Positions 1-64,000 of a stretch of 64,000 nucleotides of DNA are shown here, piece by piece. The position numbers and the translations under genes were made by a program. Below the pieces are notes generated by a model that did no database searches, was not told the origin of the DNA, and worked only from the letters and a program-made list of their open reading frames with translations. Numbering within the stretch: the first letter of the stretch is position 1; each line of letters starts with the position of its first letter. The DNA comes from Tetradesmus obliquus (lineage: Eukaryota > Chlorophyta > Chlorophyceae > Sphaeropleales > Scenedesmaceae), in NCBI GenBank assembly GCA_030272155.1, contig CP126205.1:4204501-4268500 (forward strand), written 5' to 3'.

Positions 1-375
1 CTCTGGCAGGCGCAGCAGCAGCGCGGCAGCCAGCTCTTGCAGCAATTGCTGCTGCAGCAGCTGCTGCTGCTGGGCCAGGCTGTAGCCCGGCACACTGGCA
101 AAGCCCTGCACAGGTAGCCAGGCACAGTAGCGGCACCACAAGAATAACTCTAGTTGTGTGTGTGCTTTGGGATGGCTGTGCAACTGCAGACAGGTGCAGC
201 AGATGCTGCTGCTGCTGTGCTGCTGCTGGCAGTTTACTGCCTAGTGTACGTCATTGTCAGCTGTCAAGTGCTGATGCATGATGCAAGCAGTAGGGGTAGC
301 TGCATGGTATCAACAGTAGCACTACAACACTCAGACACAGTGCTGTGTGACGCCTCATTTGCAGCACTGCACAAT

Positions 376-421
<46 letters not shown>

Positions 422-2821
422 GCACCTGCAGCAGCCCATACAGCTCGCTGGCTGGCAGCAGCAGAAGCACCCCAGCCAGACCTGGCAGCAGCAACGCCAG
501 CAGCTGATGCTTGCTGGCAACCACATCAGCAGCAGAGGCTGCTGCTGATGCACCTGCTTCACTGCTGCTGCTGCCGCCGCTGCTGCTGATCCAAAGTGGC
601 AGCATCTGGACAAAGCGCACAGCAACAAGGCTGCCTCCAGAGCCGCCGCCGCCGCCGCTGCTGCTGCTGCTGCTGTTGCTGCTACTACCAGCAGGTGCAG
701 CTTCAAGATGCATTTCTATTGCTTGTGGCATCGCGGGCCCAGCCTCCGGCAGCAGGGCCTGCAGTGCGGCACATAACCAGCAACAGAAGAAAGGTTGCAC
801 ACTTGTGTTACAGCGCCGCAGCAGAATTTTTCATGCGGCATCTGGCTTCAGGCTCATGCGCAAAACCTGCTATGAAGAAAGACGTGTGCTGTCATTTGCA
901 CGCTTGAGACAGTTGAGGCAGTTGTCACTTACATAGGTATGGTGCCGCTGCTTCCCTTAGCGCAGTCACCATCAGCCTTGCCCATCCAGGGCCGCATTAT
1001 AGCAGCCTGGCTGCCACTGACCACAGCAGCAGCATTTAAACCACAACGATGCAACACGCACAATCATTTTGGAAAACATATCGCACCAGTATAGCAGCCA
1101 TCAACGGACCCACGTCCAGCCCCTGCCTTGCAGCCAAGCCGTCCAGCATACTAGCCAGCATAATAGCCACAAACAGTAACACAAGCAATGTGAGGCATCC
1201 ATCTCACCAGTATAGCAGACATCAGCGGCCCCACATCCAGCCCCTGCCTTGCAGCCAAGCCATCCAGCAGCCTCAGCAGCTGCAGCTCATCAAACCCTTG
1301 CAGCTGCTGCACAGCAGCCTCCAGCAGCACAGGGTACAGCTGCCCAGTGGGCAGGCGGTACAGGCCAAACCCCAGCGCCAGGTCAGCTAGGGCTTTGGGG
1401 CTGCAGGCCGGCACAAAACCCTCGGCGGTGGCTGCTGCCAGGGAGAGGAAGGTGCTGTGAGTGAAGCCTAGCCGGGCGCAGGCCAGCACCTGCGCGGCTA
1501 TTCCCTGATACATGAAAGGGCAGTAGTGCCAGCAAACACTGGACGTCAGGAGCACAGTCCAACCTCAGCAGATGCAAGCAGCAGCACCTGTGCGGCGATG
1601 ACCTGCATAACAAATGTACAAAAGGCCAACAGCAGTGCCAGCAACCAGTGAGTGCCAGTAATATGGTCAAATGTCAGCAAATGCATGCAGCATCATAATC
1701 AGGCTCAGGCACGTTGAGTGCCACACAACGTTTGAGCATTCTGCCGAGCTGATCTGGACTGCGACTGTTTGTCTGCCAGGGAGAGGAGGGTGCTGTGGGT
1801 GAAGCCCAGCCGGGTGCAAGCCAGCACCTGCGCGGCAATGACCTGTGTGAGACATTTGAAAAGGCAGTGGGTAGCAGCATAGACAGTAATTCATATGTTG
1901 TTTGCTGGGGTTGTTGACCATGGATGACTGTGACGCAGCAAGACTCGACCACTCATCATCATCACACAAGGCGAACGCAGACCATCAACGATCCAGAATC
2001 TACAAGCACAAGTCAAGCTCAGCAACACACCACTCACATCTGGTTGGTAGATTTCCAACATTGCCACGCTTGCCTCGACCCACGACCAGACAGTCTCCTC
2101 GCCAGGCAGCAGCTGACTAATACAACTATACCAAACTTCAAGTGCTTAAGTGCAGATCATCCTCACTCACGTCTGGCTGGTAGATTTCCAACATTGACAC
2201 ACCAGTTTTGATCCAAGACCAGATCGTCTCCTCGCCAGGCAGCAGCCCTGCGCCGCCAAAGGACCCGCTGAGCCCAGCCCTGTCCACTAGCACTTACCTA
2301 ATCCTGCTGTGCTTCACATGTTGAGAGCTGCCAAACCTGAAACTAGCTGTATATGTGCCAGTAAAGCTACGCTGAAGTTTAACTCCACTCACATCTGGCT
2401 GGTAGATCTCCAGCATCGCCACCCCAGCCTTGATCCAAGACCAGACAGTCTCCTCGCCAGGCAGCAGCCCTGCAGTGCCAAAGGACCCGCTGAGCCCAGC
2501 CAGCAGGGGAGGATTCAGCCGCCACGGCACCCAGGTGGATACGCCTTGCGGTTCGAACGCCTCCAGCAGCTGTGGCAGTGTGGCAGCAGCAGCAGCAGCA
2601 GCAGCGTCACAGGGACTGTCAACCGCCAGGGGACCCGGGTGATACGCCCTGAGGCTCGAATGCGTCCAGCAGCTGTGGCAGTGTGGCAGCAGCAGCAGCA
2701 GCGTGGCAGCAGCAGCAGCAGCGTGGCAGCAGCAGCAGCAGCAACAGGGGAGGCGTCAGCCGCCAGGGCACCCAGGTGGATACGCCCTGAGGCTTGAATG
2801 CCTCCAGCAACTGCGGCAGTG

Positions 2822-2863
<42 letters not shown>

Positions 2864-5800
2864 GGGAGGCGTCAGCCGCCACGGCACCCAGGTGGACACA
2901 CCTTGCGGCTCGAATGCCTCAAGCAGATGTGGCAGCAGCAGCAGCAGCAGCAGGGGGACTGTCAGCGGAGCAGAGAGAAGTCTGTTAGCAGAAAAGTCCG
3001 CTACCAGGGGACCCACTAGACAAGCGTCAGCGCCTGCTCAGCCACAACACCGCACACCGAATCAGCAAAAATCGCGGCGGCACGCACTATCGAATCACTT
3101 GTACAGCTTCAACAGCAGCTGACAGCTGCCCCACAGCATCCAGCACAGCAGCAGCAGCCCCAGGTGGTGTGCTGCTGCCGCCTGCTGCCTGCCTGCACAC
3201 ACAGCATTCACTGTGAACTTCAGGGGGTCGTAGCTCAGATGGTAGAGCGCTCGCTTAGCATGCGAGAGGTAGGGGGATCGATACCCTCCGACTCCACAAT
3301 ATTATTTTTCCGCACTCGTCAATTGCTTTTTCGCCCGCTCACCTTCACCAGGAGGTCCGGCGGCGTCGTTTCCAGTGCAGCCAGGCCCTGCAGCAGCTGC
3401 ACGCTGCGCCGCGGGCTCAGCAGCACGGGCCACACGTCACCAAACAGGGCAAGGCTGTTGGCCATGAAGCACTCCACCTGCAGCAGCACACGAAGTGGTA
3501 AACACGAAGCCTGTTGCCTTGGAGCAAAGGCTTGCCAATGACTGGAAGCGAGGGCCACACGTCACCAAACAGGGCAAGGCTGCTGGCCATAAAGCATTCC
3601 ACCTGCAGCAGCACGCAAAGCAAATTCAAGATCAAGCCTGGGGCATGTTGCATGCAGCATTGACAAACTGCTACTGCAGGCTGCAACCCTCACCTGCAGC
3701 CCAGCCATGCCCAGCGCCCACAGCATGACAGCAGCATCGCCGGCAGCCACGCACAGCTCAGCCGGCTGGCAGCTGAAGGACTCCGGCACACCATAGAACA
3801 CACGCGCGCCGACAGCTGCACTGGTGCTGCTGCTGCTACTGCTGCTACTCCTGCTGCCGCGGTGGCCAGTTGACCTTGCGCTGCTCCCATGCCTGCCGCC
3901 GTTCAAGGCCTTCTGAGCTTGCTGCTGCTGCTGTTGCCGTGATGCCGATGCTGATGACTGGAAGCCTCCCCTGGTAACACTGGGGCTGGCTTTCTTGCCT
4001 GCTGCTGGTGCTGCTGCTGCTGCTGCTGCCGCGGTTCTGCTTTGGATATCACTGGCAGCATCAGCAGCCAGCATCTGCTGCAGCAGCAGCTGCTGCTGCT
4101 GGAGCTGCCGCCGCTGCTGCAACAGCTCTGCCAGCAACTGCGCAGCTGCAGCAGCATCAGCAGCATCAGCTGAAGGGCTCTGCTGGCTGCCTGATGTGCC
4201 GGGTGCTGCAGCGCTGCTGCTTGCAGGAGTCAAGCCTGCAGCAGGTGGCCCAGCCGCAGCTGCTGCTGCCGCCGTGCTGTCAATGGCATCATCAAGATCT
4301 GCGATATCCTCTGCCAGCGTCTGCAGGGCTGCTTGGGCTTCCTGTTTGAGCGCTGCTGCGATTTCTTCCCGCACTTCCGCAGGCACTCCCGGCTGGCCGC
4401 CGCTGCGCTGACTCAGCAGCGCCAGCAGCAGGGCCTCGCCTGCAGGAAAAGGGCGCGAAAGGGCGGGAAGATCGGAATTCAAAAAGTCGGCCCCGCGCCA
4501 TTCAGCAGCGCGGTGACAAGCTACTGGCGAACGGCAAGCAGAAGGAAGGTGAAAATGCGCGATTCATAACGACACCATGGCAAGAAAGTAAGGTGTTAGC
4601 CTGTTCCCCTCGACCGGATTCGAACCAGTGACCTAGAGATGCCTTTGGTATGACCACTACAGTCTCCCGCTCTGCCAACTGAGCTACAGGGGGGAACGGC
4701 AGGCAGCGGATTGCGCCTGACCAGATGGCAGAGCAGCAGCGGTGCCCTAGTGTTGACCTGCCACTAGACAATTTTGCTGCTGCCCCGGCGCGCCTCAGCC
4801 AGATCTGCATATTGAAGAAAAAGCAGCCTGCTGACCGCCTGAGGAGTGCGGCGTAAGCACCAGCACAGCCAGCACCCTGTGCAGGCAGCTGGCGTGCTGT
4901 TAAATGTAACCCCGCTGTCTTGAACCTCGGACAATCTACATCATATAGTGGAGCTTCATCCTCAGTGTTGAAACCTCAGCATGTGTGTTCGATTACGGCA
5001 ACCCCCCCATGACTGTTGAGCGTGCTGGACTGCTGGCCCAGTGTCTAGAGGTGCTCAGCTGTTCACTCAGCAGTGCTGCAGCGTGCCTGCAGCAGATTTC
5101 TAGACAACAGCTGGGCCAGTGGATTGCCTGCCATCAAGGTTGTCTGGGTGTTGTATTCTACTTGATTTTTCATCTGCTGTGCGTAGGGAGCAGCAATGTG
5201 CTGGCATTCATATTGCTGCACTCACATCAGCCGGTTGTCAACTGCGTTGCTGGTCTGGCAGCTACCTGGGGCGGTGGTGGTGCCCTTGCTTGTGGTGAAA
5301 GTGTAGCCATGCGGTGGAGTTGCTGCATGTAGTCAGCGGTAGGAGTGGTTTTTTTGTTTTTTGTAGGTCGGCTTAGCTAGTTGCAGCGGTAGGAGTGGTT
5401 TTCTTTTTGCTTGGATGTAGTGCAGCCTAGTGCTTGTCATGCAGCAACAGCAGTGTGGTGTTGCAGCCAGGTCTCTGTCAGTGTTGCTTGCATGCTCTAT
5501 CATGCTATGCGCTTGCATGCTTGCTTGCCATGCCATGCTGTCCCTTGGAGGCGACCACTCGGTTTTGCTGCAGCATTGTGGTCATTTTGCTAGGCGGGCA
5601 GTGAGGCTGCAGACTTGCTGTTCCGTCGAAATGGTGGTGGGGGACGGAGTTGGACTTGCAACCCTACCTGGCTGGTATGACACGCCAGTTCAAGAGGCTG
5701 GAATTGCCTGGCCCCCATGTGTAACATACACTAACTAGCACTGCACTATCTAGCACTGCACACCGTGGAACCCCCTCTTCTTATGCTTGCTTAGCAACAC

Positions 5801-8449
5801 CTACAGTGGCCACACTGCTCCCACCCGCTCCCGCTTCCCCTCCCAGTAGTACACGTAGTACGTGTTGCGCTTGAAAACACGCTGATGCAGCGTTACCTTT
5901 CACCTATGCCTACCGTGCGGCTGCCGGAAATCTTGGACACTACCTGTAACTCAGTAGAGCTCTGCTCACCAACACCTGCAAGCAGTAAACACCCGGCACC
6001 CCTTTCCCGCATTCCTTTGCACTCACATTCAGCTAGTTGGAGTGACAGCCGCACATCCAGCTCCCTCGCCAGTGCATCCAGCAGATCAGCAGGCACACCT
6101 CCAGCAGCAGCAGCAGCACTGCTGCCGCCGCTGCCAGCCGCCGCCGCCCACTCGCCAGCCGCCGCGGCGATCAGCACCAGGCTGGCCGTCGGCGCCGTTT
6201 GTAACATGTTATTATCGATGAGGCGGCTGGCGGTGTGCTGCAGCAGCAGCCCCGGCGGCTCGTGTGGCGCGAGGCGGCTGAGGCCTGCTGCTGCTGCTGC
6301 CAGTGCATGCGGGGGCCAGCCTGCCAGGCGGTACTGTTGTGTGGCGTGGTGCTCCATGAAGTCACACAGCAGCCTGAACACCTGGCCAAATAATGATCAA
6401 CAGTACAATACGGCAACAAACAGCATTTCAGTCAGTGTGGCGTGGTGCTCCATGAAGTCACACAGCAGCCTGAACACCTGAAGAGAAGCATAACAGGGTG
6501 ATGCAGAGTAAAGCAGAGAATCCAGCAGTGGGTCAGAAGCGGCAGCGAGACGATGGGCTGCTGCTGCTGCTGCTGCTGCCAGAGCGGCGGGGGGCCAGCC
6601 TGCCAGGCGGTAGTGTTGCGTGGCGTGGTGTTGAATTGAACTTGAAGTCACATAGCAGCCTGAACACCTGGAGAAGTGTAACAGTATGATACAATCATGT
6701 ACAACAGAGATTGACAGAAGAAGTGGAAGCGGCAGCGGTGAGATGGGGGAGTGCAATGCACTGTATGGCAAAAGACAGTGTTCAGGTCAGGGTGGCGTGT
6801 TGCTGTATGCCGTCACACAGCAGGCTGAAGACCTGACCGGACAATGACAACAGCAAGGTATGGTACACGGGCAGCAGTCTAGTCAGTGTGGCGTGGTGCT
6901 GCACGCACCACCGCCAGCAGGCTGAACACCTGAGGAGGGCAAAGTGGCGGCAGCCAAGCAGACACATAGACGGAATCCAATGCAATGCAAGTAGCGGAGA
7001 TGGCAGTGGAAGCAGAAGCGTTCAGCGGTGCCATTGAGTGGCAGCAGCAGCAACGGTCACCAGTCAGCTTGACGATCAACACCATTGGTGCACACAGCCG
7101 TGCAAAGCAAGGACACGTCTTGGCGTAAACATTGGGACGGGTTTATTCATGTACCTCAACATGGCAACCCACCACATGCTTTGAGTTTCATCTTCCAAGC
7201 ATGCTTTCCAGGTCTCACCACTTGTGACAGCAGGGTGCGTTGTCCAGCAGTGCCTGCTTCTGCTGCAGCCAGCCCAGGGCCCACACCAACTAGAGGAGCC
7301 AAGGGGCTCACAGTTGTCAGCTTCAAATCATGTTGATCATCACCACACACAACAGCCCATTCAGATATACAAAGACCATCGCACGACGCAACTCTGGCGA
7401 CTTGTCAAGAAAACAGTGCAGAAGGAAGCACAGGTGTCATCAACCATTCACAGGTGTCATCAGGCTGTTTAGGGCTCACCAGTTGTGACAGCTCCGGTGC
7501 ATTGTCCAGCAGGCCTTGCCTGTGCTGCAGCCAGCCAGGGCCCACACCAAGTACAGAAAATACGACATCAACCATAAACTCATTCGTAGGTGTCACCAGA
7601 CTCACCAGTTGTGACAGCTTTGGTGCGTTGTCCAGCAGGCCTTGCCTGTGCTGCAGCCAGCCCAGGGCCCACACCAACTACAGACAATACAATATCAACC
7701 ATAATCCCATTCACAGGTGTCACAACTTGTGTTTTACACGACGAGACCAAAGCCGGTTTTCGAGCCAATGACAGGTTCATTGGGCAACCACTACAACCAC
7801 CATCCACTGGATTTGTGGATGTCATAAGACTCACCAGCTGTGACAGCTCGGGTGCATTGTCCAGCATGCCTTGCTTGTGCTGCAGCCAGCCCAACGCCCA
7901 CACCAACTAGACAAGCCAAGTGCCTCACAGTTATCAGCTTACATCGAATTGATGACCACACACAATAGGCCCATCAGATAGTCATGATTATAAACCATCA
8001 AACAACGTGAAGTTCGCTATTTGTCAGGTAAGCACAATACAGAAGTCATCACCAGCCATGCAAAGCTATCATCAGGCTGTTCGGGGCTTACCAGCTGTGA
8101 CAGCTTTGGTGCGTTGTCCAGCAGCGCCTGCTTGTGCTGCAGCCAGCCCAGGGTCCACACCAACTACAGACAGCAAAACATAAACCATAAACCCATTCAC
8201 AGGTCTCATCAGGCTCACCAGTTGAGACAGCTCGGGTGCATTGTCCAGCATGCCTTGCTTGTGCTGCAGCCAGCCCAGGGCCCACACCACGCCAGCGCTG
8301 CAGCAGGGGGACAGCCCACGCACCAGCACAGACACGCCGCCACTGGTACTGCTGGCATTTGAACTGCTTGCATATGTACTGCTCACATCTGTACTGCTCA
8401 CATTTGTGGTGCTTGCATCTGTACTGCAATCTGTACTGCCCACTGCAAA

Positions 8450-8480
<31 letters not shown>

Positions 8481-8698
8481 TTTGGAGCGGCTGGCCGCGC
8501 CAGCTGCGCCATCAGCAGCGCATATAGTGGCAGCGGCACAGCTGCATCTGTTGCCGCAAATGCATGCAGCAGCGCAGCAGCCTGCGGGTCACTGAAGAAC
8601 CAACCCACACCACCAGCAGGCCTGCTGCTGCTGCTGCTGCTGTTCTGCAATGCCTCTGGCTCTGATGAGTGTGCCGCATTATTCACATCATCACCATG

Positions 8699-8745
<47 letters not shown>

Positions 8746-9465
8746 GCTTCCAGGCATACTCAGCCAGGGCCAGGTGTGCCGGGTGCAGCAGCCAGCTGGT
8801 GCGGGCCCTGGGCGGCAGCTGCTGGTGCAGCACAGCCCAGCGCAGCGCAGCCAGCACCAGCTCAGACGGCGACAACCCTGGCGCTGCTGCTGCTGCTGCT
8901 TGCTGCTCGCGCAGCTGAACATCAGGTGCACCATCACGTTGAGAGTGTCCTGCTGTGTTGCCTTGCTGCTGCTGTGGCAGTGGCGGCAGTGCAGGCGGCC
9001 CTCGCACCTTTGGCGGCAGCAGCTGCAGCAGCAGCGCCGCCAGGTGGTGCAGCGTCGGTGCTGCCAGCAGCTGCTGTGCTACGCTGCTGCTGCCATCACC
9101 CGCTGCACCCTGCTGCTGCTGCTGCTGCTGGATCTCTGTGATTGTTGCTTGCAGCAGCAGCAGATCATTCTCCTCCTCCCGCAGACCATCCCACTCGTCA
9201 TATTCGTCCGGAGTAACAAATGCCGCCTCGTCACCTTCCCCAGGGGGCACCATCACAGGGTTTACTTTCTGGGCATGGCTCTGCTTTGGTATTACGTAAT
9301 CCCCTTCCAATGCGCTAGTGATCCAGTCACCAATGCCTGCAGCTTGGAACAGCTCAGGGTTGGTGGTGCCTGGTGGTAGCCGCTCGTGTTGCTGCTGCTG
9401 CTGCCGCCGAGCCTTACCCTGCCGCTGCTGCTGCCGCTGCTGCTGCTGCTGCTGTCGAGCCTTAC

Positions 9466-9517
<52 letters not shown>

Positions 9518-9834
9518 TCGAGCTTTACCCTGCTGCTGCTGCTGTTGAGTGCGAGGTTTGGGTTCAGGATTGAGTGCGCCTGCTGCTGCTGCCCTCTCAG
9601 CGCCATACAAGCCCTCCCCCACACCTCCTATGTTGAAGATGGCAGCAGGGCCGGCAGCAATGAGAGGCAGCACCCCTGCAGGAGCCCCTGCCACCACACT
9701 GCCGACACTGCTGACGGTCCTGCTGCTCATGCTACTGCTGTCATTGTCTTGCCTGCGGCTGCCTGTCTCACTTCTCCCCTCTCCTTGCTGGAAGCCCGTG
9801 GCAGCAGCAGCAGCAGCCTGTTCACTCTGAGAAT

Positions 9835-9868
<34 letters not shown>

Positions 9869-9886
9869 TGCTGCATCTAACCCTGA

Positions 9887-9919
<33 letters not shown>

Positions 9920-10303
9920 GCTGTCCATGGCTCGCACCTCCTCGCCTCCGAGCGTCAAAAATCGCAGCAGCTCGACAGCGTCGCCGCTAAACCCCTCCTC
10001 CTGCTGCAAAACCCTGGCTGCATTGCTGCCCCACTGCCCAAGCCCCGCCTGCATCTGCTGCTCCTCAAGATCCTCCTCCTGCTGCTGCTGCTCCTCATCC
10101 TCTGCTGTCACTGCTGCTGGATCAGCAGACCCAAACGCTGCCGCCGGCAATCCTGCCCGACTGCTGCTGCTGCTGCTGCTGCTGAGCTGTGCAACAGACA
10201 GCCCCAAATCAATGCTGCCATCAGCCTTCCTCCACACACCAGGCCCATCACCCGGCTGCTGATACGACCCAGAGGCAGCAGCAGCAGCAGCAGCAGCCTT
10301 GGC

Positions 10304-10339
<36 letters not shown>

Positions 10340-10817
10340 CTGCTGCGCCTTACCTAGACGCCGTGGCTGCTGCTGCTGCTGCTTACCCCGCTGCTTGCTC
10401 TGCTGCTGCTGCTGAGCGAGCTCCTGCTGCTGCTCAAACAGCAAGTACTGCTGCTGCAGCCACTGCCGTGTGGCAGGCTCCAGGTCATTGTTCAGCGCCA
10501 GAGGCAGCCCAGGCCCCCCCTCAGTCCACTGCTGCAGCAGCGGCAGCAGCGCGCGCTGCTGCCGCCGGGCCCTTGCTGCTGCTGCGCGGCGCTGCCGCTG
10601 CTCTGCTGCTGTGGTGGGCGGCCGCTGTTTACTGCCTCCTTTGGCGGAGATGCTGCTGCCTGGCTTTGATGCTGCTGCTGCTGCTGCCGAATTGTCGGCA
10701 ACTGCGAGTAAGTCAGCAGCATCTGCTGCATCTGCCTGCTGCATCTGGCTGAACAGGGAGCGCAGCGCAGAGCCTTCGTCCCTGGCTGCGGCAGGTGTTG
10801 CACTGCTTGTCGTTCCA

Positions 10818-10864
<47 letters not shown>

Positions 10865-10986
10865 GCCTGGCCGTTTACTTTTTACATCTGCCTCAGTGAA
10901 CACCAGCAGGCCTCCTAAGTCACTGCTGCTGCTGCTGTCATCTTCACCTTCGTCTGCCTCTTCTGCTGACGACCATGCCTGGGGCC

Positions 10987-11018
<32 letters not shown>

Positions 11019-11121
11019 TCATCGTCGTCATCGATTTCACCATCCGATTCTGCATCTACATTAGTATCTAGTTCTGCATCATCCAGCACATCCCAATCAA
11101 CATCATCTGCATCCTGGCCTG

Positions 11122-11166
<45 letters not shown>

Positions 11167-11519
11167 CTGCTGCAGCAGAGCCGCCATCAGCCTGCTGTTG
11201 CCTGCCGAAGGTCTGCCGCTGTCGCGACTGTTGCTGCTGCTGCCGTTGGCTGCTATCACCAGATCTCTTGGCACCCTGCCGTTGCTTGCTCTGCTGTGGC
11301 CTCTTGCTGCTGCTGCTGCTGCCGCTGCTGCTGCTGCTGCTGCTACTGCCAGCGTTAGGGTTGTTTGGGCTTGACTGTGGCAAGGCTGTGACTGCCACTA
11401 AGCGCCGCGTGTGTGTGCTGCTTGTTATGCTGCAGCCAGCTTTGCAGCCTCCCCTGTATAGCCTGCAGTAAGGCAGTCTTCCGACTGATGCGGCTGCAAC
11501 GCTGCTGCTGCTGCTGCTA

Positions 11520-11560
<41 letters not shown>

Positions 11561-11656
11561 ATTGCAGGCTGCTTGCAAGTGGCTCGCTGCAGGTGCCTGC
11601 AGGCAGCAGTAGGGCAGGGCATGAAGATGCACTGGAGTGCGTACTAGGCGGTGCAT
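1..11656 (-). CDS. Large OPR/FASTK-like helical-repeat protein, spliced, 3' end off the window
   Basis: Exons read on the minus strand: 8219-11656, 6027-6381, 3694-4439, 3343-3477, 2393-2569, 1208-1504, 426-758 and 1-105 (continuing). All have AG/GT borders, and the phases join (0, then 1, then 0 throughout), giving about 1,860 codons so far. The first exon (1,146 codons) starts at the ATG at 11654-11656. It has an arginine-rich, acid-poor N-terminus suggestive of an organelle transit peptide, then long Ser, Gln and Ala runs and an acidic patch. The helical part shows motifs such as VWALGWLQHKQ, VMLWALGMAGLQ and RLLDGLAARQGL, with roughly 36-38 residue spacing in exon 1208-1504. This resembles algal OPR or FASTK/RAP proteins that bind organelle RNA; the family is inferred, and no RAP domain is seen in the window. 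Joining 6027-6381 to 3694-4439 across a 1.6-kb intron rests on phase agreement, so two genes remain possible. Most introns carry partial exon copies. Confidence 0.6.
1087..1852 (-). repeat. Copies of both edges of exon 1208-1504
   Basis: The exon start (AAQVLACARLGFTHST) recurs at about 1770-1852 and in shorter form near 1560-1610, both on the acceptor side. The exon end (GLDVGPLMSAIL) recurs at 1087-1150 on the donor side. A similar copy of exon 3343-3477 lies at about 3548-3612. Confidence 0.75.
2038..2935 (-). repeat. Copies of both edges of exon 2393-2569
   Basis: The start of the exon (LLEAFEPQGVSTWVPWR) is copied at about 2621-2680, 2750-2820 and 2870-2935, each beside a CAG/CTG tract. 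The end of the exon (EIYQPD plus GTGAGT) is copied at about 2165-2290 and 2038-2110. Start copies lie on the acceptor side of the exon and end copies on the donor side. Confidence 0.8.
3224..3296 (+). tRNA. tRNA-Ala (AGC)
   Basis: A 73-nt cloverleaf. The acceptor stem GGGGTCG pairs with CGACTCC (one G-T wobble), the anticodon stem-loop is CTCGC-TTAGCAT-GCGAG with anticodon AGC, and the discriminator is A. A run of five T at 3305-3309 just downstream fits a Pol III terminator. It lies in an intron of the helical-repeat gene, on the opposite strand. Confidence 0.97.
4605..4693 (-). tRNA. tRNA-Tyr (GTA) with a 16-nt intron
   Basis: The anticodon loop is CTGTAGA after removal of a 16-nt intron at 4641-4656, placed between positions 37 and 38 as is usual for nuclear tRNA-Tyr. 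D stem GCTC/GAGC and T arm ACTGG-TTCGAAT-CCGGT are intact. The acceptor stem CCCCCTG/CGAGGGG has one C-A mismatch at 5-68. It lies in the long intron between exons 6027-6381 and 3694-4439 of the helical-repeat gene, on the same strand as that gene, if the one-gene model is right. Confidence 0.93.
6430..6934 (-). repeat. Four copies of an exon start with its acceptor
   Basis: The parent is the start of exon 6027-6381 (CAG then VFRLLCDFMEHHAT). Copies lie at about 6430-6482, 6590-6672, 6790-6834 and 6888-6934. Each keeps the CAG acceptor and roughly the first 15 codons, then decays. None has a donor at its far end, so they are acceptor-side copies trapped in the 3' part of the intron. Confidence 0.8.
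7219..8163 (-). repeat. Five copies of a 72-nt exon end with donor, three with both splice sites intact
   Basis: Downstream of the 3.4-kb exon, whose last 24 codons are the parent, five near-identical copies lie at 8092-8163, 7835-7906, 7606-7677, 7480-7550 and 7219-7289. The first three are exactly 72 nt, open in phase 0, preceded by TAG and followed by GTAAGC or GTGAGT/C. They could be spliced in as 24-residue helical units beginning LVW-LGWLQHKQ. The last two are 71 nt, so would shift the frame, and the 7480 copy also has a changed acceptor. Confidence 0.85.
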
Positions 11657-12456
11657 GCTGCTGCCAGATGCAGACGCAGCTACACAATGCTCTGCATACC
11701 ATATATCAGCTAAATCATTGTATCGCCTGCAGATGCATGTATGGATGCTAGCCGGTCCTCAACATGCCCTCCATCAATCGCCGTGCAAACCCATCCTGCC
11801 CACCCACCCTGTACGCCACTGGGCAGCTCCTGCTGCAGCTGCTGCGGCATGCTGCACAGCTGCTGGCAGCCCACCGCATGCTGTGCTGGAGAAAGAACAC
11901 TGACGTCACCTGCTGCTGCTGCTGCCCCTGTTGGTAGTGGTGGTGGTGGTGCTGCTGCTGCTGCTGCTGCTGTTGCGTGTTGCTGCCTTGAAGCGGCGAG
12001 AGGAACCGCTACATCACGACTGAAAGATTTAACACATGTAAAATGATTATTTCGGCTGAAGCAGCCCGCAGAGATGTGTGATGTTTAAGCATGAGGCCCT
12101 TTACAGCAACAGCAGATGTCAGCAGCAATCATCTCTTGCATCCAGCCACAGAGCTAGCTAGCGCACAAGATGCATCAATCGCCAATCAATGTGTGACCAG
12201 GGATGTGGCGGACTTGGTTGGCTGAGTGGGAGTTTGCCACACACTGCGTACGGACATTGTCCTGACGTGTTACTGCTGCAACTGTATACCAGGTCGCGCA
12301 GTCTACGGAGGAGCAAGCTGCGCCATGCGGACTCTGAAAGCTAGTATAAAAACAATCGCCTGACGCTTATCTCATTACTGCGAGCAGCAGACGCAACTTG
12401 TTTTCAAAACACAGCTTCTCAGGACCGGCGGATCATAGCTTGCGTCAATCGTGATC
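11657..12456. other. Divergent intergenic region (shared promoter region)
   Basis: This 800-bp stretch separates the start codons of the minus-strand helical-repeat gene and the plus-strand DEG9 gene, so both promoters must lie here. It has a CTG tract near 11950-11972 and no open reading frame with recognisable content. The only clear core element is the TATA box listed separately. Confidence 0.6.
12345..12352 (+). promoter_or_regulatory. TATA box of the DEG9 gene
   Basis: TATAAAAA lies 105 bp upstream of the DEG9 start codon, in the divergent intergenic region. Its position implies a 5' leader of roughly 75-80 nt. Confidence 0.6.
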
Positions 12457-14179
12457 ATGGGCAAAACGGACCCACCACCTCGTAAGCGGCAAAAAGCGGG
12501 AGAGGACGAGGCGCAGGCGCAGCAGGAGGTGCGCGGTGACCGGCCTGGAGGCAGTGCTGTGCCTGGCTGGCCTGGTCAACGACAGCTCGCTTATAATCGG
12601 TCAAATATTTGAAAAACAAAGGCTAAAATCTAGCATCGAACCATGCGATTTGCAGGACACGGACACGTCTCAGCTGGCCGCAACAGATGAGGCCGCAGCA
12701 GCAGCAGCTTCCACCCCAGCCGGCCGCAAGGCTCCCCGTGGCCCCAGGGCAGCCGCAGAGCAGCCAGCAGCAGCAGGGGACGCCTCAGGGCAGCAGCAGC
12801 CGCAGCAGCGGGGCCGCAAGGGCTCGCGAAGGCAGGGCGGCGGCGGCACAACCAGCGCAGCAGCAGCGGCAGCAGATTTGGCTGGCGATCCTGCAGGCAA
12901 GCCTGGGGCTGCCTTCCAGCCTCGTGACAGGCGCTTTACTGCAGACAGCGACACCATCATGGAGGCCGTGGTCAAGGTGCGGCTGTTTGTGTGTGTTGGT
13001 GTGGGCAATAGCTATATGGTGCAGGGTTGTGCAAGCAGTGAGCACATCACAGCACGGCACAGCATGCAGACGTGTCACAGGGATGTAGCAGCAGACAGCG
13101 ACACCATCATTGAGACTGTGGTCATGGTGTGTTGTTTGTGTTGTTGGTGTTCTGTGCATGTGTGTAGGCAGCAGTCTCGACAGCCCTGCTGCTGCGTGCA
13201 GGGCTTGCAGCAGCGCAGCACAGCACAGCACGCAGCAGTGAGCAGCTCAGTTCAGCACAGCGCAGCACAGCATGCAGCAGTGCCAGCGACCTGCCAGCTC
13301 AGCCTGAGATGGTGTAGTCGAACAGTCAAAAGCAACAGTTGTTATGACCTTTGCAGCAGAGCGAACATATGTAGCTTTGCTTGCACGGTGCGTCCGCAGC
13401 AGGCCGGCAGCAGCCATGCAACCATCAGCACAGCACAGCACAGCAGAGACCAGCACAGCACAGCACAGCGCAGACCAGCACAGCACAGCGCACTCGAGCA
13501 ATGCCGCAGCCTCAGCAGGCTCCAGCAGCAGCGGTCAGTGCCATAAACGCGGCATGGCGCCGCGCACCAGCGCAGGCTTGCAGGAAAGTGACTGTGGGCT
13601 TGCAAATAGCAGCTTGCTGGAAGCTGATCCGGCAGCGGCAGTGGCAGCATGGCCGGGTGACAGCGTATGTTGCGAGCCATCTGCTGATGCTGCTGCTGCT
13701 GCTGCTGCCGCCGCTGCTGCTGCTACTTCTATATATGCAGGTGTTCTGCATCCACACTGAGCCCAACTTCAGCCTGCCGTGGCAGCGCAAGCGGCAGTAC
13801 AGCAGCAACAGCAGCGGCTTCATGATCAGCGGGCGGCGCATCCTCACCAACGCGCACTGCGTGGACCACCACACACAGGTGTGGTTGTGGCAGATATACA
13901 ATAGATAGATTGGACTGTGCATATAGTAGTGTCACAGCACATGTATGTATCGCACTGCAGTGTGGCTGCAGTGACTGCGCTGCAGTGGCAGCTGCACAGC
14001 GTCCTCAGCAACGCGCACTGCGTGGAGCACCACACGCAGGTGCGGTTGTGGCAGCAGTGAAGTCAGGTGGAGGGTGGCCTTTGCAGCATACCCTCTGCAT
14101 CAGCCTCAATTAAGTGATTTGGTTAATCGTTCGCAGCAGGTGACTGGGCCCTATGGCTGTGCCTTCTCTCATACCTTTC

Positions 14180-14229
<50 letters not shown>

Positions 14230-14835
14230 ATCGCTGCCCTGTGCAGGTCAAGGTCAAGCGGCGTGGCAGCGACAAGAAGTTTGTGGCCTCAGTGCTGGCA
14301 GTGGGCACTGAATGCGACATAGGTGCGTGGAGGTGGTGGGAATGCTACGCGTTTCTGGAACCATGGCAGTGGCTGTTTAGCAGACAGTAGCTGGCAACAC
14401 GGCAGTGTGCCAGGCACGCTGTCAGGCGCCTGCAACACACCCGTTGTCATCAGTAGAAACAGTCAACTGATTCTGCTGCCTAGACTGACCACGCTGTGCA
14501 TTGGAAGCTACACCAAACGTCCCCCTGCCCCCTCACACGCACATTCTCTACCTTGCACTCCTGCCCCGTGCTGCAGCCATGCTGACTGTGGACGATGACG
14601 CCTTCTGGGAGGGTGTGGAGCCGGTGGTGTTTGGCAGCCTGCCGCAGCTGCAGGTGCGGGCGGCAGCAGCAGCAGCAGCAGTGTTTTGTAGTGCAGATGC
14701 AGCAGCAGTAGCAGCAGCAGCACAGGTGTGGGAGTGGAGCCACTGGTGTCTAGAAGTGTATCACAGCTGCAGGTGACTGGCAGCAGCAGCAGAGACAGCA
14801 GCAATGTGCAGCAGCAGCAGGTGGACAGTGTGAAA

Positions 14836-14866
<31 letters not shown>

Positions 14867-17800
14867 TTGTGCTGCAGATCTGCAGCAGAACCGGCAGCAT
14901 GCGAGGTGTAGATGGACACAGGTTAACAACAAACGCATGTTTCCAAAATGTTGTTTTGACACTGCAGGACGCGGTGACGGTGGTGGGCTACCCGATCGGC
15001 GGTGACACCATGAGCGTCACCAGAGCATGTCACGAGTGTGTGCTGCCCCCTGCCTTTCTTGCAGGACGCGGTGACGGTGGTGGGCTACCCCATTGGCGGT
15101 GACACCATGAGTGTCACCAGTGGCGTGGTGAGCCGCATCGAGGTCACCAGCTACGTGCACGGCGCGGCAGAGCTGCTGGGCATACAGATTGACGCAGCGG
15201 TGAGCAGTTTTGGGTTGATTTGTGACTAACACCCAGGGTTCTAGGGTTTTCAGTTATCATTACCTAAGTGCAATGGTGAGCCGCATCGAGGTCACCAGCT
15301 ACGTGCACGGCGCGGCGGAGCTGCTGGGCATACAGATCAACGCAGCAGTGAGGTTTGTTTAAGGGTTTTGGGGTTTCTAGGGGCTATGGTCTCAAGGTTC
15401 AGGGCCTGTGCGACTATCTCTATTGTCACAGACCATGGCGCGGCTGCTGGGCATCCAGATCAACGCGGCGGTGAGTGTCGGCAGTGACAGCAATGATATT
15501 CCGCAAAAGCTGTGCGATAGGTCTATGGCTCAATTTGCTGCGCCCTCAACATGGGCAAGCTAGCAGGTAGCGATGCCAGCAGTTGCTCGTTCGTGCAGCT
15601 GACTCTGCGGAACGGCTTCTTGTCTGCAGACAGCCTCTGCCCTGTCCTGCACATTTCTGGTCTTAGACCTTGTGTTCAAACTGTTGTGGCTCATACCATC
15701 CAAGATGGTGCCAGGACCCACATGTAACTATCCTCTCTCTCAAAGTGCGAACCTGTCTTACACTCGAGTGTGGTGTGTGTTTTTCGCAGATCAACAGCGG
15801 CAACAGCGGCGGCCCCGCCTTCAACAGCAGCGGGCGCTGCATCGGCATCGCCTTCCAGAGCTTGAAGCACGAGGACGCGGAGAACATCGGGTACATCATA
15901 CCAGAGCCGGTGATTGCGCACTTTATCAACGACTACGAGCGCAACGGTGAGGGTTTAGGGTCGAAGGGGTTGAAAGGGTTCAGGTTTGGGTTTATATGCT
16001 GTGTTTGGGATCAGGAAAACATTGGCTACATCATCCCAGAGCCAGTGATCGCGCACTTCATCAGCGACTACGAGCGCAACGGTGAGGGTCCAGGGTTTCA
16101 AGGCTTTCGTTTGTGATTGATGCCGTGTTTTAGCTGCGCAGAACATTGGATACATCATCTTGGAGCCAGCCATTGCGCACTTCATCAATGACTACGAGCG
16201 CAACGGTGAGGGTTCAGGGGTTGAATGGGTGAAGAATGGGTTTACATGCTGTGTTTCAGCTGCGGAGAACATCGGCTGCATCATCCCGAAGCCCGTGATT
16301 GCGCACTTCATCAATGGTTATCAGCGCAGCGGTAAGGGTTTGGGTTTGAAAGTTTAGTGTTTGACTGATGCCTTGTGTCACCGTGTGTGTGGGATGCGGA
16401 GAACATCGGCTACATCATCCCGTTCTGTGTTACATCTTGCCGCACACTTCTACACGCGCTTCCCCTGCCTACAGCGCACCCGCCCTGTCTTGGCACCGCC
16501 TGTCTGACGCATGTCTGCTTTTCCGTGTTGCTCTTGCTGCCTCTTTGCTGCCTCATTCTGCCCCGCAGGCTCCTACACGGGCTTCCCCTGCCTACAGCGC
16601 ACCCCGCCTGTCCTGGCACCACCTGTCTCACACATGTCTGTCATTGTGTTCTCTTTTGTGTTGCCTCTTGCCGCCCCGCAGGCTCCTACACGGGCTTCCC
16701 CTGCCTACAGCACACCCCGCCTGTTCCATAGCACTGCCTGTCTCACATGTGTCTGCTTTTCCGTGTTGCTCTTGCTGCCTCTTTGCTGCCTCTTTGCTGC
16801 CCCCAGGCGGCTACACGGGATTCCCCTGCCTGTCGTTGTTCGCTATGGTGCTACACATGGGCCGTGGCTGCTTTCTGATCCTTTTCCCGCTGTGCTGTTC
16901 CACTTCTTGTTGCCGCAGGCGGCTACACTGGCTTCCCCTGCCTGGGCGTGGAGTGGCAGAAGCTGGAGAACCCTGACATGCGCAAGGCGCTGAAAATGAA
17001 GGTGCGCTGCGCGTGAAAATGTTGTCACTTTGCGTGTGTTGGGTGGCAGCGGCAGAAGCTGGAGAACCCCGACATGCGCAAGGCGCTCAAGATGAAGGTG
17101 CGGCACGTGTGCTGGGTGACTATGTGTGTGCTGGGTGGCAGCGGCGGAAGCTGGAGAACCCCGACATGCGCACAGCACTCAAGATGAAGGTGCGGCACAG
17201 GCAGCAGTCCCTGGTTTTGCATGTGCTGGGTGGGTATGTGTTGGGTGGCAGTGCAGAAGCTGGATAACCCTGACATGCGCAAGGCGCTCAAGATGAAGGT
17301 GCGGCACGGGCAGCTCATATGACCATATTGCTGCCATTGGGGTGTGGGCTGGGCAGCAGCAGCTGCAGATGGCTAGCAGCAGGTTGCGCGATGTGTTGCA
17401 GATCTTGATCTCTTGGCCATGTTTTACAGGGGATTGGGATGTGTTTCTTTCTGAACCCCAGTAGCAGGGCTGCGGGTGAGGTAGTGGTTTGACTGCTGGC
17501 AAGCCAGCCACGCCTCACCCGAAGCATTGCTGCTGCAGATGTACTGCTTGTTTGCTGTTTCAAGCATGCATGCGGATGCTGCTAGCGGCTAGCAATCAGC
17601 ATCACGTGTTCTTACAGTGCGCAGCAAACATTGCACTCATCCCTTGCACCACTGTGTTTCCCTTGCTGAAAATGGCGGCCTCGTCAACAGATCACATGGT
17701 AGCATGATGGTAGCATCGTCATCCTGCTCTCACACCAGTCGTATGCTTTGCAGCCGCACCACAAGCGCGTGCTGGTGCGCCAGTGAAGCCCGCCGCCCCC

Positions 17801-18734
17801 GCCCATCTGGGGGACAGTGAACTGATTGTGGATCTGCTGCTGCTGCTGCTGTTACTGTATCCTGCAGCCGCACCACAAGGGCGTGCTGGTGCGCCGCGTG
17901 GAGCCCACGGCCCCCGCCCACGCAGCCGTTGCCGCGTACGACATCCTGCTGTCGTTTGACGGCGTGGACATCAGCAATGACGGCACAGTGCCGTTCCGCA
18001 GCGGCGAGCGCATCAGCTTCAGCTACCTGGTGTCACAGGTGCGTCATTGTTGACTAAATAACATGTTATGATCAGGCATGTGTTGTCGTTTGACGGCGTG
18101 AACATCAGCAATGACGGCACGGTGCCGTTCCGCAGCGGCGAGCGCATCAGCTTCAGCTACCTGGTGTCACAGGTGTGTTATTATCAATTTAACAACATGT
18201 TATGATCAGGCTTGTGTTGTCGTTTGACGGCGTGGACATATCAAATGACGGCACGGTGCCTTTTAGGAGCGGCGAGCGCATCAGCTTCAGCTACCTGGTG
18301 TCTTAGGTGTCTTATCATCAATTACATAACATGTTATGATCAGGCATGTGTTGTTGTTTGGCGGTGTGGAAGTAAGCAACGATAGACGGTGCCGTTTAGG
18401 AGCGGCGAGCGCATCAGCTGCAGCTGCAGGCACCTGGCGTCACAGGTGCGTCATTGTTGTGGTTTTGTTGAGATTGTAGCGCGTCAGATGCAGAACCGCA
18501 TGTTTTGGCTCAATCCCTATGTCAACCATGCAATATTGGAAGGTATGAGTGCTTCACACATCTTGATTGGTGGTGCTGGCTCTGCTGTTGAAATGGTAGC
18601 TGTGATGCTGCTGCTGCTGCCGCAGATGTACACCAATGAGGAGGCTGTGCCGCGCCTGGTGTACCTCCTAGCATGGCTGCCCATCGCGTTCACTCACACT
18701 GTTACACGGTCACTCACATTGTTGAGCGCTTGCG

Positions 18735-18818
<84 letters not shown>

Positions 18819-21800
18819 AGAAGTACACCAACGAGGAGGCTGTGCTGCGGCTGCTGAAGGACGGCAAGGAGGTGACCGCCAGCGTCAGCCTGGCAGCACC
18901 AGTCAAGCTCATCCCCTTCCACATCAAGGGCGCGCCACCCAGGTACGGGTTTCATTAAGGGGTTTCGCAACTCCATGCCAGGCACAGGCCTGGCATGTGT
19001 GGCTGGTTTGTGGTGGCGAATGCATTGTGTGAGCCTGGCTGCACCACAACAAGGGTGCACCACCCAGGTGGGGAAGGCATTTAGTTCACGTCCACTCACT
19101 GTGAGGACAGCATGCTTCTGGCATGCGGTGTGTATCGTGTTGTGCGACCTGGTGAAGCTGACAGTTTTTTGACAGTTTGTGTACATATCTTACAGTGTGG
19201 TGGGTCTGTGGTAGGTCGTTTTGTGGGTAAATGCCAGCGTCAGCATGGCAGCACCATTGAAGCTCATCCCCTTCCACATCAAGGGCGCACCACCAAGGTG
19301 GGCATGTGTGCTGTTTGTTTGTGTGTTTGAAAGCTGTCTGGAAAGCGGTGCGTTCCGTGTTAAGTGATGAATGTGGTATTGCACGGAAGCTAGCAGCACC
19401 ATTTTTGAACTCTGCCCTTCCATTGATGGCTCTGCGCTGCTCAAATGGGGCAGTTGGAGTTTGAAGCATGCTTGTGTTGTGGTGACCGCAGCGTCAGCCT
19501 TGCTGCACCAGCCAAACTGATCCCCTTTCACATCAAGGGCGCGCTACTCAGGTATGGGTTTTGCAAACTCCACGCCAGACACAGGCCTGCCATGTGTGGC
19601 TGGTTTGTGGTGGCGAATGCATTGTGTGAGCCTGGCTGCACCACAACAAGGGTGCAGCACCCAGGTGGGAAAGGCGTTTAGTTCACGTCCACTCACTCTG
19701 AGGATAGCATGCTTCTGGCATGTGGTGTGTATCGTGTTGTGCGACCTGGTGAAGCTGACAGTTTTTGAACTTTGTGTACATATCTTGCAGTGTGGTGGGT
19801 CTGTGGTAGGTCGTTTTGTGGGTACATGCCAGCGTCAGCATGGCTGCGCCGGTCAAGCTCATCCCCTTCCACATCAAGGGCGCACCACCAAGGTGGGCAC
19901 ATCTGTATGACATCAGCAACTATTAGTACAAGAAGAGTGCCTGACGTGTGTGTTGTGTGTTTTGTTGTTGTGATGGTGTGATCTGGCCAAGCTGGCTTTT
20001 TGGTGACACCTTATGCTTTTTCGTTGTCACGGGTGTTGTGCTTGCGGGTGGACTGCTGCAGCTGGCAGCACCAGTCACACCCAACCCTTTCCACATCAAG
20101 GGTGCGCCACCCATGTGTTGGTTTTCCTTGCCACCTTCATTCATTATTTCATTCTGAACAATGTCTCCAAGTCACTGACACTGCTGCTGCTGCTGCTTCG
20201 GCGTTCACTCTGCTGCAGCTACTTCATTGTGGCGGGGCTGGTGTTCACTCCAGCCACCGTGCCCTACATGCGCAGCGAGTACGGCAAGGAGTACGACTTC
20301 GACGCGCCGGTGAGGATGGTTTTAGGGTTTAGGGGTTGACATGCTCATGTTCTCTTTGTTTCAAGGATCTCATGTGTGTACATGTTGCTCAATGCTCACA
20401 TGGTCACATGCAGAGAAGCTGGTGCTTCTCACTCTTTCCCCCCTGCTGCTAAGACTGCTGCTGCTGCTGCTGCTTTTTCCCATCAGGTGAAGCTGTTGCA
20501 CAAGTTGATGCACCACATGGCTCAAGCCAGCTGTCAGCTGCTAACACCGTTGCTGCCGCCTATGCTGCCACTGCTGTTTCCCCTTTCCACCCTGCTGCTG
20601 CTGCTGCAGGTGAAGCTGCTGGACAAGTTGATGCACCACATGGCTGAGCAGCCGCGGCAGCAGGTGGTGCTGCTGAGCCAGGTGCTGGCGGCTGAGGTCA
20701 ACATAGGCTACGAGGAGATGCTCAACACACAGGTGGGTGGGGTTTAGGAGCGTCATGTCTTGGGGTTTAGGTCCCAGTGTCTTGGGGCAACAAGCCAGGG
20801 CCAAGGTGCTGCTGAGCCAGGTGCTGGCGGCTGGGGTAAACCGTGGAGATGCTCAACACGCAGGTAGGGTTCAGGAGCGTTGTGGATTGGGTCTTAGGTC
20901 GTATGCTGTGGTTTGGGGTTTTGTGCGCATTTGCTGCTTGCCATGTGCCAACCAGAGGAGCCAACACACGCAACAAGACAAGGGCGTTGCTTCATTATGG
21001 CAGTAGTGGTCGCATTCAGCATCACTCGCAGCATATGTAGCTGACACCCTGGCTCACATCATGCGTGACTGTGCTGCAAGCCCATGCCTTGCCCAAAATG
21101 CCGACAAACCAACTTCATAGCACACAGCTGCCCACTCCTGCTGCTGCTGCTGCTGCTGCTGCTTCAGGTGGTGGCGCTGAATGGCGTCAAGGTGGTGGAC
21201 ATGCGCCACCTGGTGTCATTGAATGGCCACCTCAAACTGCTGCTGCTGCTGCTGCTGCTGCTGCTATTGCTGCTGCTGCTGACGTTGCTGCTGCTGCTGT
21301 AGGTGGTGGCGCTGAATGGCGTCAAGGTGGTAGACATGCGCCACCTGGTGTCACTTGTTGACGGCTGCAGCGATGAGTACCTGCACTTTGACCTGGACTA
21401 CAACCAGAAGGTGTGCTGCGGTTCAGGTTCTGTACAGCTAGGTTGTAGAATTGATGTGGTTTTGAGTCTGTGGACATGCGCCACCTGGTGTCGCTTGTTG
21501 ACGGCTGCAGCGAAGAGTACCTGCACTTCGACCTGGACTACAACCAGAAGGTGCGCAAAAGGGTCAGGTGTCAGGGTTTTTGTTCGGGGGGGTTGGGTTG
21601 ACATGCAGCACCTGGTCTTTATATGTTGACGGCTGCAGCGAGGAGAACTTGCACTTCGACCTGGACCACAACCAGAAGGTGACCAGGGTTCAAAAAATTT
21701 ACAGCTAGGTTTTAGGATTGATGTGGTGAGGGGTCTGGGATGTAGCGCCACCTGGTGTCACTCGTGGACGGCAGCAGCGAGGAATGCTTGCATTACGACT

Positions 21801-22051
21801 TGGACTACAACCAGAACGTGACCAGGGCTCAGGTTTTTTACAGCTAGGTTTTATTGTTGATGTGGCTTTGGGTCTGGGCTGTTAGCGCCACCTGGTGTTG
21901 CTGGTGGACGGCTGCAGCGAGGAAACCTGCACTGACCTGGAGGACAATCAGCAGGTGCGTCGGGTTTGATTGGTCCAGAGATGGAAACTGCACTGGGGTT
22001 TAGCCTCATTGTGGTCTGCCTGACATCCAGCAATGTGTTATGCACGTGCTA

Positions 22052-22086
<35 letters not shown>

Positions 22087-22158
22087 AGGTGGTGCTGGCC
22101 ACAGCACACGCCAAGGCAGCCACGCAGGAGATCCTGGCCATGCACTGCTGCCAACAAC

Positions 22159-22199
<41 letters not shown>

Positions 22200-22429
22200 A
22201 GGTGGTGCTGGCCACAGCACACGCCAAGGCAGCCACGCAGGAGATCCTGGCCATGCACTGCATCAGCAGCGACAGGAGCCCAGACCTGCCAGGGGGAGCA
22301 GCAGCAGCAGCAGCCAATGGGGCGCCAGGCAGTAGTGCAGCAGCAGCAGCAAACGGCGCAGATGCAGCAGCAGCAGCGGGCAAAGGCAAAGAGAAGGCAG
22401 GCAGCGGCAAGTCATCGCGCAGGCGGTGA
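12457..22429 (+). CDS. DEG9: DEG9-type nuclear serine protease (HtrA/DegP family), 14 exons
   Basis: Exons 12457-12528, 12656-12976, 13741-13878, 14247-14322, 14577-14653, 15065-15199, 15790-15946, 16919-17001, 17868-18038, 18821-18942, 20219-20309, 20610-20732, 21303-21410 and 22202-22429 join in frame with GT-AG borders to give 633 residues (Arabidopsis DEG9 is close to 590). The N-terminus has a basic PPPRKRQK signal that fits nuclear targeting and no transit peptide. The trypsin-like domain has a full triad: His about 170 in LTNAHC, Asp about 201 in TECDIA, Ser about 279 in [11 protein letters not shown]. Two PDZ-type regions follow ([40 protein letters not shown]), then an Ala-rich basic tail. 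It is ATP-independent in this family and degrades or chaperones nuclear proteins. Introns 2, 3 and 5-13 carry exon-edge copies; introns 1 and 4 do not. Confidence 0.94.
13085..14052 (+). repeat. Exon-edge copies in DEG9 introns 2 and 3
   Basis: At 13085-13126 the end of exon 2 ([12 protein letters not shown]) is repeated as [12 protein letters not shown] with a GTGTGT donor-like sequence. At about 13996-14052 the end of exon 3 ([11 protein letters not shown] plus GT) is repeated, including the catalytic-His motif. Neither copy is needed for the open reading frame. Confidence 0.8.
13204..13500. repeat. CAGCA pentanucleotide tracts in DEG9 intron 2
   Basis: Two clusters of imperfect CAGCA repeats, about 13204-13275 and 13425-13497, lie in intron 2. 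They leave long open frames in several phases that have no protein-like content. Confidence 0.7.
14723..15478 (+). repeat. Exon-edge copies around DEG9 exon 6
   Basis: The end of exon 5 recurs at about 14723-14780. The start of exon 6 ([18 protein letters not shown]) recurs at 14962-15024 with its CAG acceptor. The end of exon 6 ([17 protein letters not shown], then GT) recurs at 15274-15352 and, shorter, at 15434-15475. Donor copies follow the exon and acceptor copies precede it. Confidence 0.85.
15664..15742. repeat. Dispersed repeat, copy A (inside DEG9 intron 6)
   Basis: About 79 bp starting at AGACCTTGTGTTCAAAC and holding CAAGATGGTGCCAGGACCCA. It matches 32348-32424 at close to 90% by eye, in the same orientation. 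The family is unknown; it is short and has no coding content. Confidence 0.65.
16011..16835 (+). repeat. Copies of the exon 7 end and exon 8 start in DEG9 intron 7
   Basis: The end of exon 7 ([23 protein letters not shown] plus GTGAGG) recurs at about 16015-16085, 16138-16212 and 16259-16335, with a shorter copy at 16396-16430. The start of exon 8 (SYTGFPCL) recurs with CCGCAG-type acceptors near 16440-16480, 16563-16612, 16675-16730 and 16802-16835. This is the most symmetric example: four donor copies, then four acceptor copies, in one intron. Confidence 0.88.
17047..17785 (+). repeat. Exon-edge copies in DEG9 intron 8
   Basis: The end of exon 8 ([15 protein letters not shown] plus GTGCGG) recurs at about 17047-17105, 17134-17195 and 17245-17305. 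The start of exon 9 ([10 protein letters not shown], here followed by a stop) recurs at 17755-17785 with its GCAG acceptor. Confidence 0.85.
18079..18662 (+). repeat. Exon-edge copies in DEG9 intron 9
   Basis: The second half of exon 9 ([19 protein letters not shown] to YLVS plus donor) recurs at about 18079-18181, 18205-18308 and, more decayed, 18350-18452. Each copy carries the same intron start. The first codons of exon 10 (MYTNEEAV) recur at 18623-18662 after a CCGCAG acceptor. Confidence 0.85.
18737..18817 (+). repeat. (CTG)27 array directly before an acceptor
   Basis: An uninterrupted run of 27 CTG triplets (81 bp) is followed at once by CAG and exon 10 of DEG9 at 18821. It takes the place of the usual pyrimidine tract. 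Confidence 0.95.
18962..20115 (+). repeat. Long tandem duplication with six copies of the exon 10 end in DEG9 intron 10
   Basis: About 340 bp at 18962-19300 recurs at 19556-19895 at over 90% identity by eye. Within and between these, the end of exon 10 ([18 protein letters not shown] plus GT) appears at about 19229-19300, 19487-19553, 19829-19895 and 20060-20115, with shorter pieces at 19040-19072 and 19640-19670. The unit period is near 595 bp. Confidence 0.85.
20487..21225 (+). repeat. Exon-edge copies around DEG9 exons 12 and 13
   Basis: The start of exon 12 ([12 protein letters not shown]) recurs at 20487-20527, the end of exon 12 (VLLSQVLAA to NTQ plus GTAGGG) at about 20803-20870, and the start of exon 13 ([18 protein letters not shown]) at 21169-21222, each with its splice site. 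Confidence 0.85.
21470..22150 (+). repeat. Four copies of the exon 13 end and one of the exon 14 start
   Basis: The exon 13 end ([19 protein letters not shown], through NQK plus GT) recurs at about 21473-21550, 21605-21680, 21745-21818 and 21885-21957 with increasing decay. The exon 14 start ([20 protein letters not shown]) recurs at 22089-22150 after its own CTG tract and CAG. Confidence 0.85.
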
Positions 22430-24116
22430 CAGCAGCAGCGGGACAGCTGGCTTGCGATCATGTCATAGACCACGTAGATAGCTATGCATGCATGCGCAGC
22501 AGCTACGCTTGTGGAGGCGAGCGCTCCTGCAGAAGCTGCAGCAGCAGCAGCAGCCTGCAGTGACAGCCTTTGTGAAGCAAGATCGTGCAGGATCTGCTAC
22601 CAGTTTGAATCTGCTGTTTGTTGGCAGTGTGGTGCGGTCGTTTCTTGGCTGTGCATGCATCTGGGCGGCTTGGCACAGCAGGGCGTGCAATTTGGCCTGC
22701 CCTCTGTAGCCCATGTGCTGTGTGATAACGCATTCCTTGCCTTCATGGCAGCAGAAAGTGACTCTGCCTCTGCACCAAAGGCGCAGCGAGAGCATTTCTC
22801 TGTGTTCAAGTCGCGCTGGTTCAGATGCGAGGTATTTGATTGCTGCTGTCTGCTTTATGAAGTATCAGCAGCCTGTACCTCCTGCAACTCTCTCTCGGTA
22901 CAGTCTTAGCAGCCTCCGCAGCAATGACAGTGTCTAAGTTGGTGGCTAGCGGCTGCGGCGGCACATCGCATATGTGTACATACTGCTTTGTTGATGGTGT
23001 ATGTAAAACACGTGTTACGGTCACCGTGACACAAATGCGTACGGTAAAGCCTCAGTCAGGGGCGCTCAGGGTGCGTGCGCTGGGTGTAGGATATATTATT
23101 CAGCCTGGGGTACGCTGCATGCCAGCAGCGCAGCTGCAACCTGCATGGCGCAGCAGGCGCCAGGCTGCACAGAAGGTGACCACACACCAGCAACTGCTGC
23201 CTGCAGGGCCCGCAGCTGGAACAACATCATCACCCTGTCCCCCATCAAGCCACAGCCATCTCAAGCTGTAACAGTGTTGCAAGTAGGCCCAAAGCCATTG
23301 ACAGAAGTCGCAGTGACTCATCTGGCAGATGTGGCCCTGCCACCAGCATATACACCCACATGCCGTACGAAATCGTTTCAACCCATCCTTTTGCATGCGC
23401 ACCTGCTCACAACACATCCAGTCGAGCATCACGCCGCACACGCCTGTCGTCGTGGCAACAGCAACAACGGTGCAAACGGCGTTCATCAGTTGCACACAAG
23501 AGCGCACCACTGAGGCAATGCACATCTGCCTGTCACCTGAATAAGCGTGCAGTGCACTGGCACATCAGCTCCACACATGCTGCACAACATCACATACATA
23601 TCGCACATACAGCCAATATATAGACACATACCGTACATTTGGTACACACACGGTATATAATTGCACACAAACGCTACGTACAGTACAGACAGCCGGTAGT
23701 CATATAATATCACTCTGTGACCCAGCCACCCATGAAATGAGCTCACCAGCAGCAAATATACTGCTGACCCAGCAAGAAACTATCATACAGTAGTAAACAC
23801 GCAATAAGACAGGCCCCCATCTTTGACGGGTGCCTTGCTCGTCAGAATTGGGTTGAGTTTCGTCATCCAACCACACCCATGCAAGCCGCTATGGGCAACA
23901 GTGCGCAAATTAGGCACCGGCATGCGTTGCGTATCAGTGCGCGTGGCTCACCGCGCCGCTGTACATAATGAAACATAATACGATTGCAGAAACTCAACAG
24001 CCACACCTCAGTACACCTCAAGCTGTGGCCCATGGCTAGTACAGCAGCAGCAATTGCTGCCTGCAAGCAGTGCTGTGGGCCACCCGCCCAGCCGCAACCA
24101 TCCACAGCAGCAGCCT

Positions 24117-24170
24117 GTCAGGGTTTAGGGTTGAGCCTAGAGCCTAAACCCTAAGCCTAAACCCTATATT
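24117..24170. repeat. Interstitial telomere-like motif
   Basis: GGGTTTAGGG followed by inverted CCTAAACCCTAAGCCTAAACCC, i.e. TTTAGGG-type units in both orientations, head to head. It is too short to be a chromosome end. Confidence 0.6.
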
Positions 24171-24779
24171 TGTAGTACGCTGTAATCGACCCGACGGCTG
24201 TGGGCGGCACAATCAGTCACCTCCTCATCACCAGCCGCACTCTCCAACCATCTCCGTTAGAGAGACCCCGCAGATATGCCGTACGCGGGAAGTCCAAGCA
24301 CAAGCAAATTAAACGGCGGTTTGTTGAGTTCAGCTGGCGAAAGCGTCGCACACCAGTCTGGGGTTCTGCCAGTCTCCCTTCTGCCTGCTTCTGGAGCAGG
24401 CAGCTTGCACAGTAGCCGCCTGAGTAAAAGCAAGACCACTCAGCTGCGCAAATGCAGTGCCAGGAGCAGAGTGCTACCTTGACCTCTCAGCACTCTCAGC
24501 ACCAGTATGACTAAACCCTCCCTCCAACTCACATGACCGATTGCGGCCAGCCAAGCCAGCCTATCATACGTACAAATACTCAAAAGCAGCCGCAACACAG
24601 CGGCACACTCTTACACACCACAGGACGTGCATGGTATGAATGCATGTACATACAGCCTTGCGCGTCACCCATACAAATACTCAAAAGCAGCCGCGCGCAG
24701 CGGCACCCGCTGCCACGAAACCCGCCATGACACAGTGGCATGCCACGAAATCACCTGTCACATCAGTGTCGCTGCCGGT

Positions 24780-24965
24780 GCCAAGCGCGCCTGCATTGCA
24801 GCTGCCATGCAGTAGCCTCACATGGGCTTTGAGCACACTCAACGCCATGTTGGCGTCTCCAGGTGACACATCATCTATGCTGCTCACTGCCGCTGGCAGG
24901 TGTGCCTGTGCATGCCTGCCTTGGAGCTTGCATTCAGCGCGTCAACATGCACCTTGAACGCATTT
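24780..24965 (-). repeat. Copies of the ammonium transporter's last exon beyond the stop
   Basis: Two decayed copies of the C-terminal coding segment (VHVDALNASSKAG; MALSVLKAHV) lie at about 24885-24965 and 24780-24860, downstream of the stop codon at 25000-25002. They also repeat the Ser/Gly-rich tail. Confidence 0.7.
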
Positions 24966-24999
24966 GCATTCAGGATGCAGTATAATTGGGTCTCCAGGT

Positions 25000-25284
25000 T
25001 TATGCCGCGTCACTGCCGCTGGCAGGTGTGCCTGCCTTGGAGCTTGCATTGAGTGCATCTACGTGCACTTTGAGGACGTCGATGGCCATGGCGCGCTCGC
25101 CGTGCTTGGACACATCCAGGCCGGCAAGCAGCTCCTCATCTGCAGCAGCAGCAGCAGCGGCAGCAGTTAGTTTTGAGTGGCTGCGGCAGCAGCAGTAGCA
25201 GCAGCAGCAGCAACATGTGTTGTGATTAACTGCTGCTGCTTGGACCCATCCAGGCCAGCAAGCAGCTCCTCATCTGCGGCAGCA

Positions 25285-25321
<37 letters not shown>

Positions 25322-28300
25322 TTCACAACCCAAGTATGAACCCACGCAGCAACCTATCACCCAACCATGAACCCGACGCCTTCTTGACAGGGGGCTATGA
25401 TGCTGCATGAGTGAATGAAAAGATTGCTTCACTGTTGATGCGCAGGCTCAAGCTGTCATCAGTTTCCATCATAAAACCAAAATCATAACGCTGTGTTACT
25501 CCTGAATCTTAGACTAAGCTCAGCAAGGTACATTGAATACTGACTCACCGCTCACGCGCAGGCTCATGATCTTGTCGGTGACCCACAGGCATCCCCAGGT
25601 AAAAACACTGACCCAGGGCACCAGCACACACAGCACCGCAAGGGTCTTGCCCAGGTGGATGCCGTTGCCGTAGAAGGCGCCGTCAATGGCATATTCGTTG
25701 ACGCTGGTGGTGGCAAACAGCGCGGTGCAGATCATGCCAACGGTGCCGCCTGCATGCATAACAGGTTGCGGGTGCATCAAATGGGTGAGATTGTTGGTCT
25801 GCTGTGGTGCTGGTGCGACGGACAGATATGTCATTTCAGCAGCATGCACATTTGGCCCATCAACCAGTGCATTGGTGTTAAGTTGGAACAAAAGGAAACG
25901 GAAGGAACAGGGCTCATTAGCTTCAACAAAAGGCAGCAGAAGGGCTGGAGTTGATGCTGACAATTACACAGGTGGTAATGCCCAATACAGACATAGCCAT
26001 ATCATGCAGCAGATGAGCAGCTGTAGATGTTGTTTGTTCCAAAGCAACAGCCAAGCATGGCCCACTCACTGACGCCGTGGCACACGAAGACCTCGCTGGT
26101 GTCTGTGATGAACCTGTTGCCGTAGCGCTCCATGAGCTCCTGCGCACCGCTGCAGCACACAGCGCCAATCACGCCGATCAGGAACGCGGCACCAGTGTTG
26201 ACAAAGCCTGCAGCAGCGGCAGCAGCAGCAGCAGCAGCAGCGCGGCAGATGAAGTTTCAGAAAACGCTTGCAACTCACCAGAAATGTGTGCTCAACACTG
26301 CACCTGGCTGCATGAGTGCTCAGCCGGGCTCGCCATAACCAGCCTGCTACCACGGACCTGCAGCAGCTGTCGAGCTTCCCGCCCCACAACAAGCCCCAAA
26401 CAACACCTGTAGCAATAATTTAAGAGCTGATTAACATTTTGTGTGCAGCGCTCCTTGTCAAACACACATGCAGCAGTGATTGCAATCAGCCTCACCACCA
26501 GGCCCACACCATACAACATCAGCAGAACTGCAATACCCATCCAAAGTGTGCTTCACAATGACGCTGCTGGCCGCACCTGCAGCAGGCGTGATCGCGATCA
26601 GGCCCACCACCAGTCCCACACACACGACAGTGGCCCTCAGCTTGTGGCCCCGCAGGTTGTCCAGCAGCACCCAGGCCAGCATGGCTGAAGCAGCACAACA
26701 GCTATACAACTGTGCACTACAGGGCACTCCTGAGCATGATGGATACCAGTCCAGCACCAAGCCCGCCACCAAGTTCACCAACCGGCCCACCACCAGCCCA
26801 CCACGCACCTGCAGCAGGCGTGATCGCGATCAGGCCCACCACCAGGCCCACACACACCCCAGTAGCCCTCAGCTTGTGGCCCCTCAGGTTGTCCAGCAGC
26901 ACCCAGGCCAGCATGGCTGAGGCAGCAGCAGCAAGAGTGTTGATAAAGGCCAGGGCAGTCAGTGTGCCGGCTGCCAGGGCGCTGCCGGCATTGAACTGCA
27001 GCAGCAGCAGCAGCAGCAATAATGAGCGTGTGGAGCAAGCCTTGGGCCAAGGTCTGAGCAAGAGCAGCCGCGTGTCAGAACAGCAGTAGGCTCCATGTGC
27101 TAAATGCTGCCGCACCACACCATGTCCCTGCCATGTCATGACCATGTCACAATTGTGATTGTAACGTGTCACACCCACTCACCCAGAACCAGCCGAAGAA
27201 CAGCAGGGCCTTGCCCAGCACCACAGACGGCACATTGGGGGTCTCCCACACCTCAAAACATGCTGCATGCTGCCTATCAAAACATTTTACTAGCATGTTA
27301 CAAACCTGTTATAACTGCACTCACCCCGAACCAGCCGAAGAACAGCAGTGCAGTGCCCAGCACCACATACGGCACGTTGGCGGGCTCCTTCATCTCAAAC
27401 ATGTCGCTGTGTGCAGCAGCGCTGCGGCTGGGGCCAAGGTACAGCGCAGCGATGAGGGCAGCGTAGCCGGACGACATGTGCACCACAGTGCCGCCTTGTT
27501 TAGCAACAGCAGCAGGGGCAGCAGCAGATATGTGAGTAGCATGGGTTGTGCATAGGCCTGAACTGAGGCGGATACAGCCACTAGCCAGAACTGCCACAGC
27601 ATGTTTGTATGCCACAGATCGTGTGTGCGGCAATGCCAAACACAGCAGGTGTAACTCGAGGACTTTTGACCACAATAAACATGAAAATCCGTTTATTTGC
27701 ACTGGGGCACCCATAATACCGATGACCTACATGTGCGATGAAGCTGGCCCACGCACCTGCAAAGTCGATGACGCCAAACATGCGGATCAGTCCGGTGGGG
27801 TGCCACACCATGTGCGCCAGCGGGCAGTAGACCAGCACGTGCCACAGCCCGATGAAGATGCACAGGCTGCTCACGTTCACCCTGCAGAAAGAAACATCAA
27901 AACAGCGAGCGGGGAGGCAGGCAGGCAGGCAGGCAGACAGGCACAATGTCAACACAGTGCATCAAGGCCGGATGAAGATGCACAGGATGCTAATGTCAAC
28001 CCTGCAGTGCGGAGCAGCAGCAGGCAGGCAGACACGCATGCACACACAAAGTCTCAGCAACACGTGATGACCAGCACGTGCCACCTGTCTGCTACAAATC
28101 CAATCAGCAGTGTTGGCGTGATGATTGCGAATGCACCCTGGAAGACCGCAAACAGTGACATGCCACGTGTGCATCAACCTGTGCTGTTGTGCCTCGCATA
28201 CCCACTCACCTGTCTGCTACAGATCCAATCAGCAGCGCGGGAGTGATGATGGCGAATGCGCCCTGGAAGACCGCAAACAGCGAGAGGGGGATGGTGCCGG

Positions 28301-29979
28301 CAAAGGCCGGCTCAGGCACTGCCCCCACGTTGTGCAGCAGGCCGTACTTGACAGGGCTGCCGAAAATGCCGTAGCTGCCGTTGACGCTGTCGCCAAATGC
28401 CAGGCCGAAACTGTGGGAGCAACATGTGAGCAGCAGCAGCAGCAACAGAGGTCAGGAGGTGCGGTGTTTTGTAAGTATTTGACAGGGCTGCCAAAGATGC
28501 CGTAGCTGCCGTTGACGCTGTCGCCAAAGGTGAGGTCGAAGCTGTGAGGGCAGCAAGAGAGTGTAGGATGGAGCAGCGCAGCAATGGTGAGACAAGCGCT
28601 GTGGTCAGCGTGTACAAGCGTGGCAGGCTGCAATTCAAATGGAGGCACACCTTAGGCAGGGCCCAGGCTCTAACATAACATACTGAGATGCTCGGAGGAC
28701 CGTGGCATGCAGCACTGCCTTCAGATTGCGTCAGCCCGTCAGTTGAAGCAGCCATGCAGGGCAGCTATGCATGGCGGCTACGCTTACACCCCAATGCGGG
28801 GATAATGGCCAGCTGTTCAGCATAGCAAACTGTAATGATTGCGTGATCCAGTCACTGACAAGCACTGTGACAAGCGAGTTGCCAGGGGGCACTCACCCCA
28901 CTGTCGCCCACACACTGGGATAATGGCCAGCGGCAGCAGCGCCTGCTAACTTGCGTGCTTCAGCAACAAGACAAAATCGCCTATCACGCTGTGCAGGTTT
29001 CAGGCCCACTCACCCGACTGTGGCCCACACGATGGGTATGATGGCCAGCGGTCCAGCATGACATTTTCATAAAGTAAACTAGAAGGCTTGTGCGGTTGGA
29101 TAACAAGCGAGCCAGCCAGGCATCACCCACCCCACAGTCGCCCACACGATGGGGATGATGGCCAGCGGCAGCAGCGCCTGCATGATGGTGGACACCACGT
29201 TCTTGTGGTGGCCCATGCCGCTGCAGCAGCAGCAGCAGCAGCAGAAGCAGCAGCAGGTGAGGTCAGCGGTAGGAAGCGGGATGTTCAGCGCACAAAGCAG
29301 ATAACATATCCATCAAATACTCTGGTGACTTTAAATACCAATTGGGCGCTACATTTACAATGTTTGGTGTCAGCAGGACGCCAAGCCACAGCCTGATGTT
29401 CAGCGACTTGCAGCATGCAGCAGCAGTGCAGCACCCGCACGAATTTCGGCCTGCTAGGGTCATCAAAGCATCCAGAACCAATCACTGATATGTAATTTTA
29501 TATCTGAAGCTTGTGTGGGTACCCTGTGGTCAAGATTGCATGCTAGGATGTGGGGGAGAGTTTGTGGCTGGTCCACGTGCCGTACTGCTCACCAGTAGAA
29601 GAAGCACACGCCGGGAGTCATCAGCAGCACAATGGCGGCCGAAATAAGCATCCACGCGCAGTCACCGGAGTTGATCGAGGACAGATCTGCATCCACGCCC
29701 GTGATAGGCCCAGTGGGAACTGTGACGCACCTGCGTTGGAAACATCGAACACGCAATACAGCTCAAATCTACGCAGCTGTTGCTTCCATTGATTGTGAAA
29801 TAGGAAATTACACCCTCATGAGCAGCTAGCGAAGGCAATTCACGTGGTAGTGCCCACGTGGGGTGGGGTCAGCCCCATGTGATCACTCACATGGCCACGA
29901 AGATCGCAGTCATGCCCAGCAGCACGCTGACCACGATGCCCTTGCTGACAGCAGGGCTTGCATTATCGAGCAGCCCCAT
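25000..29979 (-). CDS. AMT1: Ammonium transporter, Amt/MEP/Rh family, 10 exons
   Basis: Exons 29891-29979, 29593-29730, 29131-29220, 28210-28410, 27757-27881, 27325-27494, 26809-26995, 26070-26207, 25549-25749 and 25000-25139 join in frame with GT-AG borders to give 492 aa, the usual length for plant and algal AMT1. It moves ammonium across the plasma membrane (or an inner membrane). Landmarks: DCAWMLISAAIVLLMTPG with CFFYCGM, the family signature DFAGGTVVHMSSGYAAL, and both pore histidines (about 220 in VVHMSSG, about 377 in VFVCHGVSG). FNAGSALAAG and GAFYGNG are also typical. Eleven membrane spans are expected from the family. The C-tail (LRVSDEELLAGLDVSKHGE) matches the cytosolic regulatory tail of AMT1. 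The symbol is by family only; the paralogue number cannot be told. Confidence 0.94.
25205..25322 (-). repeat. Copy of the last AMT exon start with a CAG tract
   Basis: The start of exon 25000-25139 (DEELLAGLD) recurs at about 25238-25280, after a CAG tract (sense CTG) at 25287-25320. It is an acceptor-side copy. Confidence 0.7.
26462..26690 (-). repeat. Copies of AMT exon 26809-26995 end
   Basis: The segment AMLAWVLLDNLRGHKLRAT through LIAITPAAG recurs at about 26570-26690 with a changed donor, and a shorter piece (GLVVRLIAIT) at 26462-26505. Another short piece with LVVG lies near 26380. Confidence 0.8.
27176..28178 (-). repeat. Exon-edge copies in AMT introns 4 and 6
   Basis: The end of exon 27325-27494 recurs at 27176-27250 (VVLGKALLFFGWF plus GT). 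The end of exon 28210-28410 (FAVFQGAFAIITPTLLIG) recurs at about 28078-28170. The start of exon 27757-27881 (VDISILCIFI) recurs at 27964-28008 with its CTGCAG acceptor. Confidence 0.8.
28465..29062 (-). repeat. Exon-edge copies in AMT intron 3
   Basis: The start of exon 28210-28410 (FDLTFGDSVNGSYGIFGSPVK) recurs at about 28470-28545. The end of exon 29131-29220 (LAIIPIVWATVG plus GTGGGT) recurs at about 29000-29062 and, decayed, at 28890-28945 and 28780-28815. Confidence 0.8.
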
Positions 29980-30756
29980 GCTTGCGACGTGTGTGAGGCT
30001 GAGAGAGGCAGTAGCAGGAGCAGTGCACTGCTGCACTGCGTGGGCGATCTGAGCTGCTTGGGTGACTTAATTACGCCTAGATTAAGGTGTGCAAGTGTTG
30101 CATGCTGGTGTCTGCTGTAGGTCGAGCGTAATTTAAGAGGCAGAGGTAAACAACATAACATAACGAGATAGGGCTCCAAGTCATCCAACGTCTCGCAGCT
30201 TCCAAGGAAGGCGATCAGTGCCTCGTTGACCGCTTGTCAATTCTTTTCTTTAGCAAATTGTACGTAGATCAACACTTAATGCAGCTGGTGCGAGGCAGAG
30301 GACACGAGCCTAACCAGCAGGCGCGAACCTCGTTTGAAACCACTGTTTGAATCATTGTGAGGCTTCATTCTATTGGGAAAGGTAGGGGATTCGGGGAAAC
30401 GGGGAAGGAAGAGGTTACGGCGTCAAAGTGCTACTGGACACTCCGTGTCACGGTGACTGCAGCAACTATGCAGCCAGGAGGGAATGCAAGCGTCTAGTGT
30501 CAACTTTAGGGTTGATGACACCACCTGGAATGGCCAGCTTCTCCTGCTCTGCAATTATTTATGTGAAAAGCTCACTCAAAAGGATGAAGCACCGGCCATG
30601 CAGCCTCTGCAGGAGAGCAAGGGCACTGACCCGATTTGCAAATTACACATCAGAGGAAACTGCAATGGGACTGCCAGTGGCTGACACCTTGTCCGCACTG
30701 CTCAGCTGGTCGCTGCCAAATAGACATGTGCTATATGAAAGTGTCAGGCGTTTCGA

Positions 30757-31120
30757 ATGCACAACTGCGCACCCGCAAGCAATGCTGGACCAGAAGCCCC
30801 CCTGCCCAAGGCTGCCGGCGCTCCAAGTGGGCTGGCGCTGATCACGCAGGCACAGAAGTGCAGTAGCACGGGCATGTGCTGTCAGCGGAAGTGCAGGCAC
30901 ACGCAATGCCCCAACACCATAACGCCAAACAGGCACTGTTGCAGTGCTGTTGGTGCTGGCCACGACCTCTCCACCACCAGTGCCGTCCTCGACACCAGCG
31001 TTAGTGTGAGCTATAGCCCCCTGAACGCTGGCGTGCTCACGGCACAGCTGTAGCATGACAGTTTTAGGCTTGGTGAATGCACAACTGCGCACCTCCAAGC
31101 AATGCTGGACCAGAAGCTTT
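30757..31120. repeat. Two copies of a dispersed repeat, third copy at 63348
   Basis: The core ATGCACAACTGCGCACC followed by CAAGCAATGCTGGACCAGAAG occurs at 30757-30800 and 31077-31117, and again at about 63348-63392. The match between the 30757 and 63348 copies continues weakly for some 40 bp further (GGCGCTCCAAGTGG / GGCACTCCGAGTGG). The family is unknown. Confidence 0.65.
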
Positions 31121-32347
31121 GCTGAGAAGCAACACGGCGGCATGCAGCAAGTAAGCATGCCGCATGCAGCGGTGCATTGTTGCACCATGCGCCCCTGCCC
31201 AATGGTGCAGCAAACTCCGCTGCACAAGCAAGAGATGTGCTGTGCATGCACAGTTCCTAGAACCGCCAAGTTTCCATAATCGCCATTAAAACCTGAGCCA
31301 AGGCCGCCGTGCACATTCAACATCAAACATCTGCAGACCACCAGTCAGTGCACCTACCCAGTACTGACAAGACCCCTGCATGCGTTTGCTTGAACTCAAC
31401 ACCTACACCTAAATAATGAAACACATGCTCACACAGCACCAAAACAAAACAGCCACAACACAGTTGTGGTTGCTTGCAAGCATGTTTCAAGCTCTATTTG
31501 ATGGCTTTGATGTGAGACAAAGCGGACAGATTACAGCCGCACCGCGACTGTTCAAAAGCACAGCATGATCAATTGCAACAGTCTAGATCATGGCGGGGGC
31601 TGGCCCGAGGTCCCAGGCCTGTCTGCAAATGCTGTACAACATGCATGTATAACTTCATCCTTTTACAACATGCATTTCAGGGGGCAAGCCACAGCATGCA
31701 TGCCTGATGCCGGCACTCAGGCAAACAGCATCGAAACAGAGACACTTAACTGGCAGCCCTGGAATCAACATTGCAGGCATGCACACCACTGTTCTGCTGG
31801 CGTAGCTGATGCATAATGCCCCAGCTATGTTATGCCAGCTGGCGCACATTGCAGCACCACCAGCAGCAGCAGGCATGGGCAATGCATGTAACGAGCCTCT
31901 GGGTTCAGGACGTATGCTAAAAAACAGCAGCCAATGCTGGGTTGACAGCACTGCTGCATGCTGCTATCACATGCAACGCAGTGCAGCAGCGGCCATGCAA
32001 TCCTCAAGCTGTTGCAAGGGTGCTATGCACTAGGCCAAGGGACCAATCCCAACTGTCTATGAAGGTTGATAGCATATGATGATACTGCTCAAAGGCAAGT
32101 TCATGCATTTGATGCCTTTGAAGCAGCAGAGCCAGTCCTGTTGTTTCAACTGCTGCAATCATGCTGTGTACGCTGATCGCCAAATACACATTGCACAGTT
32201 GAAGCACCATTTCCGGCTGCAGCTCACCTTACGTCTGTAGCTTTAGCCAGTTGCAGAACACTCTGCCTTTTCAACACGCTGTCTTAATCACCATTCAGAG
32301 CACCTGCATGTGAAGTGTGCTCACCACAAACACAAAATCTCAGACCG

Positions 32348-32424
32348 TCTCAGACCGTGTGCTCAACCTGTTGTGGCTTATACCATTTAAGATGGTGCCA
32401 GGGCCCACATGCAACTATCCTCCC
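32348..32424. repeat. Dispersed repeat, copy B
   Basis: Matches 15664-15742 inside the DEG9 gene: both hold TTGTGGCT-ATACCAT, AAGATGGTGCCAGG and CAACTATCCTC or a close variant. Only these two copies are seen in the window. Confidence 0.65.
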
Positions 32425-33774
32425 TCAAAACAACAACAGCCACAGCTAAGCCTGCACATGCAACATTCTGGCAGCAGCAGCAGCTGTGTTCGATGCCTGC
32501 TGCGTGCATAGAGGCAGGCGAAGATGCAGCTTTTGCACCGCATGCGACTCCGCCGCCCAAACAGCCCTACAGCAGCAGCGCTTCTCGCGACCGCCAGTGG
32601 GCGGCACGCGGCACACACACACACAAGCAGCACAAACAAGAGGCTGGTGTGATCAATGTTATGTGCTGTGTTATGTTTGACGCGTAGACGTCTGGCCGGC
32701 ACGCCTGGCTTTCAAAGTGGCCGCAGCAGCAACCAAACAACATGCAATGCCATCTAAGCAGGCTGCACTGCCGTCGTTGGGTGTTGAGCTCAAACATCTG
32801 CAAAAGCACTCCGCAGGCAACACACGCATTTGTATTCACAAAATGCATGCACACACAGTCTCATCTACTGGTGTGCTGCTAATCATCCCTCTCCCCAAGG
32901 ACCCATCAGCGACCTTTAGAAATCTAAGTTAGGCAGTGCTGTACAGAGATGACGCAATGCTCTGCAAAAGATCTACAAAATGCTCTGCAAGCAAGCACCA
33001 GTCGGCGATGTGTTGCGCAGCTGGCACATACAGGCATATGGTGGCAGCTTTCGCTGCTGGGGCAGCACAGTGCACGCTGCCTGTTTTTAGTGGTGCAGTT
33101 GTTGATATGCATCATCCCTCAGTACTACAAACTTCGTTGTGCACAAGTGTTTTGCAACGGTATGTGGTGAATGCCTGTTGCTTGAATGAGCACCGTTCTC
33201 CGGCAATGCAGGAGACAATACACGTTCTGCACTGATCACAATGCCGCAACACCACAAGAACAAGCCATGCAGTTTTACCCCTTAGGCGGGTGACCCGTGG
33301 GGGTGGCGGCACCATAGCAGCATGCAGCTGGGAAGCAGCCCAATTCCTTTAATACCAAAACCTAAACCCTGCCATTAATAGTTGTGGTTCAGCAGCCTAA
33401 GCCCTCTTCCTGAAGATATGAACCATGCAGCACTGCAGCAGTCACTAGCTGCTGCTGTGCCAGTACAGCTGCTTGAGGCAGCTGTCTGCTGCTGCTGCTG
33501 CACAGGCACAGCTTGTATCCCTGCAACCTTGGATGACCAAGCAGCACTTGCAAGGGACAGCAGCAGCAGCAGGGCGCTCTCCACACCGCCCGTGTGCTGA
33601 TAATCGAAGCAAGAACACAAAGGGTATTGTTGCGGTCCTTCCTTTCACCATTAGCAAAGACTTCCACATCACAGTCAGATGTAGCCACCACATATATTTA
33701 TCGACATCTGTGTATGCAGACCAAGCACCGCACCATGCACGCAGGTTTGTGAATTGACTTTAGTGCAGCGCACC

Positions 33775-34140
33775 TAGCCCCAGCCACGCCAGGCCCAAAG
33801 ACACAAGCAGCACACGCAGCCGCGTTCAATGCTGCTGCCGCTGCCGCTGCTGCTGCCGCCAGCCGCAGTCAATGCAGCGCACCCAGCCCCAGCCACGCCA
33901 GCCCAAAGACAGCAGCAGCACACACAGCCGCGTTCAATGCTGCTGCTGCTGCAGCCAGCCGCAGTCAATGCAGCCACGCCAGCCTCAAAGACAGCAGCAG
34001 CAGCAGCGGCAGCAGCAGCAGCACAATTGAACGCGGCTGCTGCTGCTGCTGCTGCTGCTGCCAGCCGCATTCAGTGCAGCGCACCCAGCCCCAGCCACGC
34101 CAGGCCCAAGGACAGCAGCAGCAGCAGCCGCGTTCAATGC
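33775..34140 (-). repeat. Four to five copies of the membrane-protein gene's 3' end
   Basis: The last codons (LGLAWLGLGALH, stop) with the start of the 3' region recur downstream of the stop, near 34065-34115, 33945-33985, 33860-33907 and 33775-33800. Each is separated by CAG/CTG tracts. These are terminal-exon copies rather than intronic ones. Confidence 0.75.
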
Positions 34141-34179
34141 TGCTGATGCTGCTGGTGCTGCTGCTGCTGCCAACCGCAT

Positions 34180-37100
34180 TCAGTGCAGCGCGCCCAGCCC
34201 CAGCCACGCCAGGCCCAAAGACAGCAGCAGCAGGTACACCTCCCGCGCTGAGGGCGGTGCCTGCGCCTGCTGACACTCCATAGAAAAGGCATCAGGCCAG
34301 CAGGCGCCTGCTGCTGCACAGCTGCACATCAGGCCACCACCCTGCTGCTGCTGCTGCTGGAGCGTCGCTGCTGCAAATGAGCTGCAGCTAGGAAACCCCA
34401 CAGCGCCTGCTGCTGCTGCTGCTGTTGGAGCCAGGCTCAGGTGCAGCTGCTGCTCGACATGCTGCAAACTGGTACATCGCCTCAAACCATTCTCAAGCAC
34501 ACCGTTCTGCGACTGCACCGCACTACTGCTGCTGCTGCGGGGTATGCCACCCGCTGGCTCTGCTGCCAGGCCAGCAGCAGGCAGCAGCCGCATCGGCAAC
34601 CCGCACAGCAGACACTGCTTGCTGTCCACAGCAGCAGCAGCAGCATCATCTGCTGCCGCCGCTGCCAACTCGGTGTTGCTGCTGCTGCTGCTGCTCGCCA
34701 AGCTGCTGCTGATGCTGCTGCTGCAGCCGTGCCCATGTTGTGTCACCATCGTGCACAGCTGTGCTGCGTGCTGCGCCGCCTGCCACTGCTGCCGCTGCCA
34801 CCGAGTTCTGCAGTGGCTCTCGTAACAGTACAGCAGAAACGTCGGCAGCGCGTACCCGACAGCAAACTGCACCCAACGCAGCTGCTGCAGGCAGCCAATT
34901 GCCGCGCTGCTGCTGCTGCTGCCTGCTGTCACTACTGTCACTGACCCAGCAGCAGCAGCAGCAGCAGCATTGGGTGCCCCAGCCGCGGCCAGCAGCTGCC
35001 ACCACAGCAGCTGTGCTGTGCGTGCTGTGGCTGCGAGGGCCTCGCGGCCGCCCTGCACGCTTGAGATGTCTGCACACACTGCGGGGGCCAGCGACGCCCA
35101 GTAGGCCAGCAGGAACACCGCCTGCAGCAAAGTTGTCAGGCAGCATACTTATATGTTGATGGCGTGCTCATGATTGCGTGTCTTATGCCAAGCAATGACT
35201 GAGGCTGAGGCCAGTGGGAACACCGCCTGCTGCAGGTCACATTAGCAGAAACGTTAGATTCAAGAAGCTCGACGCTGGCTTTTAGGAGCACAACAAACTT
35301 CTGACCACTGCGGGGGCCAGCGACGCCCAGTAGGCCAGCAGGAACACCGCCTGCAGCAAAGTTGTCAGGCAGCATACTTATATGTTGATGGCGTGCTCAT
35401 GATTGGGTGTCTTATGCCAAGCAATGACTGAGGCTGAGGCCAGCAGGAACACCGCCTGCTGCAGGTCACATTAGCAGAAACTTTATATTCAAGAAGCTCG
35501 ACACTGGCTTTTAGGAGCACAACAAACTTCTGACCACTGCGGGGGCCAGTGACGACCAGTAGGCCAGCAGGAACACCGCCTGCAACAGGTGTCAGATAAC
35601 AAAGTAACATGTTAGCGGTGTGCTCATGCTTGGGTGGTTGAGGCGAGCAGGAACACCGCCTCCAGCAAATTTGCCAGGCAGCAAAGGTTGATGTTCAGTG
35701 ACGTGCTCATGATTGGATGTCTTATGCTAACAGAATTTGAGGCTGAGGCCAACAGGAACATCGCCTGCAGCAAAGTTGTCAGTTAGAAAAGTCGCATGTT
35801 AGCGGCGTGCGCATGCTTGCGTGGGCGATGCCAAGCAGTTCTCATCAACAGGAACATCGCCTGCAGCAGTACAAATCAGCAGAAACTCAAGATTCAAGAA
35901 GCTCAGCGCTGGTGAACAGCAGCACCACGAAGTTCTGGCCAATGCAACAGCCCTGGACTTTGCTTACCCTCAGACCTGCCAGAGTACCTATGTTTACTAC
36001 AACCTCAACCCACACCTGCACCAGGGCATGCAGCGGAAAGGCTGCCGCGAAAACAAAAGCAAGCAAGCCGAACAGCGACGATAGTGACTTATGTGTTTGC
36101 TGTAAATAACATCCTGGGTCTGCACCTGAGCCAGGCAGCGCTGCCGGGACAGCAGCAAGCCAGCTACAACAATGAAGCCGACGTCGCACAAATTCGAACA
36201 ATGCTACATCAAACAAATTGAACTGCTGTTCGCCCCGCACCTGCACCAGGCAGTGCTGCCAGAACAGCAGCGGGAAGGCGCCCGCGTACCACAGCAGCCC
36301 CACCAGCCCGCTGCGCCACACGCCGGCACTGAACAGGCTCTCCTGCAGCAGCAGCAGCAGCAGCAGCAGCGGCGGCAGCGACGGCAGCAGCAGTACTGCT
36401 AGTGTCAAGCAGGATGCAAGCGCATATGGCACAGCAGCATGACTGCTTGGCTAAAACTCATGGTTCAAACACAGACGGCCCTGGCCACACCTGACCCACG
36501 CACCCCACGCAACACACATACAACAACCACAGAGCAGCAGCTGCACCACCCTTGGCCAACACACGGTCACACTTGAACATACATGGTCAAACTTCAAGTA
36601 CACAATCACCCCCGCTCGCACCTGTGCCGTGCCCAGCACCTCGTGTGTAGCCGCGCGCCCCGCATGGCACTGCCCATAGCTTTACAATTATCTTTGCAGC
36701 ACAGCACTCTCAGCACCACGCATCTGAGCTGTGCCATGCAACCCGCAAGCCACACCCCATCAAATAGCCACCTGTCAAGCATTCACACAGCAACGCTCTT
36801 CTACGCACAGTCCCTCGCACAATGGCTGCAGGCCGCAGCTGTGCAGTGCCCAGCACCTCTTGGCCAACACACGGCCAAACCTCTAAACACTCACGTCCTT
36901 GCCCGCACCTGTGCAGTGCCCAGCACTTCATGCGTTGCCGCGCGCCCCACATGGCACTGCCCATAGCTCCGTGCAGTGCCCAGCAAGTACAGCACCCTCA
37001 GCCCCAGCGTGATGGCGCTGCGCTGCTGTTTGTAGCACTGCTCCGGCAGCAGCAGCAGCAGCGCCAGGTGCAGCCCGCAGCCGGCCCAGCTGGCGGCCAT

Positions 37101-37945
37101 GAGTGCCCCGCAGGAGTTTGCTTCTTAGTGGAACTGGCTGTGCTGCTGCTGCGGCAGCAGCGCGAAGATGAGCACGTACAGCAGGCTGCCGGTTGCCACC
37201 ATGGTGAAGTACGCGGCAGCGGCCTGCAAGGGTTTTAGGGGTTGACCAGGCAGGAACACAAGGTTGAGAAGCAGCACACAAGATGAGCACGAAGAGCAGG
37301 CTGCCTGTGGCCACCATAGTTGAGTACGCAGCAGCAGCCTGCAGGATATGTTCGCGGAAGTTTGAAAAAGGGTTGGATTACTAAACCTAAACACGAGCAC
37401 GTGTTGGAGGCTGCTGCTGGCCGTCATCGCAATGTATACGGCGCCAGTGCACCGCAACCGCAGCAACCCAACACTTGGCTGCTACCCAGTACATGGTGAT
37501 GTGCAGTGCACAGTGTGCACATGACAGAGGCCCAGCAGCTGCTCGCGCTGTGCCGTCAAGACTAGGCTGGCAGTATGCAGGGAGGAGGAACATATCTGAC
37601 TGATTGGGCTGAGCGCAGGAAGCAGCAGCAGCAGCAGCTGCAGCTGCCAGCAGCAGAAGCAGCAGCAGATGCCGCCATGCAGTGCTGACAGTGTGCAGTC
37701 CACAGCAAGCTGCAGGGCCCCCTCACAGCAGCAGCTGCCATGCCCACCTGCTGATCAAGCACCTTGGCCCGTGCGTTATAATGCTGCCTGTATGCGCTTT
37801 CTAAGCCGGGCAGGCGGAACGTGAGCGTCCACGGGGACAAACCTGGTGCGTCTGGAGCAGGAGCAGTTACGCTGCCGCCCGACAGCCCTGGCTTTGGATC
37901 CTCAGCAGCCATGCAACGCTTTTGCCATAGACGTCGAAGGTTCAT
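34180..37945 (-). CDS. Multi-pass membrane protein of unknown function, partly resolved
   Basis: Supported exons: 37748-37945 (66 codons from the ATG, ending AYRQHYNARAKVLDQQ), about 36909-37110 (ASWAGCGLHLALLLLL; AITLGLRVLYLLGTA), 36241-36342 (VGLLWYAGAFPLLFWQHCL) and 34180-35121 (314 codons, to a TGA). All four keep phase 0. Another exon is likely at about 37140-37223 (YFTMVATGSLLYVLIF), and one at 37490-37580, but their borders do not resolve cleanly. Several hydrophobic spans alternate with short polar loops; the last exon has a span LPTFLLYC, a long Ser/Gln/Ala-rich loop with CLLCGLP, and a final span. The soluble N-terminus followed by a membrane block recalls algal cyclase-like or sensor proteins, but no catalytic domain is seen, so no function is given. 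Confidence 0.5.
35092..35800 (-). repeat. 229-bp tandem repeat holding an exon start and acceptor
   Basis: Two near-identical units, 35111-35339 and 35340-35568, are followed by decayed units to about 35800. Each holds the start of exon 34180-35121 (AVFLLAYWASLAPAV) with the CTGCAG acceptor plus about 180 bp of the intron. More pieces lie near 35840-35865. Confidence 0.85.
36605..36860 (-). repeat. Copies of an exon end (VLGTAQ) with donor
   Basis: The end of the exon closing at 36909 (GTGCTGGGCAC-GCACAG then GTGCG) recurs near 36620-36645 and 36835-36860. Similar short copies of the next exon's end lie near 36010-36030 and 36115-36145. Confidence 0.6.
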
Positions 37946-40289
37946 GGTGCCCAGAGCAGCACAGAAGCGCGGAGGGGATCAAGAGCCGGTTCGCCGATGA
38001 GAACTGCTGTGCTGTCTGCTCGCTACTTCAGACCAACGCGAGCAATACTAGGATGATTTACGATCGTGATTCGTGATTCAATGCACGAATACGCGCATGT
38101 TCGCAGAGGGCAGTTTGCAGCGGGTGTTGCTTTGTTGGATCATGTTGCGCTGTTCACACGCTCAGATCGCTGCGGTTTTTGAACAAGTCAACAAAGTTGC
38201 GTTGAGCTTTAAACAGCGTCCTTGACATGGTATCTTCTGACCGCGATCAAACCCTACTATCTGGTTACACAGAACGCGCGCCTGGCAGGTTTACACCGCC
38301 GCATTCTCGGCAAAACAGCGGTTTACAGCCTTGCAGGCCTTCGTCAACGCCACATTATCTTTGAAGGATGCATAATGAGGGTTGCTCGGGGCATGGACAA
38401 GTCGCCACAGTACTGTGTCTAATTAGACTGATCATAATCAGCAGCTGGCGGACCATCAAGATGAGCACACTGCAGGCAGCTCACATGAACTCAACAAGCG
38501 TGCATACCGTATGTCAGCCACAGACGTACCAGTTACAAAAGCAAAGCATCCTTACTTCTGCTGTTTGAGCGTGTCCCAAGGCTGACCAGGCACACAGTCA
38601 GCAGATCAGTAGCAGCGCAGCAGTCATGATCAGTCGCGATCACTCGACTGCTGGCCGTGTCTGAACATCAGCATGCATGTGATGGAAGGGCGGCAACTTG
38701 CCATGCCTGATCTGTAGAAAATACGTTGCGGCATACATTTGAGGGCAGCGCATAGGGTATTCAGCTGCCCGGCATTGGCAATACATTGCTCGAGGCAACG
38801 GCAAGTTATCTGTGGCAACTGGCAACTACATAACCAAGATACATGCAGCAGTGCGGCATGGCAAATGCGCAATGGCCATGGGTGACTCGCAGGCATTTGG
38901 CGAGCCACAACCATGCACAGTAACACTACTGCACGGCGGACAGGGCCGCGCAGCGCATGCAAACAAGGCAAGCACAGTGCTGGGCAGCAATGCCCTGCTA
39001 ATCTGGGGTCGCCAGTTCATAATGTGAGTGGCACAGCGGGTGCAGCTGCCAACTCACGCGAAATTCATACAAACAGTTTGTAATAGGGCATCGCACAGGC
39101 GACTAGCAGCCTGGTGACAGGCGAGCAAGCTGGCCGAACCAGCATGCACAGTTCAGCAAGCAGCAATGAACATCGACTGTGTGCAGATAAACACTGCCAG
39201 TCATGGCTGGTCCAAGCATGTGTTTGGGGATCCTCCAAGGACCACTCAAACACACATGCATTCAGCGTGCTGTTTGCCAAGTACTGCCAAGCGATCTAAA
39301 GGCATGACAGCACAGCTGTACTATCAACACTGACCAGCAATTCAGCAGACGGCAAAGGCGTTTGCAGCACGCGTCCTTGCAGACAGGAAACTGGGCTAGA
39401 CCTCACACCTTCATGTACTACGATCTCACAAGTAACATGCAGGACTGATGACACTGAGATACGCCGGCGCTGCGAGCAGACACTTCGCTCAACAAGGCCA
39501 GCAATATCCACCAGCATGTGTTGTGGCGCCAATATCCACCAGCATACATTAAGTAACGGCAACGCACGCTGCTGCAGTAGTGCAGCAGAGCAGCAGTGCA
39601 GCAGTCCTCGGTAGAACCTTTGGGCAGCCTGATACTACTCAGCACTCGACACAAGCTGCCAGGGCAAACAGCGAATAACCTGTCTACGAACCCACGAGCG
39701 TTGCAGCAGACGCAGCAGGATGACACCACACACTCACTGGGCGTGTGTCATCACAGCGCATATACGGCAAGGTGCAGTGACTGCTGTGTAGCAGCAAATT
39801 CAGGGACTGCCAAACAGCAGGATGCAGGATGCCTGCAGGATGCGGGATGCAGCCTGCAGGATGCAGACGCGTTACCCACACTGGCAGGGGCGACTATGCA
39901 CACCCAGGCGCAGCGCATATACACCAATCACTGCCGCTGCGACCACTGCTCTGCTGCAATCACGCGTATCGCGGCGCAGCATGCAGACCGGCGAGAACAG
40001 AACGAGCGCATCGACGCCCTGACGTCAGCCTTATCAAGTAGAACATAACCTGCCCACACTTTGCAAGCTGCCGCCACGTACGTGGCTGAGCTGCCGCCAC
40101 GTGCGTGGATGCCGCAGCAGCACACCCACACATCCACACACAACAGCCCTTCCTTCTGCTTCACATGTTCACAGATGTTGACAACAAAGAACGCAGGGAA
40201 GCCCTGCAGTTATATGCACCCCAGGCAGCATGCACCTTTGACATCGGCCCTTCAGCACCGCACCACATAACACATAAAGGACCATGTGT

Positions 40290-40930
40290 GCCAGTGCGTG
40301 CATCTTTATCACCACCAGCTCAGCAGCACTGCGGGTGCTCACCCAGCAGAGGAAGCAGCCTCCGCACAATCACACCCATTCAGAACAACACCCAGGTACG
40401 CCTGTTGCCCCTCCAGCAGTCACAGCAGCTGATTGCCCAACATATGAAGCTGCTTGCACACATACACACTCAAAACCGCAGGCTGGCCCTGTTGCCACCA
40501 CAGCAGCGGATGCAGCGGGTTCTGCAGATTGCTGCTGGTGCACATACACACACTTGGCAACATCACCCAGTCATGCCTGTTGCACGACAGCAAGATCCAA
40601 GCAATTATCCCATCATTCGCAGCTGCTGGCGCACATACACACTCGCACGATCAAACCATCACCCAGGCAGTCTGAGCCCTGTTGCCACCACAGACATAGC
40701 CCCAAACAGCCAGTTTCCCATCATGCCTAGCTGCATGTGCACATACACATACAACCACTTGCTTCACACGTAACGCAGATAGCCTGCCCCTGTTGCCAAA
40801 TCCACGGTGAGCCAAGACAATCGCCCAGCATGCACAGCTGCGCACGCATGTGCACAACCCTGAACGTTTCATCCATCTTTTGCACACACACTCCCCAAGC
40901 AGGGCCTCAACCAGCAGCCTGACACCTGCC
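40290..40930. repeat. Degenerate tandem array, period about 90-110 bp
   Basis: The block GCACACATACACACTC (variants) alternates with CCTGTTGCCACCACAG or a close variant. At least five units can be followed from about 40290 to 40930, with much substitution and length change. No coding content is seen. Confidence 0.5.
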
Positions 40931-41509
40931 AATGGTTGCATCATCAAGCGGCAGACAGCTGCTGCTGCATGTATACGCCAGCCTGCCTTGCTGAATCAAG
41001 GACGCTGCAGCTGCTGCACGTGCGTGGGCGCACCCAATTATGTGGCAGCTGGCATGCCCCGGTGCCAGCTGTATGTACAGCAGGCAGGATATATCCTCTG
41101 CGCTCGCATCCCCAGAGTAACATAGCATTAAGCGGCTCAAAGCACATGCAGCGGCGCATACATATTATGCCCTGACCCAACCCCGACATCGTAAGCGCAA
41201 GAGTATACCAGAGCACCCACAGGCAGGCATGCACTCCGCACAACCAAGCCTGCGGCTTGAGCCCTAAGCAAATACCACGCATGCACATCATGACGCACCA
41301 ATTCCAACAGGAAATCGCACTGAGAACTTCTTCCAGTGCCACATGTATATAGTCACGAGATCACACTTGCGTGAATAAGCAAGGCAGACCTCGAACAAGT
41401 GGCGTCATGTGTTGTGTTTCTGAACCCCCGCAGGGTGCTGAAGGCTGAAGCACCCAACAAACCAAGTCACGCGTACTGCTGAAAGAGAGCCGTGCTAGCA
41501 GTGTGCTTC

Positions 41510-41665
41510 CTGCAAGCAAGGGGTGGGAACTTCCCGGCGCACCTCGTGCCCTTGGGAAGTTCCTGCAGTGCCTCTAGACACCCTTGCAGGAAACATGCTC
41601 GACCAAATCCGGCAGCCCACCAAGGGCGGGAAGTTCTTGGTGCACCTCCCGCTGCCCTTGCAGGA
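41510..41665 (-). repeat. Copies of the cysteine-rich gene's last exon beyond the stop
   Basis: The end of the last exon (CACGGGGAACTTCCCACCC) recurs at about 41625-41665 and 41515-41580 as variants of GTGCACC-AAG-ACTTCCC. Both lie after the TAA at 41686-41688. Confidence 0.65.
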
Positions 41666-41685
41666 AAAGTGCAGCACGCCCCTGC

Positions 41686-42473
41686 TTAGGTGGGTGTCTT
41701 GCAGGCCGCCCAGGGTGGGAAGTTCCCCGTGCACGGGTGCTGCTTGTTGCACATGGCCTGACAATCCACGCACGAGTCCTCGTACGTCTTGCCGGGCTTC
41801 GCCTGCTTGTTGCAGCAGCAAACTCCTGCAAGCATGGCGGCAGTGCCAGTGCAGCAACATCAGGGCTCCGGATACTTTAGCTGAAAATGCCAGTAAAAGA
41901 CAAAGTGCTAAAAACCATCCGGGTGACAGCGCGGTGGCGGCGGCTGGGCGGTCGCGAGTGACGCAGGAGTGGCCCACCTCGGAACCTGTGCAAGCCACTT
42001 ACTGGCAATCAAAACCTGCTCAAGCCACTTTCTGACAATAGGAACCTGCTCAACCCACTTCCTGGCAAACAAGATACTAGAATGGCACATTGGGGCAGCT
42101 GATGAGCCTTGCGGGGGTGCTGTGTGTGGTGCTGAACCACAGTTAAACCCCGGTCAAACCCCCAGTCAAACCCCAGTCAAACACACCCAGTCAAAACCCG
42201 GTCAAACCCAGTAAACTCATAGCCCCGCTCACCGTTGGCCTTGCAGGGATTGCCTCCAGCTGAGCTGCAGTTGGGTCCATCACAGTCCTTGATGCAGTTG
42301 CAGACCTGGTTGGGCCCTCCCGACTTCTGGCAGTTTCTGTTGAGGCAGGTATATTCGCAGGCATCATCATCAGAGGCCCCCTTGAGCCGCAGCGTCACTT
42401 GAGAGGCCACACACTCGCTGTTGCAGCAGCACTTGCCGGCGCCGCATTGGCTGCTGCTCGTGCACTTGGCTGC

Positions 42474-42517
<44 letters not shown>

Positions 42518-42519
42518 GC

Positions 42520-42566
<47 letters not shown>

Positions 42567-45557
42567 AACACAGTGAATGCTACAAACATTGCAGATCGCG
42601 GGAGGGAGGGTGGCTTGTGTCGGGATGATGCACTGCTCCACACACGTGCCGGCGCTGCTGCACAATACACGCAGCACAGCACTGCAAAATCCGTGCGAAC
42701 GAATTGCACAAGCTCCTCACTTGGTGGGGGGATGATGCACTGCCACACGCACGTGCCGGCGCTTCTGCACTATGTATGACGTGAAATGCACGGCTGCATT
42801 GTTCATTGCGCTGCTATGGTGCACGATGTGCTGCGAGGGGATGCACAGTCGCGCCTCTCACGTGGTGGCGGGATGATGCACTGCTCCACACACGCGCCGG
42901 CTGCTGCACGCAGCACTGCTATGCACACTATATATGAGAAAAAATCCCCCACAAGCTTCTCACTTGGTGGCGGGATGATGCACTGCCACACGCACGTGCC
43001 GGCGCTGCTGCACGTGCCAGGGCAGTTGTTGGGTGGTGGCCCTGTGCAGCTGGTGTTGGTGGGCTTGGGCACGTCGTAGCAGTTGCCCTTGGAAGGGTCA
43101 CACACGCCACGCATGCATTGGCTGGTGTCTGGGCAGGTGATGGCTGTGGACACGCACTTGTCCAGCAACTGCAGCAGCAGCAGCAGCCGGGCAGCAGCAG
43201 CAGCAGCGAGGGGATCAGACGCGGCTTTGACAACAGATGTGTGTGGCGTAATTTAGTTCCGATAGCGTGGTGCTGCTTGCCGATCCATGCTGCATTTCCC
43301 GGCAGCACAGCACAGCGCGGCCTGTGCTGCTGGTGCTTGCATAACGCATCTGCGATTGCAGCCGCGTTTGTATGACTACAGCTACAAGCAGCATGACACC
43401 ACAACAAGACACATCTACAATGTTCCACTGTTCTGACTGGCAGGGCACCGCCTCACCTCATTGCACACAGCCGTCTCGCACTTGTCCGCGGGCGTGCACT
43501 GCTTGGTGCTGCCACCTGTGCAGCGCCCTGCCTTGCACACTGCAGCAGCAGCAGCAGCAGCAGTGCAGGTGCAAATGTATTGATGTTCAGAACTCGCATG
43601 ACCCCATCTGAAGCCCGTAACTGCCGCGGCACACCGCTGAAGCAATCAGCCCCACCCTGCACCCAGAGGCCAAACTGTTTGTTTGCATTTGTGCCTGTGC
43701 CAGTGGTGCAGTATTCGGCCCTCATCACTGGGGCAGTACCTGACACGCAAAACCCTGGGCGCCAGACCTCAGCTTGATGACCCACCTGTGCCTGTGGCGC
43801 AGAAACCAGCCAGCCTTGACCCAAAACCCCTTGACTGAAACCTAAACCTCTTCGATGACAACCTACAGCCTCTCACCAGTGCCTGTGGTGCAAAAGCGGC
43901 TGTCATTACAGTCTGAATTTCCTTGATTTGGGCAGTGAAACCGGAATCAGCAAGCCCAAATCCTTGTCATATGCTCAGCACCATGCTCACCTGTGCCGGT
44001 GGTGCAGAATCGGCCATCGTCGCATGGCTGGTCCTCCTTGATATTGGCTGCAAAGCAGCTGCCATCAGCGGGGTTGCAGCGGCCCTCAGTGCAGGGGCCG
44101 CTGAAGCGTGAGCAGTCTGTGGTGCTCACGATGTCGCAGGTGTTGGTGGCTTCGTTGCAGGACAGCGTTTCGCAGAGGTTGGTGGAGTTGCACACGCGAG
44201 GGCTGCACAGGCGGCACGGCACATGGTAGTAGTGAGCAGGGCGGTGCAGCAGCTGCTGCATGGCTTGATAACGTAACAGACATTTTCAACACGCAGTGGT
44301 GGAGTTGCAAGCGTGGCAGTGCAGCAGCCGGCAGGCGACAAGTATATGCCGCAGCATGGTCAATTGCAAGGGCAAAGTTAGAGGCAAAAAGCGTGTCAAG
44401 GCGTTGAGGCATGTGCAGCTCACACGTACAGTTGCTGTTGAGAGTTGTATGATGAAAGTCAATGCATGCATGTGTGAAACACGCTGCTGCAACTGGCATG
44501 ATCCCTGCTCTGTGGGCTGTGTGCGCGGAGTCGTATGCTGTTGATTGCCAACTGCAGTGTGCTGCTCAGCTGAAGCATCACACGCAGCATGCACATGCTC
44601 TGCACCGCCTGCATAGGCTCATGCCTGTGATTGTTGTGCATGTGACGCACCGCTGCGCAGCTGTGCATTGACTATATAAATTTAAATGTTTTCAAACCAC
44701 GCCCTGCATAGGCTCTGCACACACAAGCACCCTCCGCGAAGGCTCACTGGTGGCACAAAGAGCAACCACGCTGCTCCCTCACCTGCCACCGCTGCAGATT
44801 AAGAAAGAAAAGAAAAGAAAAATAACACATTGTGCACCAAAGATAAAATAACACATTGTTCAGCTTCTCACCTGCCACCGCCGCAGACGCTGTTGCTGCA
44901 AACCTGGTTAACGGTGCAGAACAGGCCGGTGCTGCAGGGGATGCCGTCCGGCTTCCGGGGGCGCTTGACACACCTGGCAGTGGCAGTGGCAGTGGCAGTG
45001 GCATCAGGTATACATGCACGGTGACTGTACGCTCTGTTGTTGAGGCTGTGATGTGGATGTCAACCAAGCTCGCCAAGGTCTTTGCATAATAATTGCAGGT
45101 GTACAATAGCAGCAGCAGCAGCAGCAGCAGCAGCTCCACTCGCTTGCCGTTGAATGGACCGCAATGTTGTTGCAGACATCACTGCAGTGCGGCTTACGCT
45201 CAATATTTTAGGGCGGCGGCAGCAGCAGCAGCAGCAGCAGCCACTCACTTGCCAGTGCCTGGGTTGCACACTCCTTCATTGCAGTCGTCACTCAAGTTGC
45301 TGCAGTCCAGCTCATCTCCCTGCACACACTGCCCATTGACACACTTGTCGCTCCTGCACAGCCCCGCACTGCCGCCGCCGATGGTGCAGCTGCTGTTGTC
45401 AGGCTTGTTCTTGTTCACGCAGCCGCCGCTTGCTGCATCACACTCGCTGATCTGGCACTGGTTGGCAGGGACTGGGCACACTTTGGGCGTTCCTTTGCAG
45501 TCGCCATCGTCGCAGGTGTCCTGCTCAGTGCACTTGTTGCCGTCGTCACAGCTGGCA

Positions 45558-45595
<38 letters not shown>

Positions 45596-46182
45596 ACTTG
45601 TGTGGGTGATGGGGCAGGTGTCCTGCTCAGTGCACCGTTGTTGCCGTCGTCACAGCTGGCACCTGAACATGCATCAGGAGAATTGAAACTTTTCAGCTTT
45701 GCTTCTTCAGCTATTTCATTCAATACTTTAAAATTCAAATCTAACAATGGTGGCAGTGTGAGACGCGGCAGTGTGAGAAGGAGGATAGGAGCCTTCGCAT
45801 GCTGATGGGGCAAGATGCCACACATGCATTGTGCACATATCATGCTGCCTGCTGCAGGAAACCCCAACAGCTGCTGTCACCACATTGGTTTTGTGCATGT
45901 TCAGCAGGCGCCAACCAAAACCAATGGCGTGCCATTGGTGTCTCACCCTCCTTGGGTTTGGGGTCCTTCTTACACAGCCCAGTGACATACAAGACCTGCA
46001 GCGTCATATTATCGGAGATATTCTACGCAGCATAACAACATATCGATGTCTCACCCTCCTTAGGTTTGGGGTCCTTCTCGCACAGCCCATTCACTAGGCT
46101 GCACACGCCCGCATTGCACTGGTCGGCAGCGCCACTGCAATCCTTGGGCAGGTTCAGGCACGACTGCAGCGCCTGCATGCAT

Positions 46183-46215
<33 letters not shown>

Positions 46216-47669
46216 CACAGGTTGGTGCTCAGGGCTGCTGCAGTCCTTGGGCAGCTTCAGAAACGCCCACACGAATCCTAAACCAAACCCTAAACATCAA
46301 CCGCCACTAACGCTATGCCCGGCAGCAGGACGCACGGCAACAGCACACGTGGTGGCAGCACCTTGCTTGTGGGCGCCTCCTGGCTCCCGGCTGCAGCCAA
46401 ACACAGCTGCTGCAAAGCAGAAGGTGCTTCAACCTGAACCCTGCCGTGTCACAGGATCCAGCCATCAGCACAAACCCTAAAAATCCCTAAAAAAAAAGGC
46501 AGCAGCTCTCATTTTGCACAGGTTGCCGTGCAGACGATCCTGGGCGAGGGGCACGCCCTTGCTGCCCAACCCGCACTGCCTCATTCCACATGCAGATGCA
46601 TCAAGATGAGCCTCGCTCTCACTTTCACCTCGGAGCAGTAGGTGTCCGTGCAGAAGCGCTTGGGTGAGGGGTACGCCCTTGCTGCCCAACCCGCACTTCG
46701 AGTTCTGTTTACATACGTATATGAGTCAACATGAGCCTCACCCTCGAGTTAGAGCAGTAGGTGCCCGTGCAGAAGGTCCTGCACACAGGGCATGTCCTTG
46801 CTACCCAACCTGCACTTCCAGTCCTGTTTACACACGCATATGCGTGGAGACGAGCCTCACCTCGGAGCAGTAGGTGTCCGTGCAGAAGGTCCGGCGCACA
46901 GGGCATACCCTTACTACCTAACCCGGACTGCCTCATTTCACATGCAGATGAGTGGAGATAATGAGCCTCACCTCGGAGCAGTAGGTGTCCGTGCAGAAGC
47001 GCTTGGGTGAGGGGCACACCCTTGGCTGCCCACCGCCACACTTGCCGGCAGTGCATGTGCTGCCCTCCGTACAAAACTTGCCATCTTCGCAGGGAGTGCT
47101 GTCTGGCTTCGGCACCTTGGCACAAGTGCCGCTTGCGGTTTGGCAAACTCCGTTGTTGCATTCGTCGTCCAGATCGCTGCAATCCACGCGGGTGCCTGCA
47201 ACGCAGCTGCCAGCAATGCACGTGTCCACACTGCAGCGGCCCGTGCCGGCAGCATCACAGAGCGTGCCGTCCGGGCGGTCTTCGAATGTGCATTGCTGTG
47301 CTGTCTCATTGCAGAAGGCTTGCTTGCACTGGTTAGCGGGGCTGGGGGGAGGGTCCCGGCAGGGGCGGGCTGAGCCGACGCACGAGCCTTCAACACACAC
47401 GCTGTTGACGGTGCACCTGTGGGCAGCAGCAGCAGCAGCAGCAGCAGCATGGAGGTGCTGACCTGTCAGATCGGCAGCAGCAGTGCTTGTTATGAGCGTG
47501 TGTGAGCTGGTGCTTGCCCCACAACTGCACAGCGCACAAACATCTGTGCTGCGCCGGCATGTGTGTAGGTAGCCCTTACACGCGCACACACCGTTAACAC
47601 AGCCACACCCACCATTGGGCATCATTGCATCTTTCGCCATCGTGGACGTTCTTGGACTCGCAAAGGCCT

Positions 47670-47718
<49 letters not shown>

Positions 47719-48283
47719 TGGTTGGTCAGGGTGTGTTGCTGAAATATAGACATGCTATGCAATGCTGACAAAGCATAAGAGCACAACCTTGGATGGTTTA
47801 ATCGGTTGCACACTCATCTGGAGATAGTCATGCGTACTTGGCAAGATATTGCCAGCTGTGCAACAGGCATTCAACTCATGCTGCTTTGCATGCTTTGCAG
47901 CGTGAGCTTCACTGGACATCCTAAATAACAGCGTGAATCAATGATCTTCACCACTGGAATGCATCACTCAACTTGTCCGCAGAACTTCACAAAGAACAAC
48001 CAGCGCGCGCTTTGCGCTCACCGTTCAGCGGGTTGCAGGAAATTGCCTTGCAGGGGTTTGCAGGAACCGGGCACACCACCGGCGAGCCCTTGCACTTCCC
48101 GGACACGCATGTGTCATTTGCGGTGCACAGCGAGCTGTCGGTGCAGTTTGTGCCATCTGGTGACTCTACTTCCACACAGTCGCCTGTTTGCTCATCGCAC
48201 ACAGACTCCACACACTGCCGGAAGTCTTTGGTGCGCTTGAGGCAGACTTTGGGCTTGCCCGTGCAGATACCCGCCTGGCACCT

Positions 48284-48317
<34 letters not shown>

Positions 48318-49735
48318 ATTTGGTTGTAAGATTTTGGGCTTGCCCGCGCAGATGCCTGCGTGGCACCTGCAGCAGCAGCTGCTGCTTGTTGGTTGACTGC
48401 GCTTTTGGGCAGTATCTGCATGTAGCAGACTGCAGCAGCGCGAGCAACAGCCAGCAGCAGCAGCTGCAGCATGATTGAATTATACAAATGTGTTGCGGCT
48501 CGTACTGGCATGGCAGTGATAAGCAGGATGCGACATCGCTCAGCCGCAATATGCGTCACATAGCATCTTGACTGGTGCCGGTGTCGTCCAATGCGCACAC
48601 ATGAGCCTCCGTCAGCGGATGCAACAGTGTTGCGCGTCGACACCAAGCTGTATTAAAACTGCCTACACAACGTCACTGATTTGTCATGTCTGCTTGTTGC
48701 ATTGCATGTGTGCGTCTGCTGCAGCAGAACGCACGGCACAAAAGCACCTCACTCACTTGTCGTCTGTGGTGCAGCGGCGCCTGTCATCGCAGGCAGTGCC
48801 GTTCGCGTCGATGATGAGCGTGCAGTTCTTCTTGTCAGAGCTGAGCACGTAGTGCTGCATGAAGGGAATGCATGCAACGAAGCAAGCAGCAGTGGTATGG
48901 CGTCAGCAGCGGTGAGGCGTCAGTGAGAGTTGACAGGGCAGGCAATGCCCAGCTGTCACAGAGCACACCGCAGGCCACACACACAACGCCAAAAGAGCAT
49001 GGAGGGGCTCAACCCTAACCCTAAACCTTAAACAAACCCTACACCCTGAACCCTAAAACAAGAGCATGGTGTGGAGTGCTCACTTGGCAGGGGTCTGGGT
49101 GGATGGCACGCCCATCACCAGACACTCCAAGCCACACCCAGACTATGCAATGCAGTCTTTGATGCATCCAATCTGCAGCAGCACTGTGCAATGCAGTCTC
49201 TGATGCATCCACTCTGCAGCAGCACTGTGCAATGCAGTCTCTGATGCATCCAATCTGCAGCAGCACTTGCCTGGCAGGGGTCTGGTTCAACACAGCAGAC
49301 TAGGCCTGGCCCCTGCCAGGCCATTCAAGCCACACTCAGACCAATACGATAGCCACAAGTGCTGTCGCCTGTCGATGCATTCTGCAGCAGCGATCACCTG
49401 GCAGGGGTCTGGGTTGATGGGGCAGCTGAGATCTGGCTGCTACGAGACATTTCCAAACGAAGTTCAAACAGTACAACTGATATCTCTCATGCATTTAAAG
49501 TGCAGCAGCGCCCACCTGGCAGGGGTCTGGGTCGACTGGGCAGATCACCTCTGGCGAGCAGGTGCAGCTGCCGTCGTTGCTGCAGGTGCCTGTGCAGTTG
49601 TTTGGCCCTGTGCAGGGCGTCGTGTTGGGCTTGGGCACGCCGTAGCATTCGCCGTTGCTGGGGTCGCACGCGCCAAGCATGCACTGGCTGTCGGGGCACG
49701 TTTTGGGTGTGGACTTGCACTCATTGGTCAGCTGG

Positions 49736-49775
<40 letters not shown>

Positions 49776-50318
49776 GAAGGAGGATCAGACCCAACCCTTC
49801 ATAGCTGATCTGACTGACGCAGCTATCATGAGTATGCAAGCCCAGTGTACTGCCTTGCAGCATCATGCTGCACCGCTACGCACGGCATGCAAGCAAAGCT
49901 TCGCTGGCCTCCCAACAGTTGGCTCTTGCTAGAGTCCGATTCCAATCCAGTCCAAACCATTCCAATCCAATTCCAAACCAATCCAATCCAATTCCAGGTA
50001 CCTGCATCAGCAGGCTGCACAAGCTGCGTCGTGCTGCTGTGTGTCCGCCATGCATCAGCAGTTGCAGACCTGCTTTGAACGATAGCAGCTGCTAGCAGCG
50101 TGAGGGTGATGTGAGAGAACCCCATTGCCGTGAGCGAAACACAGTGGGACACAGTGGGACACAGTCCGACATAGTGGGACACAGTGGGACACAGTGGGAC
50201 ACAGCTGCAGTCTGCGACGTGTTACCGCCTCACCTCATTGCAGACCGCGGGCTCGCACTTATTGGTGGTCGTGCAATTCCTGAGCTTGCCACCTGTGCAG
50301 AGCCCTGCCTTACACACT

Positions 50319-50353
<35 letters not shown>

Positions 50354-53191
50354 TGACACAGCTCAGAACTGCTGATGTTCAGGACGCGCACGACCCCGGC
50401 TGCAGTCAAATGGTAGCAAAAGCAATACCTGCCATGCAGCCATGTGCCGCGGCTGCTGCCTGACACATAAGCAGATTTGAGGGTAACTCAAATCTGCTTG
50501 AGTGAACTTGTGCAGCATTGGCCATCACCCAGGGGCTGATGCTGCTTGAAGTTGACAGTTGCATGCAAAACAGCTAGATCATATCACCAGGCTGGTTTTC
50601 CGATGAGTGATGCAATGAGGGCAGCAAAACCTGATGTAAACATCAGCCAGAGTGAACTCAAAACTCATGCCAAGACCTGAGCGTGGCAGCTCACCTGTGT
50701 TGATGGTGCAGAGAGACAGAGATAGAGGGGTTACATGGTGTGTTCATGCGGCATACGCCACCACAGACACCTGGTAAAAATGCCACCACAGACACCTGGT
50801 AAAATAGGAAGCTGCAAGCAGCGTGGCAGCTCACCTGTGTCGATGGTGCAGAACTTGCCATCATTGCAAGGCAGCGTCTCGTTCACATTGGCGGCAAAGC
50901 ACTCGCCATCCACGGCCCTGCAGCGGCCCTCAGTGCAGGGGCCGTTGAGGCGCGAGCAGTCCTTGGTCTGCACGATGTCGCAGGTGTCGGTTGCCTCGTT
51001 GCAGGACAGCGTCTGGCACTTGTCGGTGGAATTGCACACACGGGGGCTGCAGCGCAGCAAGCAAGAAGCGGTCAGCAGGAATGGTGGCAGTGGGCTGGCT
51101 TGTTATCACACGACTCTGCCGGTCAGGCTAGAGCCTCTGTTCAGCACGACTTGCAGAGTGCTGCACGATGCTTCAGGATGCTTGTTTCCAGCAATGCTTG
51201 ATACACGCTTCTCGCCTGCTGCAGCGCAGCTCTAACCAAGGCACGGGACACATTATCCTGGCAGCTGGGGTGCATGGCGACACGCAAGGACAGCTGCAGG
51301 CAGGCAGCTGGTGACCCCATCCAGCTGCAACACACAACAAATTTCAAACAGAAAGTAACATACAAAGTAACACACCGCACAGCGGCTCACCTGCCACCGC
51401 CGCAGATCCCGTTGCTGCAGACCTGGTTGACAATGCAGAACAGCCCAGGCGTGGTGCAGGGGATGGGACCTCCCAGGGATTGCCTTGGGCGCTTGACGCA
51501 CCTGGCAGCGGCAGCAGGCACACACGCATGCACGTCTTGACACTGGTTTTGTCAATGACGAGATTACAATCCAAGCACGCAAGGCCTGTCCCAAATGATT
51601 TCAGGGACAACATACAACAAGGGTTGGTGCAGCGGAAGCGAAGGCTTAGGAACCGGCAGGAGCAGCAGCAGCAGCAGCAGCAGCGCTGACTCCCAGATGG
51701 CAGCACCGCACTCGTCCTTATTGCAGCCGTCACTGCATCCGCTGCAGTCCAGCTGCGGCCCCGACACACGATCCAGGGCTGACGAGCTGCGGTTCAGGCC
51801 TCAACAGCAGACGCTACAGTAAAGGTTTCCAGCACAGTTGGTCACTGATGTCTGTGTTTCAGCAGTTTGTACTAGGGTCTAGGGTTTGCAGGGTCTGTAC
51901 TCACTTGCCGGTATCGGGGTCACACTCTCGCTCATTGCAGTCGTCACTCAGGCTGCTGCTGCAGTCCATGTCCTCCCCCAGCCGCACACCCTAACATAGG
52001 CTTGATCAGCAGAACTGAAGTCGGGGTTAAGCAGCAGTACTTACTTATTGGTGTTGGGGCCGCACTCATACCCATTGCAGTTGCCACTAAACCGCTGCTG
52101 TCGAGTCACAGCCCGCCACGCACTCTAGGGTTTATGAACAGTGTCAAGGAGCTCTAGGGTCTTATGGATTTGAACAGTGCAGCAGCAGAGCTGTACTCAC
52201 TTGCCGGTATCGGGGTCACACTCGCCCTCATTGCAGTCGTCACTCAAGTTGCTGCAGTCCATGTCCTCCCCCGCCACGCACTGCCCATTGACACACTTGT
52301 CGCTCCTGCACAGCCCCGCACTGCCGCCGCCGATGGTGCAGCTGCTGTTGTCAGGCTTGTTCTTGTTCACGCAGCCGCCATTGATTGGGTCACAGGCGCT
52401 GATCTGGCACTGATTGCTGGGCGCTGGGCAGACGATTGGTGTGCCGATGCAGCTGCCGCCGGAGCAGGTGTCTTGATTGGTGCACTTGTTGCCATCGTCA
52501 CAGCTGGCACCTAGTGGCAGCAGCAGCAGCAGATGTTATTAGGTTAGTGGTGGGCAGGTGATTGATTTGCCAATGCAGCTGCCGCCGCAGCTGGTGCCTT
52601 GGTTAGTGCATGTGTTGCCGTCATTGCAGGCGGCGCCTGTGGTCGCAAGTGGCAGCGTGGAAAGTGGGCACAGAGACTCTGCGTGCTGACGTGTCTGCAA
52701 CAGGCATGACGTGTGCCCAATGCATGTGGGGCACGTGGCATTGCATGTGGGGCACATGGCATTGCATGTAGGGCACATGGCATTGCATGTGGGGCACATG
52801 GCATTGCATGTGGGGCACGTGGCAACCCCGACAGGTGCCGCCGCCGGAACAATTGGAAGCTGGCAAATAGCTAAGCCAAGGCTGTCACTCATAGGGGGTG
52901 CCACCACAGGAAACCCACTTTGTTTGACATTTCAAAGCTGCAAAGCATCTTCGTTTCCATCGCATCATTCCACCCAGCAAGAGTATCGGATTCTTCCACC
53001 CAGCAAGAGTATTGCATCATTCCACCCAGCAAGAGTACGCATTGCATCAGACAATCCATAGTCTCACCGTCCTTGGGGGTCGGGTCCTTCTCGCACAGCC
53101 CGCTGCTAAAGCTGCACACACCCGCATTGCACTGGTCGGCAGCACCGCTGCAGTCCTTGGGAAGGTCGAGGCACGACCGCAGCGCCTGCAT

Positions 53192-53227
<36 letters not shown>

Positions 53228-53303
53228 CAATGGTTGGCAAGCAGCGCCGCTGCAGTCCTTGGGCAGGTTCAGGCATGCCCACAGGCCCTGCATGCATGCA
53301 CAT

Positions 53304-53348
<45 letters not shown>

Positions 53349-55252
53349 CAACGGATGATCTGCAGGGCTGCTGCAGCGCTTGGGCAGCTTCAGGCACGCC
53401 CGTAGGCAACAAACGTACATCCCAAGTCCTAACCCAACCTTGTGCCCGGCAGCAGCTTCCAGGTGAGCTGCACATGACACATGCCTAGGTTTTCGTGTTG
53501 GAGTTAAACCGTCAAGCCTAAACCTAAACCTTTCACCCTGACTAAACCCTAAACCCAACCTTGTGCCCGGCAGCAGCTTCCAGGTGAGCTGCACATGACA
53601 CAGGCTTGGAGTTTCCAACCATGACATATGTGTTTAGAGCAGTGACCCTCACCTGTGAGCAGAAAGTCTCCGTGCAGAAGAGCCGTGGCGAGGGGCACAA
53701 CCTTGGCGAGCCGCCACTGCACACCCCGCTGCTGCAGGTGCTGCCAACTGTGCAGAACTTGCCATCGTCGCATGGCGTGCTGTTTGGCTTTGGAACCTTG
53801 GAACACTGGCCACTCGCCGCCTGGCATACTCCTGTGTTGCATTCGTCGTCAAGATCGCTGCAATCCACACGGGTGCCCGGCACGCAACTGCCGGCAATGC
53901 ACGTGTCCACACTGCAGCGGCCAGTCCCCGGGGCGTCACAGATTGTGCCGTCCGGGCGGTTGGTGAAGCTGCACTGCTGCGCTGCTTCGTCGCAGAACGC
54001 TTGCTTGCATTGGTTTGCCGGGGTTGGCGAAGGGTTGGGGCAGTCCCGGGGCGATCCCAGGCAGGATCCGGCAACGCAGAAGCTGTTGGTGGTGCACCTG
54101 TGGCAGCAGCGGCAGCAGCGGCGGCAGCAGCAGCAGCGGCAGCAGCGGCGGCAGCGGCGGCGGCAGCAGCGGCGGCAGCAGCGTGTGCGGCACTGTTCAG
54201 CAGGGATAGCGTGGCAGCTACTGCGTCATCAACAGTAATATAACAACAATGATTAACACATATAAATTTGTAACAAATACAAATACATTGATAATCCACT
54301 GTTGATAGTATTAAATGATCAAATTTGCAGCAATGCTGTGGGAGGTAAGGGAGACACTCTCCAACAAGGCGCTAGCCTGCCTGGTCATCAGCAGCAGAGC
54401 TTGCTGCAATATATGTTGGCTGTTGTAGGACGTGTAAGCTTGTGGGTGATTGGGCCACAAGCAACCAGCACGCAACACATCTGTGCTGCAACAGCATCTG
54501 CGTAGCTCAAACAAACGCACACGCCAACCCACTCACCACAGGGTATCATTGCATGACGTGCCGTCATTGATGTTCTTGGACTCGCATACACCTGCAGCAG
54601 CAACAGCAACAGCAGCAGCAGCAGCAGCAGCGGCAGCAGTCAGTCAGCCAGGGTAGGTCACCAAGCTGAAGGTCACGTGGGGCACATGGCATGAAACATT
54701 GTGGAGTCAAGAGGCTGCATGTTGAGGCGGTATAAGGATGTTTGGTTCTTCAGGAAAAAGAGTTTAATGTTTCCTTTAAACTTTGAATTTAAACTTCCGT
54801 ATACATTTTGAAGTCCAGAGGCTGCATGTTGAGGCGAGCACCGCATGCTCGCGCCACGTGACTGGAGCTTGCCAGCTGTGCGGGAGGCATGTCCAAGACA
54901 CCCATGCCGCACTTCACTGCCTACTTCACAGTGCAAACTCCACCGCTGAACTTCACGAGTGAAATCGACAGAACACAGCTTAGCGCTCACCGTTGAGCGG
55001 GTTGCAGACGTTGGACTTGCAGGCGTTTGGAGAGGCCGGGCACGTCACTGGAGTGCCCCTGCACACGCCGCTGACACACTTGTCATTTGTGCTGCACAGC
55101 GAGCTGTCGGTGCAGTTTGTGCCATCGGGTGACTGCACATCCACGCAGCCGCCAGTGGCTTCATCGCACACAGACTGCACACACTGCCGGAAGTCGCGGG
55201 TGCGCTGCGGGCAGGTGATTGGGGTGCCAGTGCAGATGCCTGCCAAGCACCT

Positions 55253-55286
<34 letters not shown>

Positions 55287-56283
55287 CGCAGCACAAAAGT
55301 CAACACAGGCTTGTGAGAGGCACCTGTGATCGTTCAGTGCTGCAGTCGGTGCTTGGTTCAACAGCTTGCAACAGTAGCAGCCACAACAGCAGCAGTAGGA
55401 GCTGCCGCAGGACACAGCATATCGCGCTACTCGGCACTGTTGCTGGGAAGGCAAGCATGAAGCGGCACTGGAACGAATGCATCACATCATCAGCTACGCA
55501 TGTTCATGTATTGCCCCCATGTGTGCGTCTGTATAAGCAACATTCGTGTCTAGGTTTTAGGTTTTGTTTAGGTTCTAGGTGTTTTTTTCAATGACAGGCG
55601 CCGCTGCACCTAAACCCTAACCCTGACCCTAACCCAAAACCCAAGAGAGTTGCACTCACTTATCATCGGTGGTGCAGCGGCGCCTGTCATTGCATGTGGT
55701 GCCGTCGGCGTCGACGATGAGCGTGCAGTTGCTTTTGTCAGAATTGAGCACGTAGCGCTGCAGCAAATGGAATGCACGCAATGAAGCAAGCAGCAGTGTG
55801 TGGCGTCAGCAGTGTGGTTGGGCATGTAGCGCTGCAGCAACATGAGACCAAGCAGGTGAACAACCACAAATCAAGCTTGGCGTCAGACGCACGTGTGCGG
55901 ATGGTTTTGAATGCTCAGCCCACAACAGACGACTGGCCACAATCAGTACTTGGATGTGGATTGTGACGGGTAGAGGGTGTGGAGCCCAGAAGCGCCACCC
56001 CTGGCCACGCACGCCCTCTTAGGCTTAACTTACCCAGGAGCTGCAGAGCTGCCTGGGTAGTCACTCACTCGCTCACTCACTCATTGTGGCGCCGCTGCCG
56101 TCCCGCTGAAGCTGCGCCTGGCACGTGAGATAGTGCTGTCACAGCACACAATGCATTGTGCAATGCGCTTCTGCCCATAGCTGTCCTCACCTGGCAGGGG
56201 TCTGGGTTGACGGGGCAGATGAGGTCTGGTGTGCAGGTGCCATTGAAGCACTGCCCGGCAGGGCACAGCGTGCCGTCAGGCCT

Positions 56284-56360
<77 letters not shown>

Positions 56361-56641
56361 GACAGAAGACGGCAGACAGGCGTGTGAGTTCCAAGCTGAG
56401 CAGCATGCCTGTCGCACAGCAGCCAACACAGCGTATGTTTGTTGCGGGATCAGCCACAGCAGCATTTCTGCAGAACCCGGCTGTGAAGGTGTTTGGGCAC
56501 TCGCCTGTTCACCACGTTTGTGCACTGGCTTGTGGTGGTGTTGCATGTGAAGGCCTTGCAGTCATCGGGGTGTGGAGGGCATGTGGGGCACAAAGGCTTG
56601 CAGGTGCCGTCCTGGCAGCTGCCGCCGGGGCCTGTGCAGAA

Positions 56642-56695
<54 letters not shown>

Positions 56696-56993
56696 GCAGC
56701 ATCAGCAGAAGCAGCAGAAGCAGCACATTATGCCACTAACAGTGATCTGGCAGAGTTGCATTTGGCAGGTGGGAGGCTTTCTACTAAGCCAAGCGGTTTT
56801 CAAGCAGCTACAGTACAAGGTTGCCAGCATGCGCATTCCTGCTGTAATGCTGAAGGAAGCAGTGTGGTGGCAACCCCTGGGGAAACTGTTGCAGCTGCAG
56901 CTGCAGCAGCAGAGCATGTGCATGCAGGTGTGCTGCTGCTGCTGCTGCTGCTGCTCAGACCCCTGCCTTGAAGCATGCAGATGTGCACAAAAC

Positions 56994-57039
<46 letters not shown>

Positions 57040-57584
57040 AGCTGCTGTTTTTGATGACAGCTGCTGCCACTGCTCCTGGCCAGCTGCGCTGCTTCCTGCC
57101 ACCTGGGAACCAACAGCTTGAGCCTGCCGCTCACATGTGCTGTTGTTTGGCCTGCAAGGCGGCAGGGCAGACACGACAGTCCCAGGCTCAGTAGGCACGC
57201 ATGCTTGCTTGTGACAATGACACCAGCGATTCCCGCTTTTGAAAGCGAACAGATGATATTGCTGCAAGCAAGCGTTTGACTGCCAGGATATGGAAACCAC
57301 CCCTGCATGCTACAGATCCTGGCGGTGCGAGCTGATCAGTACGTGCAAGAAGCAGTGACACCATGCAATGCACAGTACTACATACTTTGTCACAGGAGCA
57401 AGCTCTGCAGCTGTTACACGGCTGCAGGATCAATGTGTATGCTCACTTGTTCACCACGATGCTGCACTGCCCGCTGGTGGAGTTGCAGGCAAAGGCCTTG
57501 CAGCTGTCAGGGTGGGCGGGGCAAGGGGTGGGGCAAATGCGCTGAGGGATGCAGCTGCCCTCCTGACACTTGCCGTTAGGGCCT

Positions 57585-57634
<50 letters not shown>

Positions 57635-57876
57635 GTAAGCCAAGAACCATGGCGCATTGGTGGAGCCGAAGTTTGACAGCTTTGTTGCTGCCAGCTGGTG
57701 CTGACCAGGCGCCCAGGGCAGCTGCATGCCGCTAGGCAGCAGTAGCACTGCTGTTGCTGCTGTGTATGCTGGCAGCCACACCAAACCATCAGCCAGCCAG
57801 CCAGCCTAGACAGGGGCCTGCTGCAGTGACTCACATGTTGTATTGTCAGGCCTGCGGGGCACACACGCACAGCCAA

Positions 57877-57924
<48 letters not shown>

Positions 57925-59119
57925 GGACGATGGAGTCAGCAGCTGGTTGAGTCCGACTTTGTTGGTGCAGTCAGCATGGCTGCAGCATTGCTGCAAAAGC
58001 AACAAATACAACTGAGCTGGCATGCCAATGAGTTTTACATGCACTTGCATGCATTGGCTGAGCACGCACATCACAGCACTGCTGCAGAGCATAAAAAGGC
58101 AGCATGCAGAGTAGGCTGATGATCGCAACGTGCTGATTGCTGCTGTATGTTGCCACACACAGCTCAATGCAGCTGCAATGTTCTCAACAAGCACGCAAAC
58201 CTAAATTATCCATAAAATCCCCAACCCTAAACCCCACTCGCTTGTCCACCACAATGCTGCACTGGCCGATGGTGAGGTCACACAAACTCACACTTCTTGC
58301 AGGGGCTGCAAACAGATATACAAAACCCTAGCCCCTAAACCACACACTCTGCAGCCTTAACCCCACTCAATTGTCCACCACAATGGTGCAGTTGCCAGTG
58401 GTGAGGTCACACTCGTACTTCTTGCAAGCATCAGGGTGCTTGGGGCAGGCGGTGGGGCTGCAACCAGGGTACACAAAACCCTAGCCCCTTAACCAAACAC
58501 AGAAACCCTGAAGCCTGAACCCCACTCACTTGTCCACCACAATGGTGCAGTTGCCAGTGGTGAGGTCACATTCAAACTTTTTGCAAGCACTTGGGTGCTT
58601 GGGGCAGGTGGGCGGGCACTTGATGGCTGGTTTGCAGATGCCCTCCTCACAGCTGCCCCCGGGACCTGCGGGGTTTTATAATTGCCAAAGGATGTGGTTT
58701 AGTGACTGTGGATGTAGCTGTTTTGTATGTTGTGCAAGTTGCGTGTTGCTGAACCTGCTGCCTGCCGGTTGTAGGGCGTGCATCACGACAGCTGCTGGCG
58801 GCAATGCCTTGTGCAGCACACTTCAACTCGTGGGCAGGTAGCACCTGCTGCGTTGCTGCGCTGAAGCTGCTGCTGCCTGTGCTTGCATGGGCTGTGCTTG
58901 CATGGGCTGTGCTTGCATGGGCTGTGCTTGCATGGGCTGTGCTTGCAGGGGCTGTGCTTGCAGGGGCTGTGCTTGCATGGGCTGTGCTTGCAGGGGCTGT
59001 GCTTGCATGGGCTGTGCTTGCATGGGCTGTGCGCAGCCATCACCTGCCAGCAACAATCTGCAGAAGCCACCTACGCTCTGCGCAGCTGCTGGCGCTGTTT
59101 GTATTGCTGACCATATGGC

Positions 59120-59152
<33 letters not shown>

Positions 59153-59545
59153 GCTGCTGCTGCAATACACTACCAAACAATATGCATTGCACCTCCTCAT
59201 AGCAAGCTGCCCCTCACATGTGGTGTTGTTGGGCCTGCAGCATCACACAGCAGGCAGCAGCAACCTGGTCAGCAGTAGCGTGATAACAGCCAAGCACCCA
59301 GTTGCTGTGCAGCAGTGCAGGCCTGCAGCCAGCTTCCATGTACTGCACTCCCGCAGAGCAAAAGCATTGGTGACAGCAAACAGTGCTCACTTGTTGACCA
59401 CGATGTTGCACTGCCCAGTGGCGGTGTTGCAGGCGAAGGCCTTGCAGGGGTTTGGATTCACAGGGCAGGGCGAGGGGCAGATGCGCTCAGGAACGCACTC
59501 GCCGCCCCGGCAGCTGCCGCTGGGGCCTGCGCGTGCAATTGTGGC

Positions 59546-59576
<31 letters not shown>

Positions 59577-60163
59577 TGGCGGCAGGACAGCAGTGAACGA
59601 TGATTGAATGCGATGACCGCTGCGGAGGTCTATCGTCTCTAGAACCACGAACACGCAAGGATGCACAAAGCAGTGCTGCTGCATGCTACCATGCCAGCAG
59701 CTCCTACATAGGCACTGCACAAAAAGGCATGCATGCCCGCACCCAGCCCAACGCTGAATATGAAGCATCGCAAAGCATATACTGGCAGAACAACACCACC
59801 ATTCACAACACAGCACAGAGCAGTGTGCCACTGCCGCAGCTACAGCCACTCTGCTGCAGGTGCTCACAGCTGGTGTTGTCGGGCTTGTTGGTCACGACCG
59901 TGCACAGGCCGGTCCTGGGGTTGCAGCTCAGCTGCTTGCAGGTGTTCGGCGGTTTGGGGCATGTGGCGTTGACCAGGTCACACTTCATCGTCGCGATGTT
60001 AAACACGTAGATGCTGCACGCATTCGGCATCGGTGGGCATGTGTGTGGGTCCGGGATGCACTTGCCGCACTTGCAGCTGCCGCCAGTGCAGGGTGTGCCG
60101 TTTGGTTTGGGGCAGCTCTCCCGACACTGGCCGGTCTTGGGGTTGCACTTGTACTGCGTGTTG

Positions 60164-60196
<33 letters not shown>

Positions 60197-60912
60197 TGCA
60201 CTGCTCAGTGTGTGCCGGGGACCTGGAGGACTTGCCCCCATGCGTACACCTTCCCAGCACAGCCGAGTAGGATCCAAATCTCTTTCAGCGCCAGAGCCTG
60301 CTTTAGTTTTGCTTGTACATACTGTAAAATGAAAAGTCACTCTATACAGCCCCTGGACCCATGCGGGTGCACAAACAGCACAGCATACATGCCCAGCACA
60401 GCAATGCAAAGCCGAACGTCTGCAAAACGCCGCATGCGCTGCAAATGCGCAGCAGCACAGACAGCTCACCTGCAAGCACTCCTCAGTGTGTGCGGGGCAG
60501 GTGGCAGGCCCCCCTCCCATGTACACACCTATCCAGCACAGCCCCTGAATGCAGGGGTTCACACGCAGCCAACATACACACGAACGCAAACGCCGCATGC
60601 GCAGCAGTACGGACAGCCCACCTGCATGCACTCCTCAGTGTGTGAGGGGCAGGTGGCCGGCCCCCCTCCCATACACACTCCCTTCCAGCACAGCCCCTGT
60701 ATGCAAGGGTTCACATCACACACGCTGCCATCTGGGGCTACCTCCGTCTGGCAATTCCTTTTCCTGCAAGCCGCTGTGCTCATGCCGCTGCAGCTGCTGC
60801 GCCAGCCAGGGGAGCACACGGTGCGGCTGCAGCAGAGCTTGCCTCCTGCAAAGATGCCGCCGCCTGCATAGCCTGGGTAGTAAGCTGCAGGGCTGGTGGC
60901 TGCAGCTGCCTC

Positions 60913-60947
<35 letters not shown>

Positions 60948-62342
60948 CCTGCATTGATGCAGTGTTGCAGTGTGCGGCAGAATTTCACAACAGACAGCAA
61001 AAGGGTGCGTCAGTCAGGGTTGTGTATTGTGACTGGGTAGTAAGCTGATGCTGCTGCGGCGGCGGCTGCTTCCTGCAGTGATGCAGTGTGTGGCGGCATG
61101 CAGCGAGAGACAGCAAGGAGGGCGGGTCAGTCAGGGTTGTGTATTGTGGCTAAAGTAGTAGGCTGCAGGGCTGGTGGCTGCAGCTGCTGCTGGCTCCTCA
61201 GCATCCTGCAGGGGCAGAATTTGGGTGCATGGATTGTAAATTTGAAGGGTTGGGTGGGTGGGTTGTTAGCGAGACAGTGGGGTCTTTGCGGTGAGTAGGT
61301 GTGGGGTGGATGTGTACATGCACAGCAGGGAACAAGAGAGGGAGCTGCACTAGCCAAGGCTTGATAAAGCATGTGTAGTAATGGGTGTGGTGGGTGGATG
61401 GGTGACACGGCTGGTTGCTGATGTGGCTTGCTGCTGCGGCAGTATTGCGGCATCTGCAATAGCATTCAAAAAGGATGCCAGGGCAACAGCAATCTACATG
61501 CGTTCTGTGCAGTGCAGTGGCTGCATGAGTGTGTATGTGTGAATGCAGGGTGAACGGTGCGGGCTCGCAATTGGGCGGTGGTCGCATCGCAATAGCATGC
61601 ATGTCAATGTGTGCGGTACAGACTGCAGCAGCACTGGGACACAGGTCCACCGCGCTGCAGCAGTGTCGTTTGAAGAAAACAGCAAGTTGCTAATCAGCTC
61701 AGCACTGAATTGAATGTTGAATTTGTGGATTGATAGCTGCCAGCTGCCTACAGGGTGCTCGGCAATGCACGTCGCTGTGTGTGCAGTACAGACTGCTGCA
61801 GCAGTGGGACACAGGTCACCACGCTGCAGCAGTGGGGGTGTTTCAAGTAGCAACTGTGGATCCGCTCAGCCCTCAATTGGATTTATAAACGGGTGGTGGA
61901 GTGGTAGTTGCCAGCTGCGTACAGGGTGCTTGGCTTTGCAGAATATTGTGCTTTTCTGCCAGGGCTGCAGCAGGCGGTTGCAGCAGCTGCTCTGCAGTGA
62001 CTAGAGTGACACCCCGCTTGTCATGCTGCAGCTCGCCCTTGCTGGCATATCCATACAACTGAGGAGCATACAGGTCCTTCAACGCACTGCCAACGCCGCA
62101 ACAGCGATCATGGGGAACTCTGCTGGAACAGTGCTGTTGTGGTGCACGCACTGGTTACCCAATTTGCTGCGCGTCTGCGTGTGTCATGGTCGCGCACAAC
62201 AAAGAAACGTTTATATGTAAACTTATAAATGGCACAGGTTGCTGGCCACGCCCACCTGTGCTTCTGCGTCTCCAAGGCTCGCCACCACCAGCACGACTAC
62301 CGGCAACAGCCCCATCATTAAGTTATATTTTGGCTTACTCAT
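41686..62342 (-). CDS. Large secreted cysteine-rich (DG-x-x-C repeat) extracellular protein, 34 exons
   Basis: The first exon (62256-62342) encodes a signal peptide (hydrophobic core GLLPVVVLVVASLG, then DAEAQ). Exon 2 starts at 62133; its end (near 61940) is unresolved. From exon 3 (60622-60948) to the TAA at 41686 every junction keeps frame: 59868-60153, 59391-59526, 59218-59234, 58530-58665, 57835-57851, 57447-57582, 57135-57151, 56505-56631, 56191-56281, then ten exons 55757 to 49516, ten matching exons 48854 to 42964, 42233-42469 and 41686-41825. Total about 1,900 aa. The repeats have the form CDDGN-CT-D-C-GxCxGxPxxC, with many N-glycosylation sites (NNTTC, NCT, NGT). This recalls Dictyostelium CTDC-type and other large secreted cysteine-rich proteins; a cell-wall or matrix role is inferred. 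No enzyme or membrane anchor is seen. Confidence 0.86.
42475..42564 (-). repeat. CAG array (sense CTG) before exon 42233-42469
   Basis: About 30 AGC/CAG triplets, broken once by CGGCGG, end six bases from the acceptor of the penultimate exon. It is intronic and acts as the pyrimidine tract. Confidence 0.9.
42615..42895 (-). repeat. Three copies of the exon 42964-43168 end
   Basis: The segment CSSAGTCVWQCIIPPPSE with the GTGAGA/G donor recurs at about 42845-42895, 42715-42765 and 42620-42660, within the next intron. Confidence 0.8.
43700..43905 (-). repeat. Copies of the exon 43991-44202 end
   Basis: The segment RFCTTGTG with GTGAG recurs at about 43875-43905, and more decayed near 43785-43805 and 43700-43730. 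Confidence 0.65.
45600..46265 (-). repeat. Edge copies around exons 45249-45558 and 46055-46172
   Basis: The start of exon 45249-45558 (GASCDDGN) recurs at 45618-45665. The end of exon 46055-46172 (LCKKDPKPKEG plus GTGAGA) recurs near 45943-45985, and its start (FLKLPKDCS) near 46225-46265. Confidence 0.7.
46500..46890 (-). repeat. Four copies of the exon 46972-47416 end
   Basis: The segment RFCTDTYCSE with GTGAGG recurs near 46858-46890, 46742-46790, 46625-46665 and 46515-46550. The 46858 copy keeps TYCSE and an intact donor. Confidence 0.75.
48321..48385 (-). repeat. Copy of the exon 48022-48281 start
   Basis: The segment CQAGICTGKPK recurs as CHAGICAGKPK at about 48325-48370 behind its own CTGCAG acceptor, separated from the parent by a CAG tract. 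Confidence 0.75.
49081..49420 (-). repeat. Four copies of the exon 49516-49731 end
   Basis: The segment (I/V)CPVDPDPCQ with the GTG donor recurs near 49395-49430, 49265-49290 and 49082-49105. A nested 48-bp tandem repeat (ATGCATCCAATCTGCAGCAG) lies at 49145-49265. Confidence 0.75.
49936..49997. repeat. Short CCAATC-type tandem repeat
   Basis: Imperfect units of CCAATCCAATTCCAAA in the intron before exon 49516-49731. Confidence 0.7.
50141..50200. repeat. 10-bp tandem repeat, six units
   Basis: Six units of ACAGTGGGAC; the third and fourth differ by one to two bases. Intronic in the cysteine-rich gene. Confidence 0.9.
51690..52090 (-). repeat. Copies of the exon 52201-52510 end
   Basis: The segment DCSNLSDDCNEGECDPDTGK with GTGAGT recurs at 51900-51972. 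More decayed copies lie at 52035-52095 (NGYECGPNTNK) and 51700-51760 (SGCSDGCNKDECG). Confidence 0.75.
52555..52640 (-). repeat. Copy of the exon 52201-52510 start
   Basis: GAACNDGNTCTNQGTSCGG at about 52560-52638 parallels GASCDDGNKCTNQDTCSGG. It has an acceptor but no donor at its end, so it is read as an acceptor-side copy, not a coding exon. Confidence 0.7.
52720..52824. repeat. 21-bp minisatellite, five units
   Basis: Five exact-length units of TTGCATGTGGGGCACATGGC plus A, with one or two substitutions each, in the intron after exon 53068-53185. A single similar unit occurs near 54675-54692. Confidence 0.95.
53220..53400 (-). repeat. Two copies of the exon 53068-53185 start
   Basis: ACLNLPKDCSGA and ACLKLPKRCSS recur at about 53225-53285 and 53350-53400, each followed upstream by a CAG array (53189-53226 and 53305-53347). 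Confidence 0.8.
54097..54182 (-). repeat. Mixed CAG/CGG triplet tract before exon 53653-54097
   Basis: About 80 bp of GCAGCAGCGGCGG-type triplets end at the acceptor of exon 53653-54097. It is the only CGG-rich member of the acceptor-side tracts here. Confidence 0.85.
56285..56359 (-). repeat. (CAG)25 array (sense CTG) directly before an acceptor
   Basis: Twenty-five uninterrupted triplets abut the acceptor of exon 56191-56281, one of the longest pure arrays in the window. Confidence 0.95.
57135..57151 (-). other. 17-nt microexon (PNNST)
   Basis: GCCAAACAACAGCACAT between AG and GTGAGC. It completes Lys (AA|G) and starts Cys (T|GC), so it adds PNNST. Siblings lie at 57835-57851 and 59218-59234. 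Confidence 0.85.
57835..57851 (-). other. 17-nt microexon (PDNTT)
   Basis: GCCTGACAATACAACAT between AG and GTGAGT, with the same phases as its siblings. In exon 59868-60153 the same KPDNT-C stretch is fused to a larger exon. Confidence 0.85.
58240..58465 (-). repeat. Two copies of the exon 58530-58665 end
   Basis: The segment CDLTTGNCTIVVDK with its GTGAGT donor recurs at about 58372-58463 and, shorter, at 58243-58310. Each is followed by a TTTAGGG-like motif. Confidence 0.8.
58877..59026. repeat. 15-bp minisatellite, ten units
   Basis: Ten head-to-tail units of CTGTGCTTGCATGGG; three carry CAGGGG in place of CATGGG. It lies in the intron between exons 59218-59234 and 58530-58665 and is open in all frames because the unit is a multiple of three. 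Confidence 0.97.
59218..59234 (-). other. 17-nt microexon (PNNTT)
   Basis: GCCCAACAACACCACAT between AG and GTGAGG. It carries an N-glycosylation sequon, as its siblings do. Confidence 0.85.
60190..60515 (-). repeat. Copies of the exon 60622-60948 end
   Basis: GGGPATCPAHTEECLQ with a GTGAGC donor lies at 60470-60525. A more decayed form (SPAHTEQCIL) lies at 60190-60240. Confidence 0.75.
61020..61880 (-). repeat. Copies of exon 3 start and of a segment near exon 2
   Basis: EPAAAAATSPAAYY behind a CCTGCAG acceptor lies at 61150-61205, and a shorter copy at 61030-61080; the parent is the start of exon 60622-60948. A second family (DLCP-AAAVCTAH) lies at about 61580-61655 and 61765-61820. Confidence 0.65.
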
Positions 62343-63604
62343 AATTTTGCGCAATCTGCTTAGGGAATCGGGTGATCACGGCAGTGATTTATAGCAATAT
62401 TGAGCAAATCACCATCTCACGCGAGCTACAGCTACTCAAATTGTAAGGCTTTAATCGTTACGATAGTTATGTTTCAACCCGACTGTTTCAGGAGTGCTTG
62501 CAGACAGTGATTAGGCGAGAAGTGGTTCGTCGATACGAACCAATAGTCATCGGTCATTTTTGAACATTTGATACACATACAAGCCATAGCAATAAGAGCA
62601 GAAACAGGATAGATACAGTTGTTTCATGGTTCCTGCCAGTAAGCAATCGATGACAAATCGCCAAGCAAGCAAATCGCGAAGTTTTTGCACACGCCTTCCA
62701 CGCATTCCTTTGCCATCACGTTGTGCTGTTCTGTCGGCCCATCGTGCATCCTTATGGCAACACTCAATCGCCTATGCGTACGTTTAGGCGGCCCCAACGG
62801 GTTGCAAAGCTGCGCAGACCTCAAAGACCATGTAGGTGATGGTAGACACCTGGCAACGCGAATGATCCATCCCTCCACTGCCCTCTAGACGCGTCGTGCA
62901 ACCTAAAGCCTCATTCTATGCGTGTGAGTACATATGTCGATGCGTTGCAGGGCTCCTGCAGCGGGCAAATGTTCAGGGTGGCAGCATGCTGCTGTCGACC
63001 CGGCATGGCATGCCATGAAAGAGTCACCTGCCTTTGACCAGGCTGCTGCAGGACATGAGGCAGCACGCATGCTGCTGTTCGGCTTCACAGTCCCAACCTG
63101 CTTTCACACTGCTGATTGAAATGGCAACCACCAGCAGCTGCAGCACTGCCCGTGCAGTGAACACTTCTGCCAGCAGTCGCAGCAGTACAGTGCGTGGTAC
63201 TGGCATGCAAGTACTGTATGAGGAGAATGGCGCTCAGATACATTGACGAGCGCTTACTAGTGCTGTTTCAAGGACTGTCACGGAGGGGGGTCGCAGATGT
63301 AAAATGACGAATTCTAGACAAAGCCAGGATGCCGAAGCACGCTGGTCATGCACAGCTGCGCACCTTCAAGCAATGCTGAGCCAGAAGACCCCCGCCAAAG
63401 TCTCCTGGCACTCCGAGTGGAGAGATGTGTCCTCACTGTCCCCACTGCGGCCGCAGGGCCACGATTAATGCATGCTGCAGCGGGACACTCGACACGCTAC
63501 ACAGGCTGGGGCAGTGCAAGAAACCAAACAATGGCAGGCAGAGCACCCAATCAGCAGCTGGGACAGCTGCAAGAGCCTCAACTCACGCCGCAGCTGAGCT
63601 CAAC
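62343..63604. other. Intergenic region, no gene seen
   Basis: About 1.26 kb between the start of the cysteine-rich gene and the stop of the right-edge gene. Its left end must hold the cysteine-rich gene's promoter. A dispersed-repeat copy lies at 63348-63392. Confidence 0.6.
62388..62394 (-). promoter_or_regulatory. Possible TATA box of the cysteine-rich gene
   Basis: CTATAAA on the minus strand, about 45 bp upstream of the start codon. This would give a very short leader. Confidence 0.4.
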
Positions 63605-64000
63605 TCAATCAGAGTCGGCGTCATAGTCTGAGTCAGCATCGCCCCCACTGCCTGCCCCAGCATCCTCGTCTGTCTCCCCCCCAGAGCCCCCCTCGCTGCC
63701 ACCACCACCCTCACTCTGCGAGCCGCTGTCTGCTGCTTCTTCATCATCCTCATCATCTTCATCCTCTGTGTACCGCTTGCGCGCAGCTGCTGCTGCTGCA
63801 GATCGCCGCTGCCTGGGGCGGTACGCTTCCTCATCATCATCACTAGCTGCTGCTGCTGCTGCTGCTGCCAGGTCATCAACATCTGCTGCGTCATCATCGC
63901 TGCCTGCTGCTGCCGCTGCTGCCTTGCGCTTGGCAGCCGCCGCCTTAGCTGCTGCCGACCGCTTCGCTGCTCCTGCTGCTGCTGCCGCGTTGTCCTCGTC
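63605..64000 (-). CDS. Acidic/basic C-terminus of a probable nuclear protein (partial)
   Basis: The minus strand is open for 132 codons from the right edge to the TGA at 63605-63607. It begins with Lys/Ala-rich segments (AAKRSAAAKAAAAKRKAA), then acidic runs (SDDDEEAYRPRQRR; RKRYTEDEDDEDDEE), and ends in a Gly/Ser/Asp tail (GGDADSDYDADSD). The mix of basic, possibly nuclear-targeting clusters and acidic stretches is typical of chromatin or RNA-associated proteins, but no domain is present, so no function is given. The rest lies beyond the window. Confidence 0.55.
   Translation of the reverse strand, partial: DEDNAAAAAGAAKRSAAAKAAAAKRKAAAAAAGSDDDAADVDDLAAAAAAAASDDDEEAYRPRQRRSAAAAAARKRYTEDEDDEDDEEAADSGSQSEGGGGSEGGSGGETDEDAGAGSGGDADSDYDADSD

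Follow-up and report, generated by a model that had tools for sequence, protein, structure and literature searches.

The introns of a DEG9 protease gene of Tetradesmus obliquus hold partial copies, here called echoes, of the edges of their own flanking exons, which raises the question of how such copies arise and why they persist. The gene lies in a stretch of 64,000 nucleotides, referred to below as the window, and its model consists of 14 exons which, when joined, give a single clean frame of 633 amino acids (Table 1). Residues 126-587 of the model match residues 99-560 of Arabidopsis Deg9 (5il9) without a gap, 462 residues against 462, and since this holds with all copies skipped, the aligned stretch of the protein contains no echo. 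The contention of the first-pass annotation that the frame is kept only when the copies are skipped agrees with this.

Alignment of each exon against the 13 introns of DEG9 gives 28 echoes, 22 on the donor side and six on the acceptor side, distributed over 11 of the 13 introns, as had been claimed; introns 1 and 4 gave none by this alignment. Their scores range from 45 to 169, whereas shuffled introns give no more than 32. On the donor side it is the end of the upstream exon that is copied, with its GT retained, and on the acceptor side the start of the downstream exon, with its AG. Nearly all the indels in these echoes (13 of 14) have lengths that three does not divide. The exon 7 array, when searched against the genome, matched its own place only.

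Table 1. Exons and echoes of DEG9, and one further echo array, in positions of the window.
Feature	Position	Strand	Remarks
DEG9 gene model	12457-22429	+	14 exons
DEG9 exons 1-5	12457-12528, 12656-12976, 13741-13878, 14247-14322, 14577-14653	+
DEG9 exons 6-10	15065-15199, 15790-15946, 16919-17001, 17868-18038, 18821-18942	+
DEG9 exons 11-14	20219-20309, 20610-20732, 21303-21410, 22202-22429	+
Donor echo, exon 2	13091-13126	+
Donor echo, exon 3	13999-14039	+
Acceptor echo, exon 6	14968-15023	+	53/56 identical; upstream intron seems unrelated except TGCAG
Donor echo, exon 6	15274-15347	+	70/73; additional shorter copy 15437-15470
Donor echoes (4), exon 7	16014-16081, 16136-16205, 16262-16331, truncated 16392-16421	+	period ~125
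Short acceptor-type copies, exon 8 start	16563-16832	+	from self-comparison only; outside the 28 echoes
Donor echoes (3), exon 8	17043-17298	+
Acceptor echo, exon 9	17754-17805	+
Donor echoes (3), exon 9	18081-18445	+	period 134; first two with homologous intron parts
Acceptor echo, exon 10	18628-18661	+
Donor echoes (4), exon 10	19233-19297, 19481-19551, 19828-19892, 20062-20113	+	includes a 610-nt duplication
Acceptor echo, exon 12	20487-20522	+
Donor echo, exon 12	20805-20863	+
Acceptor echo, exon 13	21168-21218	+	50/51
Donor echoes (4), exon 13	21470-21954	+
Acceptor echo, exon 14	22089-22148	+	60/60; unit 113 nt
Donor-echo array, exon end 46972	46520-47043	-	copies end 46861, ~46744, 46629; period ~120

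Among the genes of the window, DEG9 was examined in full, together with one exon of a minus-strand gene. Local direct repeats of at least 30 nt cover 14.9 kb of the window in 145 pairs, against which no inverted pair was found there. At 19 readable loci elsewhere in the genome (locus L005, which is all N, was left out) there are 155 direct and 11 inverted pairs, giving 300 against 11 overall, and 17 of the 19 readable 10-kb stretches outside the window contain local direct repeats. Whole-genome searches with four protein families returned the predicted polarity in 29 of 34 usable unequal pairs, with two reversed, and at the protein level this polarity is seen in Cpn60/CCT, kinesin, class-I tRNA synthetase and HSP70 genes on many contigs. 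Both the polarity described for DEG9 and its occurrence in other genes of the same genome are, in other words, upheld.

What finds no support is the extension to 'most introns' as a genome-wide rule. Even in five genes with visible echoes, these occur at 22 of 43 donors (donor echoes) and 13 of 27 definable acceptors (acceptor echoes), and in six kinesin genes arrays are present in 2 of 27 introns, a count that is biased low because the genes were picked from those lacking a protein-level echo. These figures omit a 36-nt pair in kinesin locus L031, which joins two introns, as well as two echoes, one on each side, with alignments that end at least 10 nt before the exon edge is reached. Where arrays occur, they sit at the exon edge in 38 of 41 cases (19 donor, 19 acceptor; 61 introns without a missing exon). 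Introns with donor echoes have a median length of 787 nt and those without 300 nt, a comparison in which a few introns may hide an unmatched exon. With a home-made gene finder, which itself called echoes exons, predicted exons are touched by 82% of 212 repeat pairs against 62% at random, while 38 pairs touch none. Counts of boundary motifs made without gene models gave a weak donor signal, and the acceptor signal was absent in one of two such counts.

The length of the repeated unit varies less than its parts would lead one to expect. Pair spacings have their main peak at 100-140 nt, with minor peaks near 240 and 350. The donor unit is 142 +/- 26 nt in the 35 of 42 measured donor echoes that are shorter than 220 nt, the other seven units being of 220 nt or more, and the acceptor unit is 137 +/- 21 nt in all 18 measured acceptor echoes; two donor and one acceptor echo were too short to be measured. 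The longer the exon part, the shorter the spacer tends to be (correlation -0.41 for donor and -0.60 for acceptor echoes), which fits a unit of set size placed at random across the border. Moreover, the copies adjoin one another in direct orientation, as tandem duplication across an exon-intron border requires. On balance, therefore, the echoes are probably remnants of recurrent direct duplications straddling exon-intron borders, the copies decaying as intron. Of the explanations offered in the first-pass annotation, tandem duplication is the best fit, in unit length, in orientation, in the homology of intron parts to another copy in about half the donor echoes and in a largely non-coding decay; the sharp step in identity at the splice site, described below, is where it falls short.

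In such a process a duplication of about 90-200 nt, with a mean near 140, would span one exon-intron border, giving e/GT-t-e'/GT-t' over a donor and t-AG/e'-t-AG/e over an acceptor (the stroke marking the border). The protein would be restored only if the first donor were joined to the last acceptor, a choice inferred from the gap-free alignment of the DEG9 protein, and purifying selection would fix it. With the outermost site in use, extra copies would be tolerated and turn into decaying intron; later rounds would duplicate them again, so that introns would grow outward from their exons, while duplications within exons would be purged. A ratchet may also operate. Duplications at an edge would be hard to reverse, because deletion between exon and echo would carry the mutations of the echo into the exon, whereas duplications confined to the intron could be freely deleted, and this would explain why arrays are found at exon edges.

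As to what might initiate the duplications, telomere-like words number 91 in 42.6 kb of repeat clusters against 186 in the 211 kb outside them, a 2.4-fold enrichment, and the telomere-like G-rich and CTG-rich flanks may be sites of breakage or stalling. The suggestion of a DNA-repair habit of this genome is plausible on this ground. Patch-mediated break repair in rice reportedly produces short direct tandem duplications, sometimes with filler, which are not known to be tied to splice sites; it is in the short direct duplications that the likeness to the present case lies.

The decay of the copies has a shape of its own around the splice site. Over 44 donor echoes, aligned without gaps, identity stands at ~0.9 over the final exon bases, reaches 1.00 at the GT and drops to ~0.4 right past +6. 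Within the intron part of the donor signal, +3 (0.86) and +5 (0.89) are retained over +4 and +6 (both 0.55) and +7 (0.34). In many pairs, divergence is greater in the intron part than in the exon part. Homology of the intron part to that of another copy is nonetheless found in 23 of the 44 donor echoes (z>=4); compared with the real intron, 18 of the 44 score higher than 98% of unrelated introns, with 21 of the remaining 26 above the median. For acceptor echoes the corresponding figures are 10 of 19 at z>=4, and 6 of 19 exceeding 98% of unrelated introns, the homology being weaker than the former count suggests because CTG runs inflate z. The outer, distal flank is frequently unrelated and the inner spacers related. 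Some exon parts are 95-99% identical beside seemingly unrelated flanks, as in HSP_C17 3419/3548, which duplication of a whole unit followed by even decay does not predict. In acceptor arrays the distal copy is sometimes 90-98% identical to the exon, again with an unrelated flank. The claimed decay with distance holds for several donor arrays but not for acceptor arrays.

Together with the codon non-uniformity given below, the identity step and the unrelated flanks point to an additional process, candidates being gene conversion, selection that acts on the echo sites and copying that stops at the splice site. Homology-limited gene conversion is an attractive candidate, yet by simple reasoning should homogenise the intron part too. 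Were the copies instead functional decoy or backup splice sites, made by duplication but with GT or AG and their exon context selected for splicing, the donor-consensus shape and the lesser divergence of the exon part would follow, as would the GT retained in all 44 donor echoes, which is equalled at 1 of 33 exon offsets and has a chance of 4e-5 at the mean exon rate; that rate, however, counts the silent changes of the exon, and with the rates of DEG9 codon positions 1 and 2 the figure becomes ~0.006. The AG of acceptor echoes is kept in 18 of 19, which is not significant (p 0.09, equalled at 7 of 34 exon offsets), the exon parts of echoes carry frameshifts and amino-acid changes, and echoes are absent from most introns of the kinesin sample. 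Selection of this kind, for instance for U1 binding, exon definition or unproductive splicing, appears unlikely. The sharpness of the step, the exon pieces of 96-99% identity beside seemingly unrelated flanks, the unrelated distal flanks beside related inner spacers and the telomere-like words would also suit copying that is bounded by the splice site from birth, through templated insertion in break repair or an RNA-linked process; but the unit length is steadier than its parts would predict, intron parts are homologous in many echoes, and a GTR motif at the interior end shows no excess (9 of 42 against 21% at random), so that GTR microhomology there was rejected. Such an origin is unlikely. 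A combined version is possible though improbable: an active DNA process would place copies of the exon edge and its splice signal, with the junction as their limit, in the neighbouring intron; where duplication occurs would then depend on splicing signals or on splicing as such, and retained copies may serve as decoys.

The coding properties of the copies bear on the remaining alternatives. Of the changes unique to echoes, 58 of 131 (44%) are synonymous and most (73 of 131) are non-synonymous, whereas among changes unique to exons the synonymous share is 94% (32 of 34): the copies decay largely as non-coding sequence. By codon position the echo-unique changes in five genes fall 22/40/69 (p 2.6e-6 for non-uniformity), part of which is expected, because exon changes made after the split of the oldest copy look unique to the copy; an earlier split of 22/33/34 took in some unaligned columns. 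In single-echo arrays 57% of changes (47 of 82) are synonymous, above the 40% that unconstrained decay of an echo was estimated to give (p 0.001). A codon-phase test over 142 pairs gave 0.51, against 0.47 if uniform and 0.52 under a neutral-echo model. Codon constraint on echoes, indicated by a pooled 61% of changes at third positions, was rejected, each exon change there being counted once per echo. Alternative or mutually exclusive exons would accord with the single-echo figure and with the CCT acceptor echo in L024, which, counted by eye, differs from its exon mostly at synonymous sites; but mutually exclusive exons require intact, coding-constrained copies, and those found are truncated and carry frameshifts, with most of their unique changes non-synonymous, so that this reading is very improbable. 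An assembly artefact or collapsed haplotypes, in favour of which nothing was found, can hardly be credited at all, given the graded divergence, the regular period of arrays of up to six copies and a link to splice sites that is consistent on many contigs.

Duplication across exon-intron borders, the reading preferred here, belongs to a known class of mechanism. In the potato RdRp gene, tandem duplication over an intron-exon boundary created a new intron (PMC4974935); there too the segment crosses the boundary, exonic sequence becomes intronic and the splice signals of the parent junction are inherited, but it is a single case of a new intron, whereas here many introns have apparently been enlarged, on both sides, with multiple polar copies. 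A model of tandem genomic duplication involving AGGT, and of introns gained when breaks are repaired, has also been described (PMC3443670), with cases in Drosophila (PMC2891723), and likewise combines local duplication with splice-site choice to make exonic sequence intronic. On the present reading of that model, the start of the downstream exon would follow the donor and the end of the upstream exon would precede the acceptor. In this genome the arrangement is the opposite and intron positions are unchanged, and duplication of the AGGT type was accordingly rejected. Introners change introns genome-wide in diverse eukaryotes (PMC9860276), but are copies of an element that occurs across many genes, whereas each array here copies its own exon. 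A literature search found no genome-wide pattern of exon-edge copies of this kind.

For annotation, caution is warranted, since gene finders may label echoes as exons, as the home-made one did. If the copies have their boundary from birth, there would be a connection between DNA copying and splice signals, of which no description was found in the literature searched. The growth of introns and the fixity of exon borders are long-standing problems that have mostly been studied from isolated cases. A single genome here offers many arrays of varied divergence and polarity, in which mutation, splice-site choice and decay become separately measurable, and the echo arrays may thereby reveal how introns grow.

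The genome comprises 104.7 Mb in 17 contigs, with the 64-kb window lying in contig C15; a green alga would fit the GC content, the acceptors rich in CTG/CAG and the plant-like DEG9. Within the window the gene for the protease DEG9 was modelled by hand from the sequence. The model has 14 exons, with GT at all donors and AG at all acceptors, and gives a single open frame of 633 amino acids, which aligns with Arabidopsis Deg9 (5il9) over 462 residues without a gap (2.7e-221). Since any exon copy would appear in this alignment as an insertion, and none is present, the aligned part of the predicted mRNA contains no such copy, in agreement with the first-pass annotation, where the frame holds only with the copies skipped. 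When each intron is aligned with both of its exons, 28 echoes, in other words partial copies of a flanking exon edge with its splice signal, are found in 11 of the 13 introns, exactly the proportion claimed from first reading; 22 are on the donor side and 6 on the acceptor side, and their alignment scores (45–169) exceed those of shuffled introns, which reach no more than 32. All but one of the donor-side copies (21/22) come as close as 4 nt or less to the exon edge, the sole exception being the truncated copy at 16392, and the start of each of the six acceptor-side copies is at most 2 nt away from that of the exon.

The donor-side/acceptor-side polarity of the copies, which had been set as a test beforehand, is also seen beyond the window. 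An exon-by-exon genome search was made with four Pfam families (Cpn60/TCP1, tRNA-synt_1, HSP70 and, among the matches listed, kinesin), from which 13 genes were taken because their protein matches seemed to overlap. The overlapping pairs number 67, of which 30 are of near-equal length and 37 unequal. Among the latter, 32 are oriented as predicted (in 11, of donor type, the long copy lies upstream; in 21, of acceptor type, it lies downstream), two are reversed, one of these joining two echoes, and three are neither. Three of the 32 involve C16:4180597, a composite match in which a truncated donor echo continues into an acceptor echo; these are therefore excluded, giving a polarity of 29/34, a count in which pairs from the same array are mutually dependent.

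A preference for exon edges is evident in a set of 61 introns, drawn from eleven genes (five of them echo-chosen), in which the exons on either side join without a gap in protein coordinates. Their 41 arrays lie at a donor edge in 19 cases, at an acceptor edge in 19 and wholly within the intron in 3, where arithmetic with 140-nt units spread uniformly on introns of ~ 270 nt would place about one-third (~ 13/41) within the intron, before correcting for the quicker decay of purely intronic pairs. In 11 further introns the profile skips residues, and their arrays, 10/21 of which are off any known edge, are not interpretable because an exon may be missing. A gene-finder test of the window and loci shows a weaker preference, with 82% of 212 pairs touching a predicted exon versus 62% at random. 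Self-comparison of the window for pairs of at least 30 nt gives 145 direct and no inverted repeats. Nineteen readable 10-kb stretches, taken by position from contigs 1–10 (the twentieth, L005, is all N and was left out), hold 66 repeat clusters, with 155 direct and 11 inverted pairs, the direct repeats being present in 17 of the 19.

The duplicated unit measures 142 ± 26 nt for donor echoes (mean exon part 59 nt, mean spacer 83 nt) and 137 ± 21 nt for acceptor echoes (62 and 75 nt), as obtained from 35 of 42 measured donor echoes, seven units of at least 220 nt being left out, and from all 18 measured acceptor echoes. Exon-part and spacer lengths are negatively correlated, which, together with the unit sizes, favours a unit of set size placed at random over the exon–intron border.

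The similarity of the copies falls in a step at the splice site. Across 44 donor echoes, mean ungapped identity is mostly 0.76–1.0 in the exon part (0.68 at a single position), 1.00 at both bases of the GT, 0.86, 0.55, 0.89 and 0.55 at positions +3 to +6, and 0.2–0.55 farther on; only 1 of 33 exon offsets has a dinucleotide kept as often as this GT. The fall is milder in 19 acceptor echoes, where AG is retained in 18 (P = 0.09), a rate also reached at 7 of the 34 exon offsets. The profile leaves out two echoes, one from each side, with alignments that end at least 10 nt before the edge; with them included, GT is retained in 44/45 and AG in 18/20. The intron part is homologous to some other copy (z of at least 4) in 23/44 donor and 10/19 acceptor echoes, CTG runs raising the acceptor z. 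When it is compared with the real intron and unrelated introns serve as the control, it stands out in 18/44 donor and 6/19 acceptor echoes, and 21/26 and 10/13 of the remainder lie above the median. In the HSP70 gene HSP_C17, the exon pieces at 3419 and 3548 differ by one synonymous change in 67 bases and their flanks seem unrelated, with a flank score of z 4.0 in one form of the test and at the 27th percentile in another. Duplication of whole units with even decay, as the sole account, fails for such near-identical exon pieces with unrelated-looking flanks. The step may stem from gene conversion of echoes by their exons, from selection acting on echo sites, or from a copying process with its boundary at the splice site.

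Echoes decay largely as non-coding DNA, as follows from their low synonymous share (58/131 echo-unique changes, compared with 32/34 exon-unique changes, in five genes) and from their frameshifting indels, 13 of 14 in DEG9 being non-multiples of three. Echo-unique changes at codon positions 1, 2 and 3 number 22, 40 and 69 (non-uniform, P = 2.6e-6), part of the third-position excess being expected because exon changes that postdate the split of the oldest copy appear unique to that copy. In single-echo arrays 47/82 changes are synonymous, above the 40% estimated for free decay (P = 0.001). By eye, a CCT (Cpn60/TCP1-type) acceptor echo (L024, 1271-1339 compared with 1396-1464) differs from its exon in 13 of 23 codons and in just 3 amino acids; the pair looks as if it had long been coding on both sides, a poor fit to free decay.

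TTTAGGG-repeat words outnumber reversed-unit words about threefold (277 versus 94) in the window and 19 loci. Their density is 2.4-fold higher in repeat clusters (91 in 42.6 kb versus 186 in 211 kb outside; control words 14 versus 80), the cluster count being inflated by repeated copies inside arrays. Downstream of real donors, counted once per donor on the sense strand only, the mean is 2.7 words with echoes (n = 22) versus 0.9 without (n = 21; P = 0.015), and inner spacers hold 2.3 versus 1.0 in the flank of the last echo (P = 0.056). An exact double TTTAGGG unit occurs in a DEG9 intron (window 20321-20334). The G-rich tracts, like the CTG runs ahead of acceptors, may act as splicing enhancers, may be sites of breakage or stalling, or may be filler.

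Other features of the window are tabulated below. Apparently cysteine-rich, repetitive coding sequence was seen by eye on the minus strand at about 44000-52000; at a threshold of E 0.01, Pfam had no match for four open frames of this region or for three further frames of the window.

Additional features located in the window
Feature	Window position	Strand
tRNA-Ala (agc)	3224-3297	+
tRNA-Leu (tag)	4605-4693	-
229-nt tandem duplication, 2.2 copies, 97% matches	35077-35584	
15-nt minisatellite, 10.4 copies, 97% matches	58877-59032	

Intron gain by tandem duplication is already known: published work describes a potato case spanning an intron–exon boundary (PMC4974935), an AGGT model (PMC3443670) and Drosophila cases (PMC2891723). 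Polarised multi-copy exon edges across the introns of one genome were not met in the literature searched, which covered a minority of subscription papers.

As to how common echoes are, the first-pass annotation had them in most introns genome-wide. In five genes chosen for visible echoes (DEG9, two HSP70 and two CCT) they occur at 22/43 donors (23/43 if one echo whose alignment ends 10 nt before the edge is counted) and at 13/27 definable acceptors. In six kinesin genes, a sample biased low because the genes were picked for absent protein-level overlap, arrays occur in 2/27 introns, both at an exon start; echoes in most introns genome-wide are not supported by these counts. From these counts, in gene samples picked for or against echoes, it follows that exon-edge echoes are widespread but uneven.
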